The notes under the pieces are model-generated. The model worked only from the letters and a program-made list of their open reading frames with translations. It was not told the origin of the DNA and ran no database searches. The position numbers and the translations under genes are program-made. Below, one piece after another: positions 1-64,000 of a stretch of DNA of 64,000 nucleotides. Position 1 is the stretch's first letter. Each line of letters starts with the position of its first letter. This DNA is from Occultella kanbiaonis (GTDB lineage Bacteria > Actinomycetota > Actinomycetes > Actinomycetales > Beutenbergiaceae). The stretch is from contig NZ_CP046175.1 of NCBI RefSeq assembly GCF_009708215.1, forward strand, positions 744,001 through 808,000. The letters run 5' to 3'.

Positions 1-286
1 AGCTCTCCTCGGAGCGACCGACGAACGCGGCCGGCCCCTCGCCGTCGGGCAGTGCCGCGAGCAGGCCCGCCGCGGCGGCCTGCGGGATGTGCGGGTGGTC
101 GATGACGAGCAGGTCGTGGGAGCGGGTCAGCGACTCCAGGCCCTGGTCGGCGAAGGCCTGCAGGGACCGGGCCTCCCACTCGACCTCGACGTCGTGCCCG
201 GCGTCGGCGTACGCACGGGAGGCGGCCTCGATGCTGTTCCGGCCGCGCTCGTGGTCCCAGGTGATGCCGCGCAGGCGCACGGTCAC
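1..286 (-). CDS. Solute-binding-protein-like gene, N-terminal part (runs off the left edge)
   Basis: The first 95 codons of a minus-strand gene are present; the 3' end lies outside the window. The GTG start at 286 overlaps the stop of the CoA-transferase gene in a GTGA, so the two are translationally coupled. The visible protein (opening [14 protein letters not shown], later LLVIDHPHIPQAAAAG) resembles the N-terminal lobe of extracellular sugar-binding proteins: a beta strand, a helix with an IEAASRAYADAG-like segment, then an acidic strand. It has no signal peptide or lipobox, which is odd for a transporter component. Either the true start is elsewhere or the binding fold has a cytoplasmic job tied to the CoA-transferase. 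The family call is inference from pattern only. Confidence 0.55.
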   Translation of the reverse strand, partial: MTVRLRGITWDHERGRNSIEAASRAYADAGHDVEVEWEARSLQAFADQGLESLTRSHDLLVIDHPHIPQAAAAGLLAALPDGEGPAAFVGRSEES

Positions 287-1488
287 GGGACGCTCCCGGC
301 CACGGGCTCGCGGTCCGGTGCCAGCTCGGCCCGGACCTGGTCGGTGTCCGCGCCGAGCAGTGGTGCCGCGTCGCTGCCCCAGAGCCGCTGCCCGTCCAGG
401 CGCATCGGGAGCCGGGTCGTGGTGACCTCGGTGCGGGTGCCGTCCTGCTCGTCGCGCTCGAGCGTCTGAACCATGTCGATGGCGCGGAAGCCCTCGTGCT
501 CGACGAGTTCGTCCACGGTGTGCAGCGGTGCGCACCACACGTCGGCGGCGTCGAGCACGGTGAGCCAGTCCGCCGTGTTGCGGGTCCTGAGCCGGTCGGC
601 GATCAGGGTCTCGATGCGACCGCGCTGCTCCCACCAGGTCTCGGGCTCGGTCAGCTCGACGAGCTCGGGGATCTGCAGCAGGGCGCCGAGCTGCGGCACC
701 GGGTTCATCGCGATCGAGAGGTAGCCGTCCGCGGTGGGGTAGACGCCGTACGGGGCGGGCAGGTAGGTGTGCGCGCTGTGCGGACCACGCGGCCGGGCAC
801 CCACGGCGCCCGGCTCGGTCAGCCGCACCGACAGCATCTCGAACTGCAGGTCGAGCATCGCCTCGAGCAGCGAGGTCTGCACCTGCCCGCCGATGCCGGT
901 GCGCAGCCGCCGCAGCAGCAGCGCCGTGATGCCGTGGGCGAGGTGGCAGGAGGCGAGGTGATCGGCGATCGCGATACCCACCGGGCTCGGCTCAGGGTCG
1001 GCCTGCAGCCACGGCAGGCCGGCGATCGACTGGGCGAGCAGGTCCTGGCCGGGCCGGTCCCGCCACGGCCCGTCGTCGCCGTACCCGGTGATCGACCCGT
1101 AGACCACGCCCGGGTTCTGCGCGCGGACGGTGTCGTAGTCCAGTCCGAGCCGCTTCATCACGCCCGGGCGGAAGTTCTCGACGACGACGTCGGCCTGCTC
1201 GACCAGCCGGCGCACGAACGCGAGCTGGTCCGGGTCCTTCAGGTCCGCGGCGACACTCTGCTTGCCGCGGTTCATCGCGTGGAAGGAGACCGTGTCCGCG
1301 CCCGCGTGCGCACCGGCGAACGCGAGCCCCCGGCCGATGTCCCCGACGCCGGGGCGCTCGATCTTGATGACCCGTGCGCCGAGGTCGGCCAGCCGCAGCG
1401 CGGCCACCGGGCCGGCGAGGAACTGGCTGAAGTCGAGGACCAGGAAGCCGTCCAACGGGCGGGGCGGTCCTGGCTGGGAGGCTGTCAT
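283..1488 (-). CDS. Family III CoA-transferase (CaiB/BaiF type)
   Basis: 401 residues, the usual length of family III CoA-transferases, which move CoA between carboxylic acids through a covalent aspartyl intermediate. Diagnostic features are the start [16 protein letters not shown], the [11 protein letters not shown] segment, the NRGKQSV stretch, [17 protein letters not shown] (residues ~100-118, with the family ENFRPG motif) and [12 protein letters not shown]. The ATG at 1488 overlaps the stop of the GH95 gene in an ATGA, so it belongs to the GH95 operon. The substrate acid cannot be read from sequence. A CoA-transferase next to a glycosidase suggests activation of an acidic sugar product, but that is inference. 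Confidence 0.9.
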
Positions 1489-3995
1489 GACGCTCGCTCC
1501 TGGGAGATGTCTGTGGTGGTCAGGCGCACGGTCCGGCCGGGCGGAAGGTCGAGGACGCGCTCATGTGATCCGAGGACCACACGCACGGTCCGGGGGCTGT
1601 CCGAGCCGGACGTGATCCGGGCCTCGGTGAGCTCACCGGCGCGCCACTGCAGATCCACGACCAGGCCGCCGCGGGCGCGCAGACCGCGCACCTCGCCGTC
1701 GGGCAGGTCCGGGGGCAGCGCCGGGAGCAGGTCGAGGTAGCCGGCGTGCGACTGCACCAGGCACTCGGCGAGCGCGGCGACGATGCCGAGGTTGCCGTCG
1801 ATCTGGAACGGCGGGTGCGCGGAGAACAGGTTGCGGTAGAGGCCACCGCGCCACCGCCCGCCGCCCGGTCCGGGCTCGATCTCGACATTGCGGCGCACGT
1901 ACAGGTCCAGCAGCCGGCCGACCGCCTCCGGCTCGTGCAGGCGGGCCCGCATCGCCGTCTTCCAGGCGAGGGACCAGCCGGTGCCCTCGTCGCCGCGGGC
2001 GTCCAGGCTGCGGCTCGCGGCCGCGGCGAGCCTGGCCGACGGCGGCACATCCGTCGGGTGGATGCCGACCAGGTGGGCGATGTGGCGGTGGTGCGGGTCG
2101 GCCATCCGGTCGAGGTCGGCCCACTCGCGCAGCAGCCCGTCGTCGTCGACGCCGGGCTCGGCGATCCGGGGCAGCGCGGCCTCGGCCGCAAGGCACAGGT
2201 CCGCGGCGTCGGCGCGCAGGCCGTACTCGTCGGCCAGCCGCAGCAACGAGCGGAGCAGGTGCCGGGACAGCTCGAGGTCCATCGTGGAGTCGGCGGCCAC
2301 CGAGGAGACGCGGTCGGTGCCGGGCACCACGAACCGGTTCTCCGGTGAGGTGGACGGAGACGTCCCGAGCGTGCCGTCGGGGCGCGGCTCGAGCCAGTCC
2401 AGGACGAACCGGGCCGCGCCGCACAGGACGGGGAAGAAGCGGTGGGCCGCGTCGTCGTCGCGTTCGAAGGTGACCCGGTCGATCAGGTGGGTGGTCAGCC
2501 AGACGCCGGCGAACGGCCAGAACGCCCAGGCCGGGTCGTGGGTGCCGTCACCCATCGGCTCGACGAACGCCCAGATGTCGCTGGCGTGGTGGGCCACCCA
2601 GCCGGACGACCCGTAGATCCGCTCCGCCGGCTCCCGGCCCCGTTCGGCGAACGCGTCGACGAGGTCGAACAGCGGCTCGGCGCACTCGCGCAGGCCGGTC
2701 GTCTCGGCGAGCCAGTAGTTCATCTCGAGGTTGATGTTCATCGTGAAGTCCGAGCTCCACGGCGGCTGCAGCTGCTGGTTCCAGATGCCCTGCAGGTTCG
2801 CGGGGGTGCCACCCGGCCGCGAGCTCGAGATCAGCAGGTAGCGGCCGTACTGGAACAGCAGGGCGAGGAGCTCGGGCGCCGCACCGGCACGGGCGCCGGC
2901 GCCGTCGGCGACCGCGTCGAGCAGCGCGTCGGTGTCCGCCGGGGTGCCGGCCGCCGGCTCCGAACCCGTGCCGAGCCGCAGTTCCACCCGGTCGTAGAGC
3001 TCGGAGTGGGCGGTGACGTGGTCCTCCCGCAGCCGGTCCACCCCAGCGGTGACGGCGTCCCGGCACAGCTGCCGGGCCCGCGCCAGTGCGGGGCCGACAT
3101 CCTGTTCGGGGTCGTGTCCGAGCCGGGTGAAGGTGGTCCGCACGGCCAGGATCAGGGTGGCGTCTCCGGAGACCTCGATCACGACGCCGTCCGGCGTGGC
3201 GCGGCTGCGGACCGTGCCGCCGATCGCACGCATGGCGACGGCGGCCTGTACGCCGCGCGGGTCGCTCGCCCACCGCACGGGGTCGGCTTCGCGCTGGTAG
3301 GCGGGCACGACGTCATCGGGCGCCCGCAGCACCGCCCAGGCCTCGGCGCCGTCGGCCTCGGCGTGCTCCAGGCGTAGCGGGGAGTCGAGCACGAAGGACA
3401 CCGGTCGGTCCGCCGCGGACACCTCGAGCACCAGCACCTGGTGCGGAGCGCTCACGAAGGCCTGCTGGTGCACGCCGGCGGCGCGGGTCCAAGCGAGCGC
3501 GGTGCGCAGGTCCAGGCCGCGCGCGTGGCCTGCCGAGCTTTCCGGGCCGTCGACCCGGTCCTGCTCGGGGAGGACCTCGGCCTGCGACGCCGGCTCGGGC
3601 GCCGGGGCGCCCACGGTCCGGCGCAGCCTCGCCAGCGGTTGGAACGACTGTGGGTAGGAGTGCTGCAGCGCGTGCAGCGCCTCCTCGGCGGCCACATGGT
3701 CTCCCGCCGCGATCGCCGCCCGCGAGGCCGCGATGGCGGCCCCGGCCACGTCCGCGGTGACCGGGTGCGGCTCGGGGCGGCGGCCCGGGCCGGACCAGAC
3801 CGATCCCTCGCTGAGCCAGATCAGTTCCTGCTCGGCGCGGCCGTAGACCATGGCGCCGAGGCGGCCGTTGCCGAGCGGCGCCGCCTCGACCCATTCGGCG
3901 GCCGGGCTCGCGAACTCGAGCCGGTGGACCGGGTGTGCCGATGGCGTCGCCGGGCTCGGCGACACCTCGGACGAGAACACTGACGACACTGTCAC
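1485..3995 (-). CDS. GH95 alpha-L-fucosidase/alpha-L-galactosidase
   Basis: 836 residues, the size of GH95 inverting glycosidases. The N-terminal domain opens with the family pattern [18 protein letters not shown] and LSEGSVWSG. The (alpha/alpha)6 core carries [20 protein letters not shown] with Asn420 and Asn422, and [11 protein letters not shown] with Asp733; these match the catalytic Asn pair and Asp of characterised GH95 enzymes. There is no signal peptide, so it should act in the cytoplasm on imported oligosaccharides. GH95 members cleave terminal alpha-L-fucose or alpha-L-galactose; both occur in rhamnogalacturonan II. It is the first gene of a minus-strand operon and is divergent from the sugar importer at 4237. 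Confidence 0.93.
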
Positions 3996-4067
3996 CTCGG
4001 AGAATCGATTTTACTGGGTGAGAGACACCATAGACGGTCCGATGGGCCATCTGGCAACACCTGATTC

Positions 4068-4080
4068 CATAGAGTCTATG
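4068..4080. promoter_or_regulatory. Candidate operator in the GH95/importer divergent region
   Basis: CATAGA-G-TCTATG is a perfect 6-bp inverted repeat with a single-base centre, lying in the 241-bp divergent region 3996-4236. A related half-site CATAGAC lies at 4029-4035, inside CCATAGACGGTCCGATGG. On the minus strand TTGCCA (4052-4057) and TATGGT (4027-4032) could form a promoter for GH95, but with a long 19-bp spacer. On the plus strand TAGCAT (4123-4128) is the only reasonable -10. No regulator gene lies next to it in the window. Confidence 0.45.
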
Positions 4081-4236
4081 CCGGATCTGCCGATGGGGTT
4101 GCGCCGCCGCCGATCTGGTGGCTAGCATCCAGACAAACGATTCACCGGACGACGAGGTCAGAGTGCACCCCAGGCCCGCCCCAAGGCGGCAGCGGCAGGC
4201 GCGACGGGCCGAGGTCATCGAGAGGAGCACTCAGCG

Positions 4237-5232
4237 GTGGTACAGACGGGCGTGGGAACACCCATGGCGCCGACACCACTGGCGGCGGCAGCGGTGTCCA
4301 CGCCGCCGGCCAACCGTCGGGGTCGGCCGGGCCGGATGCGTAGATCGATCCGGCGGCACTGGCAGCTCTACCTGCTCGTGCTGCCTCCGCTGGTGTACTT
4401 CGCCCTGTTCAAGTACGTGCCGATGGCGAACGCCGTCATCGCGTTCAAGGCCTACAACGTCATCGCCGGCATCTGGGCGAGTCCGTGGGTTGGCCTGGAG
4501 CACTTCGAACGGTTCTTCTCCAACCCGGTCTTCGGCACCATCGTCAGCAACACGTTCCTGCTGAGCCTGTACGCCCTGATCGCGAGCTTCCCGATCCCGA
4601 TCATCCTGGCTCTCGCCCTCAACGAGGTCCGGTCCCGGTTCTTCAAGCGCACGGTCCAGATGGTCACCTACGCGCCGTACTTCATCTCCACGGTCATCGT
4701 CGTCTCGATGGCGATCCTGATCCTCTCGCCCCGGATCGGGCTCCTCAGCGGGATCACCGGCTTCTTCGGACTGCCCGCCACCGACTACCTGGCCCAGCCG
4801 GACTTCTTCCGGCACGTGTACGTGTGGAGCGAGGTGTGGCAGACCGCGGGCTACTCGGCGGTCATCTACCTGGCCGCGCTCGCCGGCGTGGACCCCGGCC
4901 TCTACGAGGCGGCCAAGGTCGACGGCGCGAACCGGCTCCAGAAGATCTGGCACGTCGACCTGCCGAGCATCATGCCAACGGTGGTCGTGGTCCTGATCCT
5001 CTCGGTCGGCAGCATCATGGCCGTCGGGTTCGAGAAGGCGTTCCTGCTGCAGAACCCGCTGAACCTGTCGCAGTCGGAGATCATCGCCACCTACACCTAC
5101 AAGATCGGCATCCAGAACGCCGACTTCAGCCTCGCCACAGCCGTCGGGCTGTTCAACTCGGCGATCAACCTCGTGCTGCTGCTCGGTGTGAACGCCGTGT
5201 CGAAGCGCGTGACGGGGAGTGGACTCTGGTGA
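4237..5232 (+). CDS. Sugar ABC transporter permease, LplB/YteP type
   Basis: 331 residues. A short basic cytoplasmic N-terminus is followed by a first membrane helix around residues 45-62 (LYLLVLPPLVYFALFKYVPM) and five more helices. The EAAKVDGANRLQKIWHVDLPSIMPT segment (~225-249) is the EAA loop that contacts the ATPase. The PMANAVIAFKAYN and GLEHFERFFSNP patterns are typical of the permease of complex polysaccharide or rhamnogalacturonan-oligosaccharide importers. The start is GTG at 4237, preceded by GAGAGGAG. It overlaps the next permease by GTGA. No ATPase gene is nearby, so a shared MsiK-like ATPase encoded elsewhere is expected. Confidence 0.93.
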   Translation: MVQTGVGTPMAPTPLAAAAVSTPPANRRGRPGRMRRSIRRHWQLYLLVLPPLVYFALFKYVPMANAVIAFKAYNVIAGIWASPWVGLEHFERFFSNPVFGTIVSNTFLLSLYALIASFPIPIILALALNEVRSRFFKRTVQMVTYAPYFISTVIVVSMAILILSPRIGLLSGITGFFGLPATDYLAQPDFFRHVYVWSEVWQTAGYSAVIYLAALAGVDPGLYEAAKVDGANRLQKIWHVDLPSIMPTVVVVLILSVGSIMAVGFEKAFLLQNPLNLSQSEIIATYTYKIGIQNADFSLATAVGLFNSAINLVLLLGVNAVSKRVTGSGLW

Positions 5233-6146
5233 GCATCGCAACGAGGATCCGCGGGGCCGGCCGGCCCACCAAGGTGCGCGAGTCGCGGGTGGACCGGTTC
5301 TTCCTGGTCGGCGTCTACATCCTGCTCACCACGTTCCTGCTCGTGGTGCTGCTGCCGCTCTGGTACATCGTGGTCAGTTCGTTCAGCAGCCCCGCTGCGG
5401 TGTCCGCCGGCCGGGTGTTCCTGTGGCCGGTCGAGTTCACCCTGCGCGGCTACCAGGTCGCGCTGAGCAGCCCGCAGATCCTCAGCGGGTTCGCGAACTC
5501 GCTGTTCTACACCATCGTGGGCACGGCGATCAGCGTCACGCTCACCGTGATGCTCGCCTACCCGCTCTCGCGTGCGGACTTCGTCGGGCGGAAGGTGCTC
5601 ACCGGCGCCGTCGTCTTCACGATGCTGTTCGCTGGCGGCCTGATCCCCACCTACCTCGTGGTCCAGGCGATGGGGATGCTCGACACCCGCTGGGCGCTGC
5701 TCATCCCGAACGCGGTGGCCGTGTGGCCGGCGATCCTGGCGATCACCTACTTCCGGACCGCGATCCCGGACGAACTGCGCGAGGCCGGTGAGATCGACGG
5801 CGCGAGCGACCTGCGCATCCTGTGGAAGGTGGTGCTGCCACTCTCCGCGCCGATGCTCGCCGTGATCGCCCTCATGTACGCGATCGTGCAGTGGAACTCC
5901 TACTTCGACGCGTTGATCTACCTCCGCGACGACGCCCTGTACCCGCTGCAGCTGGTGCTCCGGAACATCCTCATCCTCAACAACGACGCCGGTGGCGACG
6001 CCACCTCGTCGCTGGAGCGGCAACAACTCGCGAACCTGCTCAAGTACTCGCTCATCGTGGTCTCCACGGTCCCGATGATGCTCATCTACCCGTTCGTGGC
6101 TCGCTACTTCACCAAGGGTCTGCTCCTGGGAGCCGTGAAGGGCTGA
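5229..6146 (+). CDS. Sugar ABC transporter permease, YtcP/AraQ type
   Basis: 305 residues from GTG at 5229, which overlaps the upstream permease stop. Helix 1 is around residues 22-44 (FFLVGVYILLTTFLLVVLLPLWY), followed by the SSFSSPAAVSAGRVFLWPVEFTLRGY periplasmic segment. The EAA loop is LREAGEIDGASDLRILWKVVLPLSAPMLA. The C-terminus YPFVARYFTKGLLLGAVKG is typical of the second permease of family-1 sugar importers. It pairs with the upstream LplB-type permease and the downstream lipoprotein. Confidence 0.93.
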   Translation: MSIATRIRGAGRPTKVRESRVDRFFLVGVYILLTTFLLVVLLPLWYIVVSSFSSPAAVSAGRVFLWPVEFTLRGYQVALSSPQILSGFANSLFYTIVGTAISVTLTVMLAYPLSRADFVGRKVLTGAVVFTMLFAGGLIPTYLVVQAMGMLDTRWALLIPNAVAVWPAILAITYFRTAIPDELREAGEIDGASDLRILWKVVLPLSAPMLAVIALMYAIVQWNSYFDALIYLRDDALYPLQLVLRNILILNNDAGGDATSSLERQQLANLLKYSLIVVSTVPMMLIYPFVARYFTKGLLLGAVKG

Positions 6147-6214
6147 CCCCGACCCAACACCCCCCGAGCCGTCGACCCCCGGCGGCACCACCTCACGACG
6201 AAGAGAGGCACCAC

Positions 6215-7867
6215 ATGACACGCCGCAACCGGACCGCGACGGCGATAGTCGCCGTCGGCGGACTGGCCTTCACCATGGGCGCGTGCGCGCCGCAGGCGGA
6301 GCAGCCCGTCGACGACGGAGTCATCACGATCTTCAGCCAGCAGGGCGCGGAGACGGACCTCAACACCAACGAGTTCACGCTCTTCCTCGAGGAGGAGTTC
6401 GACGTCGACCTGCAGTTCGAGACCACCACCTGGGATGCCGGGGCGGCGTCCGAGGCGCGTCAGATCGCGCTGGCGAGCGGTGACTACCCGGACGCGTTCC
6501 TGATGATCCCCTGGGTCGACCAGTTCACCCAGGCCGAGCTGCTCAAGTTCGGCGAGCAGGGCGTGGTCCGGCCGCTCGGTGACCTGCTCGAGGAGAACGC
6601 ACCGAACCTGCTCCAGGCCTGGGAGGAGACCCCCGAGTGGGAGCAACTCGCGACCTCGCCGGACGGCAACGTCTGGGGGCTGCCGCAATGGAACGACTGC
6701 TTCCACTGCAGCTATCCCTCGAAGCTCTGGCTGAACTCCGCCTGGCTGGACGCGGTCGGCATGGAGCAGCCGACGACGCCCGACGAGCTCCGCGCGGTGC
6801 TGTCGGCCTTCCGGGACCAGGACCCGAACGGCAACGGTCAGGCCGACGAGGTCCCGCTCTCCGGCTCGCCCGGCGCGAACTCGGTGATGCCGTTCCTGAT
6901 GAACCCGTTCGTCTACGTGCCCTCCTCCACGACCGACGGCTCGATCCCGGCCTCGCTCGCGCTGGACGGTGACACGGTCACCCTGCAGGCGACCCTGGAC
7001 GGCTGGCGGGAGGGGCTGCAGTACGTGAACTCCCTCTACGAGGAGGGGCTGGTCGACGAGGCGGCGTTCACCCAGAACCAGGACGCGCTCCTCGCGCTGG
7101 GGGACGTCGCCGGCGACCCGATCCTCGGGGCCGCGACGGTCGGCCACCCCGGCGTGTTCGTCACCATCGGCCAGGAGGATGGCCGCGACGCGCAGTACGA
7201 CCCGGTCGCTCCGCTGACCGGGCCGAACGGCTCGCCCGCCTCCGAGCTGCTCTCGTCCGTGCCGGGTGCGACGCTCGTCATCACGAACAACGCCAGTGAC
7301 TCCGACGCCGCCAGCCTGGTGCAGATCGTCGACTGGATGATCGACTACGACAACCACCTCCGGGCCGAATGGGGCGAGGAGGGCGTCGCCTGGGACCGCC
7401 CCGCCGAGGGTGACGTCGCGCTCGACGAAGCGCTCGAGCCGCTGTACGTGCGGCACCGGCTCAGCGGTGCCGAGGCCAGCCAGAACGCCAACGTGGCCTG
7501 GGGCCCGCTCGCGCAGTACTACGGCAGCACCGAGTTCCGCGGCGCCCAGGTGGTGTCGGAGGACGTGTACGACCTCGCCGGGTACGAGCGTCGTCTGTTC
7601 GAGGCGACCGAGCCGTATGCCGCGAACAGTCCGACCGAGGCGTTCCCGTACTGGAACCTCTGGATCCCCGACGCGGACTCCTCCGAGTTGTCCACGGTGC
7701 AGACCAACGTGGAGTCGCTCGTGCTGCAGGCCAGTGCCGAGTTCGTCACCGGCGTGCGCGACATCGACAACGACGCCGACTGGCAGGCGTTCCAGGAGGC
7801 TCTCATCGCGAGCGGCAGCGACCGCTATCTCGAGATCTACCAGGCCGCCTGGGACGCGTCGAACTAG
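6215..7867 (+). CDS. Sugar-binding lipoprotein (LipO-type, family 1)
   Basis: 550 residues. The signal peptide has twin basic residues and the hydrophobic run IVAVGGLAF, ending in a weak lipobox with Cys24 (TMGAC). The large size, the TIFSQQGAETDLNTNEFT opening and the WGLPQWNDCFHCSYPSKLWLNSAWLDAVG segment match the oversized binding proteins that partner LplB/YtcP permeases. A DPNGNGQADEVPLSG segment resembles the Ca-binding loop seen in this subfamily. ATG at 6215 follows AAGAGAGG. It would capture the oligosaccharide at the cell surface; the ligand is unknown, but the context suggests a pectic fragment. Confidence 0.92.
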   Translation: MTRRNRTATAIVAVGGLAFTMGACAPQAEQPVDDGVITIFSQQGAETDLNTNEFTLFLEEEFDVDLQFETTTWDAGAASEARQIALASGDYPDAFLMIPWVDQFTQAELLKFGEQGVVRPLGDLLEENAPNLLQAWEETPEWEQLATSPDGNVWGLPQWNDCFHCSYPSKLWLNSAWLDAVGMEQPTTPDELRAVLSAFRDQDPNGNGQADEVPLSGSPGANSVMPFLMNPFVYVPSSTTDGSIPASLALDGDTVTLQATLDGWREGLQYVNSLYEEGLVDEAAFTQNQDALLALGDVAGDPILGAATVGHPGVFVTIGQEDGRDAQYDPVAPLTGPNGSPASELLSSVPGATLVITNNASDSDAASLVQIVDWMIDYDNHLRAEWGEEGVAWDRPAEGDVALDEALEPLYVRHRLSGAEASQNANVAWGPLAQYYGSTEFRGAQVVSEDVYDLAGYERRLFEATEPYAANSPTEAFPYWNLWIPDADSSELSTVQTNVESLVLQASAEFVTGVRDIDNDADWQAFQEALIASGSDRYLEIYQAAWDASN

Positions 7868-7878
7868 CGACACTCCCT

Positions 7879-7919
7879 CGACGGCGGCCCGGTTGCGTGA
7901 TGCGCCCGGGCCGTCGTCG
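7879..7919 (+). terminator. Hairpin terminator after the first importer
   Basis: The 14-base arms at 7879-7892 and 7906-7919 pair with one G-T wobble around a 13-base loop, 11 bases after the binding-protein stop. No U-run follows, as is common in high-GC actinobacteria. Confidence 0.6.
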
Positions 7920-7998
7920 CGTGGGGTGGGGGACCGGCTCGGCGGGGTGTGGCAGCGGCCAGACCGCGCGGCGCATATCTATTCAATAGCGCACAGAC

Positions 7999-8028
7999 TT
8001 GACAGTCGGTGATTTGCCGACCTACGCT
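7999..8028 (+). promoter_or_regulatory. Promoter of the second sugar importer operon
   Basis: TTGACA at 7999-8004 is separated by 18 bases from TACGCT at 8023-8028. The spacer holds a 5-bp inverted repeat, GTCGG (8005-8009) and CCGAC (8017-8021). The rest of the 215-bp gap 7868-8082 contains the terminator of the upstream operon and the operator at 8035. Confidence 0.6.
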
Positions 8029-8034
8029 CGCCGT

Positions 8035-8046
8035 TGAATCGCTTCA
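8035..8046. promoter_or_regulatory. LacI-family-like operator
   Basis: TGAATCGCTTCA has TGAA/TTCA arms around a central CG, the layout of LacI-family half-sites. It sits 7 bases after the -10 hexamer of the 7999 promoter, where a bound repressor would block initiation. The only LacI gene in the window (46048) is 38 kb away and its neighbour uses a different palindrome, so the cognate regulator is unknown. Confidence 0.5.
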
Positions 8047-8082
8047 CTCGCACCCCCGCAGCACCCGTTTCAAGGAGGAAAC

Positions 8083-9429
8083 ATGTCCGCAAGAATCCGT
8101 AGCCGGCGGGCGCGCCTGGTCCCGTCCATGGCCGGGCTCGCCGCGCTCTCGCTGCTCGCCGTCGCCTGCGCGCCGGCCGGCGGGGACTCGGGTGGAGGCT
8201 CTGACGGGGGCGGTGACGATCAGGGTGGTGCCACCGAGTTCACCTTCCTGACCACCGTGGAGAACCCGCAGATCCGCGACGAGCTCACCCGGCTCAGTGA
8301 GAACCAGTGCGCCGCCGAGAACGAGGCCCTCCCGCTGGTGGTCGACACCATCCCGCAGGCCGACGTCAACCAGCGGGTCTCGGTCCTCGCGAGCCAGGAC
8401 GCGCTGCCCGTCATGTTCGTCTCGCCCACGAGCGAGTCGAAGGTCGGCGGCGACATGTACGAGTCCGGCGCCCTGCTCGAGCTCGAGGAGACCCTGACCG
8501 ACCTGGGCGTCTGGGAGGACGTGCTGCCCGCCGCCGCCTCCACGGTCAACGCCATCTACGGGGACATGGTCTCGCTGCCGTTCCAGTACAACATCGAGGG
8601 CTTCTGGTACAACAAGCAGATCTTCGCCGACAACGGCCTCGAGGTGCCCACCACCTGGGCGGAGTTCACCGAGGCCGCCGCTGCCCTGGACGCGGCCGGC
8701 GTGCAGCCGCTGACCGCGTCCGGTGCGCAGGGCTGGACGATCACCCGGTACATCAGCACCTACCTCGCCCGGGCGAACGGCGTGGACGCGCTCGCCCAGG
8801 TGACCGACGGCTCGGCGAGCTTCACCGACCCCGACTACCTCATCGCCGCGCAGGAGCTCGCCACGCTGGGCGAGGCCGGCTACTTCGGGCAGGGCATCGT
8901 CTCCCGGGACATGGACACGGTCACGGCCGAGTTCTTCGGCGGCACCGCAGCCATGATGTACAACGGTTCGTGGGTGCTGTCCAACGTCTACGACGAGGAG
9001 CAGAACACCATCGGCGTGGACAACATCGGCTTCTTCCCGTTCCCCGAGGTGGAGGGCGGCGCGGGCAGCATCGACGACTACCCGGCCAACACCGGCACCG
9101 TCACCGCCGTGTCCGCCTCCCTGTACAACGACAAGGTCGGCGCCTGGCTCGCGTGCATCGCCGAGAACTACGGGTCCAGCCTCTTGGAGAACCAGGGCGC
9201 GATCTCCGGGTTCGTGCAGAACACCGAGGTCGACGGCGTTGAGCCGCTCGTCGCCGAGATCACCGAGCGCATGGTGGACGCCCAGGACGCGGTGATCTGG
9301 CTCGAGGGTCCGTTCGACCAGCGCTTCGGTGACGCCGCCGGACTCAGCGCCGGCAGCCTCGTCGACGGCGGCATCTCGCCCGAGGACTACATGGCCCAGA
9401 TCCAGGACGCGGTCGACGCCGCCCAGTGA
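8083..9429 (+). CDS. Sugar-binding lipoprotein (family 1)
   Basis: 448 residues. The basic n-region RIRSRRARL and the hydrophobic core end at lipobox LAVAC with Cys29, followed by a Gly/Ser/Asp-rich tether. The mature part has the family-1 hallmarks: SLPFQYNIEGFWYNKQIFADNGLEVPTTWAEF, TAEFFGGTAAMMYNGSWVL and GFFPFPEVEGG. ATG at 8083 follows AAGGAGG. It is the first gene of an operon with two MalF/MalG-type permeases, an aldo/keto reductase, GH2 and GH78, so the ligand is probably a galactose- or rhamnose-containing pectic oligosaccharide (inference). Confidence 0.93.
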   Translation: MSARIRSRRARLVPSMAGLAALSLLAVACAPAGGDSGGGSDGGGDDQGGATEFTFLTTVENPQIRDELTRLSENQCAAENEALPLVVDTIPQADVNQRVSVLASQDALPVMFVSPTSESKVGGDMYESGALLELEETLTDLGVWEDVLPAAASTVNAIYGDMVSLPFQYNIEGFWYNKQIFADNGLEVPTTWAEFTEAAAALDAAGVQPLTASGAQGWTITRYISTYLARANGVDALAQVTDGSASFTDPDYLIAAQELATLGEAGYFGQGIVSRDMDTVTAEFFGGTAAMMYNGSWVLSNVYDEEQNTIGVDNIGFFPFPEVEGGAGSIDDYPANTGTVTAVSASLYNDKVGAWLACIAENYGSSLLENQGAISGFVQNTEVDGVEPLVAEITERMVDAQDAVIWLEGPFDQRFGDAAGLSAGSLVDGGISPEDYMAQIQDAVDAAQ

Positions 9430-9437
9430 CGGCAGCC

Positions 9438-9480
9438 ACGGCGGTGGGTGCGCGCCACCACGAGGCGCACCCACCGCCGT
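9438..9480 (+). terminator. Intercistronic hairpin between binding protein and permeases
   Basis: Perfect 16-base arms at 9438-9453 and 9465-9480 around an 11-base loop, starting 9 bases after the binding-protein stop. With no U-run and the operon continuing 60 bases later, it probably stabilises the upstream message or lowers read-through so that binding protein exceeds permease. That role is inferred from similar importer operons. Confidence 0.65.
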
Positions 9481-9543
9481 CGGGCACTGCCCGAAGCAAC
9501 AGACCGCAGCGGCCCAGCGCCGCCTGACCCGGAAGGCGCACAC

Positions 9544-10440
9544 ATGAGGGACGTCCTCGGGGACCGGAAGGCGATCGTCATCCTGCTCGCCCCCGCGCTG
9601 GCCTTCTACACGCTGATCAAGCTCGTGCCGATCCTGTGGTCGCTCGGGCTCACGTTCTTCGACGGGAACGTGCTGCGCGGCTACGAGCCGGTCGGCTTCG
9701 ACAACTTCACCCGGCTCGTGAACGACTCGGTGTTCTGGGAGGCGACGGCGTTCACGCTGAAGTACGCCCTGGTCGCGACCGTGCTCCAGGTGGCGGCCGG
9801 CTACCTGCTCGCGATCCTGTACGTCTTCGTGCTCCGCAAGGGCTCCGCGCTGCTGCGCACCATCGTGTTCTTCCCGGTGATCCTGCCGACCGTGGCCGTG
9901 GGGGTGCTGTTCAAGCGGCTGTTCGGGATCCACCCCACGCCGGGCCCGGTGAACTCCATCATCGAGGCGTTCGGCGGCCAATCGCTGGACTGGTTCGCGA
10001 GCGGGGACACCTCGTTCCTGGTGCTCATCCTGATGGACGTGTGGCGCTCGATGGGGTTCTTCGCGGTGCTCCTGTACGCCGGCCTGGTGGACATCCCGGA
10101 GGAGGTCATCGAGTCCGCACGCATGGACGGGGCCAAGGGTGCCCGGCTGATCCGGCACATCGTGCTCCCGCTCTCCCTGCCGGTGCTGCTCTCGGCGGTG
10201 GTGTTCGCGGTCAACTCCACGCTCAAGGTGTTCGACTCGATCCTCGCGATCACGAATGGCGGCCCCGGCACCGAGACCCAGCCGCTCACGCTGTACATGT
10301 ACCGCACCGTGTTCACCTACAACGAGTACGGCTACGGCTCCACCCTCGCGCTCGCGCTGACCGTGATCGCGTTCCTGGTCACGATCGTCATCTTCCGCTC
10401 CGCCCGCAAGGACATCACCGCAGACAAGGCCGCCCGATGA
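9544..10440 (+). CDS. Sugar ABC transporter permease, MalF/UgpA type
   Basis: 298 residues from ATG at 9544, preceded by GGAAGG. An in-frame start further upstream would run through the 9438-9480 hairpin and is unlikely. Helix 1 is IVILLAPALAFYTLIKLVPI. The EAA loop is VIESARMDGAKGARLIRHIVLPLSLPVLL, followed by FDSILAITNGGPGTETQPLTLYMYRTVF, typical of the first permease of this family. It overlaps the next permease by ATGA. No ATPase gene is in the operon. Confidence 0.94.
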   Translation: MRDVLGDRKAIVILLAPALAFYTLIKLVPILWSLGLTFFDGNVLRGYEPVGFDNFTRLVNDSVFWEATAFTLKYALVATVLQVAAGYLLAILYVFVLRKGSALLRTIVFFPVILPTVAVGVLFKRLFGIHPTPGPVNSIIEAFGGQSLDWFASGDTSFLVLILMDVWRSMGFFAVLLYAGLVDIPEEVIESARMDGAKGARLIRHIVLPLSLPVLLSAVVFAVNSTLKVFDSILAITNGGPGTETQPLTLYMYRTVFTYNEYGYGSTLALALTVIAFLVTIVIFRSARKDITADKAAR

Positions 10441-11342
10441 CCACACTCACCCAGGCCCGCCCGATGGCCGGCCCGGCCGGTCCCAGCCGGCCACGCCGCC
10501 GCCCCGGCGGCGCCCGCCGGTTCTTCGCCCGGCTCCCGGTCCGGCTGCTCGTGATCGTCATCGTGGCCGTCGAGATCCTGCCGATGATCTGGATGCTGCT
10601 CAGTTCGTTCAAGACCCAGAACGAGTTCGTCACCGGGTCCGTGTGGGCACTGCCCGCCACCTGGGACTTCGGCAACTACATCGAGGCCTGGGTGACCGGG
10701 GACTTCGCCTCGAACGTGCGCAACTCGATCCTCGCCACCGTGCCGGCACTGTTCTTCCTGCTGTTGTTCGGGGTGGCGGCCGGGTTCGCACTCGAGGTGA
10801 TGGTCTGGAAGGGGCGCTCGACGATCCTGCTGATGTTCGTGGCGGGCATCATGATCCCCGGGCAGATGCTGCTCGTGCCGCTGTTCATCACGTACTTCAA
10901 CCTGGGCCTGACCCAGACGATCTGGCCGTTGATCCTCACCTACATCGCGATGGGGCTACCGCTGACCGTGTTCATGATGGCCGCGTACTTCCGGGCGATT
11001 CCGCGCGAGGTGTTCGAGGCCGCCACGATCGACGGCGCCGGCATGATCCGCTCGTTCTGGATGATCGGACTGCCGATGATCTCGAACGCGATCCTGACCA
11101 TCGGCCTGGTGCAGTTCTTCTCGATCTGGAACGACCTGCTCGTGGCGCTGACCTTCGTCACGAACCGGGATCTGGCCACGATCCAGGTCGGCCTGCTGAA
11201 CTTCAGCGGCGAGTACGGCGCCATGCAGTACGGGCCGCTGTTCGCCGCGATCTGCCTGAACGTGTTCGGCACGCTGGCAGTGTTCCTCTTCCTCAGCAAG
11301 AAGATCATGGCAGGGATGGCATCCGGTGCACTCAAAGGCTGA
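10437..11342 (+). CDS. Sugar ABC transporter permease, MalG type
   Basis: 301 residues from ATG at 10437. A proline/arginine-rich cytoplasmic N-terminus of ~32 residues precedes helix 1 (LLVIVIVAVEILPMIWMLL) and the family motif SSFKTQNEF. The EAA loop is VFEAATIDGAGMIRSFWMIGLPMI. The C-terminus KKIMAGMASGALKG is the normal end of MalG-type permeases. It forms the heterodimeric channel with the upstream permease. The downstream reductase gene begins inside its last codons. Confidence 0.94.
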   Translation: MTTLTQARPMAGPAGPSRPRRRPGGARRFFARLPVRLLVIVIVAVEILPMIWMLLSSFKTQNEFVTGSVWALPATWDFGNYIEAWVTGDFASNVRNSILATVPALFFLLLFGVAAGFALEVMVWKGRSTILLMFVAGIMIPGQMLLVPLFITYFNLGLTQTIWPLILTYIAMGLPLTVFMMAAYFRAIPREVFEAATIDGAGMIRSFWMIGLPMISNAILTIGLVQFFSIWNDLLVALTFVTNRDLATIQVGLLNFSGEYGAMQYGPLFAAICLNVFGTLAVFLFLSKKIMAGMASGALKG

Positions 11343-12246
11343 CCCGCTCAAGACTCCGTCCCCGGTGACGCCCGGCACGTCGGGCCTGGGGCACGGCTCC
11401 GACAGCGCCTCCGACGCCGCGGACCTCGCCGCGGCCAGGGCGCTGCTCACCGGGGCGCACACCCTGATCGACACCGCGAACATGTACGGCGGCGGCCGCT
11501 CCGAGGTGATCCTGGGGCGCGCGATCGCCGAGCTCGGCGCCGTCCCGGCCGGCGTGCAGGTGATCTCCAAGGCGGACCGGGACCTGTCCACCGGGGCCTT
11601 CGACCGGGACCGGGTGCTGCGCTCGTTCGAGGAATCGACCGCCCGGCTCGGCCTGGACACCCTGCCGCTGTACCAATTGCACGACCAGTACACGATCACG
11701 TTCGCCGAGGCGATGGGGCCGGGCGGGGCCGTGCAGGCTCTGATCGAGCTGCGTGAGCAGGGCGCCGTCGGCGCCATCGGGGTGGCCGCGGGCCCGACGG
11801 CGATGCTCACCGAGTACGTCCGCACCGGTGTGTTCGAGGTGCTGCTCACCCACAACCGGTACACCCTCGTGGATCGGTCCGCGGCCGAACTCATCGCCGA
11901 GGCCGCCGGGCAGGGGATGACCGTGTTCAACGCTGCCCCGTTCGGAGGCGGGCTGCTCGCAGCGGGCGCCCGCGCCGGTGCGACCTACGCCTACCGGGCC
12001 GCGCCGGAGGCGCTCCTGGCCTGGGTGGCCCGGCTCGAGCAGGTCTGCGCGGCGCACGGCGTGCCGGTGGCCGCGGCCGCGCTGCACTTCTCGATGCGCA
12101 ACCCGCACGTCGCCTCCACCGTGGTGGGGGTGCGTTCGCCGGAGCGGCTCGCGCAGACCGACGCCCTGCTCGCCACCGAGGTGCCCGAGGACCTCTGGAC
12201 CGAGATCGACCGACTCGGCACACCGCCTTCGACCCTGGACGACTGA
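11326..12246 (+). CDS. Aldo/keto reductase
   Basis: 306 residues. The TIM-barrel reductase motifs are IDTANMYGGGRSE (~residues 49-61, catalytic Asp and Tyr), VISKAD (catalytic Lys), YQLHDQYT (His) and the C-terminal cofactor segment HFSMRNPHVASTVVGVRSPERLAQT. The GTG at 11326 overlaps the permease by 17 bases; a start a few codons later cannot be excluded. The family uses NADPH to interconvert sugar aldehydes or ketones and alcohols. Lying between the transporter and GH2/GH78, it probably acts on a released sugar. L-fucose, L-rhamnose or L-galactose oxidation is possible but unproven. Confidence 0.85.
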   Translation: MHSKADPLKTPSPVTPGTSGLGHGSDSASDAADLAAARALLTGAHTLIDTANMYGGGRSEVILGRAIAELGAVPAGVQVISKADRDLSTGAFDRDRVLRSFEESTARLGLDTLPLYQLHDQYTITFAEAMGPGGAVQALIELREQGAVGAIGVAAGPTAMLTEYVRTGVFEVLLTHNRYTLVDRSAAELIAEAAGQGMTVFNAAPFGGGLLAAGARAGATYAYRAAPEALLAWVARLEQVCAAHGVPVAAAALHFSMRNPHVASTVVGVRSPERLAQTDALLATEVPEDLWTEIDRLGTPPSTLDD

Positions 12247-12249
12247 ACC

Positions 12250-15200
12250 ATGCAGACCACCCCCGGCGCCCCGCTCGCCGACCTCCCCACGCTGCCCGGG
12301 ACCGACTCGCTGCCGGTCCCGCTCGCCTACCACGACGACCCGGTGCCCGGCGCGGGCCGGCGACGCCCCCGTGCACAGTTCGGCTCCGACGCGGCCCGGC
12401 TGAGCCTGAACGGCGACTGGGCGTTCACGCTGGCCCCCACCGCGGCCGGCACCGGCCCGACCTTCACCGACCCCGACCTCGACGACGGCGGCTGGGGCCG
12501 CATCGACGTGCCCTCGCACTGGGTGCTGCGTGGCCACGGGGACCCCCTGTACACGAACACCGCGTTCCCGTTCCCGATCGCCCCGCCGCACACCCCGACG
12601 GCGAACCCCACCGGGGACTACCGGCGCACCTTCACGCTGCCCGCCGGGTGGCGCCGGGACGGCAGCGTGCTGCGGTTCCAGGGCGTCGACTCCTGCGCGG
12701 CGGTCTGGCTGAACGGGGTGGAACTCGGTCATTCCAAGGGCAGCAGACTGCCGTTCGAGTTCGACATCGGGCCGGCCCTGCGAGAGGGATCGAACGTGCT
12801 CTGCGTCCGGGTGCACCGATGGTCCTCCGGCAGCTACCTCGAGGACCAGGACATGTGGTGGCTGCCCGGGATCTTCCGCGACGTGGAACTGCTCGAGCGC
12901 CCCGCGGCCGTCGACGACGTGCACGTGCACGCCGACTACGACCACCGCAGCGGCGCCGGGACCCTGCGGGTGGAGGCCACCGATGCCGACGGCGCACCCG
13001 TGTTCGCCCTGATCGACGTCCCGGAGCTCGGCGTGAGCGCCCTGCCCGCCGGGACCGCCGTCCGGATCGACGGCGTGCAGCCGTGGAGCGCCGAGGTGCC
13101 GCGTCTGTACCGCGGCACGGTGCGCGCCGACGGGGAGCGGATCGAGGTCGCGATCGGGTTCCGGACGATCAGCGTGGCCGACGGCGTCCTGCGCGTGAAC
13201 GGCGTCCGGGTGCACCTGCGCGGGGTGAACCGGCATGAGCACGACCCGGATCACGGACGGGCCCTGAGCCTCGAGACGATGCGCCGCGACATCCTCATGA
13301 TGAAGGCGCACAACATCAACGCCGTGCGCACCTCGCACTACCCGCCGCACCCGGAGTTCCTGCGCCTGTGCGACGAGCTCGGACTGTGGGTGGTGGACGA
13401 GTCCGACATCGAGACGCACGGGTTCATCTACGCCGGCTGGGAGGGCAACCCGCCCGACGAGCCGGCGTGGACCCCGGCCCTGCTGGACCGGACCGCACGG
13501 ATGGTCGAACGGGACAAGAACCACCCGTCGGTGATCATCTGGTCGCTCGGTAACGAGAGCGAGGGCGGCGCCGGGTTCGTCGCGATCGAGGCGTGGCTGC
13601 GGGACCGGGACCCGAGCCGGCCGCTGCACTACGAGCGCGACCGCACGTACGCCCAGTCCGACTTCTACTCGCTGATGTACCCCTCGCTGGAGGATCTCGC
13701 CGCGATCGCGGAGCGGACCGAGGAGACCCCCGAGGCACTGGCCGAGAACGCGGAACTGGAGCACCGCCGTCGGGCACTGCCGTTCCTGCTGTGCGAGTAC
13801 GCGCACGCGATGGGCAACGGACCCGGCTCCCTCGCGGACTACCAGGAGATCCTGGAGTCCTCGGACCGGATGGCCGGCGCGTTCGTGTGGGAGTGGATCG
13901 ACCACGGGTTCCGCGGCCGCACGCCCGACGGCGTCGAGTACCTGCGCCACGGCGGCGACATCGACTACCGGCCCAACGGCGGCTCCTACTGCATCGACGG
14001 GCTCGTCCGCCCGGACCGGGTACCCTCGCCCGGGCTGCTCGAGCTGGCGAAGGTCCTCGAGCCGGTCCGGTTCGACGTGGACGCCGACGCCATCACGGTG
14101 CGCAACCACTATGACGTGCTCGACACCGGCCACCTCGCCTTCACGTGGGAGCTCGCCCGCGACGGCGTCGCGCTCGCCGCCGGGGACCTGACCGTGCCGG
14201 TCCTCGCACCCGGGGAGCAGGCACGGGTCGACCTGCCCGCGGTGGTGGGACGTGAGTCCACCACGACCGCCCCGGGCGAGGTGTGGCTGACGGTCTCCGC
14301 GCGCCTGGCGCACGCGACGCCCTGGGCCGACGCGGGCCACGAGATCGGCTGGGGTCAGGGCCAACTGGCGCAGGAATCCCGTCCGCGCACGCTGAGCCAG
14401 AAGGTCGCGCCCGAGGCAGACGGTTCTGCGGTTCTGTCTCAGGCGGCCTCCTCTGCCTCAGCGGATCCGGGCATGCTGGTCGTGGGGGCGGCCGTGCTGG
14501 ACGCCCGCACCGGGGACCTGCTCAGCCTCGGCGGGCTCGACACCGGCGGACTCCGCCTGGACATCTGGCGCGCGCCGACCGAGAACGACCGCGGCCAGGG
14601 AGAGCTGAACAACCTCGCGAAGGTGTGGCGCGCCGTCGGGCTGGACCGGATGCTGCACTCGGTGACCGACGTCGGGGCGGTCGACGGCGGGGCGTGCGTC
14701 CGCGCCCGGCTCGCCCCGGCCACGCAACCGTTCGGGCTCGACCTCGCCTACACCTGGACCGCCGGGCACGGCGCACCGTCGGCCGGGGACCCGGGGGACG
14801 TCACCCTCACCGTGGACGTGACCCCGTACGGACCCTGGCACGACGTCCCGTACGGGCACCACGAGGTGACCCTGCCGCGGCTCGGGGTACGCCTCGGCCT
14901 GCCCGCCGCCCTGGCTCGGGCCACCTGGTTCGGCCTCGGACCGGGGGAGTCGTACGTCGACTCCCACACCGCGGCGAAGGTGGGCCGGTACTCCACGTCG
15001 ATCGACGACCTCGGGTTCGAGTACCTGGTGCCCCAGGAGACCGGCAACCGGCACCGCGCCCGCTGGTTGGAGCTCACCGGCGCCGGCACCACCGGCCTGC
15101 GCGTGGCAGGCGCGCCGACGTTCGACTTCACGGCCCGGCGCTGGTCCACCGAGGCCCTCGACGCCGCGAGGCACCCGCACGAGCTGCGGCCGGAGGACCG

Positions 15201-15342
15201 GCTGTACCTGCACCTGGACCTGGCCCAGCACGGGCTCGGCAGCTCGTCGTGCGGTCCGGCCACCCCCGACCGGTACCGGGTGCACCCCGAACCGACCCGG
15301 TTCTCCCTGACCTTCAGCACCCCGTCCCAGAAGGAGCAGTGA
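12250..15342 (+). CDS. GH2 beta-galactosidase, LacZ type
   Basis: 1030 residues, matching the five-domain LacZ architecture: sugar-binding jelly roll (~40-220), Ig-like domain, TIM barrel (~300-590), linker Ig domain and a C-terminal beta-sandwich. The acid/base is Glu436 in SLGNES and the nucleophile is Glu516 in CEYAHAMGN. NRHEHDPDHGR and the MKAHNINAVRTSHYP segment are also LacZ-like. There is no signal peptide, so it acts inside the cell. The likely job is trimming beta-galactose from rhamnogalacturonan-I galactan side chains taken up by the upstream importer. Because GH2 also contains beta-glucuronidases and arabinopyranosidases, the exact sugar needs assay. Confidence 0.92.
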   Translation: MQTTPGAPLADLPTLPGTDSLPVPLAYHDDPVPGAGRRRPRAQFGSDAARLSLNGDWAFTLAPTAAGTGPTFTDPDLDDGGWGRIDVPSHWVLRGHGDPLYTNTAFPFPIAPPHTPTANPTGDYRRTFTLPAGWRRDGSVLRFQGVDSCAAVWLNGVELGHSKGSRLPFEFDIGPALREGSNVLCVRVHRWSSGSYLEDQDMWWLPGIFRDVELLERPAAVDDVHVHADYDHRSGAGTLRVEATDADGAPVFALIDVPELGVSALPAGTAVRIDGVQPWSAEVPRLYRGTVRADGERIEVAIGFRTISVADGVLRVNGVRVHLRGVNRHEHDPDHGRALSLETMRRDILMMKAHNINAVRTSHYPPHPEFLRLCDELGLWVVDESDIETHGFIYAGWEGNPPDEPAWTPALLDRTARMVERDKNHPSVIIWSLGNESEGGAGFVAIEAWLRDRDPSRPLHYERDRTYAQSDFYSLMYPSLEDLAAIAERTEETPEALAENAELEHRRRALPFLLCEYAHAMGNGPGSLADYQEILESSDRMAGAFVWEWIDHGFRGRTPDGVEYLRHGGDIDYRPNGGSYCIDGLVRPDRVPSPGLLELAKVLEPVRFDVDADAITVRNHYDVLDTGHLAFTWELARDGVALAAGDLTVPVLAPGEQARVDLPAVVGRESTTTAPGEVWLTVSARLAHATPWADAGHEIGWGQGQLAQESRPRTLSQKVAPEADGSAVLSQAASSASADPGMLVVGAAVLDARTGDLLSLGGLDTGGLRLDIWRAPTENDRGQGELNNLAKVWRAVGLDRMLHSVTDVGAVDGGACVRARLAPATQPFGLDLAYTWTAGHGAPSAGDPGDVTLTVDVTPYGPWHDVPYGHHEVTLPRLGVRLGLPAALARATWFGLGPGESYVDSHTAAKVGRYSTSIDDLGFEYLVPQETGNRHRARWLELTGAGTTGLRVAGAPTFDFTARRWSTEALDAARHPHELRPEDRLYLHLDLAQHGLGSSSCGPATPDRYRVHPEPTRFSLTFSTPSQKEQ

Positions 15343-15344
15343 CG

Positions 15345-18089
15345 ATGACCTCCGCCGGCCCCGCCGCGACCACCTCGGTCCTTGAGCCCTACGCGCTGCG
15401 CGTGGAGCACCTCGAGAACCCGATCGGCCTCGACGAGCCACGGCCCCGGTTCGCCTGGCGGCTGCGGACCAGCGGCGCCGGAACGCGGCAGGCCGGCTAC
15501 CGGGTCGTCGTGTCCGGCGGGCGCGGGGAGACGGCCTGGGACAGCGGCCGGGTCGCCTCGGACGACCAGTTCGAGATCGGCTACGCGGGCGTCCCGTTGC
15601 GGCCGTTCACCGGCTACACCTGGACCGTGCAGGTCTGGGACGCCGACGGCGTCGCGGGCGCGGGCGCGGAAGGAACCTTCGAGACCGGGCGCCTCGAGCG
15701 GCCGTGGGTGGCCCGCTGGATCGGTCGCGACCGTCGGGACCGGCCCGCGTTCCTCGCCCCCGCCGACGACGACCTCACCTGGAACACGCGCGGCCTGCCC
15801 GCGCCGTCGCTGCTGCGCACGACGTTCGACACGGCGCGCGCCGTCACCTTCGCACGCCTGCACATCACCGCCCGTGGCCTGTACGAGGCACGCATCAACG
15901 GCCGACTCGTGCATGACACCGCCCTCAACCCGGGCTGGACGGACTACCAGCGCCGGATCTTCTACCAGACCTACGACGTCACGTCCGTGGTCCGGACCGG
16001 GTCCAACGCCATCGGGGTGGTGCTCGCCGACGGCTGGTGGAGCGGCTTCGTGGGCTACGACGCCCGCAACGCCGGCCGGCTGTACGGGACCGCACCCGCG
16101 CTGCTCGCCGAACTGCACCTCACCCTCGCCGACGGCTCCACCCAGGTGATCCGCACGGACGAGACCTGGCGCGAGTCCGCCGGCGAGTGGCTGCACGCGG
16201 ACCTGCTCATGGGGGAGGGTGTCGACGCCCGCCGCCGGCCCGAGGGCTGGGACGCCCCCGGCTTCGACGACGCGCGCTGGCGCCGGGCGCTGCCCTTCGG
16301 CGACGACACCGCGACCGTCACCGGAGCCACCACCCCGCCGATCCGCACCGTGGCCGAGGTGGCCCCGGTGAGCGTGCGGAACGACGCCGACGGCGCAGCC
16401 GTGATCGACTTCGGCCAGAACCTCGTGGGGCACCTTCGCCTGCGGATCCGGGGCGCCGCCGTCGGGCAGTTCATCGAACTGACCCACGCGGAGATCCTCG
16501 ACGACGACGGCCGGCTGTACCTGGAGAACCTGCGCCGCGCCGAGGCACGCGACATCTACTACGCCCGCGGCGACGCCGAGGAGACGTTCGAACCCCGGTT
16601 CACGTTCCACGGGTTCCGGTACGCGCGGATCGCGGGACTCGGTGCCGAGCTGGACCCGGCGGACGTGCGCGCCGTGGTGATCTCCAGCGACCTCGAGGAG
16701 GTCGGCGCGTTCGACTGCGACAGCCCCGACGTGCTGCAGATCGTGTCCAACACCCGATGGAGCCAGCGCGGCAACTTCCTGTCCGTCCCGACCGACTGCC
16801 CGCAGCGGGACGAGCGGCTCGGCTGGCTCGCCGACGCCCAGGTGTTCGCGCCGACCGCTGCCCGGGCGAGCGACGTGTCCGCGTTCTTCGCCACCTGGAT
16901 GGTGGACGTGGTGGCGGGGCAGAGCCCGGACGGCGCCTTCGGCGACATCGCCCCGGCCGGCCCGTGGATGGGGGAGGGGGCGCCCGCGTGGGGAGACGCC
17001 GGCACGATCATCCCGATGATGTTGTTCGACACGTACGGGGACCGGCGCCAGCTCGCGCAGTCCTACCCGGCGATGGTGCGCTGGGTCGAGCACATCCGCC
17101 GCGCGAACCCGGACCTGCTCTGGCGCGAACGGGTCGGGTCGAACTACGGCGACTGGCTGCACGCCGGTCCCGAGACCGCGCGGGACGTGCTCGCCACCGC
17201 GTACTTCGCGAACTCCGCCTCCCTGGTGGCGCGGGCCGCCGCCATCCTCGGCCACGCCGAGGACGAGCTTCGGTACACCTCGCTCGCCCAGGAGATCCGG
17301 GACGCGTTCGTGGCCGAGTTCGTGCGTGAGGGGATCATCACCTCGGACACCCAGACCTGCTACCTGCTCGCCCTCGACTACGACCTGCTGCCGGCGGACC
17401 AGGTGCCGGGCGCCGCGGACCGGCTCGTGCAGCTGGTCCGCGCGGCGGGGAACCGGCTCACCACCGGCTTCGTGGGGGTGTCGAAGATCTGCCGGGTGCT
17501 GAGCGCCCATGGCCACGACGACGTCGCCCACGCGCTCCTGGCCCAGGAGGAGTACCCGAGCTGGCTGTTCCCGATCCGGCACGGCGCCACCACGATCTGG
17601 GAGCGCTGGGACGGCTGGACGCCCGAGGGAGGATTCCAGTCCGCGAACATGAACTCCTTCAACCACTACAGCCTCGGCGCCGTGGTCGACTGGATCTATG
17701 CCACGCTCGGCGGCATCGACCGGGTACCCGGTTCGGTCGGCCACCGGGAGGTGCTCGTGCGGCCCCGCCCCGGCGCCGGCGTGAGCCGCGCCGCGGCCGG
17801 CCAGGAGACCCCGCTCGGCCGGGTCGCGACGTCCTGGGAACTCGTCGACGGCCGGTTCAGCCTGGACGTGGAGCTCCCGCCGGGCGCTCGTGGCGTGCTC
17901 TCCCTCCCGACGGCGGACCTCGCGTCCGTCTCCGACGGTGCCGGTGGGAGCGTGGCCGGGGAGGTCGCGGTCGGGCCGCACGGGGAGGTCGAGATCCGGG
18001 TCGGTGGCGGCCGGCACCGCGTGGTCGTGGACGGGGTGGCCCCGGGCGTGCCTGCCCCGGCCGGCACACCCCTTCGCGCCGCCCGGTGA
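15345..18089 (+). CDS. GH78 alpha-L-rhamnosidase
   Basis: 914 residues from ATG at 15345, three bases after the GH2 stop. Domains in order: an N-terminal Ig-like module (YALRVEHLENPIGLDEPRPRF), the alpha-L-rhamnosidase N domain (~165-330), a concanavalin-like domain, the (alpha/alpha)6 catalytic barrel with DCPQRDERLGW at residues 484-494, and a C-terminal beta domain. Further family signatures are TTIWERWDGWTPEGGF and SFNHYSLGAVVDW. There is no signal peptide. It would release L-rhamnose from rhamnogalacturonan fragments in the cytoplasm. It is the last gene of the operon, followed by a large hairpin. Confidence 0.95.
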   Translation: MTSAGPAATTSVLEPYALRVEHLENPIGLDEPRPRFAWRLRTSGAGTRQAGYRVVVSGGRGETAWDSGRVASDDQFEIGYAGVPLRPFTGYTWTVQVWDADGVAGAGAEGTFETGRLERPWVARWIGRDRRDRPAFLAPADDDLTWNTRGLPAPSLLRTTFDTARAVTFARLHITARGLYEARINGRLVHDTALNPGWTDYQRRIFYQTYDVTSVVRTGSNAIGVVLADGWWSGFVGYDARNAGRLYGTAPALLAELHLTLADGSTQVIRTDETWRESAGEWLHADLLMGEGVDARRRPEGWDAPGFDDARWRRALPFGDDTATVTGATTPPIRTVAEVAPVSVRNDADGAAVIDFGQNLVGHLRLRIRGAAVGQFIELTHAEILDDDGRLYLENLRRAEARDIYYARGDAEETFEPRFTFHGFRYARIAGLGAELDPADVRAVVISSDLEEVGAFDCDSPDVLQIVSNTRWSQRGNFLSVPTDCPQRDERLGWLADAQVFAPTAARASDVSAFFATWMVDVVAGQSPDGAFGDIAPAGPWMGEGAPAWGDAGTIIPMMLFDTYGDRRQLAQSYPAMVRWVEHIRRANPDLLWRERVGSNYGDWLHAGPETARDVLATAYFANSASLVARAAAILGHAEDELRYTSLAQEIRDAFVAEFVREGIITSDTQTCYLLALDYDLLPADQVPGAADRLVQLVRAAGNRLTTGFVGVSKICRVLSAHGHDDVAHALLAQEEYPSWLFPIRHGATTIWERWDGWTPEGGFQSANMNSFNHYSLGAVVDWIYATLGGIDRVPGSVGHREVLVRPRPGAGVSRAAAGQETPLGRVATSWELVDGRFSLDVELPPGARGVLSLPTADLASVSDGAGGSVAGEVAVGPHGEVEIRVGGGRHRVVVDGVAPGVPAPAGTPLRAAR

Positions 18090-18100
18090 CCCGATCCTCG

Positions 18101-18166
18101 ACCTAGTACGTCGCGGTCCGAGATCGGCCCTCGGCAGGGCCGATCTCGACCGTGCGGGCACTAGGT
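18101..18166. terminator. Bidirectional terminator / large imperfect cruciform
   Basis: The core stem is 12 bp (18120-18131 with 18136-18147) around a CGGC loop. It is extended by CGGTC/GACCG (18114-18118, 18148-18152) past one bulged base and closed by ACCTAGT/ACTAGGT arms at 18101-18107 and 18160-18166. It lies between the convergent GH78 and racemase-like genes and can serve both. Confidence 0.8.
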
Positions 18167-18831
18167 CACGCGGCCGGAGGCTCCGGCTCGGCGAGCAGCT
18201 CGGCCACCCGGCGCAGACCCAGCTCGGGGCTGGTCAGCACCGGCACCGCCACGTCCACGGTTGCGGCGGCCCCGGCCATCGAGGCCTGGGCGAGCACCAC
18301 CACGTCCACGCGTGTGGCCCACTCGACGATCGCGGCGCCGACGAGCGCGTCGTGGCGCGCCCGGTCCCCGCCGGAGACGGCCTCGAACGCGCCCGCCACG
18401 ATCACCTCGTGCAGCTCCGGGCCGGCCCCCGCCAGCGCGGCGCGCTCGCGCAGCAGGGCCGCCGTCGGGGCGAGCGTGGTGGGCAGCGTCGCGACCACGG
18501 CGATCCGAGAGCCCGAGGCGATGGCCTCGTCCGCCATCGCCTCGTCGATGCGCAGCACCGGGATGCCGAGCTCGGCCGCCAGACCGGCCGCGTACCCCGA
18601 GATCGACGAGCACGAGAAGACGACCGCGTCCGACCCGGCGGTGCGCGCGGCCCGGCCCAGGTCGAGCAGGCGCTCGCGGACCCCGGTGCCCTCGGCGTCG
18701 CGGCCGAGGTCGGCGACGATCTTGTCGTCGAGCAGGTGGTGGACCTCGGTGCCGGGCAGGTGCGTGGCGGCGAGCTCGGTGAACGTGCCGATCACGACGG
18801 CCCCGGTGTGGATGAACGAGATTCGGGTCAT
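18166..18831 (-). CDS. Asp/Glu/hydantoin racemase-family protein
   Basis: 221 residues from ATG at 18831, preceded by GAAGGAAGG; a longer frame upstream lacks a ribosome site. The pattern MTRISFIHTG, VFSCSSISGYAAGLAAELGIPVLRIDEAMADEA and VVVLAQASMAG is that of the aspartate/glutamate racemase superfamily. The first catalytic Cys is present in FSCSS, but the second expected Cys position near EVIVAGAFEAV or LAQASM has no Cys, so a classical two-base racemase reaction is unlikely. Such genes often accompany DUF1537 kinases in acid-sugar clusters. Its step here is unknown. It is the last gene of the 24996-18166 minus-strand run. Confidence 0.75.
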   Translation of the reverse strand: MTRISFIHTGAVVIGTFTELAATHLPGTEVHHLLDDKIVADLGRDAEGTGVRERLLDLGRAARTAGSDAVVFSCSSISGYAAGLAAELGIPVLRIDEAMADEAIASGSRIAVVATLPTTLAPTAALLRERAALAGAGPELHEVIVAGAFEAVSGGDRARHDALVGAAIVEWATRVDVVVLAQASMAGAAATVDVAVPVLTSPELGLRRVAELLAEPEPPAA

Positions 18832-18875
18832 GGCTGTGCCTTCCTTGCCTTCTGGGCCGTGTTCGGAGGTGCTGG

Positions 18876-20858
18876 TCACCGCAGCCGCGGCAGCCAGACG
18901 GACATCTCGCCGGGGCCGCGGTTGGCCCACCGGGCGTACGGGACAAGCGTCAGCGGCAGCGGCACGGGCGACTCCTCACGCAGTTCGCCGTACAGCGAGC
19001 CGGCCGCGACCGGGCTCGGGATCCGGACGGCTTCGGTGTGCAGGGTGACGTAGTCGGTGAGGATGCCCGCGCCGTCGGCCTCGCTCCAGTGCGCCCCCGC
19101 CGGCACGTGGACGGACTCCACGCCCACGCCGTCGGGCAGGTCCGCGCTCTCCACGCAGTACACGAGGGGCCCGCGCATGATGGCCACCTGGTTCGTCGCC
19201 TCCTCCACGAAGTGGTGGGCGACCATCGTGCGCACCCGCAGCGGGATCTCGACGAGGATCTCCTCGTCGGACCAGGTGCGCTCGATCACCGCGTAACCGC
19301 CCTCGACGGCGGAGGTCGCCTCGCCGGCCACGCTCACCGTGGTCTCGGGTGCCCAACCGGGCACGCGCACGCGCACCGTGGCTCGCACCGGAGCCTGCGC
19401 CCGGACCCGGATCCGCACGGTGCCCTCGCTCGGGTACCGGGTGGTCTGCGTGACCTCGACGGGCACGCCGCCGATCGTGAGATTCGCGGTGCCGGGCAGG
19501 AACTGGTGCACCCAGAGCGCGTCGGTGCCCTGGGAGTAGGCGTAGTACGGCAGTTCCGCGATGACCCGCGCGATGTTCGGCGGGCAGCAGAAGCAGTTGG
19601 TCATGTACTCCTGGCGCAGCCGGTGGTCCGAGGCCGGGGGCGTGGTCCGCTCCGGGTCGCCCGCCCGCCGCATCTGGTACGGGAGGTCGCGCACCGCGCG
19701 CATCGGGTTCGTGTAGAAGTAGCTGGAGCCCTCCGCGCCGATCATCGCCGGCAGCGAGTTGAACAGGACCCGCTCGATCTCGTCGGCGTACTTGGCCTCG
19801 CCGGTCAGGGCGAGCATCCGCCAGGACCAGAGGACGAAGCCGAGCGTCGCGCAGGACTCGTTGTACGCCGTCGTCTGCGGCAGCTGGAACGGCCGACCGT
19901 AGGCCTGGTGCGTCTTCGTGATCGTGGAGTAGTCCTGCCCGGCGTCCGGCGAGGCACCGTCGTACACGGCGCCGCACCCGCCGGTCAGGTACAGCTTCGC
20001 GGAGACGACGTCCTGCCAGAGCGCCTCGACGGCCTCGCGGAAGGCCGGGTCGCCGGTCTCGAGGGCGTAGTCGGTCATGCCCGCGAACAGGTAGTTCGCG
20101 CGCACCGCATGCCCGGTCGCGACGTGCTGGGACTGAACCGGGTGGACGTCCTGGTTGTCGTCGCCGCCGGCCGAACCCTTGCCGCCGTGCAGCTCGAGCA
20201 GCCTGCGGGCGAGGTCGAGGTAGCGGGCGTCGCCGGTGCTGCGGTAGACCTCGATGGTGCCCATGTAGTGGGAGGGGCAGATGTTGCAGTCCGCGAGGGC
20301 GTCGGGCCGTTCCTGTGCGGCTCGGACGAGGAAGTCGGCGGCGCCGAGCGCGGCGGCGTAGTAGGTGTCGGAGCCGGTGAGCCGCTTGTGCAGGCAGCCG
20401 AGGGTCATCAGGTGGCCGAGGTTGTAGGTCTCGAACTGGAGCCGGTCGGTCAGCGGTGCGACATCCTCGCCCCGGTTCGCGGCGATGGTCGTCCTCGTGT
20501 GGACGTACCCGTCCGGTCGTTGCGCGGCGACGATGGCGTCCGCGGCGTCGGCGACCCGGCCGGCCAGGCCAGGCGCGTCCGGCTCGGCCACGACGGCGGC
20601 CTCGATCCACTTGTAGAGGTCGCCGTCCATGAACGGCGCGGCGTGGTGCTCGCCCTGCGCGCGGCCGGCCGCGATGCGGAAGTTCTCCACGGCGTGCGCG
20701 ATCGCGGGGTCGAACATCAGGTCGCCCATCGAGGGGATGGTCACCTCGAGGGCGTTCGCGCGCAGCCGACCGAGCGGCCCGTGGGCGTCCATGGTCACCG
20801 ACGACGGCGGGACCGAGGTCATCACGGCGTGCGGGCTGGCGGTGGTGTCGGTCAGCAT
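18876..20858 (-). CDS. GH127 beta-L-arabinofuranosidase (first copy)
   Basis: 660 residues from ATG at 20858 with a strong GGAGGAG site; the longer upstream frame is out-of-frame kinase sequence. The all-alpha barrel contains RLQFETYNLGH. The zinc/catalytic set of the family is present: Glu334 and Cys336 in YNESCA, and Cys424-Cys425 in CFCCPPN. There is a C-terminal beta-sandwich. There is no signal peptide. GH127 removes beta-L-arabinofuranose; such residues occur on rhamnogalacturonan II side chains and plant glycoproteins. Its start overlaps the kinase gene end by 7 bases. Confidence 0.92.
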   Translation of the reverse strand: MLTDTTASPHAVMTSVPPSSVTMDAHGPLGRLRANALEVTIPSMGDLMFDPAIAHAVENFRIAAGRAQGEHHAAPFMDGDLYKWIEAAVVAEPDAPGLAGRVADAADAIVAAQRPDGYVHTRTTIAANRGEDVAPLTDRLQFETYNLGHLMTLGCLHKRLTGSDTYYAAALGAADFLVRAAQERPDALADCNICPSHYMGTIEVYRSTGDARYLDLARRLLELHGGKGSAGGDDNQDVHPVQSQHVATGHAVRANYLFAGMTDYALETGDPAFREAVEALWQDVVSAKLYLTGGCGAVYDGASPDAGQDYSTITKTHQAYGRPFQLPQTTAYNESCATLGFVLWSWRMLALTGEAKYADEIERVLFNSLPAMIGAEGSSYFYTNPMRAVRDLPYQMRRAGDPERTTPPASDHRLRQEYMTNCFCCPPNIARVIAELPYYAYSQGTDALWVHQFLPGTANLTIGGVPVEVTQTTRYPSEGTVRIRVRAQAPVRATVRVRVPGWAPETTVSVAGEATSAVEGGYAVIERTWSDEEILVEIPLRVRTMVAHHFVEEATNQVAIMRGPLVYCVESADLPDGVGVESVHVPAGAHWSEADGAGILTDYVTLHTEAVRIPSPVAAGSLYGELREESPVPLPLTLVPYARWANRGPGEMSVWLPRLR

Positions 20859-22270
20859 CGGGCTGGCTCCTCCATCGGGTCGCTGGTGGTCGAAGCCCGG
20901 CCGAGCCGGACGTCCTCGAACAGGTCCTGGTGGCCCATCTGGCCGCCCTTGAGCACCATCGCGGCGCCGTCGTACGGATGCCCGGAGGCGTGGGCGCGGC
21001 ACAGCACCACGTTGCCCCACGGGCGCGCGGAGATGGTCAGCGCGTCCACGTCGAGACCGCGGAGCAGGTGGCCGCTGGTGTCGCCCCCGCAGACCAGGAG
21101 CCGGGTGCGTGGCGCGGCGCGCAGCCGGGCCCGGCCGACCTCGGCGAGGTCGGCGACGACCCGGTCGGAGGGGACGGGCTCGCCGCCGGGAGTGGTCGAG
21201 TGGAACACCGTGTTCGCGCCACCGGCATGGGCTGCGACCGCCCGCTCGACGGCGCCCGGCTCGCGCAGGTCCACGGCCGTCCAGCCAGCCCTGGTCGCGG
21301 CCAGGATCTGCTCCCAGGTCCGGGCCGACCGGCTGCCGGAGAGCGCCAGAACGGCGCCTTCGGCCGGGACGACGGCGGAGCCCAGCCGGTCCTGCGCGGT
21401 CCGGTTCGTGTCGGGCCGGGCCCTCGCGAGGACGCGGCCAACGCCGAGGCTCAGGCCGCCGGCGCCGAGCACGAACCGGGGCCGGTCGCCCGGCAGGAGC
21501 AGGATCGCCGCGCCGGCCAGGTCGAGGTGGTCGGCGGTGAAGGCGTCCAGGACCACCGCGGCCGCGCCGGTGGCGGTGATCGCGAGGGCGACGGCGTCGG
21601 CCCGGCCGACCCGCGGCGCTTCCGCGGAAGCGTTGTCGGCGGTGAGCGCTTGCGCGGAAGCGGCTCCGGCGCGGTGCGAGCCGACCCGGGGGGCGACGCT
21701 CGCGCCCGACGCGGGCTCCGCCGTCGGACCGTAGTTGCGCCAGTCCAGCGCGGCGATCGGCAGGTCGGTCTGGGCGCCGAGATGGCGCACCAGGTCGGAC
21801 TCGGTGCTCGGGGTGACCGGATGCGCCCTCATCGTGGGTTGCCGGTCGAGCCGGAACACCCGCTCGCCGTCGCTGGCGAAGTGGTGCCCGAAGAACGTGT
21901 AGCGGCCGAAGTCCGGCTGGGCGAACAGCACCGGGACCGGTCGCTGGCCGAACACCTCGCGCCCCAGTTCGAGGACGCGACCGAGGCTGCCGACAACCGG
22001 GGAGGAGTCCGCCGTCGAGCAGGCCTTGTACTGAACGATCGGGGCGCCGCGGCCGGCGAACCAGCGCAGCGCGGGGACCACCTCGGCGGCGAGCTCCTCG
22101 GTGGGCAGGGAGCGGGCGACGCCGGCGATGCCTACCACGTCGTGATCGTCGCCGAGGCGTTCGGCAGCGGCCACGGACGTGGCGAGCACGCCGGTGAGTC
22201 CGGCGGCGCGCAGCTGCAGCAGGGCATCCACCGAGCCGGTGAAGTCGTCCCCGTAGAAGCCGAGCCTCAT
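20852..22270 (-). CDS. Four-carbon acid-sugar kinase family (DUF1537), OiaK-like by context
   Basis: 472 residues. The N-terminal lobe begins with the family signature MRLGFYGDDFTGSVDAL. The C-terminal nucleotide lobe has LVCGGDTSGHLL, with ISARPWGNVVLCRAHASG and MVLKGGQMGHQDLFEDV at its end. The family uses ATP to phosphorylate acid sugars. It overlaps the RuBisCO-like gene by ATGA, the pairing seen for 3-oxo-isoapionate kinase (OiaK) and its transcarboxylase/hydrolase. An Ala-rich insert between the lobes (~residues 184-217) carries APRVG twice and is encoded by palindromic DNA (21617-21662), so it may be a recent repeat insertion. The substrate is inferred, not seen. Confidence 0.85.
   Translation of the reverse strand: MRLGFYGDDFTGSVDALLQLRAAGLTGVLATSVAAAERLGDDHDVVGIAGVARSLPTEELAAEVVPALRWFAGRGAPIVQYKACSTADSSPVVGSLGRVLELGREVFGQRPVPVLFAQPDFGRYTFFGHHFASDGERVFRLDRQPTMRAHPVTPSTESDLVRHLGAQTDLPIAALDWRNYGPTAEPASGASVAPRVGSHRAGAASAQALTADNASAEAPRVGRADAVALAITATGAAAVVLDAFTADHLDLAGAAILLLPGDRPRFVLGAGGLSLGVGRVLARARPDTNRTAQDRLGSAVVPAEGAVLALSGSRSARTWEQILAATRAGWTAVDLREPGAVERAVAAHAGGANTVFHSTTPGGEPVPSDRVVADLAEVGRARLRAAPRTRLLVCGGDTSGHLLRGLDVDALTISARPWGNVVLCRAHASGHPYDGAAMVLKGGQMGHQDLFEDVRLGRASTTSDPMEEPARC
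21617..21662. repeat. Palindromic repeat pair inside the kinase linker
   Basis: CGCTTCCGCGGAAGCG at 21617-21632 is a perfect 16-bp palindrome. A near copy, GCGCTTGCGCGGAAGCG, follows at 21646-21662. Both encode the Ala-rich insert between the two kinase lobes. Confidence 0.65.
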
Positions 22271-23514
22271 CGGGGCGGCCCGAACGCGGTCAGGGCCGCC
22301 GCGAGCTCCGGCACGGACGCCGCGCGCGCCTCAAGGGTCTCGCCCGCGAGCGCCGCCGACCACGCCTCGCGCATGGCCCGGACCCCGGCCGCCGAGCCAC
22401 CCGGGTGCCCGTGGATGCCGCCCCCGGCCAGGACCAGGAGCCGATCGGTGCCGACCCGTTCGTAGGTGCGCGTGGCCAGCGCGGCGGTCTGCCCGGAGGA
22501 GAGCACCGGGACCGCCTCGTACCCGCCGAGCAGCGGGGCGCGCACCGCCGCGATCGAGGCCAGGACCTGCTCGTCGCTCTCGTAGAACTTGTTGCTCAGC
22601 CCGTTCGTGTGCACGTGGTCGGAGCCGGCCAGGCGGGAGAGCTTCTGGAACACCATGAAGTCGATGCCGACCTGGGGCGAGCGCGAGTACGCGCCGAACA
22701 TCGTGCGGTGGCCGTGGATCGGGAGCTCGGCGTGTGCGCGCAGGTACTGCAGCCCGGCCAGGCCGACGGTGTTCACGCAGATCATGACGCAGGTGCCGCC
22801 GGCGGCCTTCACGAGGTCGTGGTTGGCGGCCAGCCGATCGATGTCGTCGGTGATGTTGAACGCGTACATCGGCATCCGGCCGTTGCGGTCCGCGGCGCGA
22901 TGCAGCGCGTCCGTCACCACGCGGACCCGCTCGGCCAGCGGCAGGTTCGGGGCGTTGCCCTGGAGCTCGTCGTCCTTGATGAAGTCGATGCCCGCGTCCG
23001 CGAGCTCGGTGACCAGCTCGCCCAGCTGCTCGGCGCTCAGCCCGATGCTCGGCTTGACGATCGTGCCCAGCAGCGGGCCCTGCGCGCGCCCGGTCAGTGC
23101 GAGGGTGCCGTCCCAGCCGAACGCCGGCCCGGGGTACCGCTCGGCGAACGCCGCCGGCAGGTCCAGGTCCACCAGGCGCAGCGCGCCCGCCTCCCGGATC
23201 TCGAACAGGTTCCCGGCCACGGCGGCGAGCAGGTTCGGGATCGACGGCCCGAAGTTGTGCAGGGGGAACTCGATGCTCACCCGCGCCCGGCGGGCCTCGC
23301 GCCAGTCCCCGGACGCACCGGGCAGCGGGGGCCGCCCGCTCAGCGGCAGCTCCTCGATCCCGACGACCCGCGCCGCGTACCGCCGTTTGAGCTCCTCGGT
23401 CTCGCGGGCCACCGCGACGAACGTGCCGCTCGACTGCTCGCTCGCCATCACCGCCGCGGTGCGCTCCAGGGGCATGGCGGTCTCGATCTCGTAGACCGCG
23501 GTGACAACGCTCAT
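22267..23514 (-). CDS. RuBisCO-like protein, OiaX-type (3-oxo-isoapionate-4-phosphate cleavage)
   Basis: 415 residues with the two RuBisCO large-chain domains. The barrel keeps Lys154 in GTIVKPSIGLS (equivalent to RuBisCO K175) and the carbamylated-lysine metal site Lys180, Asp182, Glu183 in FIKDDE. The 26-residue spacing between the two lysines is as in true RuBisCO. There is no small subunit or phosphoribulokinase nearby, and the N-terminus VVTAVYEIET is that of RuBisCO-like proteins. Its overlap with a DUF1537 kinase matches the apiose pathway in which 3-oxo-isoapionate-4-phosphate is split to 3-phosphoglycerate and glycolate. ATG at 23514 follows GAAGGAG. The exact activity is inferred from this context. 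Confidence 0.85.
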   Translation of the reverse strand: MSVVTAVYEIETAMPLERTAAVMASEQSSGTFVAVARETEELKRRYAARVVGIEELPLSGRPPLPGASGDWREARRARVSIEFPLHNFGPSIPNLLAAVAGNLFEIREAGALRLVDLDLPAAFAERYPGPAFGWDGTLALTGRAQGPLLGTIVKPSIGLSAEQLGELVTELADAGIDFIKDDELQGNAPNLPLAERVRVVTDALHRAADRNGRMPMYAFNITDDIDRLAANHDLVKAAGGTCVMICVNTVGLAGLQYLRAHAELPIHGHRTMFGAYSRSPQVGIDFMVFQKLSRLAGSDHVHTNGLSNKFYESDEQVLASIAAVRAPLLGGYEAVPVLSSGQTAALATRTYERVGTDRLLVLAGGGIHGHPGGSAAGVRAMREAWSAALAGETLEARAASVPELAAALTAFGPPR

Positions 23515-23562
23515 TCAGGCTCCTTCGCGCGGCCGGCCCGGCGCCCGGACCGACTCCGGTCA

Positions 23563-23592
23563 AGGTTATGCATGAATGACTGGACGTGCAAA
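23563..23592 (-). promoter_or_regulatory. Possible promoter of the RuBisCO-like/kinase genes
   Basis: On the minus strand TTTGCA (23587-23592) and TAACCT (23563-23568) are 18 bases apart in the 84-bp gap before the RuBisCO-like gene. The match to consensus is only fair. The genes could instead be read from the pectinesterase promoter. Confidence 0.35.
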
Positions 23593-23598
23593 CACCGG

Positions 23599-24996
23599 TC
23601 AGCGCGGATCCCATCCGCCCAGGATGCGCGCAGGGTCGCGCAGCCGTTCGGCCTCGTCCGCTCCGAGCCGGCGGGCCACGGCAGATCGCATGCCCAGGTC
23701 GATCGGGTGCCCGTCGAGCGTGCTGCTGCCGCACTCGCGCAGGCGCAGCCGGCTCGTGTCCCAGCGTCCGGTGACGTCAGTGGTGACCCATCCGTCGGCG
23801 GCGATGTGGGCGTCCATGGCAGCATCGACGAACACCACCTCGCTCCCCGCGAACCGCGACAGTTCGACTCGGCTCAGGTAGCTGCTTCCGTCCGGCACGG
23901 TCGGCGCCCTGGTCAGCCTGACGTTGACGAACACGGCTCCCGGGCCGTCGTCGACATTGCGGATCTGGGTGTAGTAGCCGGGACCGAGTGCCTTGAGCTC
24001 GGTGTCCTCGATCAGGATGCCGCCGGTGCCCCAGACGAAGTCCACGTCGCCCTCGATGTAACTGTCGACGACGTAGCCGCTGCCCTGCAGGCGCAGCGTG
24101 TCCTGATGGCTGAGCAGTGAGACCCGCCGCAGCCTGATCCTCTTCCCGTTGCCACGGAACGCCTCCGCCTGTCCGCCGCCGACGGGGGTGCTGTTGCGGA
24201 TCGTCAGATCCTCGACCGTCACGTCGTCGGCGTCGACTCCGACGACGGCGCGCCAGCAGTTGAACCGGTCGGACCGGTCCAGCACTCGCTTCGGGCAGCA
24301 GCTGGTATCGATAGGCTGCCCGCGCATCGCCGCGTCGCCGTTCAGCGGGTCGTTGTTCGGATAGTCGATCACCGTCCCGTGCCGGTCGGCGCCGCGGAGC
24401 GTGAGGTGCGGCCTGGTCGGTGGCACGTAGACGATCTCCCGGTAGGTTCCGGGGGAGATCGTGATCAGGACCTCGCGGCCGTTGCCCTCCGGTACCGAGT
24501 CGACGGCGCCCTGCACCGTGCAGAAGTCGCCGTGCCCGGCTGCATCCACCGTCAGTTCGGTCGCGCCGGGCAGGGCAGGTGTGCGGGTGTGGAAGTGCCA
24601 GCCGTCCTCGATGGTGATGCCGTCGTGCCCGTGCACGAAGCCCGGGTCCATCGTCACCACGAAGTCCTCGTCCGGATCGAGGGTGCGGTGCAGCGTGAGG
24701 AGGACCTCTTCGCCCTCGACGAGCACGGGATGGTAGTTCCACCAGTGGAGCTCGCCGTGATCGGACCGGGCGGAGCCGATCTGCCGGCGCCCGACCCCAG
24801 GGTCGGCCAGGTCGATCGTGTCCACCACCGTGCCGTCGCCGCGATGCACCCGCAGCCGGCCGCGCCGGCCGATCTCCACCGGGTGCTCGAACCGGAGGCG
24901 TAGCGGCGCGTCCACGCAGACGCCGTCGCCGGTCGGTGACACCCGCGCACCGCCACCGGTCGGCGGGGCGGTGGCCGCTTGCGGCCCCATCGTCAC
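23599..24996 (-). CDS. Pectinesterase-family (CE8) protein with N-terminal Ig-like domain, cytoplasmic
   Basis: 465 residues. The first ~140 residues form an Ig-like module (VCVDAPLRLRFEHPVEIGRRG, HWWNYHPVLVEGEEVLLTLH). The parallel beta-helix then carries family motifs GQAEAFRGNG, SHQDTL (catalytic Asp) and YIEGDVDFVWG (second Asp). The usual LGRPW motif near the C-terminus is replaced by YLSRVELS, and there is a CC pair in DTSCCPKRV. There is no signal peptide, unlike secreted pectinesterases. It probably removes methyl esters from imported galacturonide oligomers, but the changed arginine motif makes another carboxyl ester possible. It is divergent from the GH28 gene. Confidence 0.85.
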   Translation of the reverse strand: MTMGPQAATAPPTGGGARVSPTGDGVCVDAPLRLRFEHPVEIGRRGRLRVHRGDGTVVDTIDLADPGVGRRQIGSARSDHGELHWWNYHPVLVEGEEVLLTLHRTLDPDEDFVVTMDPGFVHGHDGITIEDGWHFHTRTPALPGATELTVDAAGHGDFCTVQGAVDSVPEGNGREVLITISPGTYREIVYVPPTRPHLTLRGADRHGTVIDYPNNDPLNGDAAMRGQPIDTSCCPKRVLDRSDRFNCWRAVVGVDADDVTVEDLTIRNSTPVGGGQAEAFRGNGKRIRLRRVSLLSHQDTLRLQGSGYVVDSYIEGDVDFVWGTGGILIEDTELKALGPGYYTQIRNVDDGPGAVFVNVRLTRAPTVPDGSSYLSRVELSRFAGSEVVFVDAAMDAHIAADGWVTTDVTGRWDTSRLRLRECGSSTLDGHPIDLGMRSAVARRLGADEAERLRDPARILGGWDPR

Positions 24997-25041
24997 AGCG
25001 ACCCGCGAGGGGGCCGGGAAGTGGCAGGCATAGGCGCACTA

Positions 25042-25078
25042 TACGCATTTCGCGCTAGTCTGGATGCGCAGATCGCGC
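25042..25078 (+). promoter_or_regulatory. Direct-repeat operator, DeoR-type (site A)
   Basis: Two 14-base direct repeats, TACGCATTTCGCGC (25042-25055) and TGCGCAGATCGCGC (25065-25078), are spaced 23 bases start to start. TAGTCT (25056-25061) between them fits a -10 hexamer for the GH28 gene. The same arrangement occurs at 44836-44872 next to the DeoR gene, with about 26 of 37 bases identical without gaps. It lies in the 167-bp divergent region between pectinesterase and GH28. Confidence 0.6.
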
Positions 25079-25163
25079 AGTTCGGCTGGAGGACGGTCCC
25101 GGACCGGACCGTTCCCCAACGGCGCTGCTGTCGATCCGCCCCCCTGCCCTCGAGAGGACGACG

Positions 25164-26489
25164 ATGAGCGACGGCGGCACTGCCCGCACCGGGACCGTGG
25201 ACCAACGCGCGGCCGAGATCCTGCGTCGGGTATCGCCTCCGGTGTTCGCCGACCGCGTCCTGGAGGTCACCGCGTTCGGGGCCGTCGGGGACGGGGCGAG
25301 CGACTGCACGGCCGCGATCGCGGCGGCGATATCGGCCTGTTCGAGGGCCGGCGGTGGGCGCGTGCTGGTGCCGGCCGGGAGGTTCCGGACCGGCCCCGTG
25401 CACCTGCTCGACGACGTCGAACTGCACCTGGCCGCCGGTGCGGTGCTGGCGTTCAGCCAGGAGTCCGCCGACTACCTGCCGGCGGTCCGCACCCGGTATG
25501 AGGGCGTGGACTGCTTCAACTATTCTCCGTTCCTCTACGCGATCGGTCGACGGAACATCGCCGTGACCGGAAGCGGGGTGGTGGACGGCGGTGCCGACGA
25601 GCAGCACTGGTGGAACTGGGTCAAGGCGCCGGCACCGCACGAGGGCCCTGCGAAGCAACGTCTCCTGGCCGCGGCGGCCGCCGGGGTGCCGATGGCGGAG
25701 CGGGTGTTCGGGGTGGGGGACCACCTGCGCCCGAACCTGCTCCAGTTCGTCGATTGCCAGAACGTACTCGTCTCGGGTGTCACGTTCCGCCGTTCGCCGA
25801 TGTGGACCATCCATCCGCTCCGGTGCACGAACGTCACGATCCGCGGCGTCGTGGTGGACAGCCACGGACCGAACAACGACGGGTGCAACCCGGAGTCCTC
25901 GCGCGACGTGCTGATCGAGGACTGCACGTTCGATACCGGTGACGACTGCATCGCGATCAAGGCCGGCAAGGGGCCCGACGGGTGGCAGGCGGGGGAGTCC
26001 ACGGCCGGCGTGGTGATCCGGGACTGTCGGATGCGGGCCGGTCACGGCGGCGTCACCGTGGGTAGCGAGACCAGTGGGGGCATCTCGGACGTGGTGGCCT
26101 ACCGCTGCCGGATGTCCAGCCCGGACCTGGGCCGTGCCCTTCGGATCAAGTCCAATCCCGAGCGCGGCGGCCACATCCGGGACATCCTGTTCGCGGACAT
26201 CGAGGTCGGTGAGGTCCGCCAGGCCGTGCTCGAGGTGGCCCTGGACTACGGCCGGGTGACGGCGGGTGGGCACCCTCCGTACGTCTGCGACATCGAGGTG
26301 CTCAGGGTCACCGCCGAGGCCGCCGGATGCGCCGTTCGGCTGATCGGGCTGCCGGACGCACCGATCCGTCGGCTACGTCTGCGGGACTGCTCGTTCGAGC
26401 GGCTCGCCGGCCCGGACGTCGTCCGCCACGTGGTCGACGCCGACCTCGGCCCCGGCCGCGGTGAACCGGAGCAACTGCCACAGCGGTAG
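25164..26489 (+). CDS. GH28 polygalacturonase-family hydrolase, cytoplasmic
   Basis: 441 residues forming a right-handed beta-helix. The inverting catalytic set is visible: Asp239 in PNNDGCNPES, Asp260-Asp261 in TGDDCIAIK, His294 in GHGGVTVGSE and Arg327-Ile-Lys329 in LRIKSN. The N-terminus (VTAFGAVGDGASDCTAAI) is the normal GH28 opening and there is no signal peptide. The subgroup is exo-acting galacturonidases that strip galacturonic acid or rhamnogalacturonide from oligomers. ATG at 25164 follows GAGAGGACG. The last 117 bases overlap the convergent gene at 26373. Confidence 0.92.
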   Translation: MSDGGTARTGTVDQRAAEILRRVSPPVFADRVLEVTAFGAVGDGASDCTAAIAAAISACSRAGGGRVLVPAGRFRTGPVHLLDDVELHLAAGAVLAFSQESADYLPAVRTRYEGVDCFNYSPFLYAIGRRNIAVTGSGVVDGGADEQHWWNWVKAPAPHEGPAKQRLLAAAAAGVPMAERVFGVGDHLRPNLLQFVDCQNVLVSGVTFRRSPMWTIHPLRCTNVTIRGVVVDSHGPNNDGCNPESSRDVLIEDCTFDTGDDCIAIKAGKGPDGWQAGESTAGVVIRDCRMRAGHGGVTVGSETSGGISDVVAYRCRMSSPDLGRALRIKSNPERGGHIRDILFADIEVGEVRQAVLEVALDYGRVTAGGHPPYVCDIEVLRVTAEAAGCAVRLIGLPDAPIRRLRLRDCSFERLAGPDVVRHVVDADLGPGRGEPEQLPQR

Positions 26490-28469
26490 CGCGATCACCC
26501 AGGACGGGTTCCAGGTGTTGCTGTGCCCGCGGTCCTGCCAGTTGGTGACGAAGAACGCCTCCCCCTGCTCGCCGACCACGTCGAAGCCCCACTCCCCGGG
26601 AGCGGTGCACACCCCCTGGCCCATCGTTGCCATGATCGTCCGGGCCCATCGCTGCAGCCCGACGTCACCGGTGAGCCGACCCAACCGCCACAGGTCGAAA
26701 CTGGGGAAGAACACGTCCAGATGGTGGTTCTGCACGCTCACGCCGGGCCAGCCGATCGCACTGAAACCGGCATCGCGCAGCGGCGCCCCACGGTCGTGCT
26801 GCGGATTCCAGTGATAGACCCAGCTGAGCAGCCAGTCGGCCACCACCCGGGCGCGCCCGAGGTACCGGTCGTCGCCGGTCAGGTCGTACAACGTCATCAG
26901 GAGTTCGAAGTAGCCCATCCCGCCCTCCTTGTCCTCGCACGCGGCGTCGAGGGTGGAGTGCGCGAACGGCCGGTCGAAGGTGCGGGCATGGAGCACGTGG
27001 TAGGCATCGGCAAGGTCGACCGCACGTGTCAGCAGGTCCGGACGTGCGCAGGCCTCGGCGGCCAGGGCAGCAGCCCGGACCGCGGGGATGCCGGCCGACC
27101 AGGGCGCGTCCGGGAGCGGTCGGCCGTCGGCGGTCCAGCCGATCGGCACCAGCCCCGAGGGGGTGGTCGTCGCGGTGACGAACTCGGCGGCCTCCGTCAG
27201 GGCCGTCGTCCAGCCGGGCGGCACCGGTGCCCCGTGGTGGCGTAGCAGCGAGATCAGTTCGGCGAGGTCCGCCATGGTCTCGCCGTGCGCGCGGGCGGAG
27301 ACGATCTCGCGGCCCCGGCAGCGCAGCCCCTGCCAGCGCCGGTCGTCGTGGACATAGGAGTTGTACCGCAGTCCCGGTACGCCGGTGTCGGATCCGCTCA
27401 GATAGAACTCGACGGCGGCACGTGCGCGCTCGAGCCGGTGCGGCTCGCCCCGCTCCAGACCGACGCGGGCGTCGCACCACGCCAGGCGTAGGCACTGCCC
27501 GGTCCAGCCGTAGAGGAAGTCCGTGACCGCGCGGCCCGGCCTCGACCGCGGTTCGCCCCAGGCCGGGAACTTGAGGTAGCCGGCCACCGGGCCGTCCGCG
27601 AACGCCCGCGCATCCAGTGCGGCGACCCGCAGGTCGAGATGACGGCGATCGTCCAGGGGGCCGCCGAGGGTGCGCTCGCCACCGCCGAACAGGTCCCGGC
27701 CGATCCGGACCAGCTCGCGGAACCCGTGTCCCGGTGCGGTCCGTCCGCGGACGACGACGAACCGTTGGTGCAGCGAGTCCCCGGGCGCCAGGTCCCGGTA
27801 CCCGGCCGTGGTGGCGGCGGTGCGAGCCTTGTGCACGTAGGTGACGTCCGGCTCGCCGTCGAACAGGGTGACGCCGCTCAGGCCGAGCGCGTGGGTGTCG
27901 TCGCCGCTCACCACGCCCAGCGAGCCGTACCGCACCCGACCCTGCGTGTCCTCGTCCGGGTCGGGGAGCGAGACCAGGGTCAGGGACTCGCCGTGTTCGT
28001 CCTGCAGGCAGACGGCCGGGATCGGTAGCCGGTGCACCTCGGTGACGAACCCGCCCCTGCTCACGTGCGGCACCACGCGGTCGGGGTCCGCCGAGGGGTT
28101 GTCGTGGTGGATCACCTGCGGGATCGTGACCCGGGCCCGGGCAGGTCCGCTCAGCCGCAGCCCGACCACCAGGTCGACGATGGGGGACCCGGTGTCGTTG
28201 CGCCAGTGCAGGTCGAGCTCGAGTCCGCGCTCACCCGGCCGGGCGAACACCTGGACCCGGAGCGGTCCCACGGATCCCTCCACGAGTACGGCGCCGCCGC
28301 TGGGGCGCACCTCGGCACCGGTCAGCCCCGGGACGCACGTCCGCCACGGTCGCCCCGTGGACACCACGAGCATCCGGTCCAGCAGGTCGGTCCAGTCCGG
28401 TAGCTCGTCGTGCTCCGCTCCGCCGGTGACGTACCTGACCAGGTCGGGTCCGCTCGGGCCCTCGCTCAC
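26373..28469 (-). CDS. Unrecognised helical-barrel protein of the pectin cluster
   Basis: 698 residues from GTG at 28469, which overlaps the sialidase-like stop in a GTGA. I do not recognise the family. The first ~260 residues look like a beta-sandwich (ARVTIPQVIHHDNPSADPDRVV, LTLVSLPDPDED). The remainder looks like an (alpha/alpha)6 toroid, with FLYGWTGQCLRLAWCDA, PGLRYNSYVHDDR, CEDKEGGMGYFELLMTLYDLTGDDRYL, VYHWNPQHDRGAPL and GWPGVSVQNHHLDVFFPSFDLWRLG. The aromatic and acidic conserved-looking stretches (EDKEGGMGY, QNHHLDVFF) suggest a sugar cleft. There is no signal peptide. By position it is probably a glycosidase or lyase for a pectic fragment. The 3' end overlaps GH28 antisense by 117 bases. 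Confidence 0.8.
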   Translation of the reverse strand: MSEGPSGPDLVRYVTGGAEHDELPDWTDLLDRMLVVSTGRPWRTCVPGLTGAEVRPSGGAVLVEGSVGPLRVQVFARPGERGLELDLHWRNDTGSPIVDLVVGLRLSGPARARVTIPQVIHHDNPSADPDRVVPHVSRGGFVTEVHRLPIPAVCLQDEHGESLTLVSLPDPDEDTQGRVRYGSLGVVSGDDTHALGLSGVTLFDGEPDVTYVHKARTAATTAGYRDLAPGDSLHQRFVVVRGRTAPGHGFRELVRIGRDLFGGGERTLGGPLDDRRHLDLRVAALDARAFADGPVAGYLKFPAWGEPRSRPGRAVTDFLYGWTGQCLRLAWCDARVGLERGEPHRLERARAAVEFYLSGSDTGVPGLRYNSYVHDDRRWQGLRCRGREIVSARAHGETMADLAELISLLRHHGAPVPPGWTTALTEAAEFVTATTTPSGLVPIGWTADGRPLPDAPWSAGIPAVRAAALAAEACARPDLLTRAVDLADAYHVLHARTFDRPFAHSTLDAACEDKEGGMGYFELLMTLYDLTGDDRYLGRARVVADWLLSWVYHWNPQHDRGAPLRDAGFSAIGWPGVSVQNHHLDVFFPSFDLWRLGRLTGDVGLQRWARTIMATMGQGVCTAPGEWGFDVVGEQGEAFFVTNWQDRGHSNTWNPSWVIALPLWQLLRFTAAGAEVGVDHVADDVRAGEPLERAVPQT

Positions 28470-29572
28470 GTCGCGTCCCCCGTGGTGTCCAGGGCCAGGC
28501 CCCCCTCCTGCTCCCCAGCGATCCAGTCGGGCTCGAGTCGGACGTGCTTGATGGTCTTGCGGAGGTAGGAGTAGGCGACCTGGAGGGCGCCGTCCGACGT
28601 CTGGATCATCGCTGGGTAGGAGTAGCCCACCGGGGCGTCCTTGTACTCGATGTCCGCCACCTGGAGGTTGCGCTGGAGCGGCCAGGTCCGACCGCCGTCC
28701 TCGGAGACCGCGAGCGTGAGCGGTGTGCGGACCGCCTTCTTCCGCCAGCCGTCCCCGGACGGCACGAACCGGAACTGGTCGCGTTCCATCGTGGCGTCGT
28801 TGAAGACGGCAGCGAGCCGGCCGTCGGCCAGGGCGATGTGGTGCAGCGCCGAGTTGTTGTTCGCAAGGGCCGTGCGCACCGGGGGCGTCCACGTGCGGCC
28901 AAGGTCGGTGGACTCGGAGGAGTAGGCCCGGTCGGCGGCGCGTGAGCGGAACAGACCGAGCAGGCCGCCGTCGGGCCTGGGCGCGATGCTCATCTGCACC
29001 CGGTGCCGGCTGCCCGGGACCTCGACCACCTGCCAACTGTGTCCGTCGTCGGTGCTGCGGGCGACGACGCTGTACTCGCCTCCGGCGTCCACCTGGTAGG
29101 CCGGTAGCAGCCAGGTGCCGTCGGGCAGGAAGAGCGGTGGGTTGCGGAGGAAGAAGCCTGGCCCGGCGAACAGCGTCCGTGGGTCGGACCACGTGAGCCC
29201 GTCCTCCGAGGTGCGTACCAGGACGTGTGCGTCCGTGCGGTCGTGTGGTGTGTTCGAGGTGTGCAGCAGCCAGATCCGGCCGTCGGGCGCCCGGAACAGC
29301 ACCGGGTTCTGCTCGGACCGGTCCGGGTCGGCGGCGATCAGGACCGGCCGGGACCACTCGTCCGTGCCCGCCGCCAGGCGCGCGAGCACGACGTTCGTCT
29401 CGCGGTCACCCTCCTGGGGTCCGTTGAACCAGGCGCAGAGCAGGTCGCCCCCGCTCGTCTCGGCCAGGGTCGCGGCGTGGCTGTCCACATCGTGCAGTAC
29501 CGGCAGGAGAGCCTCCCGCAGTCGCGGGTCGGTCGCTGACGGCGTGAGTCGTCCGGTCAGTCGCGGGTCCAT
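28466..29572 (-). CDS. Asp-box sialidase-like protein (BNR family), possible Dha/Kdo hydrolase
   Basis: 368 residues forming a six-bladed beta-propeller. Four Asp boxes are visible: SEDGLTWSD, STDDGHSWQ, STDLGRTWTP and SEDGGRTWPL. The entry HDVDSHAATLAETSGGDLLCAWFNG and AMIQTSDGALQVAYSYLR are typical of the bacterial BNR_2 group. There is no signal peptide, and no FRIP motif of classical sialidases was seen. Known GH33 relatives in rhamnogalacturonan-II degraders cleave the 2-keto-3-deoxy acid Dha rather than sialic acid. The pectic surroundings, and an aldolase gene 9 kb away, favour such a substrate (inference). It is linked to the Opp-type transporter operon, 55 bases downstream. Confidence 0.8.
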   Translation of the reverse strand: MDPRLTGRLTPSATDPRLREALLPVLHDVDSHAATLAETSGGDLLCAWFNGPQEGDRETNVVLARLAAGTDEWSRPVLIAADPDRSEQNPVLFRAPDGRIWLLHTSNTPHDRTDAHVLVRTSEDGLTWSDPRTLFAGPGFFLRNPPLFLPDGTWLLPAYQVDAGGEYSVVARSTDDGHSWQVVEVPGSRHRVQMSIAPRPDGGLLGLFRSRAADRAYSSESTDLGRTWTPPVRTALANNNSALHHIALADGRLAAVFNDATMERDQFRFVPSGDGWRKKAVRTPLTLAVSEDGGRTWPLQRNLQVADIEYKDAPVGYSYPAMIQTSDGALQVAYSYLRKTIKHVRLEPDWIAGEQEGGLALDTTGDAT

Positions 29573-29627
29573 CGCAGTCCTTCGGTGATCGTCGTGTCAT
29601 CGGTCGGGACAACTCTCAGGAGGCACC

Positions 29628-30697
29628 TCATGCGGCACCGAGGTCCTCGATCCCGCGCAGCCCGAGCTCCTCGCTGAAGTGGCAGGCCACGCGGCGCTCC
29701 GGCGCGACCTCCCGCAGCGACGGCACCTCGGTCTCACACCTGTCCTGCGCGTACGCGCACCGGGTGCGGAACGGGCAGCCGGACGGGACGTCAGAGGGAT
29801 CGGCCACCTCGCCCCTGAGCACGATCCGCTCCCTGCGCTTGGCCGCGTTCGGGTCGGGGTTGGGGACGGCCGAGAGCAGGGCCTCGGTGTAGGGGTGGTG
29901 CGGCCGGCGGTACAGCTCAGCCGTGGGCCCGGTCTCCACGACGTGACCGACGTACATCACCACGACCTCGTCGGCCATGTACTCGACCATGCCGAGATCG
30001 TGGGAGATGAACAGGTAGGTCAGGTTCTCGTCGGTCTGGAGGTCCCTCATCAGGTTCAGGATCTGGGCGCGCACCGAGACGTCGAGAGCGCTCACCGCCT
30101 CGTCGGCGACCACCAGCCGTGGGTCGAGGGCGAGCGCCCGCGCCAGGCCCACCCGCTGCCGCTCGCCCCCGCTGAAGGCGTTCGGGTAGCGGCGCAGGTA
30201 CTCGGGGCGCAGGCCCACCCGGGTCAGCAGCGCGGCCACCCGGTCCTCGACCTCCGACTCCTTGACGACCTTGTTGACGCGCAGTGGCTCGCCGACGATC
30301 TCCGCGAGGGTCATCCGCGGGTTCAGGGAGGAGAACGGGTCCTGGAACACCATCCTGATGTCCGGGCGGTAGGGCTTCAACTGACGTTCGGTGAGCGGTG
30401 CGAGGTCGACCACCCTGCCGTCGGCGCGCCGGTAGAGGATCTCACCGGAGGTTGGTTCGTGCGCGCGCAGGATGCACCGGCCCAGCGTGCTCTTCCCGCA
30501 CCCGGACTCACCGACCAGCCCCACGGTCTGTCCCTGCTTGATCTGCAGGTCCACCCGGTCCACGGCCTTGACGTGGCCGGAGGTTCGGCCCCACATGCCC
30601 TTCGTGATCGGGAAGTACTTGCTCAGCTGCCGGGTCTCGAGGAGCACGTCTGACGTGTCCGGCCCGGCGGTCTCGCTGACAACGTCGGTGTCCTGGC

Positions 30698-30701
<4 letters not shown>
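29628..30701 (-). CDS. Oligopeptide/oligosaccharide ABC transporter ATPase, DppF/OppF type
   Basis: 357 residues from ATG at 30701, preceded by GGAGGAC; its start overlaps the OppD-type stop by ATGA. Walker A is GESGCGKST, the signature is AFSGGERQRVGLARAL, Walker B is LVVADE and the switch His follows in LFISHDLG. The C-terminal CPFRTRCAYAQDRCE cysteine motif is specific to the Opp/Dpp class. It drives uptake with the adjacent OppD/B/C. In this pectin context the cargo is more likely an oligosaccharide than a peptide; Opp-type systems for plant oligosaccharides are known. Confidence 0.93.
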
Positions 30702-31817
<1,116 letters not shown>

Positions 31818-31840
<23 letters not shown>

Positions 31841-33080
31841 CACGCAATCCATCTCCGACGAAGTTCATGGCCAGGACAGTGACGAAGATCGCGAGCCCGG
31901 GCAACAGGAGCCACGGTGCCGTCTCGATCGTTCGGATGTTCTGCGCGTCCTGGAGGAGCACACCCCAGCTGACGGCGGGCGCTTGGAGACCGAGCCCGAG
32001 GAAGCTCAGCGAGGTCTCGGCAAGGATCATTCCTGGTACGGCCATGGTGAGCGAGGCGATCACGTGGCTCGAGAACGACGGCACCATGTGGCGGAAGATG
32101 ATCCGCGGTCTACTGCAGCCATCCAGCGATGCGGCCGTGATGAAGTCCTCCTCCCGCAGGGAGAGGAATTTCCCTCTGACCTGTCTGGCCATACCGGTCC
32201 AGCCGATCACCGACAGGATCGCGGTGATCGCGAAATAGCGAGCTGTTGGGCCCCAGGACGCCGGGATCGCAGCCGAGAGTGCGAGCCACAGGGGCAGGGT
32301 CGGGATCGCCATCAGGAACTCGATGATCCGCTGGATCAGCGTGTCCGGCTTACCTCCGTAGTAGCCCGAGATGCCGCCGAGCGCGATGCCGAGGATCAGG
32401 CTGATGGCCACGCCGACCAGCCCGATCGACAACGACACCCGGGAGCCGTACAGGATGCGGCTCAGTGAGTCACGCCCGGCCCGGTCCGCGCCCCACAGGT
32501 AGAAGGGCTGGTCCGGGTCCTCGGGCCCGATGAGGTGCACATCCATCGGGAAGACGCCCCACAGCTCATAGGGCTCGCCCCGGACGAAGAACCCGACCGG
32601 GATGTGGCTGTCCTCGTCGATCTCGAACTCGTTCGCGAACGTGTCCGGGTTCTGCGTCACCGTGAAGCCGTTGACATGGAGGCCGAAGCCCTCCGTCGGG
32701 TGGGAGATGTGCAGCGCCTGTGGCGGAGCGTACGCGAACTGGGCGTCCTGGGCCGTGGCGGTCGAGGGGGCCAGGAACTCGGCGAACGCCATCACGAGGT
32801 AGATGGCCAGGACGATCCAGATCGAGACGTACGCGACCTTGTGCCGGCGGAAGCGCCGCCAGACCAGACGCCACTGCGAGGCCGTTCCGCCCCTGGCCAG
32901 CGCAGCTCGGGCAAGCTCGGCTTCGGGGCCGGTGGGGTGGTCGGCGCCGGAGTCAGGGAGCGGGATCTCCATCCCCTCCTGGCTCATGATGGCACCCACG
33001 TCGGCCGGGTTCGGCTCGTCCCACACGTCCGTTGCCGTGCTGGACGTCCCGGTGACCGGACTATCTGTCCTCTCCGTCAT
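31818..33080 (-). CDS. ABC transporter permease, OppC type
   Basis: 420 residues. A long acidic N-terminal tail (~68 residues) precedes helix 1 (VAYVSIWIVLAIYLVMAF). A large extracytoplasmic insert (~95-190, with YELWGVFPMDVHLIG) is followed by WGADRAGRDSLSRILYGSRVSL, the conserved OppC entry to the core. The EAA-like loop is ITAASLDGCSRPRIIFRHMVP. The C-terminus is NFVGDGLRDAADPYK. The enlarged outer loop is typical of this subgroup in actinobacterial and Thermotoga-like sugar-type Opp systems. It starts three bases after the OppB stop. Confidence 0.92.
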
Positions 33081-33083
33081 GGT

Positions 33084-34082
33084 TCAGCTCTCCTGGTAGC
33101 GGTGTCGGATTCGGGGGTCCCACCAAGCGAGCGCCAAGTCGCTCAGCAGGGTCCCCACCACGGTCAGCGCGCTGAGGATGAGGATGAAGCTGCCCACGAG
33201 GTACATGTCCTGGCTGAGCACACCACCGAACAGCAACGGTCCTGTGGTGGGGAGGCTGAGCACGATCGAGATGATCGTCTCGCCGCTGATCAGGCCCGGA
33301 AGAAGCCAGCCCACGGTGCTGAAGAACGGGCTCAGGGACATCCGCACCGGGTACTTGAGAAGCAGCTTCCACTCCGGCAGGCCCTTGGCGCGTGCCGTGA
33401 TGACGTACGGCCGGTAGAGCTCGTCCAGGAGGTTCGCCCTGGTGACGCGGATCAGGCCCGCGGTTCCGGAGATACCGATGATCAGGATCGGCAGCCACAG
33501 GTGCGATGCGAGGTCGAGTACCTTGCCGAGGTTCCAGGCCGCATCGACGTACTCGGGCGAGAACAGGCCGCCCGCACTCTGGTCGAAGTATCTGACGCCC
33601 AGCCAGAGGAAGACGAGCGCCAGCAGGAACTCCGGGATCGCCATGCCGACGAAGCCGAAGAAGGTCGCGATGTAGTCACCCGGGGAGTACTGCTTGACGG
33701 CGGAGTAGATGCCGACCGGGAAGGCCACCGCCCAGACGAACAGCAGGGTGCTGATCGAGAGGAAGAACGAGAGCGCCACTCGGTCCCAGATCAGGGTCGA
33801 GACCGGGCGGTTGTACGCGAACGACTGACCGAAGTCGCCGTGGAAGACGATGTTGGTGATCCAGTTCCAGTACTGAACGAGGAACGGGTCGTCCAAGCCG
33901 TAACGGGTGCGCAGGGCCTCCATCTGTTCCGGGGTGATCATCTCCCCGCGGGACTCCGCCTGCGCGACCAGGGTGGACACGTAGTCCCCGGGCGGCAGTT
34001 GAATGATCCAGAAGGTCACGAACGAGATCGCGACCAGGGTGAGCAGCATCAGGCCGATGCGCCTGAGCGTGTACTTGCCCAT
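33084..34082 (-). CDS. ABC transporter permease, OppB type
   Basis: 332 residues. Helix 1 is IGLMLLTLVAISFVTFWIIQLPPGDY, followed by a long outer loop with EQMEALRTRYGLDDPFLVQYWNWI, as in OppB proteins. The core helices and the loop VTRANLLDELYRPYVITARAKGLPEWKLLLKYPVR are diagnostic. It is the first gene of the run OppB-C-D-F, sialidase-like, unknown barrel. Its promoter must lie in the 481-bp gap upstream. Confidence 0.93.
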   Translation of the reverse strand: MGKYTLRRIGLMLLTLVAISFVTFWIIQLPPGDYVSTLVAQAESRGEMITPEQMEALRTRYGLDDPFLVQYWNWITNIVFHGDFGQSFAYNRPVSTLIWDRVALSFFLSISTLLFVWAVAFPVGIYSAVKQYSPGDYIATFFGFVGMAIPEFLLALVFLWLGVRYFDQSAGGLFSPEYVDAAWNLGKVLDLASHLWLPILIIGISGTAGLIRVTRANLLDELYRPYVITARAKGLPEWKLLLKYPVRMSLSPFFSTVGWLLPGLISGETIISIVLSLPTTGPLLFGGVLSQDMYLVGSFILILSALTVVGTLLSDLALAWWDPRIRHRYQES

Positions 34083-34449
34083 ACCAAGCTCCCTTCAGTG
34101 GCGTCGGTGCGCAGCGGGCGCAGGCTCGTCCGACCAGGACGGCGGATTTCGCACTGCTGGTGCCGTGCGGCGGACGCGTCGTCCTCGGTCGTGCGGAGCC
34201 TTGCCCGCGTCGTCGAGCGTTTCCGCTCGACCCGGGGCGCCCCCGGCGGCTGGTCTGGCACGACCAGACATCGCGGGACTCGGTTGTGGGGAAATCCACC
34301 AGATGCAGCGCTTCATTGGGCTCCTTGCATATCTACCCACATGCTCGTGAACATGCGGCTTCGTGATGCTAACCCGTGATCGGGGTCACTGGCAACGGCT
34401 AGAGCCCGGTTTCCTCGTTATGCGGCATTTTGGTGGCATCCCGGATGAT

Positions 34450-34465
34450 GGCACAACTTTGTGCC
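34450..34465. promoter_or_regulatory. Perfect 7-bp inverted repeat operator candidate
   Basis: GGCACAA-CT-TTGTGCC forms a 16-base near-palindrome in the region upstream of the Opp operon, 40 bases from the ATGCCACTGGCA site. It could be bound by the GntR regulator or by another factor. Confidence 0.45.
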
Positions 34466-34504
34466 GCAATCCATGCTTCGCCGAGGTTCATCTCGGACGA
34501 TGGC

Positions 34505-34517
34505 ATGCCACTGGCAC
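34505..34517. promoter_or_regulatory. GntR-type operator candidate, copy 2
   Basis: ATGCCACTGGCAC shares 12 bases with the palindrome ATGCCACTGGCAT at 38508-38520, at the promoter divergent from the GntR gene. The TGCCA-C-TGGCA core fits FCD-class GntR sites. Confidence 0.5.
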
Positions 34518-34563
34518 GAAGGTGCCCAGCCGCTCTTGCGAAGGTCCTGCGCCGACGTGCAGG

Positions 34564-36489
34564 TCAGCCGTGCACGGGCATCCAGATCCGCATCGCTCGC
34601 CGGTCCCGGTTGGCCCACTGGAAGTAGGGGACGGCCACGGCACGGACTCCTCGGGTGGACCAGGAACGCGTCCCGGGGAAGTACGGGAGTCCGTCTGCCG
34701 ATGCGTCGACGAGCTGAGCTCCAGGGATGCTGAGCGAGACGGTGCGGCCGATGCCCGGCAGGTCCTCGTGGCGGCTGGTCGTGATCGCCTCGCGGTCGGG
34801 AACGATCTGGACCTGTTCGACATCCACCGTGGCGTCCTGGTCGACCTGCTCGAAGCAGTACACCAGCGGACCGCGCTCCAGTGCGAGGCAGCCACGCAGT
34901 GCGTCGATGCGCGGGTGTGGGCTGGTCAGGCGGGGCGCGGTGTCGAAGCAGAACCGGAGCTCGTCCTGCGGTCGCCAGACCCGGCGGACCCGCAGGTAGC
35001 CGGACTCACTCGTCGCCTGGACCGGTGCCCCGTTGAGGTACACCGCCGGGGCGGGACTCCATGACGGGACGCGCAATGACAGAGTCCACTCGGAGTCCGG
35101 CGTCGACCGGATCCGCACCGCGGTGTCGCCCTGCCACGGCAGGCTGGTGCCGACCTCCAACTCCACCTCGCCGACGGGCAGGCTGCCACCGAGGACGGCG
35201 TCGGCGTACTGGTGCACGGTGATGCCGTCGACGTCGCTGGTCGCGAGATAGTGCTGCAGCGAGGCCATCAGCCGGGTCACGTTCGGAGGGCAGCAGGCGG
35301 ACCAGAACCATCCGTCTCGCCAGCGTGGGTCACCGATCGCGAGGGCGTGGTCCGAGCGTCGCTGCAGCGGGTTGCCCTTGAAGAACTCCAGGCCGTCGAG
35401 CGAGACCGAGGCGGCGAAGACGTTGTAGACGGTGCGTTCGATCAGGTCGGCGAACCGGGACTCGCCGGTGGCCAACAGCAGCCGCCAGCTCCAGTGCACG
35501 CTGGCGACGGCGGCGCACGTCTCGTTGTAGGACTGGTCCGGCGGGAGCTCGTAGGCCTCCCCGAAGGCCTCCTTCAGCTGCCGCGACCCGTGCCCGCCGG
35601 TCAGTGCGGTCCTCGTGGCGACCAGGTCCTCCCAGCGGGCGACCGAAGCGGCCAGGAGCGATCGGTCACCGGTCTCCAGGTAGACGTCGACGATGCCGGC
35701 CTCCAGGTACATGGCGCGGACGGCGTGGCCGGTCAGGACCGGTGCCTCCCGCACCCCGAACGCGTCCTGCTGGTAGAGCGGGCCGACCGCGTGCCGGCCG
35801 ACCATGCCCTTGCCCCGGTCGTCGAGGAGACGCTGCGCCAGTTCCAGGTACTCGGGTGTGCCCAGGTGGCGGTAGAGCTCCACGAGCGCGGTCTCCACAC
35901 CGGGGTGGCCGTCCAGCTTCTCGAGGCGCTCGGTGAGGAAGACCTCGACGAGGTGGTCGGCCAGTCGCCGGGCCACCGGGACGAGGCGGTCGTCACCGGT
36001 CCTCGCCAGCGCGGTCACGGCCTGGAACAGGTGTCCCGCGGTGTAGAGCTCGTGGCTGTTGTTCAGGTCCTGATAGCGCGCCTGAGGTCCGCGGACCTGG
36101 TAGGTCGAGTTCAGGTAGCCGTCCGCGGCCTGAGCGGCGGAGATCAACTCGGATGCCTTCGTGACGAACTCCTGGAGCTCGTCGTCGTCACCGCGCTCCA
36201 GCTCGTACGCGACGGTCTCGAGCACCTTGTAGATGTCCGAGTCCATGTAGACCGGGCCCTGGTGTTCGGCATCCAGGTGTTCGCCGGCGGCCAGCCGAAG
36301 GTTCGTGAGGTTGCCGGCCTCGTCCAGCTTGGCGATGCCGAGCGGGATGCTCGCCGAGCGGTTGATCTGCTGCCAGTGTCGCCACAGGCCGCCCGTGAGC
36401 GCCGCGGTCCGAACCGGGCCCTGCACCGCGACGCTTCGGGGCGTCGGGACGAGAGGGCCGCGGCCGGAGGTCGTCGTGCTGATGGTCAT
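34564..36489 (-). CDS. GH127 beta-L-arabinofuranosidase-like (second copy)
   Basis: 641 residues. The alpha-toroid opens with GGLWRHWQQINRSASIPLGI and has SDIYKVLETVAYELE. The catalytic set is Glu323 and Cys325 in YNETCA plus Cys399-Cys400 in ACCPPN. The first Cys of the CxCC motif found in the other copy is missing (WSACC), so this is the HypBA1-like pattern. The C-terminal beta-sandwich ends VPYFQWANRDRRAMRIWMP. There is no signal peptide. It sits 9 bases downstream of an alpha/beta hydrolase. The two copies are clearly divergent and probably act on different linkages. Confidence 0.9.
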   Translation of the reverse strand: MTISTTTSGRGPLVPTPRSVAVQGPVRTAALTGGLWRHWQQINRSASIPLGIAKLDEAGNLTNLRLAAGEHLDAEHQGPVYMDSDIYKVLETVAYELERGDDDELQEFVTKASELISAAQAADGYLNSTYQVRGPQARYQDLNNSHELYTAGHLFQAVTALARTGDDRLVPVARRLADHLVEVFLTERLEKLDGHPGVETALVELYRHLGTPEYLELAQRLLDDRGKGMVGRHAVGPLYQQDAFGVREAPVLTGHAVRAMYLEAGIVDVYLETGDRSLLAASVARWEDLVATRTALTGGHGSRQLKEAFGEAYELPPDQSYNETCAAVASVHWSWRLLLATGESRFADLIERTVYNVFAASVSLDGLEFFKGNPLQRRSDHALAIGDPRWRDGWFWSACCPPNVTRLMASLQHYLATSDVDGITVHQYADAVLGGSLPVGEVELEVGTSLPWQGDTAVRIRSTPDSEWTLSLRVPSWSPAPAVYLNGAPVQATSESGYLRVRRVWRPQDELRFCFDTAPRLTSPHPRIDALRGCLALERGPLVYCFEQVDQDATVDVEQVQIVPDREAITTSRHEDLPGIGRTVSLSIPGAQLVDASADGLPYFPGTRSWSTRGVRAVAVPYFQWANRDRRAMRIWMPVHG

Positions 36490-36498
36490 GATCGCTCC

Positions 36499-37590
36499 TC
36501 AGGTGGATCGGGGCTGTCGGTCCAGTTCGTACGCGAGCATCGCGACGGCGTGGTCGGAGATCTGGTGCTTGCCGTGGGTGGCGTCGTCGATGACCTCCCA
36601 ATCGCCACCCAGGAGGGCGGCGCGGTCGCGCACCGGCTGGGCGTAGCTGCGGTGGCCGACTCCCGGGAAGCAGGACGGGTCGAACCGGTTCAGGATCTGC
36701 AGCTGGCGCCGACCGCCGCCGGTCGCACCGAGGACGTAGAGGTCGAGATAGCCGGCGATGTCGTACAGGCCCGGCAGGCTCTCCCGCCGCTGTTCCCAGT
36801 CGCCGAAGTTCGGGTGTGCCGCCGGATGCGGGCGCAGGTAGAAGGGCCACGTCCCGGCCACCTGGATGCTCAGCGTCACTCTCGGATCGACCGCGGCGTG
36901 CAGCACGGTGGTCCACGCGCCGCCGGAGAAACCGAACGTCACGACGTCGGTCAGAGGGGCCGCCTCGGCGGCGTGATTGAGCATGGTGACGACGGGGTCA
37001 AGGAAGTAGGTCGCGGCCGTGAAGTCCGGTGTCTCGTAGTCGGCGAACCGTTCGTGGCTGGCCACGTCCGGGGGCGGAGCGGCACCCGCCGTGGGCGGAT
37101 CCATGTGCGTCGGGTTCCAGCCCTGCAGCGGCATGTCGATGGCCGCGACCCGGTAGCCGCGATCGAGGAAGGTCTGCATCGCCGCGAGCTGCGGTCGGTG
37201 ATACACGGGCTTGCGCGCATTGCCGTGCCCGGCCAGGAAGATGCCCAACCGTCCCGGCATCGGCCGTCGCGGATGGACCAGGTAACTGGTCGATGTCAGG
37301 CCGTGTGCCATCGACAGGGTGGCCCGGTCGACGCGACGGTGGGCGAGCGGGTCGAGCTCGGGCACGGTGACCCCGGCGTCGATCGACGGGGTGCCAGCGG
37401 GGATGCCGGCGCGTTTCCACAGGTGCTCGGCCAGGCGGCGGCGGCGATCGGCGACGTCCTGGAGGGAGTTGATCGTGATCAGGCGATCGACGTCGACGCC
37501 GACGGACTCCGCGGGCATCGTCCGCCACTCGGGCCCGCGGCTCGCCTCGATCGCGGCGTCGACCACCGGGCGAGGGCGTGTGGCGGTCAC
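36499..37590 (-). CDS. Alpha/beta hydrolase, probable carbohydrate esterase
   Basis: 363 residues from GTG at 37590, overlapping the GntR stop in a GTGA. The nucleophile elbow is FGFSGGAW (Ser in GxSxG), preceded by FLAGHGNARKP (oxyanion region). A late acid/His pair is plausible in DDATHGKHQISDHA. There is no signal peptide. Between a GntR regulator and GH127 it most likely removes acetyl or methyl groups from imported pectic oligosaccharides. Rhamnogalacturonan carries both groups. A peptidase role is less likely given the context. Confidence 0.82.
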   Translation of the reverse strand: MTATRPRPVVDAAIEASRGPEWRTMPAESVGVDVDRLITINSLQDVADRRRRLAEHLWKRAGIPAGTPSIDAGVTVPELDPLAHRRVDRATLSMAHGLTSTSYLVHPRRPMPGRLGIFLAGHGNARKPVYHRPQLAAMQTFLDRGYRVAAIDMPLQGWNPTHMDPPTAGAAPPPDVASHERFADYETPDFTAATYFLDPVVTMLNHAAEAAPLTDVVTFGFSGGAWTTVLHAAVDPRVTLSIQVAGTWPFYLRPHPAAHPNFGDWEQRRESLPGLYDIAGYLDLYVLGATGGGRRQLQILNRFDPSCFPGVGHRSYAQPVRDRAALLGGDWEVIDDATHGKHQISDHAVAMLAYELDRQPRST

Positions 37591-38330
37591 CGCGCGAAGC
37601 CACCGCCAACAGTGGGCTGCGGGCGGGACAGGAACACGATCGTCTGATCACGGACCCGGAGGATGTGCGACTCGAGTGCGGCGCGCGCCGCCGCACCGTC
37701 ACCGGCATCGAGGGCCTCGACGATCTCGCGGTGCTCGGCGACGGCGGCGTCCAGCCGTTCCCGATTCATCGGCGCCTCCATCCCGGCGCGGGTGACGTGG
37801 ATGCTCAGGTGTAGATCGTCATGCAGGGCGATCAGCCGAGGGAAGCCGGACATCTCCACGAGCGTGCGATGGAACCTGCTGTCGTTCTCGCGGAACGCGA
37901 TGTACTGCGCAGGCTCCTGCAGTGCGGCCTCGGCGAGCTCACCCGCCTCGGCCACCAGGTCGTGCAGGATCCTCGGCGCGGGCGGCGCCTCCTGCTCGGT
38001 GTACCGGCGCAGGCTGTGCGACTCGATCATCACGCGAAGCTCGAACAGTTCGTACAACGAGGAGAGGGAGGGGACGGCGACGGTGAAGCCCGCGGTGGAG
38101 TCGTAGGAGAGCAGACCGCGCTCGTGCAGGCGCCCCACCGCGCTCCGGACGGGGGTCCTGCTCATGCCGAGCTTGCGCGCGAACTCTCGGATCGGCACCG
38201 TCTGGCCCGGCTGCGGGTGCTCCTCGGTCAGCCAGCTCACCAGTGCGTCGTGGGCACGGTTCTCCAGCGTCGCCTGGCTCACCTGCTCCGAGGCCAGTGT
38301 CCCTGTCGTTGATGCCATGGACGTAGTCAC
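37587..38330 (-). CDS. GntR-family transcriptional regulator (FCD class)
   Basis: 247 residues from GTG at 38330, with GGGAGG six bases upstream; an in-frame ATG at 38318 is the alternative. The winged helix-turn-helix is at ~28-85 (VPIREFARKLGMSRTPVRSAVGRLHERGLL). The C-terminal FCD domain has the helical pattern FRENDSRFHRTLVEMSG and AVAEHREIVEALDAGD, whose Asp and His residues bind a metal and a sugar acid. It is divergent from the aldolase gene and is the first gene of the alpha/beta hydrolase-GH127 operon, so it probably controls both and itself. Confidence 0.92.
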   Translation of the reverse strand: MTTSMASTTGTLASEQVSQATLENRAHDALVSWLTEEHPQPGQTVPIREFARKLGMSRTPVRSAVGRLHERGLLSYDSTAGFTVAVPSLSSLYELFELRVMIESHSLRRYTEQEAPPAPRILHDLVAEAGELAEAALQEPAQYIAFRENDSRFHRTLVEMSGFPRLIALHDDLHLSIHVTRAGMEAPMNRERLDAAVAEHREIVEALDAGDGAAARAALESHILRVRDQTIVFLSRPQPTVGGGFAR

Positions 38331-38390
38331 GCAGTCCTCCCATCCGCATCGGTCGTCGATGCGCTCGAGCCCGCTCGCTGTGGTCTGCCC

Positions 38391-38402
38391 ATGGTATGCC
38401 AT
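38391..38402. promoter_or_regulatory. Palindromic element in the GntR/aldolase divergent region
   Basis: ATGGTATGCCAT has ATGG/CCAT arms and lies 61 bases upstream of the GntR start. It shares the ATGCCA half-site with the 38508 palindrome and may be a second site for the same regulator. Confidence 0.4.
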
Positions 38403-38471
38403 CCGCGCGTCGAAGGTGGGACTCTTCGGTTCCTCATCGGCGCCACTTGCGTCATGGACCGTCGCTCGGTC

Positions 38472-38520
38472 TTGACAACGTCCCGGTTGTGCCCGAAGGA
38501 TGCCTACATGCCACTGGCAT
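38472..38520 (+). promoter_or_regulatory. Aldolase promoter with palindrome over the start codon
   Basis: TTGACA at 38472-38477 is a perfect -35. AAGGAT, 18 bases later, is a weak -10 that doubles as the ribosome site. ATGCCA-C-TGGCAT (38508-38520) is a perfect inverted repeat that begins on the aldolase ATG. A repressor bound there would block start or elongation. Confidence 0.5.
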
Positions 38521-39482
38521 TCACACCTACGAACCAAGCGTCCATCAATCAACTGCACGGCGTGCTCCCGCCGGTTGTGCTCCCGATGACCCCCGACGGC
38601 GAGATCGACTCGGCGTCGCTGGAGTCGCACGTCGGCCACCTCGTGGCCGCCGGGGTGCACGGACTGTGGGCCAACGGCACCACCGGCGAGTTCTACGCGC
38701 TGGACGGCGAGGGACGGGCCGAGGTGGTACGCCTGTGCGCCAAGGCCGCAGCGGGACGTGTCCCCGTCGTGGCGCACGTGGGGGACACCTCCACCAGCCT
38801 CGCCGTGCGGCACGCCCGGGAGGCGCTCGCCGCCGGTGCCGCGATGGTCTCGGTCCTCCCGCCGTACTTCGTCGGGTTCGACCAGGACGAGTTGAAGCGG
38901 CACTTTCGCGCGCTCGCCCACGCCGTCGACGGCCCGGTCGTCGCCTACCACCTGCCCCAGTTCATCCCCGCCACGCTCTCGATCGACTCGATCGTCGAGC
39001 TCGCCACCGACGGTGTCCTCTGTGGTGCGAAGGACAGCAGCTCGAACATGGTCTGGTTCCGCCGGCTGCAGCGTCGCCTGCGTGATGCCGGGACCTCGCT
39101 GCCCTGCCTGACCGGAGGGTCCAGTGTGGCCGACCTCGGCTACCTGCTCGGCGCCGTCGGATCGGTCTCCTCGACCGGGAACCTGACCCCACGTCATCTG
39201 GTTCGCCAGTACGAGGCCGCACGGGATGGCGACTGGGACCTCGTTCTGGCACTGCAGGAGCAGAGCGAGGAACTCATCGAGCTGTTGGCCCCACCGGGAA
39301 GGATCGCGGCCCCCGGCCTGACCAACACCGTCTACAAACACCTGCTCGCCGCACTGGGGCGCATCGACTCCGGTCACAGCGCCGCGCCGCAGACCCAGCT
39401 GCCGGCCGAGGACCGCCGGTACCTGGACGAGCACGTGCTGCCGGTCATCGGTCGTCTGGAGAGTGCTGGCGACCACAGCTGA
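38508..39482 (+). CDS. DHDPS/NAL-family class I aldolase or dehydratase
   Basis: 324 residues forming a TIM barrel of the dihydrodipicolinate synthase / N-acetylneuraminate lyase superfamily. The Schiff-base Lys is Lys175 in GAKDSS and the conserved Tyr is Tyr147 in VAYHLPQF. The substrate-carboxylate loop is NGTTGEF. The lysine-biosynthesis enzyme would not be placed among pectin genes or controlled by a GntR, so a catabolic role on a 2-keto-3-deoxy sugar acid, releasing pyruvate, is likely. Candidate substrates are KDG, Kdo or Dha from rhamnogalacturonan. The start at 38508 is supported by AAGGA seven bases upstream. Confidence 0.88.
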   Translation: MPLAFTPTNQASINQLHGVLPPVVLPMTPDGEIDSASLESHVGHLVAAGVHGLWANGTTGEFYALDGEGRAEVVRLCAKAAAGRVPVVAHVGDTSTSLAVRHAREALAAGAAMVSVLPPYFVGFDQDELKRHFRALAHAVDGPVVAYHLPQFIPATLSIDSIVELATDGVLCGAKDSSSNMVWFRRLQRRLRDAGTSLPCLTGGSSVADLGYLLGAVGSVSSTGNLTPRHLVRQYEAARDGDWDLVLALQEQSEELIELLAPPGRIAAPGLTNTVYKHLLAALGRIDSGHSAAPQTQLPAEDRRYLDEHVLPVIGRLESAGDHS

Positions 39483-39531
39483 ACCGGCTCCTGCCAGCTG
39501 GCGTATCACCCCAAGGATGAGGAGAACAACG

Positions 39532-41550
39532 ATGTTTCCAAGAACCACTCCGGAGTTGACCGCCCGTGATCGACTCTGGTCGAGCGTGGTCAGTCGCCGC
39601 TCACTGCTGCTGACCGGCGGCGGTCTGGCCGCCGTCACCGCGCTGGCCGGCTGTTCCTTCTTCGAGACCGACCCTGCCCAGGGCGTCGACGACGGCGCCG
39701 GTGCCGGCCCGAAGGGCAAGGAGGCGCCGTCGCTGGCGGCACAGGTGGAGGCCGGGGAGCTACCACCGGTCGAGGAGCGGCTCCCGAGCACTCCGCTGGT
39801 GGTCGAGCCGTTGAACCAGGTCGGCCGGTACGGCGGGACCTGGCGGTCGGCGATGATCACGGAGGAGGATCGCACCTGGCTGGAACAGTCGATCGGATAT
39901 GAACCCTTGGTGCGGTGGATCCCAGGATGGACGGGCCAGCCCGGGACCAGCGAGATCATCGCGAACGTGTGCGAGGTCTACGAGGAGCTCGACGGCGGCC
40001 GGGTCTTCCAGTTCACGCTGCGCGAGGGGATGAAGTGGTCGGACGGCGAGCCGCTCACGGACGAGGACTTCCGGTTCGCCTTCGAGGACGTGAACATCTA
40101 CCCGGCCCTGCACCCCGGCGGGATCTACTCGCTCTGGACGAACGTGAACGACCCGGCCAAGCCGGGCACCTTCGAGAGTGACGGCGCGGTCATCCGGTAT
40201 GTCTTCGACGAACCCAAGCCGGGATTCCTCGAGGAGCTGGCCTCCGGCACCATGATGGTCCTGCCCAGGCACTACTTCGAGCAGTTCCACGAGAAGTACA
40301 ACACCGAGATCGCCGACCTGGTCGCGCAGGCGAACCTCGACGACTGGGTGCAGCTGTGGGAGTCCAAGCTCGAGCCGTTCTCCAACGTGGACGCGCCGAG
40401 CCTGCATGCGTGGCGGCTGACCGCCGCCCTCGGCGACGGCAGTTACGTCACCGCGGAACGGAACCCGTACTACTGGAAGGTCGATCCCGACGGGAGCCAG
40501 CTGCCCTACCTCGACGAGATCCGCTGCGAGATCCTGCAGGACATCGAGGTCGAACTGTTGAAGATCACCAACGGTGAACTCGACCTGCAGATGCGCAACT
40601 TCGACACGATCCGCAACCTCCCGGTGGTCACGGACAACCAGGAGAGCGGCGACTACCGGATGTTCAGCCTCTCGCCGCAGGGCCCGAACGCCATGGTGCT
40701 CGGCTTCAACCAGACCCTTGAGGACGAGCGCAAGCGGGCGATCTACTCCAACAAGGACTTCCGGGTGGGCCTGTCCCACGCGATCAACAGGCAGCGCATC
40801 ATCGACACGATCTACGCCGGGCAGACCACTCCCTGGCAATGCGCGCCGGTCGAGGGGCATCCCGCGTACGACGAGGAGTTCGGCACCCAGTTCACCGAGT
40901 ACTCGGTCGAGCTCGCGAACGAGGCCCTCGACCGGGCCGGCTACACGGAGACGGACGCGAACGGCATCCGGCTCAGCGAGGGGGCGCCGATCAGCATCAC
41001 CGTGCTGGTGCCCTCGTCGATGCCCGATCATCTCGACGCGTTCGAACTGATCAAGCAGGACTGGGCGGCGGTCGGTGTGGAGGCCAACGTCACGCCCCTG
41101 GCCGAGACCCTCTACTGGGAGCGGGTGGAGGCGAACCAGGCCGAGGTGTCCACCTGGACCGCTGGCGGGTTCGAGATCCGCGCCACCCAGGGATCGAACC
41201 ACTACTTCGTGCCGTCCAACCCGCGCGGTTCCTCCCGCTACGGTCACACGTGGGCGCTGTGGTACCGGGGCGAGACCGATGAGGCGCCGCCCGCGATCAT
41301 CCAGGAGCAGCTCGCGCTGTTCGACGAGATGCGCACCACCTATGACGCGGACGAGGCGATCGAACTGGCGCGTCAGGTCCTGGAGATCGCGAAGGACCAG
41401 TTCTTCTACATCGGCATCTGCACGCAGCCCAACGGCTACGGCATCGTGAGGAACGACATGGAGACGAACGTGCCGGACGCGATGCCGGGAGACGTCGGAT
41501 ACCAGCCACCCGGCCCGTCCAACCCGGAGCAGTACTTCTTCACCGCCTAG
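39532..41550 (+). CDS. ABC transporter substrate-binding lipoprotein, family 5 (Opp/Dpp type)
   Basis: 672 residues from ATG at 39532 with GAGGAG upstream. The twin-arginine signal SRRSLLLTGG leads to lipobox ALAGC with Cys41. The mature protein has family-5 hallmarks: FTLREGMKWSDGEPLTDEDF, YYWKVDPDGSQLPYLDEI, and DFRVGLSHAINRQRIIDTIY. It is larger than peptide-binding members and resembles those for plant oligosaccharides. It is the natural partner of the OppBCDF genes, although it lies 5 kb away behind the aldolase. A GCCAGCTGGC palindrome (39493-39502) precedes it. Confidence 0.93.
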   Translation: MFPRTTPELTARDRLWSSVVSRRSLLLTGGGLAAVTALAGCSFFETDPAQGVDDGAGAGPKGKEAPSLAAQVEAGELPPVEERLPSTPLVVEPLNQVGRYGGTWRSAMITEEDRTWLEQSIGYEPLVRWIPGWTGQPGTSEIIANVCEVYEELDGGRVFQFTLREGMKWSDGEPLTDEDFRFAFEDVNIYPALHPGGIYSLWTNVNDPAKPGTFESDGAVIRYVFDEPKPGFLEELASGTMMVLPRHYFEQFHEKYNTEIADLVAQANLDDWVQLWESKLEPFSNVDAPSLHAWRLTAALGDGSYVTAERNPYYWKVDPDGSQLPYLDEIRCEILQDIEVELLKITNGELDLQMRNFDTIRNLPVVTDNQESGDYRMFSLSPQGPNAMVLGFNQTLEDERKRAIYSNKDFRVGLSHAINRQRIIDTIYAGQTTPWQCAPVEGHPAYDEEFGTQFTEYSVELANEALDRAGYTETDANGIRLSEGAPISITVLVPSSMPDHLDAFELIKQDWAAVGVEANVTPLAETLYWERVEANQAEVSTWTAGGFEIRATQGSNHYFVPSNPRGSSRYGHTWALWYRGETDEAPPAIIQEQLALFDEMRTTYDADEAIELARQVLEIAKDQFFYIGICTQPNGYGIVRNDMETNVPDAMPGDVGYQPPGPSNPEQYFFTA

Positions 41551-41589
41551 TCCCGGCGGCCCAGGCAGCCGGTCCCGGGCTCTCGATGC

Positions 41590-41629
41590 CCGACGGCGTC
41601 GCGCACCTGATCGTGCGCGGCGCCGTCGG
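41590..41629. terminator. Terminator between binding protein and PdxA-family gene
   Basis: The 17-base arms (41590-41606, 41613-41629) pair with a single G-T wobble around a 6-base loop. They lie in the 127-bp gap between convergent genes. Confidence 0.8.
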
Positions 41630-41677
41630 CGTTCGTGCGGGTGGGCCGTGCCGCGTGCTCCGCACGCGGGGCGCGCG

Positions 41678-42706
41678 TCAGACCGTGCGGCTCGGCGGGT
41701 GCCCCGCCAGCGCGGCTGCCTGCCGCAGCGCCTCGGCCATGCTGGCGGTGGTGACCTGGCCGGTACCGGCGATGTCGAACGCGGTGCCGTGGTCGACGGA
41801 CGTCCGGATCACCGGCAGGCCGACGGTGATGTTCACGCCGTCGTCGATGCCGAGCACCTTCACCGGGCCGTGTCCCTGGTCGTGGTACATGGCCACGATG
41901 AGGTCGAAGTCACCGCGGCTGGCCAGGAAGAACGCCGTGTCGGCCGGTAGTGGCCCGTGCACGTCGTGGCCGAGGGCGAGGAGTTCGTCGATCGCCGGCT
42001 GGATCTTCTCGGCCTCCTCGCCGTAGCCGAACAGCCCGTCCTCACCGGCGTGCGGATTGATGGCGCACACGCCCACCCGAGGGCGGGCCACGCCGGCGCG
42101 CTGGAGCGCCTCGATCCCGCGGGCGACCGTGCGGTGCACCAGCGGCGGGTCGATGCGTGCGATCGCGTCGATCAGGCCGATGTGGGTCGTCACGTGGATG
42201 ACCCGTAGCCGTGGGGTGCTCAGCATCATCGAGACCTCGGGTACCCCGGTCAGGTGCGCGAGCAGCTCCGTGTGGCCGGGGAAACGATGGCCGGCGGCGT
42301 GCAACGCCGCCTTGTTCAGGGGTGCGGTCGCGATGGCCGCCACGTCATGGGTCACGGCGTAGCCGGCGGCCCGCTCGATGTAGGTGTACGCGGCGTGTCC
42401 GGCGATCGGGCTGACCGCCCCGAACGGCAGATCCTCCGGGAGTGCACCCACCTGGATCACGTCGACGCGGGTCGCTCCCGGATCCGCCTCCGCCGGATGG
42501 TGTACCTCGCGAATGGTCGCCGGCACGCCCATGAGCATCGCCGCCCGGGCCATCCGTGGCACGTCGCCGATCAGGACGGGCCGGCACACGGCCAGGACCT
42601 CCGGGTCGGTCAGTGCCGCGGCACAGATCTCCGGGCCGACGCCTGCGGGGTCTCCCATCGTCACGCCGATGACGGGACGGGAGGGCGTTCGATCGGTGGG
42701 CTCCAT
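41678..42706 (-). CDS. PdxA-family 4-phosphate dehydrogenase (PdxA2-like, probable 4-phospho-D-threonate dehydrogenase)
   Basis: 342 residues. Family motifs: GVTMGDPAGVGPEI at the N-terminus, CAINPHAGEDGLFGYGEE with the metal-binding His, MYHDQGHGPVKVLGID, and INITVGLP-like NITVGLPVIRTSVDHGTAFDIAGTG. True PdxA makes vitamin B6. The PdxA2 branch instead oxidises 4-phospho-D-threonate (or erythronate) to a 3-keto acid that loses CO2 to give DHAP. Its neighbour is a DUF1537 kinase, the known PdxA2 partner, so the catabolic role is preferred. It lies 35 bases downstream of the kinase gene. Confidence 0.88.
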   Translation of the reverse strand: MEPTDRTPSRPVIGVTMGDPAGVGPEICAAALTDPEVLAVCRPVLIGDVPRMARAAMLMGVPATIREVHHPAEADPGATRVDVIQVGALPEDLPFGAVSPIAGHAAYTYIERAAGYAVTHDVAAIATAPLNKAALHAAGHRFPGHTELLAHLTGVPEVSMMLSTPRLRVIHVTTHIGLIDAIARIDPPLVHRTVARGIEALQRAGVARPRVGVCAINPHAGEDGLFGYGEEAEKIQPAIDELLALGHDVHGPLPADTAFFLASRGDFDLIVAMYHDQGHGPVKVLGIDDGVNITVGLPVIRTSVDHGTAFDIAGTGQVTTASMAEALRQAAALAGHPPSRTV

Positions 42707-42741
42707 GATGGGCTCCCTCTCAGGGATCGCGGTCGGAGTGG

Positions 42742-43986
42742 TCAGGGCAGGGGCAGGAGGCGGGTGGGCTCGAGGAGGTCGAGGAGGTCGCTCGGCCCGC
42801 CGTAGCTGCCCGGCTTGGTCCAGATGGTGCGGCCGTCCGGTGCGTACAGCTGGGCGACTGTCTCGACGGCGGAGGGTGTCGTTCGGAGGTCACGTAGCCC
42901 TAGCTGCTCCAGGACCAGGCGTGCGGTGTGGCCACCGCTGAGGAACAGTCCGACCTCGGGTGGGGCACCGGCCAGTGTCGCCGCGCACGCGGCGGCCAAC
43001 GAGGCCATGCCGGCGCGGTCGCGCCGTGCGGCGGCGCCCGCTGCGGTGCTGGGGAGAGTGAGGACGACATGCTCGCCACGCGCGAGCCCGGCACGAGCGC
43101 GGTGGACGGCCGCCGCAACCGCGTCCCGGTCGGTGCCCTCGGTAGGCAGGACGATCTGCGTGACGGGGTCGCGCGAGCTGAGGGCCTCGACCTGGACGCG
43201 GCTGATCGGCTCGCCGGTGCCGAGCACGGCAAGCAGTGATCGCACGGTGACCGGCCCGGTCGCGCCGAGGCCGGGCGCGGCCGTTCCTGGAGCCTTCGGC
43301 GGGTGACCGGCAGGTGCCGTCGAGGTTGCGACCGGCGTCCCGGCATCGGCCTCCGGCTCGCTCGGTGTTCGCGCGAGGGCTCCCAGGAACGCGGCTGATC
43401 CGGCGAAGACCGCCCGCGGGTGCCCGACGCAGGCGGCAGCGAGTCGATCGAGGTCCGCCGTGGTCGAGACGTCCGCCGTCAGCAGGATCGGGTCGGGGCC
43501 GGACAGGAGCCCCGGGAGCTCGTCGTACTCGGCGCGACCGAGGTGGCGGTGGGCCAGGCCGGACCCGAGCTCGGTGAGGGTGACCGGCTCGGTTGCGGCG
43601 TCGTCGGCGTCGCCGTGCCGGCCGGCGACCGTCAACCGACCGAGGGCCGGGTTGGCGGGGCAGAGCACCACCGGCCGTCCGGACGTCAGCAAGGCGGCGA
43701 GATAGGCCCGCACCGGGCCGCGCAGTCGCGAGTCGAGCTTCAGGAACGGGGTTGCGACCGGGGTCGGCCCGGCCAGCAGTGCGGTCACGGCGTCACGTGC
43801 GGCGGTGTCGTCGTGGTGTCGTACGTCGAGGTCCCAGACGGTGTCGGCGTCCATGCCCTCGGGCGGCGGCGACGCCCCGGGTCGACCGAGGCGGACGTGC
43901 ACGTCCCGACCCGTGCTGGCCTGCCAGAGCCGGGCGAACTCGGCCGCGCCGGTGAGGTCGTCTGCCCAGACGTGTGCGGGCCTCAC
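42742..43986 (-). CDS. DUF1537 acid-sugar kinase, DtnK-like by context
   Basis: 414 residues from GTG at 43986, overlapping the DeoR stop. The N-terminal lobe starts VWADDLTGAAEFARLW, with DSRLRGPVRAYLAALL. The C-terminal nucleotide lobe has GLFLSGGHTARLVLEQLG and IWTKPGSYGGPSDLLDLLE. It differs clearly from the DUF1537 kinase at 20852, which pairs with the RuBisCO-like protein. Coupled to a PdxA homologue it fits D-threonate 4-kinase, giving the substrate for the next gene. Other C4 acid sugars such as L-threonate or D-erythronate remain possible. Confidence 0.85.
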   Translation of the reverse strand: MRPAHVWADDLTGAAEFARLWQASTGRDVHVRLGRPGASPPPEGMDADTVWDLDVRHHDDTAARDAVTALLAGPTPVATPFLKLDSRLRGPVRAYLAALLTSGRPVVLCPANPALGRLTVAGRHGDADDAATEPVTLTELGSGLAHRHLGRAEYDELPGLLSGPDPILLTADVSTTADLDRLAAACVGHPRAVFAGSAAFLGALARTPSEPEADAGTPVATSTAPAGHPPKAPGTAAPGLGATGPVTVRSLLAVLGTGEPISRVQVEALSSRDPVTQIVLPTEGTDRDAVAAAVHRARAGLARGEHVVLTLPSTAAGAAARRDRAGMASLAAACAATLAGAPPEVGLFLSGGHTARLVLEQLGLRDLRTTPSAVETVAQLYAPDGRTIWTKPGSYGGPSDLLDLLEPTRLLPLP

Positions 43987-44771
43987 CCCTGGACCCGCTC
44001 CGCGGCGGCCGCGATGACGACGTCCCGGCCGGTGGCCCGGAAGACCTCCAGGAAGTCCGGGTCAGCGCCGTCGTCGGTGACGAGCGTCCACGGCCCGTCG
44101 ATCCGGGCCCAGCTGTTGAACGGTGCCTGACCGAGCTTCGCCGAGTGCGCGAGCACGTAGATCCGACGGGACCGGCGGGCCATCAGCTCCTTGAGGCGAG
44201 TCTGGTCGAGTTCGGCCTCGCAGATGGACCCGTCGGCGGCGACCCCGTCGGTGCCGAGGAACAGGCGGTCGAAGGTGAGCCGTTCGAGGGCCAGCTCCGT
44301 GAGCGGCCCGACGAAGGCTGCCGAGAGTTCGCGAAGCCGGCCGCCGAGGCAGGTCAGCGCGAGTTCGGGTCGGGACCGCAGCAGGTTGATCACGGGCACA
44401 CTGGCGGTGGTCACGCTGACGCCCTCGAGCGCGGGCAGTCGCCGGGCGAGGAGGGCGACCGTGGACCCGGCGTCGAGGAGGATCGACTCGCCCGGCTGAA
44501 CCTGCTCGGCGGCCCACCGTGCGATCGCCGACTTGGCGTCGAAGCTCTCGTGCTCGCGCTGGAGCAGGGACGTCTCCGTGTGCTCGCCGGGCGGGATGGC
44601 CCCACCGTAGGTTCGGGCCAGTTGGCCGGACCGGCTCAACTGGGCGAGGTCGCGCCGGATCGTCGAGGCGGTGACCCGGAAGCGGGCCGCGAGGTCCTCC
44701 ACGCTGGCGAGGCCCATCTCGGAGGCGCGCTCGAGGATCTCCTCGCGGCGCCGCTCCGCCTTGCTGACCAT
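43983..44771 (-). CDS. DeoR/GlpR-family transcriptional regulator
   Basis: 262 residues. The helix-turn-helix at ~18-55 carries SVEDLAARFRVTASTIRRDLAQLSRSG, the family signature, followed by RTYGGAIPP. The C-terminal isomerase-like effector domain has ILLDAGSTVALLARRL and LFLGTDGVAADGSICEAEL. It heads the kinase-PdxA operon and is divergent from the aldo/keto reductase gene. The paired direct repeats at 44836-44872, and a matching pair before GH28, are its probable sites. The effector would be a phosphorylated acid sugar (family precedent). Confidence 0.93.
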   Translation of the reverse strand: MVSKAERRREEILERASEMGLASVEDLAARFRVTASTIRRDLAQLSRSGQLARTYGGAIPPGEHTETSLLQREHESFDAKSAIARWAAEQVQPGESILLDAGSTVALLARRLPALEGVSVTTASVPVINLLRSRPELALTCLGGRLRELSAAFVGPLTELALERLTFDRLFLGTDGVAADGSICEAELDQTRLKELMARRSRRIYVLAHSAKLGQAPFNSWARIDGPWTLVTDDGADPDFLEVFRATGRDVVIAAAAERVQG

Positions 44772-44835
44772 CGCTGTCTCCCTCGTCGTCGCAGCCCGGA
44801 GCCGTCACGGTGTGCGGCACATCCTATCCCGCCTC

Positions 44836-44872
44836 TGCGCGTTTCGTGCTATTTTGACTGCGCGTTCTGCGC
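44836..44872 (+). promoter_or_regulatory. Direct-repeat operator, DeoR-type (site B)
   Basis: TGCGCGTTTCGTGC (44836-44849) and TGCGCGTTCTGCGC (44859-44872) are direct repeats 23 bases apart. TATTTT (44850-44855) between them could be a -10 for rightward transcription. It lies between the DeoR gene and the reductase genes and matches site A at 25042. Confidence 0.65.
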
Positions 44873-44896
44873 GCAATGATCTCCGATGGAGGACTC

Positions 44897-45001
44897 ATGG
44901 ATGAACTGTCGTACGACTCGAGACTGCGACGCGGGAGTTCTTCCGCTGGGTGGAGCCGGGGGTTCGGGGCCTCGACCCACCCTGTTGCCGGCGATGTCTG
45001 A
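44897..45001 (+). CDS. 34-codon leader ORF coupled to the aldo/keto reductase
   Basis: ATG at 44897 follows GGAGG at the correct distance, the best ribosome site in this region. The 34-residue product (MDELSYDSRLRRG...) resembles nothing known and ends at a TGA that overlaps the reductase start in ATGTCTGA. The reductase has no ribosome site of its own, so translation may be coupled. It could also simply be the transcript leader. Confidence 0.4.
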   Translation: MDELSYDSRLRRGSSSAGWSRGFGASTHPVAGDV

Positions 45002-45941
45002 ACCCGTGACGGTGCGGCTGGTCCTTGGCACGATGTCCTTCGGGGACACCGTCGCGGAAGCCACGGCCGCCCGGATCATCGAGACCGCGGTCGAGGCCGG
45101 GGTCGTCGAGCTGGACACGGCGAACACCTACGCAGGCGGCGTGAGTGAGCTCATCATCGGTCGCACCCTCGGGCGCCTGCCCGAACGGATCGCGGTGTCC
45201 TCGAAGGTCGGCATGCAACCCGGTCGGGGCGCCGGGCCGCTGGCGCATGAGGCGGTCGTCGCTGCGGCTCGCAACAGCGTCGAGCGACTGGGCCGACCGC
45301 TGGACACGCTGTACCTGCACCAGCCGGACCGCAGCACCCCGCTGACGGAGACCATCGGTGGCGTGTCCGAGGTGCTCGAACGCGGGTTGGCGGGGCGCTT
45401 CGGCCTCTCGAACCACTCCGCGTGGGAGACGGTCGAGATCAACGAGCTCTGCCGTCGGCAGCAGGTGGTGGTGCCACAGCGTGCCCAGCAGCTCTACAAC
45501 GCGTTGGCGCGGCGACTCGAGGTCGAGTTCCTCCCGTTCGCTGCGGCTCGTGGCGTGGAGACGGTGGTCTACAACCCGCTCGCGGGCGGGCTGCTCACCG
45601 GGCGGCACACGATCACCGAGGAGCCGGCGGACGGACGATTCGGCTCGTCCGCCCTGGCCACGATGTACCGCCGGCGGTACTGGAGCCGGGAACGGTTCCA
45701 GGTGATCGACGCGCTGCGCACGATCGCCGACGGTGCCGGGGTCACGTTGACCGAGCTGGCCCTGCGGTGGCTGCTCGGAGCTCCCGGGGTTGCGGCGATC
45801 CTCATCGGCGGGTCCACGCCGGAACAGATCCGCGCAAACGTCGCCGCGCTCGGGCGGGGACCGCTCGACGAGGACCTGCAGGAACGCATGAACGTCGCCA
45901 CGGCGCCGCTCCTGACGGACGCGCCGCACTACGCACGATGA
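44994..45941 (+). CDS. Aldo/keto reductase of the DeoR locus
   Basis: 315 residues from ATG at 44994. The barrel motifs are ELDTANTYAGGVSE (catalytic Asp and Tyr), VSSKVGM (Lys), YLHQPDRSTP (His), VYNPLAGGLLTGRH and the cofactor segment VAAILIGGSTPEQIRANV. The start is set by homology (VTVRLVLGTMSFG opens the first strand). Translation is probably coupled to the short ORF that ends on its start. It is divergent from DeoR-kinase-PdxA and should share their inducer, so it probably handles a C4 aldehyde acid or an acid-sugar precursor. Confidence 0.87.
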   Translation: MSEPVTVRLVLGTMSFGDTVAEATAARIIETAVEAGVVELDTANTYAGGVSELIIGRTLGRLPERIAVSSKVGMQPGRGAGPLAHEAVVAAARNSVERLGRPLDTLYLHQPDRSTPLTETIGGVSEVLERGLAGRFGLSNHSAWETVEINELCRRQQVVVPQRAQQLYNALARRLEVEFLPFAAARGVETVVYNPLAGGLLTGRHTITEEPADGRFGSSALATMYRRRYWSRERFQVIDALRTIADGAGVTLTELALRWLLGAPGVAAILIGGSTPEQIRANVAALGRGPLDEDLQERMNVATAPLLTDAPHYAR

Positions 45942-46047
45942 CGCAGCCGACGATGCACGCGGGCACACCCGGGGCGGTTTCCGGGGTGGTACCGGGATGG
46001 GTTGTCTAGGCTCGGGGTCGTCATCCACCCGAACGGAGGTCCGCGCC

Positions 46048-47076
46048 GTGGCCGCCACCATGAGCGACGTCGCGAAACTGGCGGGCGTCTCGGTGAAGAC
46101 TGTCTCGAACGTGGTCAATGACTACCCCTACATCCGGGAGGGCACCCGGGCCCGCGTGCTGGACTCGATCCAGAAGCTCGGCTACCAGATCAACACCACC
46201 GCACGCGGGCTGCGGACCGGGCGCACCGGCCTGATCAGCCTGGCCGTCCCCGAGCTCAAGCTGCCCTATTTCGCCGAGCTCGCGGACTCGGTGATCGCCG
46301 AGGCCGAGCAGGTGGGGCTGACGGTGCTGATCGAGCAGACGAACAGCGACCGGGATCGTGAGATCGCCGTGCTGCGGGACCCGCGCCGCCAGCTCGTGGA
46401 CGGTCTGATCTTCTCCCCGCTGGCCCTCGGCCAGGACGACCGGCATCTTCTCGATGTCGACTTCCCGCTGGTGGTGCTCGGGGAGCGGATCTTCGCGGCA
46501 CCGGCCGATCACGTCACGATGCAGAACGTGGGCGCCGCGCGGGCCGCCACCGAGCACCTGCTCGGCCTGGGCCGGCGTCGCATCGCGATGGTCGGTGGGC
46601 ACCGGGGGGAGCGGGTCGGTTCCGCGGCGTTGCGGGAGGCGGGCTACCGAGAGGCCCTCGAGGCGGCCGGGATCACCGTGGACCCGGCCCTGATCGGGGA
46701 GTCCGGGCTGTGGCACCGGGAGACCGGGGCGCGCACGATCGCGACCATGCTCGATGCCGGCACCGACCCCGACGCCGTCTTCGCCCTGAACGACGCGCTC
46801 GCCATCGGGGTGCTGCGCGAGCTCCACACCCGGGGGATCCGGGTGCCGCAGGACGTCGCCGTGATCGGCTTCGACGACGTCGAGGACGCCAGGTTCACCT
46901 ACCCGAGCCTCAGCTCGGTCTCACCCGGCCGGGCGCAGATCGCACGCTCCGCCGTCGCGCTGCTGCACCGCCGGATCGTCGAGCAGGTCGCGCTGGCCGA
47001 GCACGAGACCATCACGGCCGAGTTCGAGGTGGTCCCGCGGGAGTCGACCCTCGGCGTGCCGGAGCGGCGAACCTGA
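46048..47076 (+). CDS. LacI-family transcriptional regulator
   Basis: 342 residues from GTG at 46048, eight bases after GGAGG; an ATG at 46060 is too far from it. The N-terminal helix-turn-helix and hinge read MSDVAKLAGVSVKTVSNVVND and INTTARGLRTGRTG. The periplasmic-binding-like sensor domain has LIEQTNSDRDREIAVL, VDGLIFSPL, and FALNDALAIGVLRELHTRGIRVPQDVAVIGFDDV. It is convergent with the GH43 gene, ending 7 bases away. It probably represses the arabinanase through the TACATCGATGTA palindrome at 49568. Confidence 0.94.
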   Translation: MAATMSDVAKLAGVSVKTVSNVVNDYPYIREGTRARVLDSIQKLGYQINTTARGLRTGRTGLISLAVPELKLPYFAELADSVIAEAEQVGLTVLIEQTNSDRDREIAVLRDPRRQLVDGLIFSPLALGQDDRHLLDVDFPLVVLGERIFAAPADHVTMQNVGAARAATEHLLGLGRRRIAMVGGHRGERVGSAALREAGYREALEAAGITVDPALIGESGLWHRETGARTIATMLDAGTDPDAVFALNDALAIGVLRELHTRGIRVPQDVAVIGFDDVEDARFTYPSLSSVSPGRAQIARSAVALLHRRIVEQVALAEHETITAEFEVVPRESTLGVPERRT

Positions 47077-47083
47077 GACGCCC

Positions 47084-49447
47084 TCAGCCGGCGCCCGACC
47101 CGGCCAACGCTGCCACCTCGGCCGCCGTCAGCGCCGTCGTGTGCAGTTCCAGTTCGTCAACCGCGCCCGCGAACGGGGTGTCCCACCAGTTCACCCCGAG
47201 GGCGAACGCGCCGGAGGTGGTGGTGAACACGTCCGGGAACCCGGTGCCGGCGAACGCCTCGACGCCATCCACGTAGACGGTCAGGGCGCCGTCGTCCACG
47301 GTCAGGGCCAGGTGGGTCCACTCGCCGGTCGGGATCTGCTGACCGGCGGACGCGTCGTACCAGGCGTTGCCGGACCAGACCATGGTGTCCCCGCCGACGC
47401 CGTCGTGGCCCTGCGGCAGCAGGCTCACCCAGTTGTTCGGGTCCCGGGCGCCGAAGAACGTCGTGGTGTAGGGCGTGAGGGCGTCCGGCCGCAGCCACAG
47501 GCTCACCGAGTACGTCGGTCCGACGATCAGCCCGTCCGGCAGCCGAACGCCGGCGGTCCCGTCGAGCTGCAGCGCCTGTCCGCTGACACCCTCGGTGTAG
47601 CCGACGGCGCCACCGGTGGTGTCGATGCGGGTGCCGGTGGGCTCGCCGTCGGCGACGCGGCCCTGCGCCTCGGCGAGGTCGCCATCGAAGTCGTAGCGCG
47701 CCACCAGGCCACCCACGAGCTTCTCGGAGACGACGACGGCGAACGTCGCCGTCGCGGTCAGCTCGCCCTGGGTGAGGGTCGCCGTGAGCGTGACGTGGGC
47801 ATCCCCGGCACCGGGCTCGGGGCGCACCACCTCGCCGGTGGCCGAGACGACGGCCGGGTCGGAGCTGGCCCACTCGATGCCGACGCCGCGGGTGCCCTCG
47901 GTGGGCAGGTCCAGGTCGGCGATGACGGCGGAGGTGTCGCCGAGGTCCAGATCGGCGAGCACGGCGTCGAGCGCCTGCTGGTCGGTGAGCGGGGCGAGCC
48001 TGCTTCCCCAAAGTGACACTCCGCCGTCGGACTGGACGGTGAAGGTGAGTACCCACGAAGCCGACTGTGGCTCCCACTGACGCGCGAACACCCCCGTGTA
48101 CTCCTCGCCGTCGATGGTCAGGCGGGCCTGGTCGCGCCCCTGCAGGAGGTGCCAGCGGCCCTCGACGGCGCCGGTGATCTCGCCGTTGCGGTGCAGTTCG
48201 ATGGTGCTCGCCTCGTGGAGGTCGGCGGAGATCTCCTTGCCGTGGTCGATGAACGCGTACTCGCCGACCACGTCGGGGCGGCGCGCGATGTCGTGAGTGC
48301 CCGGTGCGTAGCGGTACGGCGCCACCACGGGCCAGCCGCGCTCGTTCATGAACATCTGGTGGGTGCGGATCTGGTGGAACTCGCCCTGACCCGGGAAGCG
48401 GGTGTGGAAGATGAGGAACTGCTCGCCGGTCTGCGGGTCGTAGTACGTGGTGTTGTGCCCGGGCGAGACGTACCCGACGCCGGGCTCCTCGCCCGGGTCG
48501 CCCACCTCATGGCCGAACAGGTGGCTGCCCATCAGCTTCACGCCGAACGGCTCGATCGAGGCGTCGTCGAACAGCGGAAGGGACGGGTCCGAGCGCACCT
48601 CGGACATCGGGTTGCCCTCGGCGTCGACGTAGGGGCCGTCCGGGTTCGCCGAACGGGCCACCCGCATGTTGTAGCCGCCGTCCGCACCGAGCCCGCCGAA
48701 GGAGGAGAACAGGTAGTAGTACTCGGTCTCGGGGTTGTACATGATCGTGGGCCCCTCGATGCGGCTGTGGTTGCCGCCCATCAGGTGCTCGCCGTAGCCC
48801 TGGCCGGGGACGGGCAGCCCGGTCGCGCGGTCCATCTCGAGGATGAAGATGCCGCCGGAGTAGGAGCCGTAGACCATCCAGAGGTTGCCCTCGGCGTCGA
48901 AGAACGTGTCCGGGTCCACCACGTTCGGGTGCACACGTGCGTCGTAGATCGTGCCGTCCTCGCTCGGCTCGTCCCACATGCCGGAGCGCAGGATGATGCC
49001 GAGGTCCTCGTAGGGCCCGTCGACCGAGTCCGCGACGGCGACGCCCATGGCCGAACGTGGCGAGTCGCCCTTGCAGGCGTTGTAGTACATGTAGAAGCGG
49101 CCGTCCTCGAGCTGGATCACGTCCGCCGCCCAGAGCGTGTCCGTCTGGGCCCACTCGAACGTCTCGGCGAGCTCGGCGCGCACGTCCTCGAACAGCGGGT
49201 TGTTCGCGTTCGCGCCGTCGGCGACGAGTTCCCAGTTCATCAGGTCGTCGGAGCGGGCGGCGGCCAGGTGCGAGCCGAACACCCAGAACTCACCGTCGGC
49301 GACCACCAGCGAGGGATCGTGCACCGACGCGTCGCTGAACACCGGTGGTTCGGCGGGTGCGGGCACCGGTGGACGGGCCGCGGCAGCCGCCGGGACGAGC
49401 GCCACGAGGGCGGCACCGATGAGGGCGAGGAGAGGACGGACGGACAT
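47084..49447 (-). CDS. Secreted GH43 endo-alpha-1,5-L-arabinanase with Ig-like and LamG domains
   Basis: 787 residues from ATG at 49447. A Sec signal peptide (VRPLLALIGAALVALVPAAAAA) is followed by the five-bladed GH43 propeller with Asp in VHDPSLV, an internal Asp in NVVDPDTFFD and Glu in SRIEGPTIMY. The propeller is followed by the arabinanase-type C-terminal beta domain (WHLLQGRDQARLTIDGEEY), a degenerate bacterial Ig domain (LTDQQALDAVLADLDLGD) and a LamG-like lectin domain (LVARYDFDGDLAEAQG to the end). It is the only clearly secreted polysaccharidase in the window and would release arabino-oligosaccharides from pectic arabinan outside the cell. Confidence 0.92.
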   Translation of the reverse strand: MSVRPLLALIGAALVALVPAAAAARPPVPAPAEPPVFSDASVHDPSLVVADGEFWVFGSHLAAARSDDLMNWELVADGANANNPLFEDVRAELAETFEWAQTDTLWAADVIQLEDGRFYMYYNACKGDSPRSAMGVAVADSVDGPYEDLGIILRSGMWDEPSEDGTIYDARVHPNVVDPDTFFDAEGNLWMVYGSYSGGIFILEMDRATGLPVPGQGYGEHLMGGNHSRIEGPTIMYNPETEYYYLFSSFGGLGADGGYNMRVARSANPDGPYVDAEGNPMSEVRSDPSLPLFDDASIEPFGVKLMGSHLFGHEVGDPGEEPGVGYVSPGHNTTYYDPQTGEQFLIFHTRFPGQGEFHQIRTHQMFMNERGWPVVAPYRYAPGTHDIARRPDVVGEYAFIDHGKEISADLHEASTIELHRNGEITGAVEGRWHLLQGRDQARLTIDGEEYTGVFARQWEPQSASWVLTFTVQSDGGVSLWGSRLAPLTDQQALDAVLADLDLGDTSAVIADLDLPTEGTRGVGIEWASSDPAVVSATGEVVRPEPGAGDAHVTLTATLTQGELTATATFAVVVSEKLVGGLVARYDFDGDLAEAQGRVADGEPTGTRIDTTGGAVGYTEGVSGQALQLDGTAGVRLPDGLIVGPTYSVSLWLRPDALTPYTTTFFGARDPNNWVSLLPQGHDGVGGDTMVWSGNAWYDASAGQQIPTGEWTHLALTVDDGALTVYVDGVEAFAGTGFPDVFTTTSGAFALGVNWWDTPFAGAVDELELHTTALTAAEVAALAGSGAG

Positions 49448-49551
49448 GGCACTCCTGGTGTTCAACGCTGGACTCAGGGTTCGGTGGGTGGGTCCGGGGG
49501 GTCGCAGGTCCGACCGGCCCGCCGATGCCGGCCACGACACCGGTGAAGCCC

Positions 49552-49581
49552 ACGCTAGCCGGGGTTCTACATCGATGTAAA
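49552..49581 (-). promoter_or_regulatory. GH43 promoter with LacI operator TACATCGATGTA
   Basis: On the minus strand TTTACA (49576-49581) and TAGCGT (49552-49557) are 18 bases apart. The perfect 12-bp palindrome TACATCGATGTA (49568-49579) overlaps the -35. This is a typical LacI-family target and the LacI gene is the neighbour on the far side of GH43. Confidence 0.7.
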
Positions 49582-49594
49582 GAGAGCCTCGGTC

Positions 49595-49927
49595 GTGAGG
49601 CGGGGCGCTCCGGCCGACCGGGTCAGGACCCCCGGTGCCACCGTGGCGGTCTGTCAGGATGTGGCGAGGGTCGAGACGGGTGAACGCGAGGAGCAACATC
49701 GCCCCGCACGCCGCCGCCGCTGTTGGCCGGTACGGGTGCTGGCGGGGGGCGGCGACGTCGACCTGCTCCTGTTCGACGCGGCCACGACGGACGAGGCGAT
49801 CGGGCACGAGTACCAGCTCGACCTGAACACCCCCGAGGCGCGCACCGCGATGGAGCACATGGTCGCACTGCTGCGGGACGTGACGCAGACACCGCAACCA
49901 CTCGAGAGTGTCAGCGACACCTGGTGA
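49595..49927 (+). pseudogene. Possible gene remnant between arabinanase and siderophore locus
   Basis: The second half of this 110-codon frame has coding-like composition: DVDLLLFDAATTDEAIGHEY and TPEARTAMEHMVALLRDVTQ, ending SVSDTW. The first half is low-complexity arginine-rich sequence without a ribosome site. No family is recognised. It could be the 3' end of a gene lost by deletion or a small real protein starting at an internal GTG. The surrounding region 49448-49927 otherwise holds only the GH43 promoter. Confidence 0.3.
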
Positions 49928-50743
49928 TCACGGGAAGGCCGGCGAGCCCGCGTGGTGTCGCCCGATCGGCAGCATCAGCGGCTTGCCGGAGACCGGGTCC
50001 GGGATCACCCGGGACTCCAGCCCGAAAACCGTCCGCACGGTCTCGTCCGTGAGCACCTCACCCGGCTCGCCGACGGCGTGCACCCGCCCGTCCGCCATGG
50101 CGATCAGGTGGTCGGAGTACCGGGCGGCCAGGTTGAGGTCGTGCAGGACCATGACGATCGTGGTGCCGCGGTCGGCGTTCAGGTCGGTGAGCAGGTCGAG
50201 GACCTCGATCTGGTGGCTCACGTCGAGGAACGTGGTCGGCTCGTCCAGGAGCAGCAGGTCGGTCTGCTGTGCCAGAGCCATCGCGATCCAGACCCGCTGG
50301 CGCTGACCACCGGAGAGCTCGTCCACGGCGCGCTCGGCGAGGTCCGCCGTCGCCGTGGCGTCCAGGGCGGCCGCGACCGCGGCGTCGTCCGCGGCGGACC
50401 ATCGCGAGAGCAGCCCCTGATGCGGGTGCCGGCCGCGGCCGACCAGGTCCGCCACCGTGATGCCCTCCGGCGCGATCGGCGACTGCGGCAGCAGGCCGAG
50501 GGTGCGCGCGAGTTCCTTGGCCGGCATCTTGTGCACCTGGCGACCGTCGAGGAGCACCTGGCCGCCGCGCGGGGCGAGCAGCCGGGACATCGCGCGCAGC
50601 AGCGTGGACTTGCCGCACGCGTTCGCGCCGACGATCGCGGTGATCGCGCCCGGCGGGACGAGCAGGTCGAGAGAGCTCAGCACGGTGCGGTCGCCGTAGC
50701 CGGCCGTCAGAGACTCGACGGTCAGCGAGTGGTCTTCTGTCAC
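49928..50743 (-). CDS. Ferric-siderophore ABC transporter ATPase, FecE/FepC type
   Basis: 271 residues from GTG at 50743, overlapping the permease stop in GTGA. Walker A is GANACGKST, signature ELSGGQRQRVWIAMAL, Walker B LLLLDEPTTFLD and switch His LHDLNLAARYSDH. These are typical of the FepC/FhuC class. It energises the two FecCD-type permeases encoded upstream. It is the last gene of the iron-regulated operon 53893-49928. Confidence 0.94.
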   Translation of the reverse strand: MTEDHSLTVESLTAGYGDRTVLSSLDLLVPPGAITAIVGANACGKSTLLRAMSRLLAPRGGQVLLDGRQVHKMPAKELARTLGLLPQSPIAPEGITVADLVGRGRHPHQGLLSRWSAADDAAVAAALDATATADLAERAVDELSGGQRQRVWIAMALAQQTDLLLLDEPTTFLDVSHQIEVLDLLTDLNADRGTTIVMVLHDLNLAARYSDHLIAMADGRVHAVGEPGEVLTDETVRTVFGLESRVIPDPVSGKPLMLPIGRHHAGSPAFP

Positions 50744-51807
50744 AGGGAGCCCCCCACGCGGTTGGTGCGGATGATCAGGTAGATCAGGTACGGGGCTCCG
50801 AGCACGCCGGTGATGACGCCCACCGGGAACCGGGTGCCGAACGCGAACTGGCCGGCCAGGTCGGCCACGAGCACGAGCAGGGCGCCGACGCACGCCGACG
50901 GCACCAGCAGCGAACCGCCCGGGCCGACCAGGCGGGCCGCGATCGGACCCGAGAGGAAGGCGACGAACGCGATCGGCCCGGCGGCCGCCGTCGCGAAGGA
51001 GATGAGCAGCACCGCGGCGACGATCAGCACCAGCCGGGTCCGCTCGGGGCGGGCCCCGAGCGCCGCGGCGGTGTCCTCGCCCAGCTGCAGCGCGGAGAGG
51101 TTGCGCGCCTGTCCGAGCAACACCGGCACGAGCACGGCGGCGGCGATCAGCACGGTGACCGTCTCCGGCCACTTCGTGCCGTTCAGGCTGCCGGTGAGCC
51201 AGCGCGTCGCCTCCTGCAGGTCCCACTGCGCGGCCTGGGAGAGCACGTAGGCGGTGACGCTGTCCAGCATCGCGGAGATCCCGATGCCGATCAGGATCAG
51301 CCGGGTCCCGGCCACCCCGCCGGAGAACGCGAGCACGTACACGATCAGGGCGACGGCCAGGCCGGCGACGATCGCGAACACGGACACCCCGGTGCTGCCG
51401 AGGGAGAGCATCACGATCGCGAACGCCGCGGCGGCGCTCGCGCCGGAGGAGATCCCGATGATGTCCGGGCTGGCCAGCGGGTTGCGCAGCATCGTCTGGA
51501 ACGTGACGCCGGAGAGGCCGAAGCAGGCGCCCGCGGCGACGGCGAGCACCGCCCGCGGCAGCCGCAGCGTGCCGACGGTGAACGAGGCGCCGGGCACGTC
51601 CTGCCCGAGGATCACCGCGATCACGTCCGCGGGCGGGTAGAACGTCCGCCCGACCATGAGGGTCACCGCGAAGACCACGGCCACCGCCACCGCGAGCACC
51701 ACGATGATCCTCCGGCGGCGGGACGTGCGTCGCGTACGGCCGCTGCGGACAGCGTCCAGCGTGTCGAGCGTCGACGGCGGTCGGTGCGTCTGCGTCCGAG
51801 TCGTCAC
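50740..51807 (-). CDS. Siderophore ABC transporter permease, FecD/FepG type
   Basis: 355 residues from GTG at 51807, overlapping the previous gene by GTGA; longer upstream frames are shadow sequence. About ten membrane helices are predicted. FecCD signatures: RLPRAVLAVAAGACFGLSGVTFQTMLRNPLASPDIIGISSGAS at ~80-122, RWLTGSLNG, and GPIAFVAFLSGPIAARLVGP. The basic cytoplasmic N-terminus (RTRRTSRRRR) is common in actinobacterial members. Confidence 0.94.
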   Translation of the reverse strand: MTTRTQTHRPPSTLDTLDAVRSGRTRRTSRRRRIIVVLAVAVAVVFAVTLMVGRTFYPPADVIAVILGQDVPGASFTVGTLRLPRAVLAVAAGACFGLSGVTFQTMLRNPLASPDIIGISSGASAAAAFAIVMLSLGSTGVSVFAIVAGLAVALIVYVLAFSGGVAGTRLILIGIGISAMLDSVTAYVLSQAAQWDLQEATRWLTGSLNGTKWPETVTVLIAAAVLVPVLLGQARNLSALQLGEDTAAALGARPERTRLVLIVAAVLLISFATAAAGPIAFVAFLSGPIAARLVGPGGSLLVPSACVGALLVLVADLAGQFAFGTRFPVGVITGVLGAPYLIYLIIRTNRVGGSL

Positions 51808-52853
51808 AGTTCGCGCACCTTCTGGCGGCGAACGATCGCGATGAAGAACGGCGCGCCGATCAGCGCCGTCACGATCCCGACGGCGACCTCGCTCGGCCGG
51901 GCCGCGATCCGGCCGACGATGTCCGCGGCGGTCAGCAGCGCGGCGCCGGTGACGGCGGAGAACGGCAGCAGCCACCGGTGGTCCACGCCGACGAGCAGGC
52001 GGCACGCGTGCGGCACGACCAACCCGACGAACCCGATCGGCCCGGTCACCGCCGTCGCCGCCCCACAGAGCACCACGGCACCGAGCGAGGACACCCCGCG
52101 CGCGATGGCGACCCGTTCGCCGAGGCCGGCGGCGAGGTCGTCACCGAGCGCGAGGGAGTTCAGGCCGCGGGCGCACAGCAGGCAGATCGCGAACCCGCCG
52201 ATCAGGAACGGCGCGACCTGCCCGATGGAGGCGAACGTGGCCCCACCGACGCCGCCGATCTGCCAGGACAGGGCGCTGTCGGAGATGTCGCCGCGGATGA
52301 GCCGGATCCCGCTGATGAACGAGGCGAGCGCTGCCGCCGTCGCGGCGCCGGCGAGCGCGAGCTTGAGCGGCGTGGCGCCGCCGCGGCCGAGCGAGCCGAT
52401 CACGTAGACGGCGACGGCGGTGATCGCCGCCCCGGTGATCGCCACCCAGATGTAGCTGGTCGCCGCGGTGAGGCCGAAGTAGCCGATGCCGATCACCACG
52501 GCGAGCGAGGCGCCCATGTTGATGCCGAGGATGCCCGGGTCCGCGAGCGGGTTGCGCGTGACCCCCTGCATCACCGCACCGGAGACGCCGAGGGCGGCGC
52601 CGGTGATGACGGCCAGCAGGGTGCGCGGGATCCGCTTGGCCACCGAGCCTTGACCGAACCCGTCGGTGCCGCCGCCGAGGGCGGCGATCACGTCTGCGAG
52701 GTCGACGTCGCGGGAGCCGATCAGGATCGAGGCCACCATCAGGGCCGCGAGCACGGCGACGACCGCGAGCAGCCACAGGCCGCGGGCGCGCCGCGGGCGC
52801 CGCCGCCGGACTTCGGCGTCGGCGCCCGGGGCGTCGGTGGTGGTCGTGCTCAC
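51804..52853 (-). CDS. Siderophore ABC transporter permease, FecC/FepD type
   Basis: 349 residues from GTG at 52853. It contains RIPRTLLAVITGAALGVSGAVMQGVTRNPLADPGILGINMGAS, the FecCD core signature, and SWQIGGVGGATF plus GPIGFVGLVVPHACRLLVG. It forms the heterodimeric channel with the following permease. Both ends overlap neighbours by four bases. Confidence 0.94.
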   Translation of the reverse strand: MSTTTTDAPGADAEVRRRRPRRARGLWLLAVVAVLAALMVASILIGSRDVDLADVIAALGGGTDGFGQGSVAKRIPRTLLAVITGAALGVSGAVMQGVTRNPLADPGILGINMGASLAVVIGIGYFGLTAATSYIWVAITGAAITAVAVYVIGSLGRGGATPLKLALAGAATAAALASFISGIRLIRGDISDSALSWQIGGVGGATFASIGQVAPFLIGGFAICLLCARGLNSLALGDDLAAGLGERVAIARGVSSLGAVVLCGAATAVTGPIGFVGLVVPHACRLLVGVDHRWLLPFSAVTGAALLTAADIVGRIAARPSEVAVGIVTALIGAPFFIAIVRRQKVREL

Positions 52854-53893
52854 TGAGAGGCGTCGGCCGCCTCACCCAACAGGGCCAGGTAGTCGTCGAG
52901 GATCCAGGAGATGGACAGCGGGGTCGGGTTCGCGGCGGTGCCGAGCGGGCTGTCGCCCGGCAGGTTCACGATCGCCCCGTTCTCGACGGCGGGCATCTGG
53001 GACAGCAGCGGGTCCGCCTCGAGGGCGGTGACGAGCTCGTCGCCGCCGTAGGTGACGATGATGTCGACGTCGTTGAACGCGTCGGCCTGCTCGGCGCTCT
53101 GGGTGAGGGCGAACTGGTCGGTCTCCGCGGACGCGGTCGCGATCGACTCCGGCGTGCTCAGGCCGAGGTCCTCGAAGAACAGGGCGCGGGTGTCGTGGGT
53201 GGTGTAGAAGCTGACCTCGCTGAGGTCGGTGGTGTCCACGTGGGTGAGGAACATCGCCGAGCGGCCCTCGAGCTGCGGGTAGGCCGCCGCGGCCTCGGTG
53301 ATCTCGGCCTCGAGGGAGGCGACGAGCTCCTCGCCCTCCGCGGCCATGCCCATCGCGGTCGCGTTCATCTCGATGATCTCGCGCCACGGGGTCGCCCACG
53401 GGGCCTCGGGGTAGGGCACCACCGGGGCGATCTCGCTGAGGGTGTCGTAGTCCTCCTGGGTCAGGCCGGAGTAGGCGGCCAGGATGACGTCCGGGGCGGT
53501 GTCCCCGACGGCCTCGAAGTCGATGCCGTCGGTCTCGTCGAACAGCACCGGGGCCTCGCCGCCGAGCTCCTCCAGCTTCTCCTCGACCCACGGCAGCAGG
53601 CCGTCGCCGTCGTCGTCGCCGAAGTTCGCGGCGGCCATGCCGACCGGGACCACGCCGAGGGCCAGCGGCACCTCGTGGTTGGCCCAGTTCACCGTGGCGA
53701 CCCGCTCCGGCTGGGACTCGATCACGGTGGTGCCGAGCGCGTGCTCGATCGTGATCGGGTACTCGGCCCCCGAGTCGGCAGTGGTGGCGGCCTCGTCGGC
53801 ATCGTCGGCGCCGTCAGCGGTGGAGCCGCACGCGGCGAGGGTCAGGGCGGCCGCCGCGGCGACGGCCACAGCCAGGGGTCGGTAGGAACGCAC
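52850..53893 (-). CDS. Ferric-siderophore binding lipoprotein, FecB/FepB type
   Basis: 347 residues from GTG at 53893, with GAGTGGAG upstream. The lipobox is LTLAAC with Cys22, and an acidic tether follows. The TroA-like binding fold shows TIEHALGTTVIESQPERVATVNW, the usual opening of the class, DVILAAYSGLTQEDYDTLSEIAPVV and DIIVTYGGDELVTAL. It delivers the siderophore to the permeases downstream. An iron box lies 96 bases upstream. Confidence 0.93.
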   Translation of the reverse strand: MRSYRPLAVAVAAAAALTLAACGSTADGADDADEAATTADSGAEYPITIEHALGTTVIESQPERVATVNWANHEVPLALGVVPVGMAAANFGDDDGDGLLPWVEEKLEELGGEAPVLFDETDGIDFEAVGDTAPDVILAAYSGLTQEDYDTLSEIAPVVPYPEAPWATPWREIIEMNATAMGMAAEGEELVASLEAEITEAAAAYPQLEGRSAMFLTHVDTTDLSEVSFYTTHDTRALFFEDLGLSTPESIATASAETDQFALTQSAEQADAFNDVDIIVTYGGDELVTALEADPLLSQMPAVENGAIVNLPGDSPLGTAANPTPLSISWILDDYLALLGEAADASQ

Positions 53894-53988
53894 GGGAAAC
53901 GGACTCCACTCTCGGTGTGGGGATGAGGAAGGGGGACGGGGCCGCACGCGGCGGTCCCCTGGGGCGGCCGGAGGAGCACCCGGAACGC

Positions 53989-54007
53989 TTAGGTATGGCG
54001 ACCCTAA
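53989..54007 (-). promoter_or_regulatory. DtxR/IdeR iron box upstream of the siderophore operon
   Basis: TTAGGTATGGCGACCCTAA is 19 bases long and matches 15 of 19 positions of the DtxR consensus, with perfect TTAGG/CCTAA ends. It predicts iron-dependent repression of the binding protein-permease-ATPase genes. Confidence 0.8.
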
Positions 54008-54094
54008 CACTCGCGCCGGTGCGCCGACAACGCCGGGACGTGGATCCGGTCTGCGTCGTGACGTATCGCCCCCGGGCGCCCGGGGCTCCGCGGT

Positions 54095-54931
54095 TCAGTG
54101 CCGCTTGGACGCCTTCCAGTACCCGGAGAACGTGACGTCGTCCTTCCCGACGCCACCCCGGACCAGGTGCCGGCGCAGCGCGACGGGCAGCGTCTGCTCG
54201 CCCGCCACCCACGCGTAGGTGTCCGCGGACGGCAACGGCAGCGCCTGCGCCGCGGCGAGCGCCGCGCGGCCCGGCGTGCCATGGGCGTCGGCCCGGACCA
54301 CCCAGGTGACCTCGACGCCGTCGGGCCCCTCGAGCACTTGCTGGTCTCCTGCGGCGGGGATCTCGATCAGAGCCCGGCCGGTAGTCGTGCGGGGGAGGGA
54401 GGCGAGGATCCCGGCGATGGCGGGCAGCGCCGTCTCGTCCCCGACGAGCAGCACCCGCCCCGGCTCCGGTTCGGTGCGGAACGCGATGCCCTCGTCGAGG
54501 ATGGCGACCACGTCGCCCGGCGCGCAGGTCTGCGCCCACGATGCGGCCGGCCCGGCCGTACCCTCCGCGGCGCTGCCGTGCAGCACGAAGTCGATGTCGA
54601 GCTCCGGACCGAGCGGGCCGTCCGGGCGGTAGGCGCGCACCGTGTAGTTGCGCAGCACCGGCCGCTCGGTCTTGGCGTGGGTCAGGTACTTCAGGTAGCT
54701 GAGCGTGTCCAGCTTGCCGGGCACCCAGCCCAGCGACTCGGGGTCCGTGATCGGGATGAACAGGCGGAACCACTGGTCGTAGCCCATCGGGACGAAATGC
54801 TCGATGTCACGCCCGCCGAGGCTCACGCGGGCGAAACTCGGCGAGATCCGCTCGCTGCGCAGCACCTCGAGGGTGACGAGCGTCGTCGTCACCGGCTTCG
54901 ACCGCACCGCCGTCATGTTCGTGCGAACCAC
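54095..54931 (-). CDS. Siderophore-interacting protein, FAD/NAD(P)H ferric-siderophore reductase
   Basis: 278 residues from GTG at 54931, six bases after AGGAG. The FAD-binding domain carries RNYTVRAYR (RxYT signature) and the NAD(P) domain LLVGDETALPAIAGIL, then YAWVAGEQTLPVALRRHLV. This is the SIP/ViuB family, which releases iron by reducing the siderophore complex in the cytoplasm. It has its own iron box at 54956 and lies upstream of the uptake operon on the same strand. Confidence 0.94.
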   Translation of the reverse strand: MVRTNMTAVRSKPVTTTLVTLEVLRSERISPSFARVSLGGRDIEHFVPMGYDQWFRLFIPITDPESLGWVPGKLDTLSYLKYLTHAKTERPVLRNYTVRAYRPDGPLGPELDIDFVLHGSAAEGTAGPAASWAQTCAPGDVVAILDEGIAFRTEPEPGRVLLVGDETALPAIAGILASLPRTTTGRALIEIPAAGDQQVLEGPDGVEVTWVVRADAHGTPGRAALAAAQALPLPSADTYAWVAGEQTLPVALRRHLVRGGVGKDDVTFSGYWKASKRH

Positions 54932-54955
54932 CGTGGACTCCTGACCGATTGGAAC

Positions 54956-54974
54956 TGAGGCGAGCCTTACCTTA
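54956..54974 (-). promoter_or_regulatory. DtxR/IdeR iron box upstream of the reductase
   Basis: On the minus strand TAAGGTAAGGCTCGCCTCA matches about 14 of 19 DtxR consensus positions. It sits 25 bases before the reductase start and touches the end of the YigZ gene. Confidence 0.65.
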
Positions 54975-55643
54975 CCCCTTGTTCGAATCCGCCGTCTCGA
55001 CGTCCACCCACTCGTGACCGAGCGGCACCAGCTCGCCGGCGCCGGCGGTGGCAGCCGCAACCAGCGCCCGCAGCTCACCGCCGTCCCCGGCCAGCCGCAG
55101 CACGGCACTCTCGGCATAAGCCGTGTCCAGGACCACCACGCCGGCCTGACGGCGCAGTTCGGCCTCCACCCGGCCGGCGTCGGCGTGCGGCAACGCCACC
55201 GAGAACAGGTCCCGGCGTTCGCGGGCCACCAGCAGACCGTTCGCCGCAGCGGCGTCGACGGCGGCCAGGACGGCATCGGAGTAGGCCCGCACCAGCCCGC
55301 CCGCTCCCAGCAGCACGCCTCCGAAGTACCGGGTCACCACGGCCGCGCAGTCGATCAGGGCGCGCCCGGTCAGCGCCTCGAGCATCGGGGCACCGGCCGT
55401 GCCGGACGGCTCGCCGTCGTCATTGGACCGGCGCACCTGCCCCGGCTCGCCCGATCCGCCGAGCACGAACGCCGAGCAGTGGTGCCGGGCACCGTGGTGC
55501 TCCCTGCGGGCCTGCTCGACGGCGGCCCTCGCCGTCTCCTCGTCGCTCACCCTGACGAGTCGGCACAGGAAGCGCGAGCGCTTCACCTCGATCTCGGCGT
55601 CCACGCGCGCGCCGGGGCCGCCGCGCAGGGTCAGATCGGTCAT
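54972..55643 (-). CDS. YigZ/IMPACT-family protein
   Basis: 223 residues. It shows the UPF0029 N-terminal domain signature: EIEVKRSRFLCRLVRV, RREHHGARHHCSAFVLG, RSNDDGEPSGTAGAPML and VVTRYFGGVLLGAGGLVRAYSDAV. The C-terminal ferredoxin-like domain is DUF1949. Members are cytoplasmic and linked to translation regulation in eukaryotes; the bacterial role is poorly defined. It appears unrelated to the neighbouring iron genes. Confidence 0.93.
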   Translation of the reverse strand: MTDLTLRGGPGARVDAEIEVKRSRFLCRLVRVSDEETARAAVEQARREHHGARHHCSAFVLGGSGEPGQVRRSNDDGEPSGTAGAPMLEALTGRALIDCAAVVTRYFGGVLLGAGGLVRAYSDAVLAAVDAAAANGLLVARERRDLFSVALPHADAGRVEAELRRQAGVVVLDTAYAESAVLRLAGDGGELRALVAAATAGAGELVPLGHEWVDVETADSNKG

Positions 55644-55828
55644 CGCCCCATTCTCCCGCAGCCGCCACGTGCAGCCGCCTCCCGCAGCCGCCGCGTGCGG
55701 CCGCCTCGTGCGGCGGGCTGGCCACGTCGGGCGCTGCCCGCCGGAGGGATAGGGTCGCCGGACGTGAGCGCGGCAACGGAGGTCAACACCATTCCCAGCA
55801 CACCCGAGGAGTCCGAGGGGTCCCGCCC

Positions 55829-56566
55829 GTGATCGTCGCGCTGGCGCTGCTCGCCGTGGTCGCCGGGGCGGCCCTGCAGCGCATCACCGGCCTGGGCTTC
55901 GCCCTGGTCTCGGCGCCGTTCCTGGTCCTGCTGCTCGGCCCGTTCGACGGCGTCGTGGTCGCCAACGCGGGTGGCACGCTGTCGTCGCTGCTCCTGCTGG
56001 TGCGGTTGCGCGACCTGATCGACTGGCAGCGGTTCCGCTATCTGACGGCCGGCGCGCTCGTGGGCACGATCCCCGGGGCGTGGGTGGCGCTGAACGTCGC
56101 CGACCGGGTCCTGGACATCGGCATCGGGCTCGCCGTGCTGCTCGGGATGTCGGCGTCGTTCCTGGCCGCCCGGCTCGGCACCATGTCCGGCCGGGCGCCG
56201 ATGCTGGCGTTCGGTGGGGCGTCGGGTTTCATGAACGTCACCGCCGGGGTCGGCGGCCCGGCGCTGAGCGTTTACGGCGTGGCTTCGCGCTGGTCGCAGC
56301 TGTCCTTCGCCGCCACCCTGCAACCGGTGTTCCTCGTGATGGGCCTGGTCTCCCTCGCGGTCAAGGGCGTCGGCGCACCGGAGGCGTTCGCGGCGCTCGG
56401 CTGGACGGTCTGGCTGGGAGTGGCGCTCGCGGTGCTCCTCGGTCTGGTGGTCGGGGCGGTGCTCGCCCGGCGGGTCAGCCCGCAGGCTGCCCGGGTGGTC
56501 GTGATCGTGATGGCGTACGCCGGCGGTGCGGCGACCCTGCTCCGGGGCCTGCTCGCCGGGACCTGA
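55829..56566 (+). CDS. TauE/SafE (TSUP) family membrane transporter
   Basis: 245 residues from GTG at 55829. About eight membrane helices are predicted. The repeated family motif is seen as GLGFALVSAPFLVLLLGP (~21-38) and SGFMNVTAGVGGPALSVYGV (~124-143). TSUP proteins move sulfite, organosulfonates or other anions. The substrate here is unknown and the gene stands alone. Confidence 0.9.
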   Translation: MIVALALLAVVAGAALQRITGLGFALVSAPFLVLLLGPFDGVVVANAGGTLSSLLLLVRLRDLIDWQRFRYLTAGALVGTIPGAWVALNVADRVLDIGIGLAVLLGMSASFLAARLGTMSGRAPMLAFGGASGFMNVTAGVGGPALSVYGVASRWSQLSFAATLQPVFLVMGLVSLAVKGVGAPEAFAALGWTVWLGVALAVLLGLVVGAVLARRVSPQAARVVVIVMAYAGGAATLLRGLLAGT

Positions 56567-56671
56567 GCCTGGATCTGGGCCGCCGAGCGGGGCCCCCGCC
56601 GTGAGTCAGTCCCTCGCGACCGAGTCAGAACCGCACGACCCACTGTCTCAGGCACGCGGTCCTGCCTGACG

Positions 56672-56801
56672 GCGCGAGGTACTTCCTTGCGAGCGAGCCT
56701 TCCTGACCGCGCGAGGTACTTCCTGACCGCGCGAGGTACTTCCTCACCAGCGGGCCTTCTTGACCGCGCGAGGTACTTCCTGACGGCGCGAGGTACTTCC
56801 T
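56672..56801. repeat. Short tandem-repeat array, five 16-base cores
   Basis: GCGCGAGGTACTTCCT occurs exactly five times, starting at 56672, 56709, 56729, 56766 and 56786. The spacings alternate 37, 20, 37, 20, so the array is two larger units in which a 17-base insert follows every other copy. Translated on the minus strand it would read repeats of RKYLARSGS/SRGQEG, but no gene start supports coding. The rest of the 488-bp gap 56567-57054 holds an inverted repeat CCGTTGC/GCAACGG (56823-56843) and the promoter region of the next operon. Confidence 0.85.
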
Positions 56802-56987
56802 CAAAGTCCGCGTCAGGACCTCCCGTTGCGGCATCTGCAACGGTGCCCGTTGTGCGCCACGTCACATAGCCGCCCGGCCGGGTCGCCTGACCTGCGGGTT
56901 CGTCGGCCCGTTCACCGGTGTTCACCGGGGAGTCGGCTACGGACGCTCTCGTATTCACCCTCGGCTCGTACGTTTCCCAACGGCCCG

Positions 56988-57001
56988 CGGAACACGTTCC
57001 G
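56988..57001. promoter_or_regulatory. Operator candidate before the phosphodiester-linked importer
   Basis: CGGAAC-AC-GTTCCG is a 6-bp inverted repeat with flanking GGCC on both sides, 8 bases upstream of AGGAGG. A repressor bound here would cover the start of the operon. No regulator gene is adjacent. Confidence 0.5.
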
Positions 57002-57019
57002 GGCCCTCAGGAGGTACCG

Positions 57020-57058
57020 GTGCTCCATTCAACCCAGTGTCTCGGCAGGCGTCCGTGA
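57020..57058 (+). CDS. 12-codon leader ORF coupled to the permease
   Basis: GTG at 57020 lies five bases after AGGAGG. The 12-residue frame (VLHSTQCLGRRP) ends at a TGA that overlaps the permease GTG in a GTGA. The strong ribosome site is too far from either in-frame permease start (57037 or 57055) to serve it directly, so coupled re-initiation is plausible. Confidence 0.4.
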   Translation: MLHSTQCLGRRP

Positions 57059-58017
57059 GCGCGCTGACCAAGGCGCCGATCGCCGTCGGGAAGTCGAAGG
57101 CGGCGAAGCCGCCACAGCGACCCGTGACGCCCGAGCGTCGCCGCTCGAATCGGCGTGAGGCCATTCTCTTCCTGGTCCTGATCCTGCCGAACATCGCGGC
57201 GATCGTGGTCTTCTCGTACTACCCGACTGCCTACAACTTCATCCTCAGCTTCATGGACTGGGACCTCGTGGCCCCGTTCCCGGAGTGGGTCGGTCTGGAG
57301 AACTACCAGCGGATGTTCGCCAGCCCCCGGTTCGCCGAGGTGCTCGCCAACACGCTGCTGTTCACCCTGGTGGCGGTCGGCGGGACGCTGGTGCTCGGGC
57401 TCGGCGTCGGGCAGCTACTCGCGCAGCGGCTGAAGTTCTCCGGGTTCGCCCGCACCATGGCGTTCGCCCCGCACATGCTGCCCGGTGCGGCCGTGGGGGT
57501 GCTGTGGCTGTTCATGTTCGACCCCACCTACGGCCTGAGCCGGTGGCTGTTCAACATGGTCGGCCTGGACTCGCCGAACTGGACCACCACCTCCGACTGG
57601 TCCCTGTGGGCGGTCATCATCGCGTACTCGTGGCAGCGCCTCGGCTTCGTCACGATCATCTACTACACGGCCATCCAGGACCTGCCGCAGGACGTCTACG
57701 AGGCGGCCGAGCTCGACGGCGCGCGGGGCCGCAAGCTGTTCTGGTACATCACCCGGCCGCTGCTCTCGCCGGTCACGTTCTTCCTGTCCGTCACCGGGAT
57801 CATCAGCGCCGCGCAGGCGTTCGACATCATCGCCACCCTCACCGACGGTGGGCCGGGCTCCTCCTCGACGACCCTGAACTGGATGGTCTACGAGGAGGCG
57901 TTCAAGAAGTTCGACGTCGGGACCTCGGCCGCGGCGGCCACGGTGCTGTTCCTGATCCTGCTCGTCGTCACCCTCATCCAGGCCCGTGCGCAGGGCAGGC
58001 AGGTGCACTACTCATGA
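57055..58017 (+). CDS. ABC transporter permease, UgpA/MalF type
   Basis: 320 residues from GTG at 57055; a GTG at 57037 would add six residues. Helix 1 is AILFLVLILPNIAAIVVFSYYP, and NFILSFMDWDLVAPFPEWVGLENYQRMF is the typical outer segment. The EAA loop is VYEAAELDGARGRKLFWYITRPLLSPV, followed by FDIIATLTDGGPGSSSTTLNWMVYEEAF. The linked phosphodiesterase genes point to a glycerol phosphate or related ligand. Confidence 0.92.
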   Translation: MSALTKAPIAVGKSKAAKPPQRPVTPERRRSNRREAILFLVLILPNIAAIVVFSYYPTAYNFILSFMDWDLVAPFPEWVGLENYQRMFASPRFAEVLANTLLFTLVAVGGTLVLGLGVGQLLAQRLKFSGFARTMAFAPHMLPGAAVGVLWLFMFDPTYGLSRWLFNMVGLDSPNWTTTSDWSLWAVIIAYSWQRLGFVTIIYYTAIQDLPQDVYEAAELDGARGRKLFWYITRPLLSPVTFFLSVTGIISAAQAFDIIATLTDGGPGSSSTTLNWMVYEEAFKKFDVGTSAAAATVLFLILLVVTLIQARAQGRQVHYS

Positions 58018-58949
58018 GTCTCGACATCAAGCCCCCCGTCACCGCGCCGGCGCCCACGGCGCACCCCGCGGAGCCGACGGACCCGGCCGAGACCGACGCC
58101 CCGCGCGCACCGAACCGCAAGGTGGTCCACAACCCGGCGCTCCGGGTGTTGCAGTACCTGGCCCTCGCGCTCGTGATCGCAGTCTTCGTGCTGCCGCTGT
58201 ACTGGCTGTTCAGCTCCGCCCTGAAGGCCGAGAACGAGATCTACTCCTACCCGCTGCAGTGGATCCCGACGATCCTCGAGCCGGAGAACTTCGCGGAGGC
58301 GTGGCGCTCGGCCCCGTTCGACCGGTTCTTCATCAACTCGATCATCACGACGTTCTTCGGCACCACCCTGGAGATCGGGCTCGCGATCCTGTCCGCCTAC
58401 GCGTTCGCGTTCGTGCGGTTCCGGTTCAAGACCCCGCTGTTCCTGGTGATGATCGGCTCGCTGATGCTGCCCGGGCACGTCACGTTGCTCGTCAACTACA
58501 TCACGGTCGGCCACCTCGGCTGGCTGAACAGCTACGCCGGCCTGATCCTGCCCGGGATCGGCAGTGCGTTCGCGATGTTCCTCATCTACCAGCAGATGCG
58601 GGTGGTGCCGACGGAGATCGTCGACGCCGCGAAGATCGACGGCGCCGCGCACCTGCGACGGATGTGGTCGGTGGTGCTGCCCATGTGCCGCCCGATGATC
58701 CTCACCGGAACCCTGATCGTGATGTTCGGCAAGTGGAACGACTTCGTCTGGCCGCTGATCGTGACGTCGACGGCGGACATGCGCACCCTGCCGATCGGGC
58801 TGATGTTCCTGCGCAGCCAGGAGGGCTACTCCAACTGGGGCTCGATCATGGCCGGCACCGTGATGGTCGCCCTGCCGATGCTCCTCGTCTTCTTCTTCGC
58901 CCAGAAGCGCATCATCGGCGGCATCGCCGCCGGCGCGCTCAAGGGCTGA
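58014..58949 (+). CDS. ABC transporter permease, UgpE/MalG type
   Basis: 311 residues from ATG at 58014, overlapping the previous stop in ATGA. A Pro-rich cytoplasmic tail of ~45 residues precedes helix 1 (LALALVIAVFVLPLYWLFSSALK). The EAA loop is VDAAKIDGAAHLRRMWSVVLPMCRPM and the end is IIGGIAAGALKG. It partners the upstream permease. Confidence 0.93.
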   Translation: MSLDIKPPVTAPAPTAHPAEPTDPAETDAPRAPNRKVVHNPALRVLQYLALALVIAVFVLPLYWLFSSALKAENEIYSYPLQWIPTILEPENFAEAWRSAPFDRFFINSIITTFFGTTLEIGLAILSAYAFAFVRFRFKTPLFLVMIGSLMLPGHVTLLVNYITVGHLGWLNSYAGLILPGIGSAFAMFLIYQQMRVVPTEIVDAAKIDGAAHLRRMWSVVLPMCRPMILTGTLIVMFGKWNDFVWPLIVTSTADMRTLPIGLMFLRSQEGYSNWGSIMAGTVMVALPMLLVFFFAQKRIIGGIAAGALKG

Positions 58950-59005
58950 GTTACTCACCCGCACCACCAGACCGCAGTACCCCAAGCAACCCACAGGAGA
59001 TCCGC

Positions 59006-60412
59006 ATGTCCTCGTCCCGTCTGGACACATCGCTGATGCTGAACCGTCGAACCCTGCTGACGGCGTTCGGCGCCTCCGCGGCGGGCCTCGGCCTGGCCGC
59101 CTGCGGCGCCCCGGGTGGCGGCGCCGCGGCGGACGACGGTGAGGCCGGTTCCAACCTGCGTCCCGAGTTCTCGCAGGCACCGGTCACGGAGATCCCGTCG
59201 CAGTACGCCGACCGGACCAACATCCTGTTCTGGGCGCCGTTCACCGGCGTGAACTTCGAAGCCCTGCAGGAGTTGTTCACCACGTTCAACGACTCCCAGG
59301 AGGACATCTACGCGGCGCTGGAGTCGCAGGGCAGCTATGCGGACCTGAACACCAAGTTCACCGCGGCCCTGCAGGCCCGTCAGGTGCCGGACATCGTCTG
59401 CTTCCCCGAGATGCAGTGGATCCAGTTCTACTTCTCGGACGCCCTCGCCCCGCTCGACGACTACTTCGACGACGAGTGGTCCCTGGACGTGTACCTCCAG
59501 AACTACGTCAACGAGGGCGTCGCGGCCGGCAGGACCTACGTGGTGCCGTTCGCCCGCTCGACGCCGCTGTTCTACTACAACAAGACCCAGTACCAGGCGG
59601 TCGGCCTGCCCGAGGAGGGCCCCACCCGCTGGGCCGACCTCGCCGAGTTCGCGCCGGCCCTGAAGAGCGTGAGCGTCGCAGGTCAGCCGCTGATGCCGTT
59701 CGCGTTCGGCGCCGGTGACAACTGGTACGGCCAGGCGCACACCTGGGCCTGGGGCGGTCAGCTCTCCGACGAGCTCACGGTGACCGTGACCGACGGCCCG
59801 ATGCAGGAGTGGCTGGAGTGGAAGGCGAAGTTCATCCACGACGACGGCTTCGGGTACATGGCCCAGTCCTCGATGACCGACTTCACCACCGGCCTCTCGG
59901 CCGGCACCCACGGCTCCACCGCCTCCCTGCGTGGGGCCACCGAGTCCGCCGAGTTCGAGATCGGCACCGCCTTCATGCTCGGCGGCATCGAGGACGAGAC
60001 GAAGGTGCCCACGGGCGGCTCCGGTCTGTCCATCGTGAAGGCGGAGTCCCAGGAGCGTCAGGACGCCTGCGCCGTGCTGTTCCGCTTCCTCGCCGAGCCG
60101 GAGAACGCCGCGTTCTGGCACGCCGGTACGGGCTACCTGCCGATCGTCACCGAGTCCCTCGAGACTGACACGGTCACCGACCTGGTCGCCGAGAACCCGA
60201 ACTTCGGCGTGGCCCTGGCGCAGCTGCCGAACGCCCAGACGGCGGACGAGCCCACCTGGTACCAGGCCGGCGCCACCGAGTTCGCCACGGCCATGGCGCA
60301 GGTCTACGGTGACAACGCGGATGTCGCCGGCGTCCTCGACGGCCTGCAGGCCGCCTTCGAGGAGGTCATCGAGGACAACCGCGAAGACCTTGAGGAGGTC
60401 AAGAGTTCATGA
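59006..60412 (+). CDS. ABC transporter substrate-binding lipoprotein (UgpB-like by context)
   Basis: 468 residues from ATG at 59006. The twin-arginine-type signal NRRTLLTAFG leads to lipobox GLAAC with Cys33. The mature protein has NILFWAPFTGVNFEALQELFTTFN, DIVCFPEMQWIQFYFSDALAPLDDYF and GGSGLSIVKAESQERQDACAVLFRFL, the family-1/UgpB pattern. It overlaps the phosphodiesterase gene by ATGA, supporting a glycerol-3-phosphate or glycerophosphodiester ligand. Confidence 0.92.
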   Translation: MSSSRLDTSLMLNRRTLLTAFGASAAGLGLAACGAPGGGAAADDGEAGSNLRPEFSQAPVTEIPSQYADRTNILFWAPFTGVNFEALQELFTTFNDSQEDIYAALESQGSYADLNTKFTAALQARQVPDIVCFPEMQWIQFYFSDALAPLDDYFDDEWSLDVYLQNYVNEGVAAGRTYVVPFARSTPLFYYNKTQYQAVGLPEEGPTRWADLAEFAPALKSVSVAGQPLMPFAFGAGDNWYGQAHTWAWGGQLSDELTVTVTDGPMQEWLEWKAKFIHDDGFGYMAQSSMTDFTTGLSAGTHGSTASLRGATESAEFEIGTAFMLGGIEDETKVPTGGSGLSIVKAESQERQDACAVLFRFLAEPENAAFWHAGTGYLPIVTESLETDTVTDLVAENPNFGVALAQLPNAQTADEPTWYQAGATEFATAMAQVYGDNADVAGVLDGLQAAFEEVIEDNREDLEEVKSS

Positions 60413-61137
60413 TCGCCGGTCCGATCCCACAGATCGTCGGACACCGGGGCGCGAGCGCCCTGGCGCCGGAGAACACGCTCACCTCGTTCGCCCGCGGCGT
60501 CGCCGACGGCGCGGACCAGATCGAGCTGGACGTGCACCTGACCGCGGACGGGCACGTGGTGGTCCACCACGACCCGACCGTCGACCGCACGGCCGTGGGA
60601 TCGGGCCGCACCACGGGTGCCATCGCCGAGCTCACCTGGGCCCAGCTCCAGGAGGTCGAGCTCGCCGGCGGTGAGCGGATCCCGACCATCCAGGCCGCCC
60701 TCGACGCCATCGACGTGCCTGTCCTGATCGAGATCAAGGCGCTCGAGGCCGCCGGACCCGTCGCCCGCCTGGTGGCAAGTGGCGGGTACGCGGAGAAGTC
60801 GATCTTCATCAGCTTCAAGCCGGAGGCGCTCGCCGAGGTGCTCCGGGTCGACCCGGGGTACCGCACCGGCCTCATCGCGAGCGAGACCACCGACGTCCAG
60901 CGGGCCGCACTGGCGGAGCTGGGCTGCGGGAACTACTCGCTGCGCTACTCCGGGCTGACCCCGGACGAGGTGGCGCACTGGCAGGCGCAGGGCCTCACGG
61001 TGACCGGCTGGCCCACGCTGGCCGACGCCGACGTGGCTGCCGGCCTGGCCGCCGGGGTCGACTTCATGACGGCGGACGACCCGGCCTGGGCACGCCGCAC
61101 CGCCGAGGCGGCGCTCTCGGCGCAACCGACGCTCTGA
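60409..61137 (+). CDS. Glycerophosphodiester phosphodiesterase (UgpQ type)
   Basis: 242 residues. Catalytic motifs: His12-Arg13 in GHRGAS, Glu39 and Asp41 in QIELDVHL, and His54 in VVHHDPTVDRT. LIEIKA supplies the later metal Glu. There is no signal peptide, so it hydrolyses imported glycerophosphodiesters to glycerol-3-phosphate and an alcohol in the cytoplasm. Its coupling to the importer mirrors the E. coli ugp operon, apart from the missing ATPase gene. Confidence 0.95.
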   Translation: MIAGPIPQIVGHRGASALAPENTLTSFARGVADGADQIELDVHLTADGHVVVHHDPTVDRTAVGSGRTTGAIAELTWAQLQEVELAGGERIPTIQAALDAIDVPVLIEIKALEAAGPVARLVASGGYAEKSIFISFKPEALAEVLRVDPGYRTGLIASETTDVQRAALAELGCGNYSLRYSGLTPDEVAHWQAQGLTVTGWPTLADADVAAGLAAGVDFMTADDPAWARRTAEAALSAQPTL

Positions 61138-61144
61138 CCGGGAG

Positions 61145-61194
61145 GCCGCGCGGGGCGAACCGACCCGCGCGGCCCGACGTGCCCACGGTCGGGC
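61145..61194 (+). terminator. Twin hairpins after the phosphodiesterase gene
   Basis: A 10-bp stem (61145-61154 with 61164-61173) is followed directly by a 7-bp stem (61172-61178 with 61188-61194). They lie in the 219-bp gap before the next gene and probably reduce or stop read-through. Confidence 0.6.
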
Positions 61195-61356
61195 CGGGCG
61201 CGTCGCGCACGCCCGGCCGAGACCGCGCGTTCCGGCCCGGCCGGCCCTCGCCGTCGTCGGGCTCTCCTGCCCACGCACTCGCCCGAACCGCACGTTTCCC
61301 ACCCGACAGCACCCCCGCCGTCGCCGGCTCGACGACCCTTCCTGGAAGGCACCCCC

Positions 61357-62664
61357 ATGGCACGCAACCGACTGCTCGTCATCTCCGTCGACGCGATGGT
61401 GGGGGAGGACCTCGAGTACACGCGCACCCTGCCCACGTTCGCCCGGCTGATCGAGCGGTCCGCGATCGCGGAGATCGAGTCCGTGTTCCCGACCGTCACC
61501 TACCCGAACCACACGGCACAGACCACCGGGTGCTCACCGGCGACGTCGGGGATCTACAACAACGTGACCTTCGACCCGCACGCCCCGGACCCGGTCTGGT
61601 TCTGGGACTCCCGGCACATCCGGGTGCCCACCCTGTTCGCCGCGGCGAGGGCGGCCGGGCTGCGCACCGCGGCCGTGCAGTGGCCGGTGACCGCGCACGA
61701 TCCGAACATCGACGTGCTCGTGCCCGAGGTGTGGCAGATCGAGCAGTGGGGCGGCATCGAGGAGCTCTACCGCGGCACCGCGTCGCGCGGTGCGTGGGAG
61801 ACCTACGTGGCCCCGCACGTGCACAAGGTCGTCTGGGCCCCGAAGCGGGACTTCAACGACTTCGCGTCCGGCGTGACCCAGGACATCCTGCGCGAGGAGC
61901 GCCCGGACGTGATGTTCGTGCACCTGGTCGCCGTCGACGCCGCCCGGCACGCCACCGGGCCGCACAGCCCGCAGGTGGACGCGGCGCTGCGCCGTATCGA
62001 CGCGATCCTCGGCGAGATCGTCGCCACCCTGGAGGAGGCCGGCACGTTCGAGTCGACGAACATCGTCCTGGTCAGTGACCACGGGCACCTCGCCACCACC
62101 CAGCACACGAACCTCAACGCCCTGTTCGCCGAGCGGGGGCTGCTGCGCGTGGATGACGCCGGGACGCTCGTCGACTACGACGTGTACTGCCACGGCGCCG
62201 GTCTGTCCGCACAGCTGTTCCTCGCGGAGGGCCTGGACGAGGCCCGGCGCGCGCAGGTCGAGGCGTTGCTCGCCGAGATCGTCGAGGACCCGGCCTACCG
62301 GATCGAGGAGATCATCACCGCGGCCGCCGCGCGGGACCGCTTCGGGCTGGACGGCCCGTTCGAGTACGTGGTGATCTCCGAGCCGGGCGTGCTGGTGGCG
62401 CCGCACCTGGACCGCGCGGTCATCGCGGTGCCGGGCGACGCGGACTTCATCGGCTACGTCGGCAACCACGGACACCACCCCGAGCACGGCGGGCAACCCG
62501 TGTTCATCGCGTCCGGCCCGGACTTCGCGCCGGGCGTGCACGCGGGGCGGCGCTCCATCCTCGACGAGGCACCGACGTTCGCGGCCGTGCTCGGTCTCGA
62601 CCTGCCCAGCGCCGAGGGCACCGTCATCGCCGAGGTGCTCGCCGAGGTGCTCGCCGAGCGGTAG
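61357..62664 (+). CDS. Alkaline phosphatase-superfamily phosphodiesterase (NPP type)
   Basis: 435 residues from ATG at 61357, with a GGAAGG site upstream. The metal Asp12 is in ISVDAM and the nucleophile Thr48 is in FPTVTYPNHT, the nucleotide pyrophosphatase/phosphodiesterase pattern. SDHGHLATT and NHGHHPEHGG supply the remaining zinc ligands. There is no signal peptide, unusual for this mostly extracellular family. It follows the importer and GDPD genes and may cleave imported phosphodiesters such as glycerophosphocholine-like or nucleotide-sugar compounds. Confidence 0.9.
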   Translation: MARNRLLVISVDAMVGEDLEYTRTLPTFARLIERSAIAEIESVFPTVTYPNHTAQTTGCSPATSGIYNNVTFDPHAPDPVWFWDSRHIRVPTLFAAARAAGLRTAAVQWPVTAHDPNIDVLVPEVWQIEQWGGIEELYRGTASRGAWETYVAPHVHKVVWAPKRDFNDFASGVTQDILREERPDVMFVHLVAVDAARHATGPHSPQVDAALRRIDAILGEIVATLEEAGTFESTNIVLVSDHGHLATTQHTNLNALFAERGLLRVDDAGTLVDYDVYCHGAGLSAQLFLAEGLDEARRAQVEALLAEIVEDPAYRIEEIITAAAARDRFGLDGPFEYVVISEPGVLVAPHLDRAVIAVPGDADFIGYVGNHGHHPEHGGQPVFIASGPDFAPGVHAGRRSILDEAPTFAAVLGLDLPSAEGTVIAEVLAEVLAER

Positions 62665-62721
62665 CGCGCCAGCGCGTGGGGCGGTCCAGCGGGGGGTAGC
62701 GGGGTGGCTCAGCGGTGCGGC

Positions 62722-63207
62722 TCAGCGGGGGAGGTGGCGTGCCATGAGCACGTCGTCCACCTCGGCGCCGTCGAGCAGGAACTCCCCGCGCAGCACCCCC
62801 TCCTCCACGAACGAGCAGCGGGCGTAAAGCCGGCGCGCCGTCGGGTTCGTGGAGAGCACCCGCAGGCTCACCTTCCGTGCGCCCCGCCGTCCGAGTTCGG
62901 CAACGGCCGCCTCCACCAGGGCGGTGCCGATGCCGCGCCCGGCCAGGGCGGGGTCCACGGCGAGTCCGTTGATCTCGAGCACATGGGCGTGGGAGTCGAT
63001 GCCGAACACGTTGTGCCACTGGATGTAGCCGGCCACCCGGTCCTCGGCCGTGACCGCCACGAGCACGTCCGACGTGGGCAGGTTCGCGAACGCCGAACGC
63101 GCCCCCTCGGGCGCAGGCGCGGGAGAGTTGCTCGGAGACCAGGTCGCGTCGTCGATGGCGACGATCGCGGCGTCGTCGGCCGCGGACGCGGTGCGGATCG
63201 AGATCAT
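62722..63207 (-). CDS. GNAT-family N-acetyltransferase
   Basis: 161 residues from ATG at 63207; an ATG three codons earlier at 63216 is the alternative. The acetyl-CoA motif is VDPALAGRGIGTALVEAAV, followed by KVSLRVLSTNPTARRLYARCSF, both typical. VAGYIQWHNVFGIDSHAHVLEINGLAV is motif D/A. The acceptor substrate is unknown. Confidence 0.92.
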   Translation of the reverse strand: MISIRTASAADDAAIVAIDDATWSPSNSPAPAPEGARSAFANLPTSDVLVAVTAEDRVAGYIQWHNVFGIDSHAHVLEINGLAVDPALAGRGIGTALVEAAVAELGRRGARKVSLRVLSTNPTARRLYARCSFVEEGVLRGEFLLDGAEVDDVLMARHLPR

Positions 63208-63334
63208 GGCTCCCATCGTGCCGTACGGCCCGTTCGGGTCCCGACGAGGTCGACGCGCCGGGCCGGCCGGTCGCACCCTTTCGGACGCTGCTCACCTAGT
63301 ACCCGCCGAGCTGAGTTCGGACCCCGCGACGTGC

Positions 63335-63363
63335 GAGGTCAGCGCAGCGGGTACGAGGTCAGC
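63335..63363. repeat. Direct repeat in the GNAT/kinase divergent region
   Basis: GAGGTCAGC occurs at 63335-63343 and 63355-63363, exactly 20 bases apart. GTACCCGC/GCGGGTAC arms flank the region at 63299-63306 and 63347-63354. It may be a binding site for the response regulator of the adjacent kinase, but nothing decides this. Confidence 0.35.
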
Positions 63364-63433
63364 ACGGTGGGACGCCGGGCCCGACAGGGGGCGCCCGGAC
63401 CGGTGGTCGGACGGCGGCGGTACCGTCGTGGGC

Positions 63434-64000
63434 ATGTCCTCGATCGAGCGGGCCCGGCCCGGGGCGCAGCCGCCGCCGGGCCGCGAGGTGGGACCCGCGC
63501 GCCGGTTGGTGCCGGCACTCGCCGTGGCGTTCGCGCTGCTCGCCGTGCTCGCGAACGCGGGTGACTGGCGCAACGGGCTCTTCCTGCTGGTCCCGGTCGC
63601 CGCCTTCGCGGCCTGGTACCGCTGGGACCTGCCGGTCCCGGTGCTGGCCGCCCCGGTCATCGTCGGCACGGCGGGCGCGCTGTGGGGTGGGGACTTCGAG
63701 CCGGCCCTGTTCCTGCTCGCCCTGTTCGCGCTGGTGAGCGTGGCCTGGTGCGAGCACCGCCCGACGGCGTGGGCGCTGGTCGCGCTGTCGGTCGTCGCCG
63801 TTCTGGGACTGGCACTCGGGCGGCCGGAGGCGGAGGTGGCGTGGGCACCGTGGGTCGTCGGCATCTCGTTCCCGGCGGTCCTCGGCTGGGTGGTCCGGCG
63901 CCAGGAGCAGACCACCGCCCAGTTGACCCGGGCCCGACGTGAGCTCGCTGAACGGGCCGTGCAGGACGAGCGACGCCGGATCGCCCGGGATCTGCACGAC
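63434..64000 (+). CDS. Sensor histidine kinase, N-terminal part (runs off the right edge)
   Basis: 189 codons are present before the window ends. Four to five membrane helices span residues ~28-155 (LAVAFALLAVLANAG, LFLLVPVAAFAAWY, PVIVGTAGALWGG, LFALVSVAW, LVALSVVAVLGLALG). A coiled segment (EQTTAQLTRARRELAERAVQDE) leads to the HisKA_3 phosphorylation box ERRRIARDLHD, with the phospho-His at residue 188. This is the NarL/DesK-type class. The ATPase domain and the response regulator should follow outside the window. Confidence 0.93.
   Translation, partial: MSSIERARPGAQPPPGREVGPARRLVPALAVAFALLAVLANAGDWRNGLFLLVPVAAFAAWYRWDLPVPVLAAPVIVGTAGALWGGDFEPALFLLALFALVSVAWCEHRPTAWALVALSVVAVLGLALGRPEAEVAWAPWVVGISFPAVLGWVVRRQEQTTAQLTRARRELAERAVQDERRRIARDLHD

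Follow-up and report, generated by a model that had tools for sequence, protein, structure and literature searches.

Sialic acid catabolism proceeds through a NanH sialidase, a NanA lyase, a transporter and a YhcH/NanQ anomerase. D-threonate is reportedly catabolised by DtnK together with PdxA2, and the Bacteroides loci for degradation of rhamnogalacturonan-II (RG-II) are said to have been described by Ndeh et al. 2017, reportedly with a characterised GH143 hydrolase for Dha (3-deoxy-D-lyxo-heptulosarate) and leaving the fate of this sugar after release undescribed. We know of no described route for Dha breakdown once it has been freed.

The modules described here resemble sialic acid catabolism in having a sialidase-fold enzyme, a DHDPS-family pyruvate aldolase, an adjacent SSS symporter and, in the Pantoea ananatis locus, an anomerase-family protein; unlike it, they continue with a reductase, an acid-sugar kinase and PdxA rather than with ManNAc kinase and epimerase. 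With the DtnK/PdxA2 system they share a DUF1537 kinase and a PdxA homologue, which in one Pantoea passes the curated model, but they add a sialidase-like enzyme, a pyruvate aldolase and a reductase, and all of their scored kinases fall below the curated cut-off. The Occultella copy resembles the Bacteroides RG-II loci in that its candidate Dha hydrolase gene has GH95, GH127, GH78 and pectinesterase-type neighbours, and differs from them in that their Dha hydrolase is reportedly GH143. The DtnK/PdxA2 work of Zhang et al. 2016 is cited in PMC7954711, Dha appears as an RG-II monomer in PMC6353982, and among the listings and abstract openings of the openly licensed literature no publication on a pathway of this composition came up.

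The locus was found in a 64,000-nt stretch of Occultella kanbiaonis (GCF_009708215.1, contig NZ_CP046175.1, forward-strand positions 744,001-808,000), here called the window and given its own numbering. All five genes named in the original prediction exist, each with a Pfam match and with agreeing codon-position GC (5/5). They and their neighbours are as follows.

26373..28469 (-): protein without known family, probably a glycosidase; 4-base overlap with the sialidase-like gene
28466..29572 (-): BNR_2 sialidase-like protein (Pfam, 209.5 bits); candidate cytoplasmic hydrolase freeing a 2-keto-3-deoxy acid
29628..30803 (-): OppF-type ATPase (Pfam)
30698..31852 (-): OppD-type ATPase (Pfam)
31818..33080 (-): OppC-type permease (Pfam)
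33084..34082 (-): OppB-type permease (Pfam)
34564..36489 (-): GH127 enzyme (Pfam, 252.1 bits); candidate beta-L-arabinofuranosidase or aceric acid hydrolase
36499..37590 (-): alpha/beta-hydrolase-like protein, candidate esterase (GFSGGAW motif by eye; no Pfam match)
37587..38282 (-): GntR/FCD regulator, divergent from the aldolase (Pfam FCD and GntR)
38508..39482 (+): DHDPS/NAL-family class I aldolase (Pfam DHDPS, 160.6 bits); candidate Dha aldolase
39463..41550 (+): SBP_bac_5 binding protein (family 5) of the Opp transporter (Pfam, 166.4 bits)
41678..42706 (-): PdxA family dehydrogenase/decarboxylase (Pfam, 333.1 bits); candidate PdxA2
42742..43986 (-): DUF1537 acid-sugar kinase (Pfam SBD_N 51.5 and NBD_C 45.2 bits); candidate D-threonate kinase
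43983..44771 (-): DeoR-family regulator adjoining kinase and PdxA (Pfam DeoRC)
44994..45941 (+): aldo/keto reductase (Pfam Aldo_ket_red, 168.8 bits); candidate D-threuronate reductase

The Pfam scan itself gave the aldolase as 38391-39482 and the reductase as 44886-45941. Position 26373, from which the pathway had been thought to begin, is instead the end of a separate gene whose product gave no match in Pfam and NCBIfam scans; this protein is 66-88% identical in five relatives and encoded close to BNR in every one. The surroundings are also partly shared: the SBP_bac_5 gene comes after the aldolase in relatives too, the GntR/FCD regulator is 70-99% identical in them, a homologue of the candidate esterase adjoins GntR in Auraticoccus and Desertihabitans, and a GH127 gene lies on the GntR side of the aldolase in Auraticoccus and Microlunatus (that of the window scores 357.7 bits with the aceric acid hydrolase model, cut-off 950). 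As originally described, the five genes lie within a pectin island, amid GH95, GH2, GH78, two GH127, pectinesterase-like, GH28 and GH43 genes, along with OppBCDF, the family-5 binding protein and OiaK-like and OiaX-like genes. The latter pair (20852-23514) was set aside as probably belonging to a separate apiose-acid route.

On the proposed pathway, the Opp-type transporter would take up a Dha-containing fragment, from which GH127 of the pectin island may first strip a capping arabinofuranose, and the cytoplasmic sialidase-fold enzyme would liberate Dha. The aldolase would cleave this to pyruvate and D-threuronate, the aldehyde of which the aldo/keto reductase (AKR) would reduce to D-threonate; the DUF1537 kinase would then place a phosphate onto C4, and the PdxA2 homologue would oxidise C3 and decarboxylate the product to dihydroxyacetone phosphate and CO2. 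The stereochemical argument from which this scheme started, leading from 3-deoxy-D-lyxo-heptulosarate to D-threonate, is correct. Step order, reductase direction and all kinetics are as we infer them. Judged from its sequences, the gene set probably constitutes a Dha pathway to pyruvate and dihydroxyacetone phosphate.

Other actinobacterial modules carry a class II aldolase (PF03328) and follow the layout SBP-OppBCDF-AKR-HpaI-BNR // kinase-PdxA-DeoR. A search with this HpaI-type aldolase matched 61 genomes. The 20 best and, from the 41 below them, a further 23 were examined at a single locus per genome. Co-occurrence of the families, put forward in the original prediction as a check, is borne out: BNR, AKR, kinase and PdxA stand together in 15 of the 20 orthologous loci, spanning six family codes, while the 23 lower-scoring control loci hold none of the four (a weak DHDPS match of 50-75 bits occurs in 8 of them). 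DeoR matches in 16/20 orthologous loci; one locus (G065) is interrupted by a contig end, and in G135 and G121, both counted among the 15 full loci, kinase and PdxA are distant (52-59 and ~254 bits). Counting against the pathway, 3/20 orthologues are isolated and 2/20 stand without BNR and AKR. In the window's own family, one or other aldolase has an orthologue in 8 of 24 genomes, and each of these eight carries PdxA at 75% or more, a level reached by one of the remaining 16 (G077), with a 49% homologue in another (G151); the association has a Fisher p of 1.2e-5, or 6e-5 counting G151, uncorrected for kinship. Kinase status was examined in 18 of the 24.

Further counter-examples come from Pseudactinotalea, with the two halves of the module on different contigs, and from Microlunatus speluncae, in which the aldolase/BNR half comes with no kinase match and with a PdxA homologue of only 38% that contains a stop. 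A phylum-wide kinase search gave 25 matches including the window's own, 18 of them taken as long loci and four more as short; in 16 of the 18 long loci kinase and PdxA occur without BNR, which also speaks against the pathway, and two of these 16 hold an HpaI homologue at 42-44%.

Beyond the phylum, matches came from 297 plasmid records, many of which are closely related, and 20 were hand-picked for taxonomic spread from best-hit and even-step listings, a non-random sample that includes two near-identical S. meliloti pSymB loci. BNR, DHDPS, Fe-ADH, kinase and PdxA occur jointly in 18 of these 20, from Rhizobium to Enterococcus. The Enterococcus kinase match contains one internal TAG and the Qingshengfaniella PdxA match is partial. 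Two Pantoea loci count against the pathway: in P. agglomerans BNR is retained but none of the other four, and for the P. ananatis kinase there is a short C-terminal match only. In its favour, the P. ananatis locus encodes the N-acetylneuraminate anomerase family protein (96.3 vs 160 bits; subfamily cut-off passed). A search of phage records returned a single record, unannotated.

The association of these genes is beyond chance, as seen in the neighbourhood counts with their control and in the plasmid sample. The reading that unrelated genes merely share one pectin island (a KDG aldolase, a kinase and PdxA for some other acid, and a BNR protein for something else) could appeal to the halves lying apart in Pseudactinotalea and to the one missing in Microlunatus; set against 15/20 full neighbourhoods versus 0/23, and 18/20 plasmid loci, it is very improbable, and the neighbourhood counts likewise speak against a KDG aldolase paired with an unrelated kinase. 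The association is conserved in three phyla, with the aldolase and reductase steps each filled by non-homologous enzymes. Because conserved neighbourhoods swap in such enzymes at both steps, the originally proposed five-step logic of release, pyruvate aldolase, reductase, kinase and PdxA2 is strongly supported.

The window aldolase has the Schiff-base lysine and conserved tyrosine of the DHDPS/NAL superfamily, and both (AKDSSS and YHLP) are kept in 8/8 window-type orthologues and in all 18 plasmid-module aldolases aligned. Its orthologues, at 63-91% identity, occur in 6 of the 23 other family genomes. It stays under the NCBIfam cut-offs for N-acetylneuraminate lyase (127.5/281 bits), DapA (111.2/206.15), KdgD (92.2/373.95) and archaeal KDG aldolase (80.1/390). 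The class II enzymes resemble HpaI and GarL in family and in the motif residues D, H, R, E and D, kept in 15/15 module copies (16 aligned rows, one duplicate), but at ~145 bits lie far under the curated HpaI (369) and GarL (407) cut-offs. The best scores of the G047 aldolase are with GarL and HpaI, both named for dicarboxylate substrates, which counts in favour of the pathway. A single ancestral class I aldolase behind all modules was rejected on a quick DHDPS tree (69 of 105 rows, taking every second OTH row, with non-module rows chosen by similarity to the window), which separates the window-type aldolases from those of the plasmids. Since long branches meet and the non-module rows are biased, this tree does not fix how many times recruitment took place independently; the swap between class I and class II does not rest on it. 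A general DHDPS-DUF1537-PdxA link outside the module was also rejected, Lucifera butyrica alone showing one among 73 distant DHDPS loci (L063-L135).

The D, Y, K and H of the AKR family are kept in 22/22 aligned reductases. For the proposed D-threonate kinase, resemblance to the DUF1537 family holds, the two halves scoring 51.5 (cut-off 25) and 45.2 bits (cut-off 28.3), whereas the more specific name fails with the DtnK model NF047819 (47.2 bits vs a cut-off of 450); no module kinase among those scored attains this cut-off. The PdxA2 assignment likewise stands at family level (333.1 bits), the window protein reaching 314.3 bits with the D-threonate-4-phosphate dehydrogenase model NF002891, cut-off 583; both shortfalls of the window proteins weigh against the pathway. 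Among four plasmid-module PdxA proteins scored, that of P. ananatis passes this cut-off (666.3 bits) and the other three reach 303-305 bits. PdxJ (PF03740) gave no match in 10/10 genomes searched, while the control matched in 4 of 14, E. coli included; because this partner is missing from those ten, a PdxA serving vitamin B6 synthesis by the DXP-dependent route was rejected. Kinase and PdxA form a single uninterrupted ORF in four actinobacterial loci and a single annotated gene in Caballeronia.

The 28466-29572 protein has a six-bladed sialidase fold and Asp-box/BNR repeats of the GH33 kind (PF13088 209.5 bits, cut-off 31.4; PF02012 22.1 bits, under its cut-off of 27). The arginine triad, whose absence was to refute the original prediction, gives a mixed picture. 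The first arginine, that of the GH33 RIP motif, is present in 0/41 aligned module homologues, which by hand reading have an invariant HA at that position, and the full three-arginine pattern is thereby lost; R143, R209, R211, R282 and R338 are unchanged in 41/41, with R209 and R282 falling on arginines of solved sialidases in profile alignments. Y319, a candidate for the GH33 tyrosine nucleophile, is also unchanged in 41/41. Profile alignment matches it to the 9eob tyrosine and, within a segment of 1.0 bits, to that of 4x6k, whereas aligning the single sequence with 4fj6 gives a shifted result in which the variable residue 317 takes that position. The glutamate partner of the tyrosine is not evident in the alignment, which like the missing RIP arginine is a point against the pathway. 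The GH143 Dha hydrolase was not among the PDB matches listed, an absence that excludes nothing. With the RIP arginine missing in all 41 and the Bacteroides enzyme reportedly outside GH33, the premise that GH33 relatives release Dha is doubtful. The protein might instead be a lyase, lactonase or anomerase acting on an imported free acid: by eye the BNR N-termini carry no signal peptide, SSS symporters and one MFS-like protein, of kinds that serve small solutes, are among the transporters, and the missing arginine fits as well. We regard this as unlikely, and infer glycoside hydrolysis as the activity.

Dha is the best-fitting substrate; sequence does not separate it from every other 2-keto-3-deoxy acid. 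Kdo is sialic-acid-like, and NAL-type enzymes are able to cleave Kdo-like acids; the aldolase would then yield pyruvate and D-arabinose, which would be oxidised or reduced to enter kinase and PdxA as a C5 acid. D-arabinose is, however, not a C4 acid, D-arabinonate is not known to us to be handled by a PdxA2 or DUF1537 route, the annotated module tables list no lactonase or erythrulose-phosphate isomerase (PLSDB annotation being incomplete), and one PdxA passes the D-threonate-4-phosphate cut-off. Kdo is improbable, although it occurs in side chain C of RG-II as a sister sugar of Dha (PMC12168206).

A rather less remote, still unlikely, alternative keeps the same logic for another glycosidic 2-keto-3-deoxy acid with threo C5/C6, such as algal-scale Dha, its epimer at C4 or a glycoside of plants or the rhizosphere that has yet to be described. 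Whichever configuration a 3-deoxy-heptulosarate has at C4, it would lead to D-threonate, an isolate from an algal phycosphere is the source of one plasmid member, and the HpaI-type modules are without homologues of the window's GH2, GH78, GH127, GH28 and GH43 within ~10 kb. Against this, the window copy shares its island with GH95, GH127, GH78, GH28 and the OiaK/OiaX-like pair, a GH78 gene lies ~6 kb from the Alloyangia module, and according to the review PMC12168206 Dha in plants is confined to RG-II. For RG-II Dha as the substrate, the fuller claim stands at about even chances: a catabolic pathway not described before, shared by Actinomycetota, Pseudomonadota and one or more members of Bacillota, drawing its aldolase from two unrelated folds and its reductase from two unrelated families, which would supply natural D-threonate for DtnK/PdxA2 and employ a sialidase-fold enzyme without the RIP arginine.

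Dha is among the least understood plant wall sugars. If the pathway is real, it would provide a function for genes annotated as exo-alpha-sialidase in rhizobia and other plant bacteria, sialic acid being absent in plants according to PMC12168206. It would also give D-threonate a natural origin, and the module would offer a marker for soil and rhizosphere microbes using RG-II fragments.

The window, bases 744001-808000 of a genome in a single 5.65 Mb contig, has a GC content of 71% and contains all five genes of the original prediction, each in its expected Pfam family: a BNR_2 sialidase-like protein (BNR), a DHDPS/NAL aldolase, an aldo/keto reductase (AKR), a DUF1537 kinase and a PdxA homologue. 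They sit inside a larger pectin-type island.

Other features of the pectin-type island (window positions)
1485: GH95
12250-21020: GH2, GH78 and GH127
20852-23514: OiaK-like DUF1537 kinase (214.5/700 bits) beside an OiaX-like RuBisCO-like protein (392.1/700 bits), both below curated cut-offs
before the five genes: pectinesterase-like gene (PME)
before the five genes: GH28
with the five genes: second GH127
47084: GH43

Kept beside GH28 and PME in relatives, the OiaK-like/OiaX-like pair is a candidate branch of apiose-acid catabolism. The protein at 26373-28469, adjoining the sialidase-like gene, has no match in Pfam or NCBIfam; it is 66-88% conserved near that gene, the motif ACEDKEGG is invariant across six aligned sequences, and it is possibly a new glycosidase family. 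A conserved alpha/beta-hydrolase-like protein without a Pfam match (36499-37590) lies near GntR in several relatives. The island is adjoined by an iron-uptake cluster (49928-55276) of FecCD-type permeases, ABC ATPase, periplasmic binding protein and siderophore-interacting protein.

The five genes had been proposed to release the rhamnogalacturonan-II (RG-II) sugar Dha, split it to pyruvate and D-threuronate, and reduce the latter to D-threonate. Fischer-projection book-keeping bore out this stereochemistry, in that retro-aldol cleavage and reduction of Dha lead to D-threonate; Kdo leads to D-arabinose. The D-threonate arrangement of Zhang et al. 2016 is reportedly kinase plus PdxA, with neither the isomerase nor the decarboxylase that serve L-threonate and D-erythronate breakdown. 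GH127 adjoins the aldolase half of the locus in the window, Auraticoccus and Microlunatus. Side chain D of RG-II is the site of Dha (PMC12168206) and terminates in beta-1,5-Araf (PMC12282258). Removal of that arabinose fits the aldolase-side GH127, but only as a putative role, since among curated models this protein scores best with aceric acid hydrolase and stays under the cut-off.

An aldolase orthologue occurs in 7 of 24 family genomes, including the window's own (63-91% identity in relatives; nearest named loci Occultella aeris, 91%, and O. glacieicola, 86%). The kinase is present in these seven and in two further relatives, G047 and G077 (18 of the 24 checked). Occultella and Ruania-type relatives preserve the order GntR//aldolase-SBP, PdxA-kinase-DeoR//AKR, where SBP is an SBP_bac_5 binding protein. 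Pseudactinotalea terrae carries GntR//aldolase-SBP-OppBCDF-BNR-26373 type on one contig and PdxA-kinase-DeoR//AKR on another. Outside the family, Auraticoccus and Microlunatus combine GH127 with GntR//aldolase-SBP-OppBCDF-BNR, with esterase and PME homologues in between in Auraticoccus; a 5 kb Desertihabitans contig reads esterase-PME-GntR//aldolase. Auraticoccus and Desertihabitans also have PdxA (66-67%) and an AKR adjoining a kinase match; the Desertihabitans match is a fragment at a contig end. In Microlunatus a kinase match is absent and the sole PdxA homologue (38%) contains a stop. Streptomyces hyderabadensis (L131:367-3141) keeps the GntR (68%) and GH127 (55%) pair, with a DHDPS protein just 32% identical.

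G047 lacks the DHDPS orthologue; its order is PdxA-kinase-DeoR//BNR-AKR-HpaI and then an MGH1-like glycosidase. The HpaI family (PF03328) comprises class II pyruvate aldolases; the G047 protein scores 119.1 bits against PF03328, with GarL (~146) and HpaI (~144 bits) as top models, below cut-off. Two genomes from other families of the order have SBP-OppBCDF-AKR-HpaI-BNR//kinase-PdxA with DeoR. An HpaI profile search of 396 genomes of the order returned 20 at 352 bits or more (next score 258); BNR, AKR, kinase and PdxA all lay within about 10 kb in 15 of these loci, spanning six family codes, two had kinase and PdxA without BNR and AKR, and three had none of the four. Around lower-scoring HpaI genes, the control, none of the four was found (0/23 loci). 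In one HpaI module no Opp gene was matched, and a transporter there looks MFS-like from its sequence.

With one actinobacterial HpaI-module BNR protein as query, tblastn matched 297 plasmid records (Rhizobium 128, Sinorhizobium 78, Pantoea 27, Agrobacterium 17, plus others). BNR, DHDPS-family protein, iron-containing alcohol dehydrogenase (FeADH), kinase and PdxA lay within about 10 kb in 18 of 20 fetched plasmid records, the DHDPS proteins of the modules compared sharing just 26-30% identity with that of the window. Methylobacterium nodulans and Azospirillum B510 are annotated as kinase-PdxA-FeADH-DHDPS-symporter-sialidase, then SDR; the Rhizobium leguminosarum and Sinorhizobium meliloti modules carry ABC transporters, and Enterococcus raffinosus has the module in an unannotated record. 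Another BNR relative (MT836487.1 2239-3273; 41.6% over 93% of the query) lies in an unannotated 10 kb entry that is classed as a phage from human faeces but may be bacterial.

Kinase and PdxA form a single 2307-base gene in Caballeronia and one uninterrupted ORF in 4 of the 20 HpaI loci; these natural fusions in continuous frame lie at L181, L232, L242, L244 and L271. Exceptions to the full plasmid set are Pantoea agglomerans and P. ananatis. P. agglomerans retains BNR together with symporter, YhcH-type and SDR genes, and DHDPS, FeADH, kinase and PdxA are absent. P. ananatis has no kinase nearby; in JT8-6 a 59-position C-terminal D-threonate-kinase-like match (L270, near 5990-6165) directly abuts PdxA and is probably a gene remnant. 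That PdxA passes the D-threonate-4-phosphate dehydrogenase cut-off (666.3 bits vs 583), which three other module PdxA proteins tested fail (303-305 bits); a neighbour of the P. ananatis PdxA scores 96.3 of 160 bits for the N-acetylneuraminate anomerase family, passing the subfamily cut-off.

Kinase-PdxA pairs also occur outside this module. Among 18 loci retrieved following the phylum search, 16 contain no BNR. Lucifera butyrica (L077:7539-10864) has kinase, PdxA and DHDPS aldolase in a row, and its locus gave no match to BNR.

No description of the gene set was found in the openly licensed literature among the matches listed. The five parts of the predicted pathway do form a conserved unit, its enzymes interchangeable at the aldolase and reductase steps, and Dha is the best candidate for its substrate sugar.
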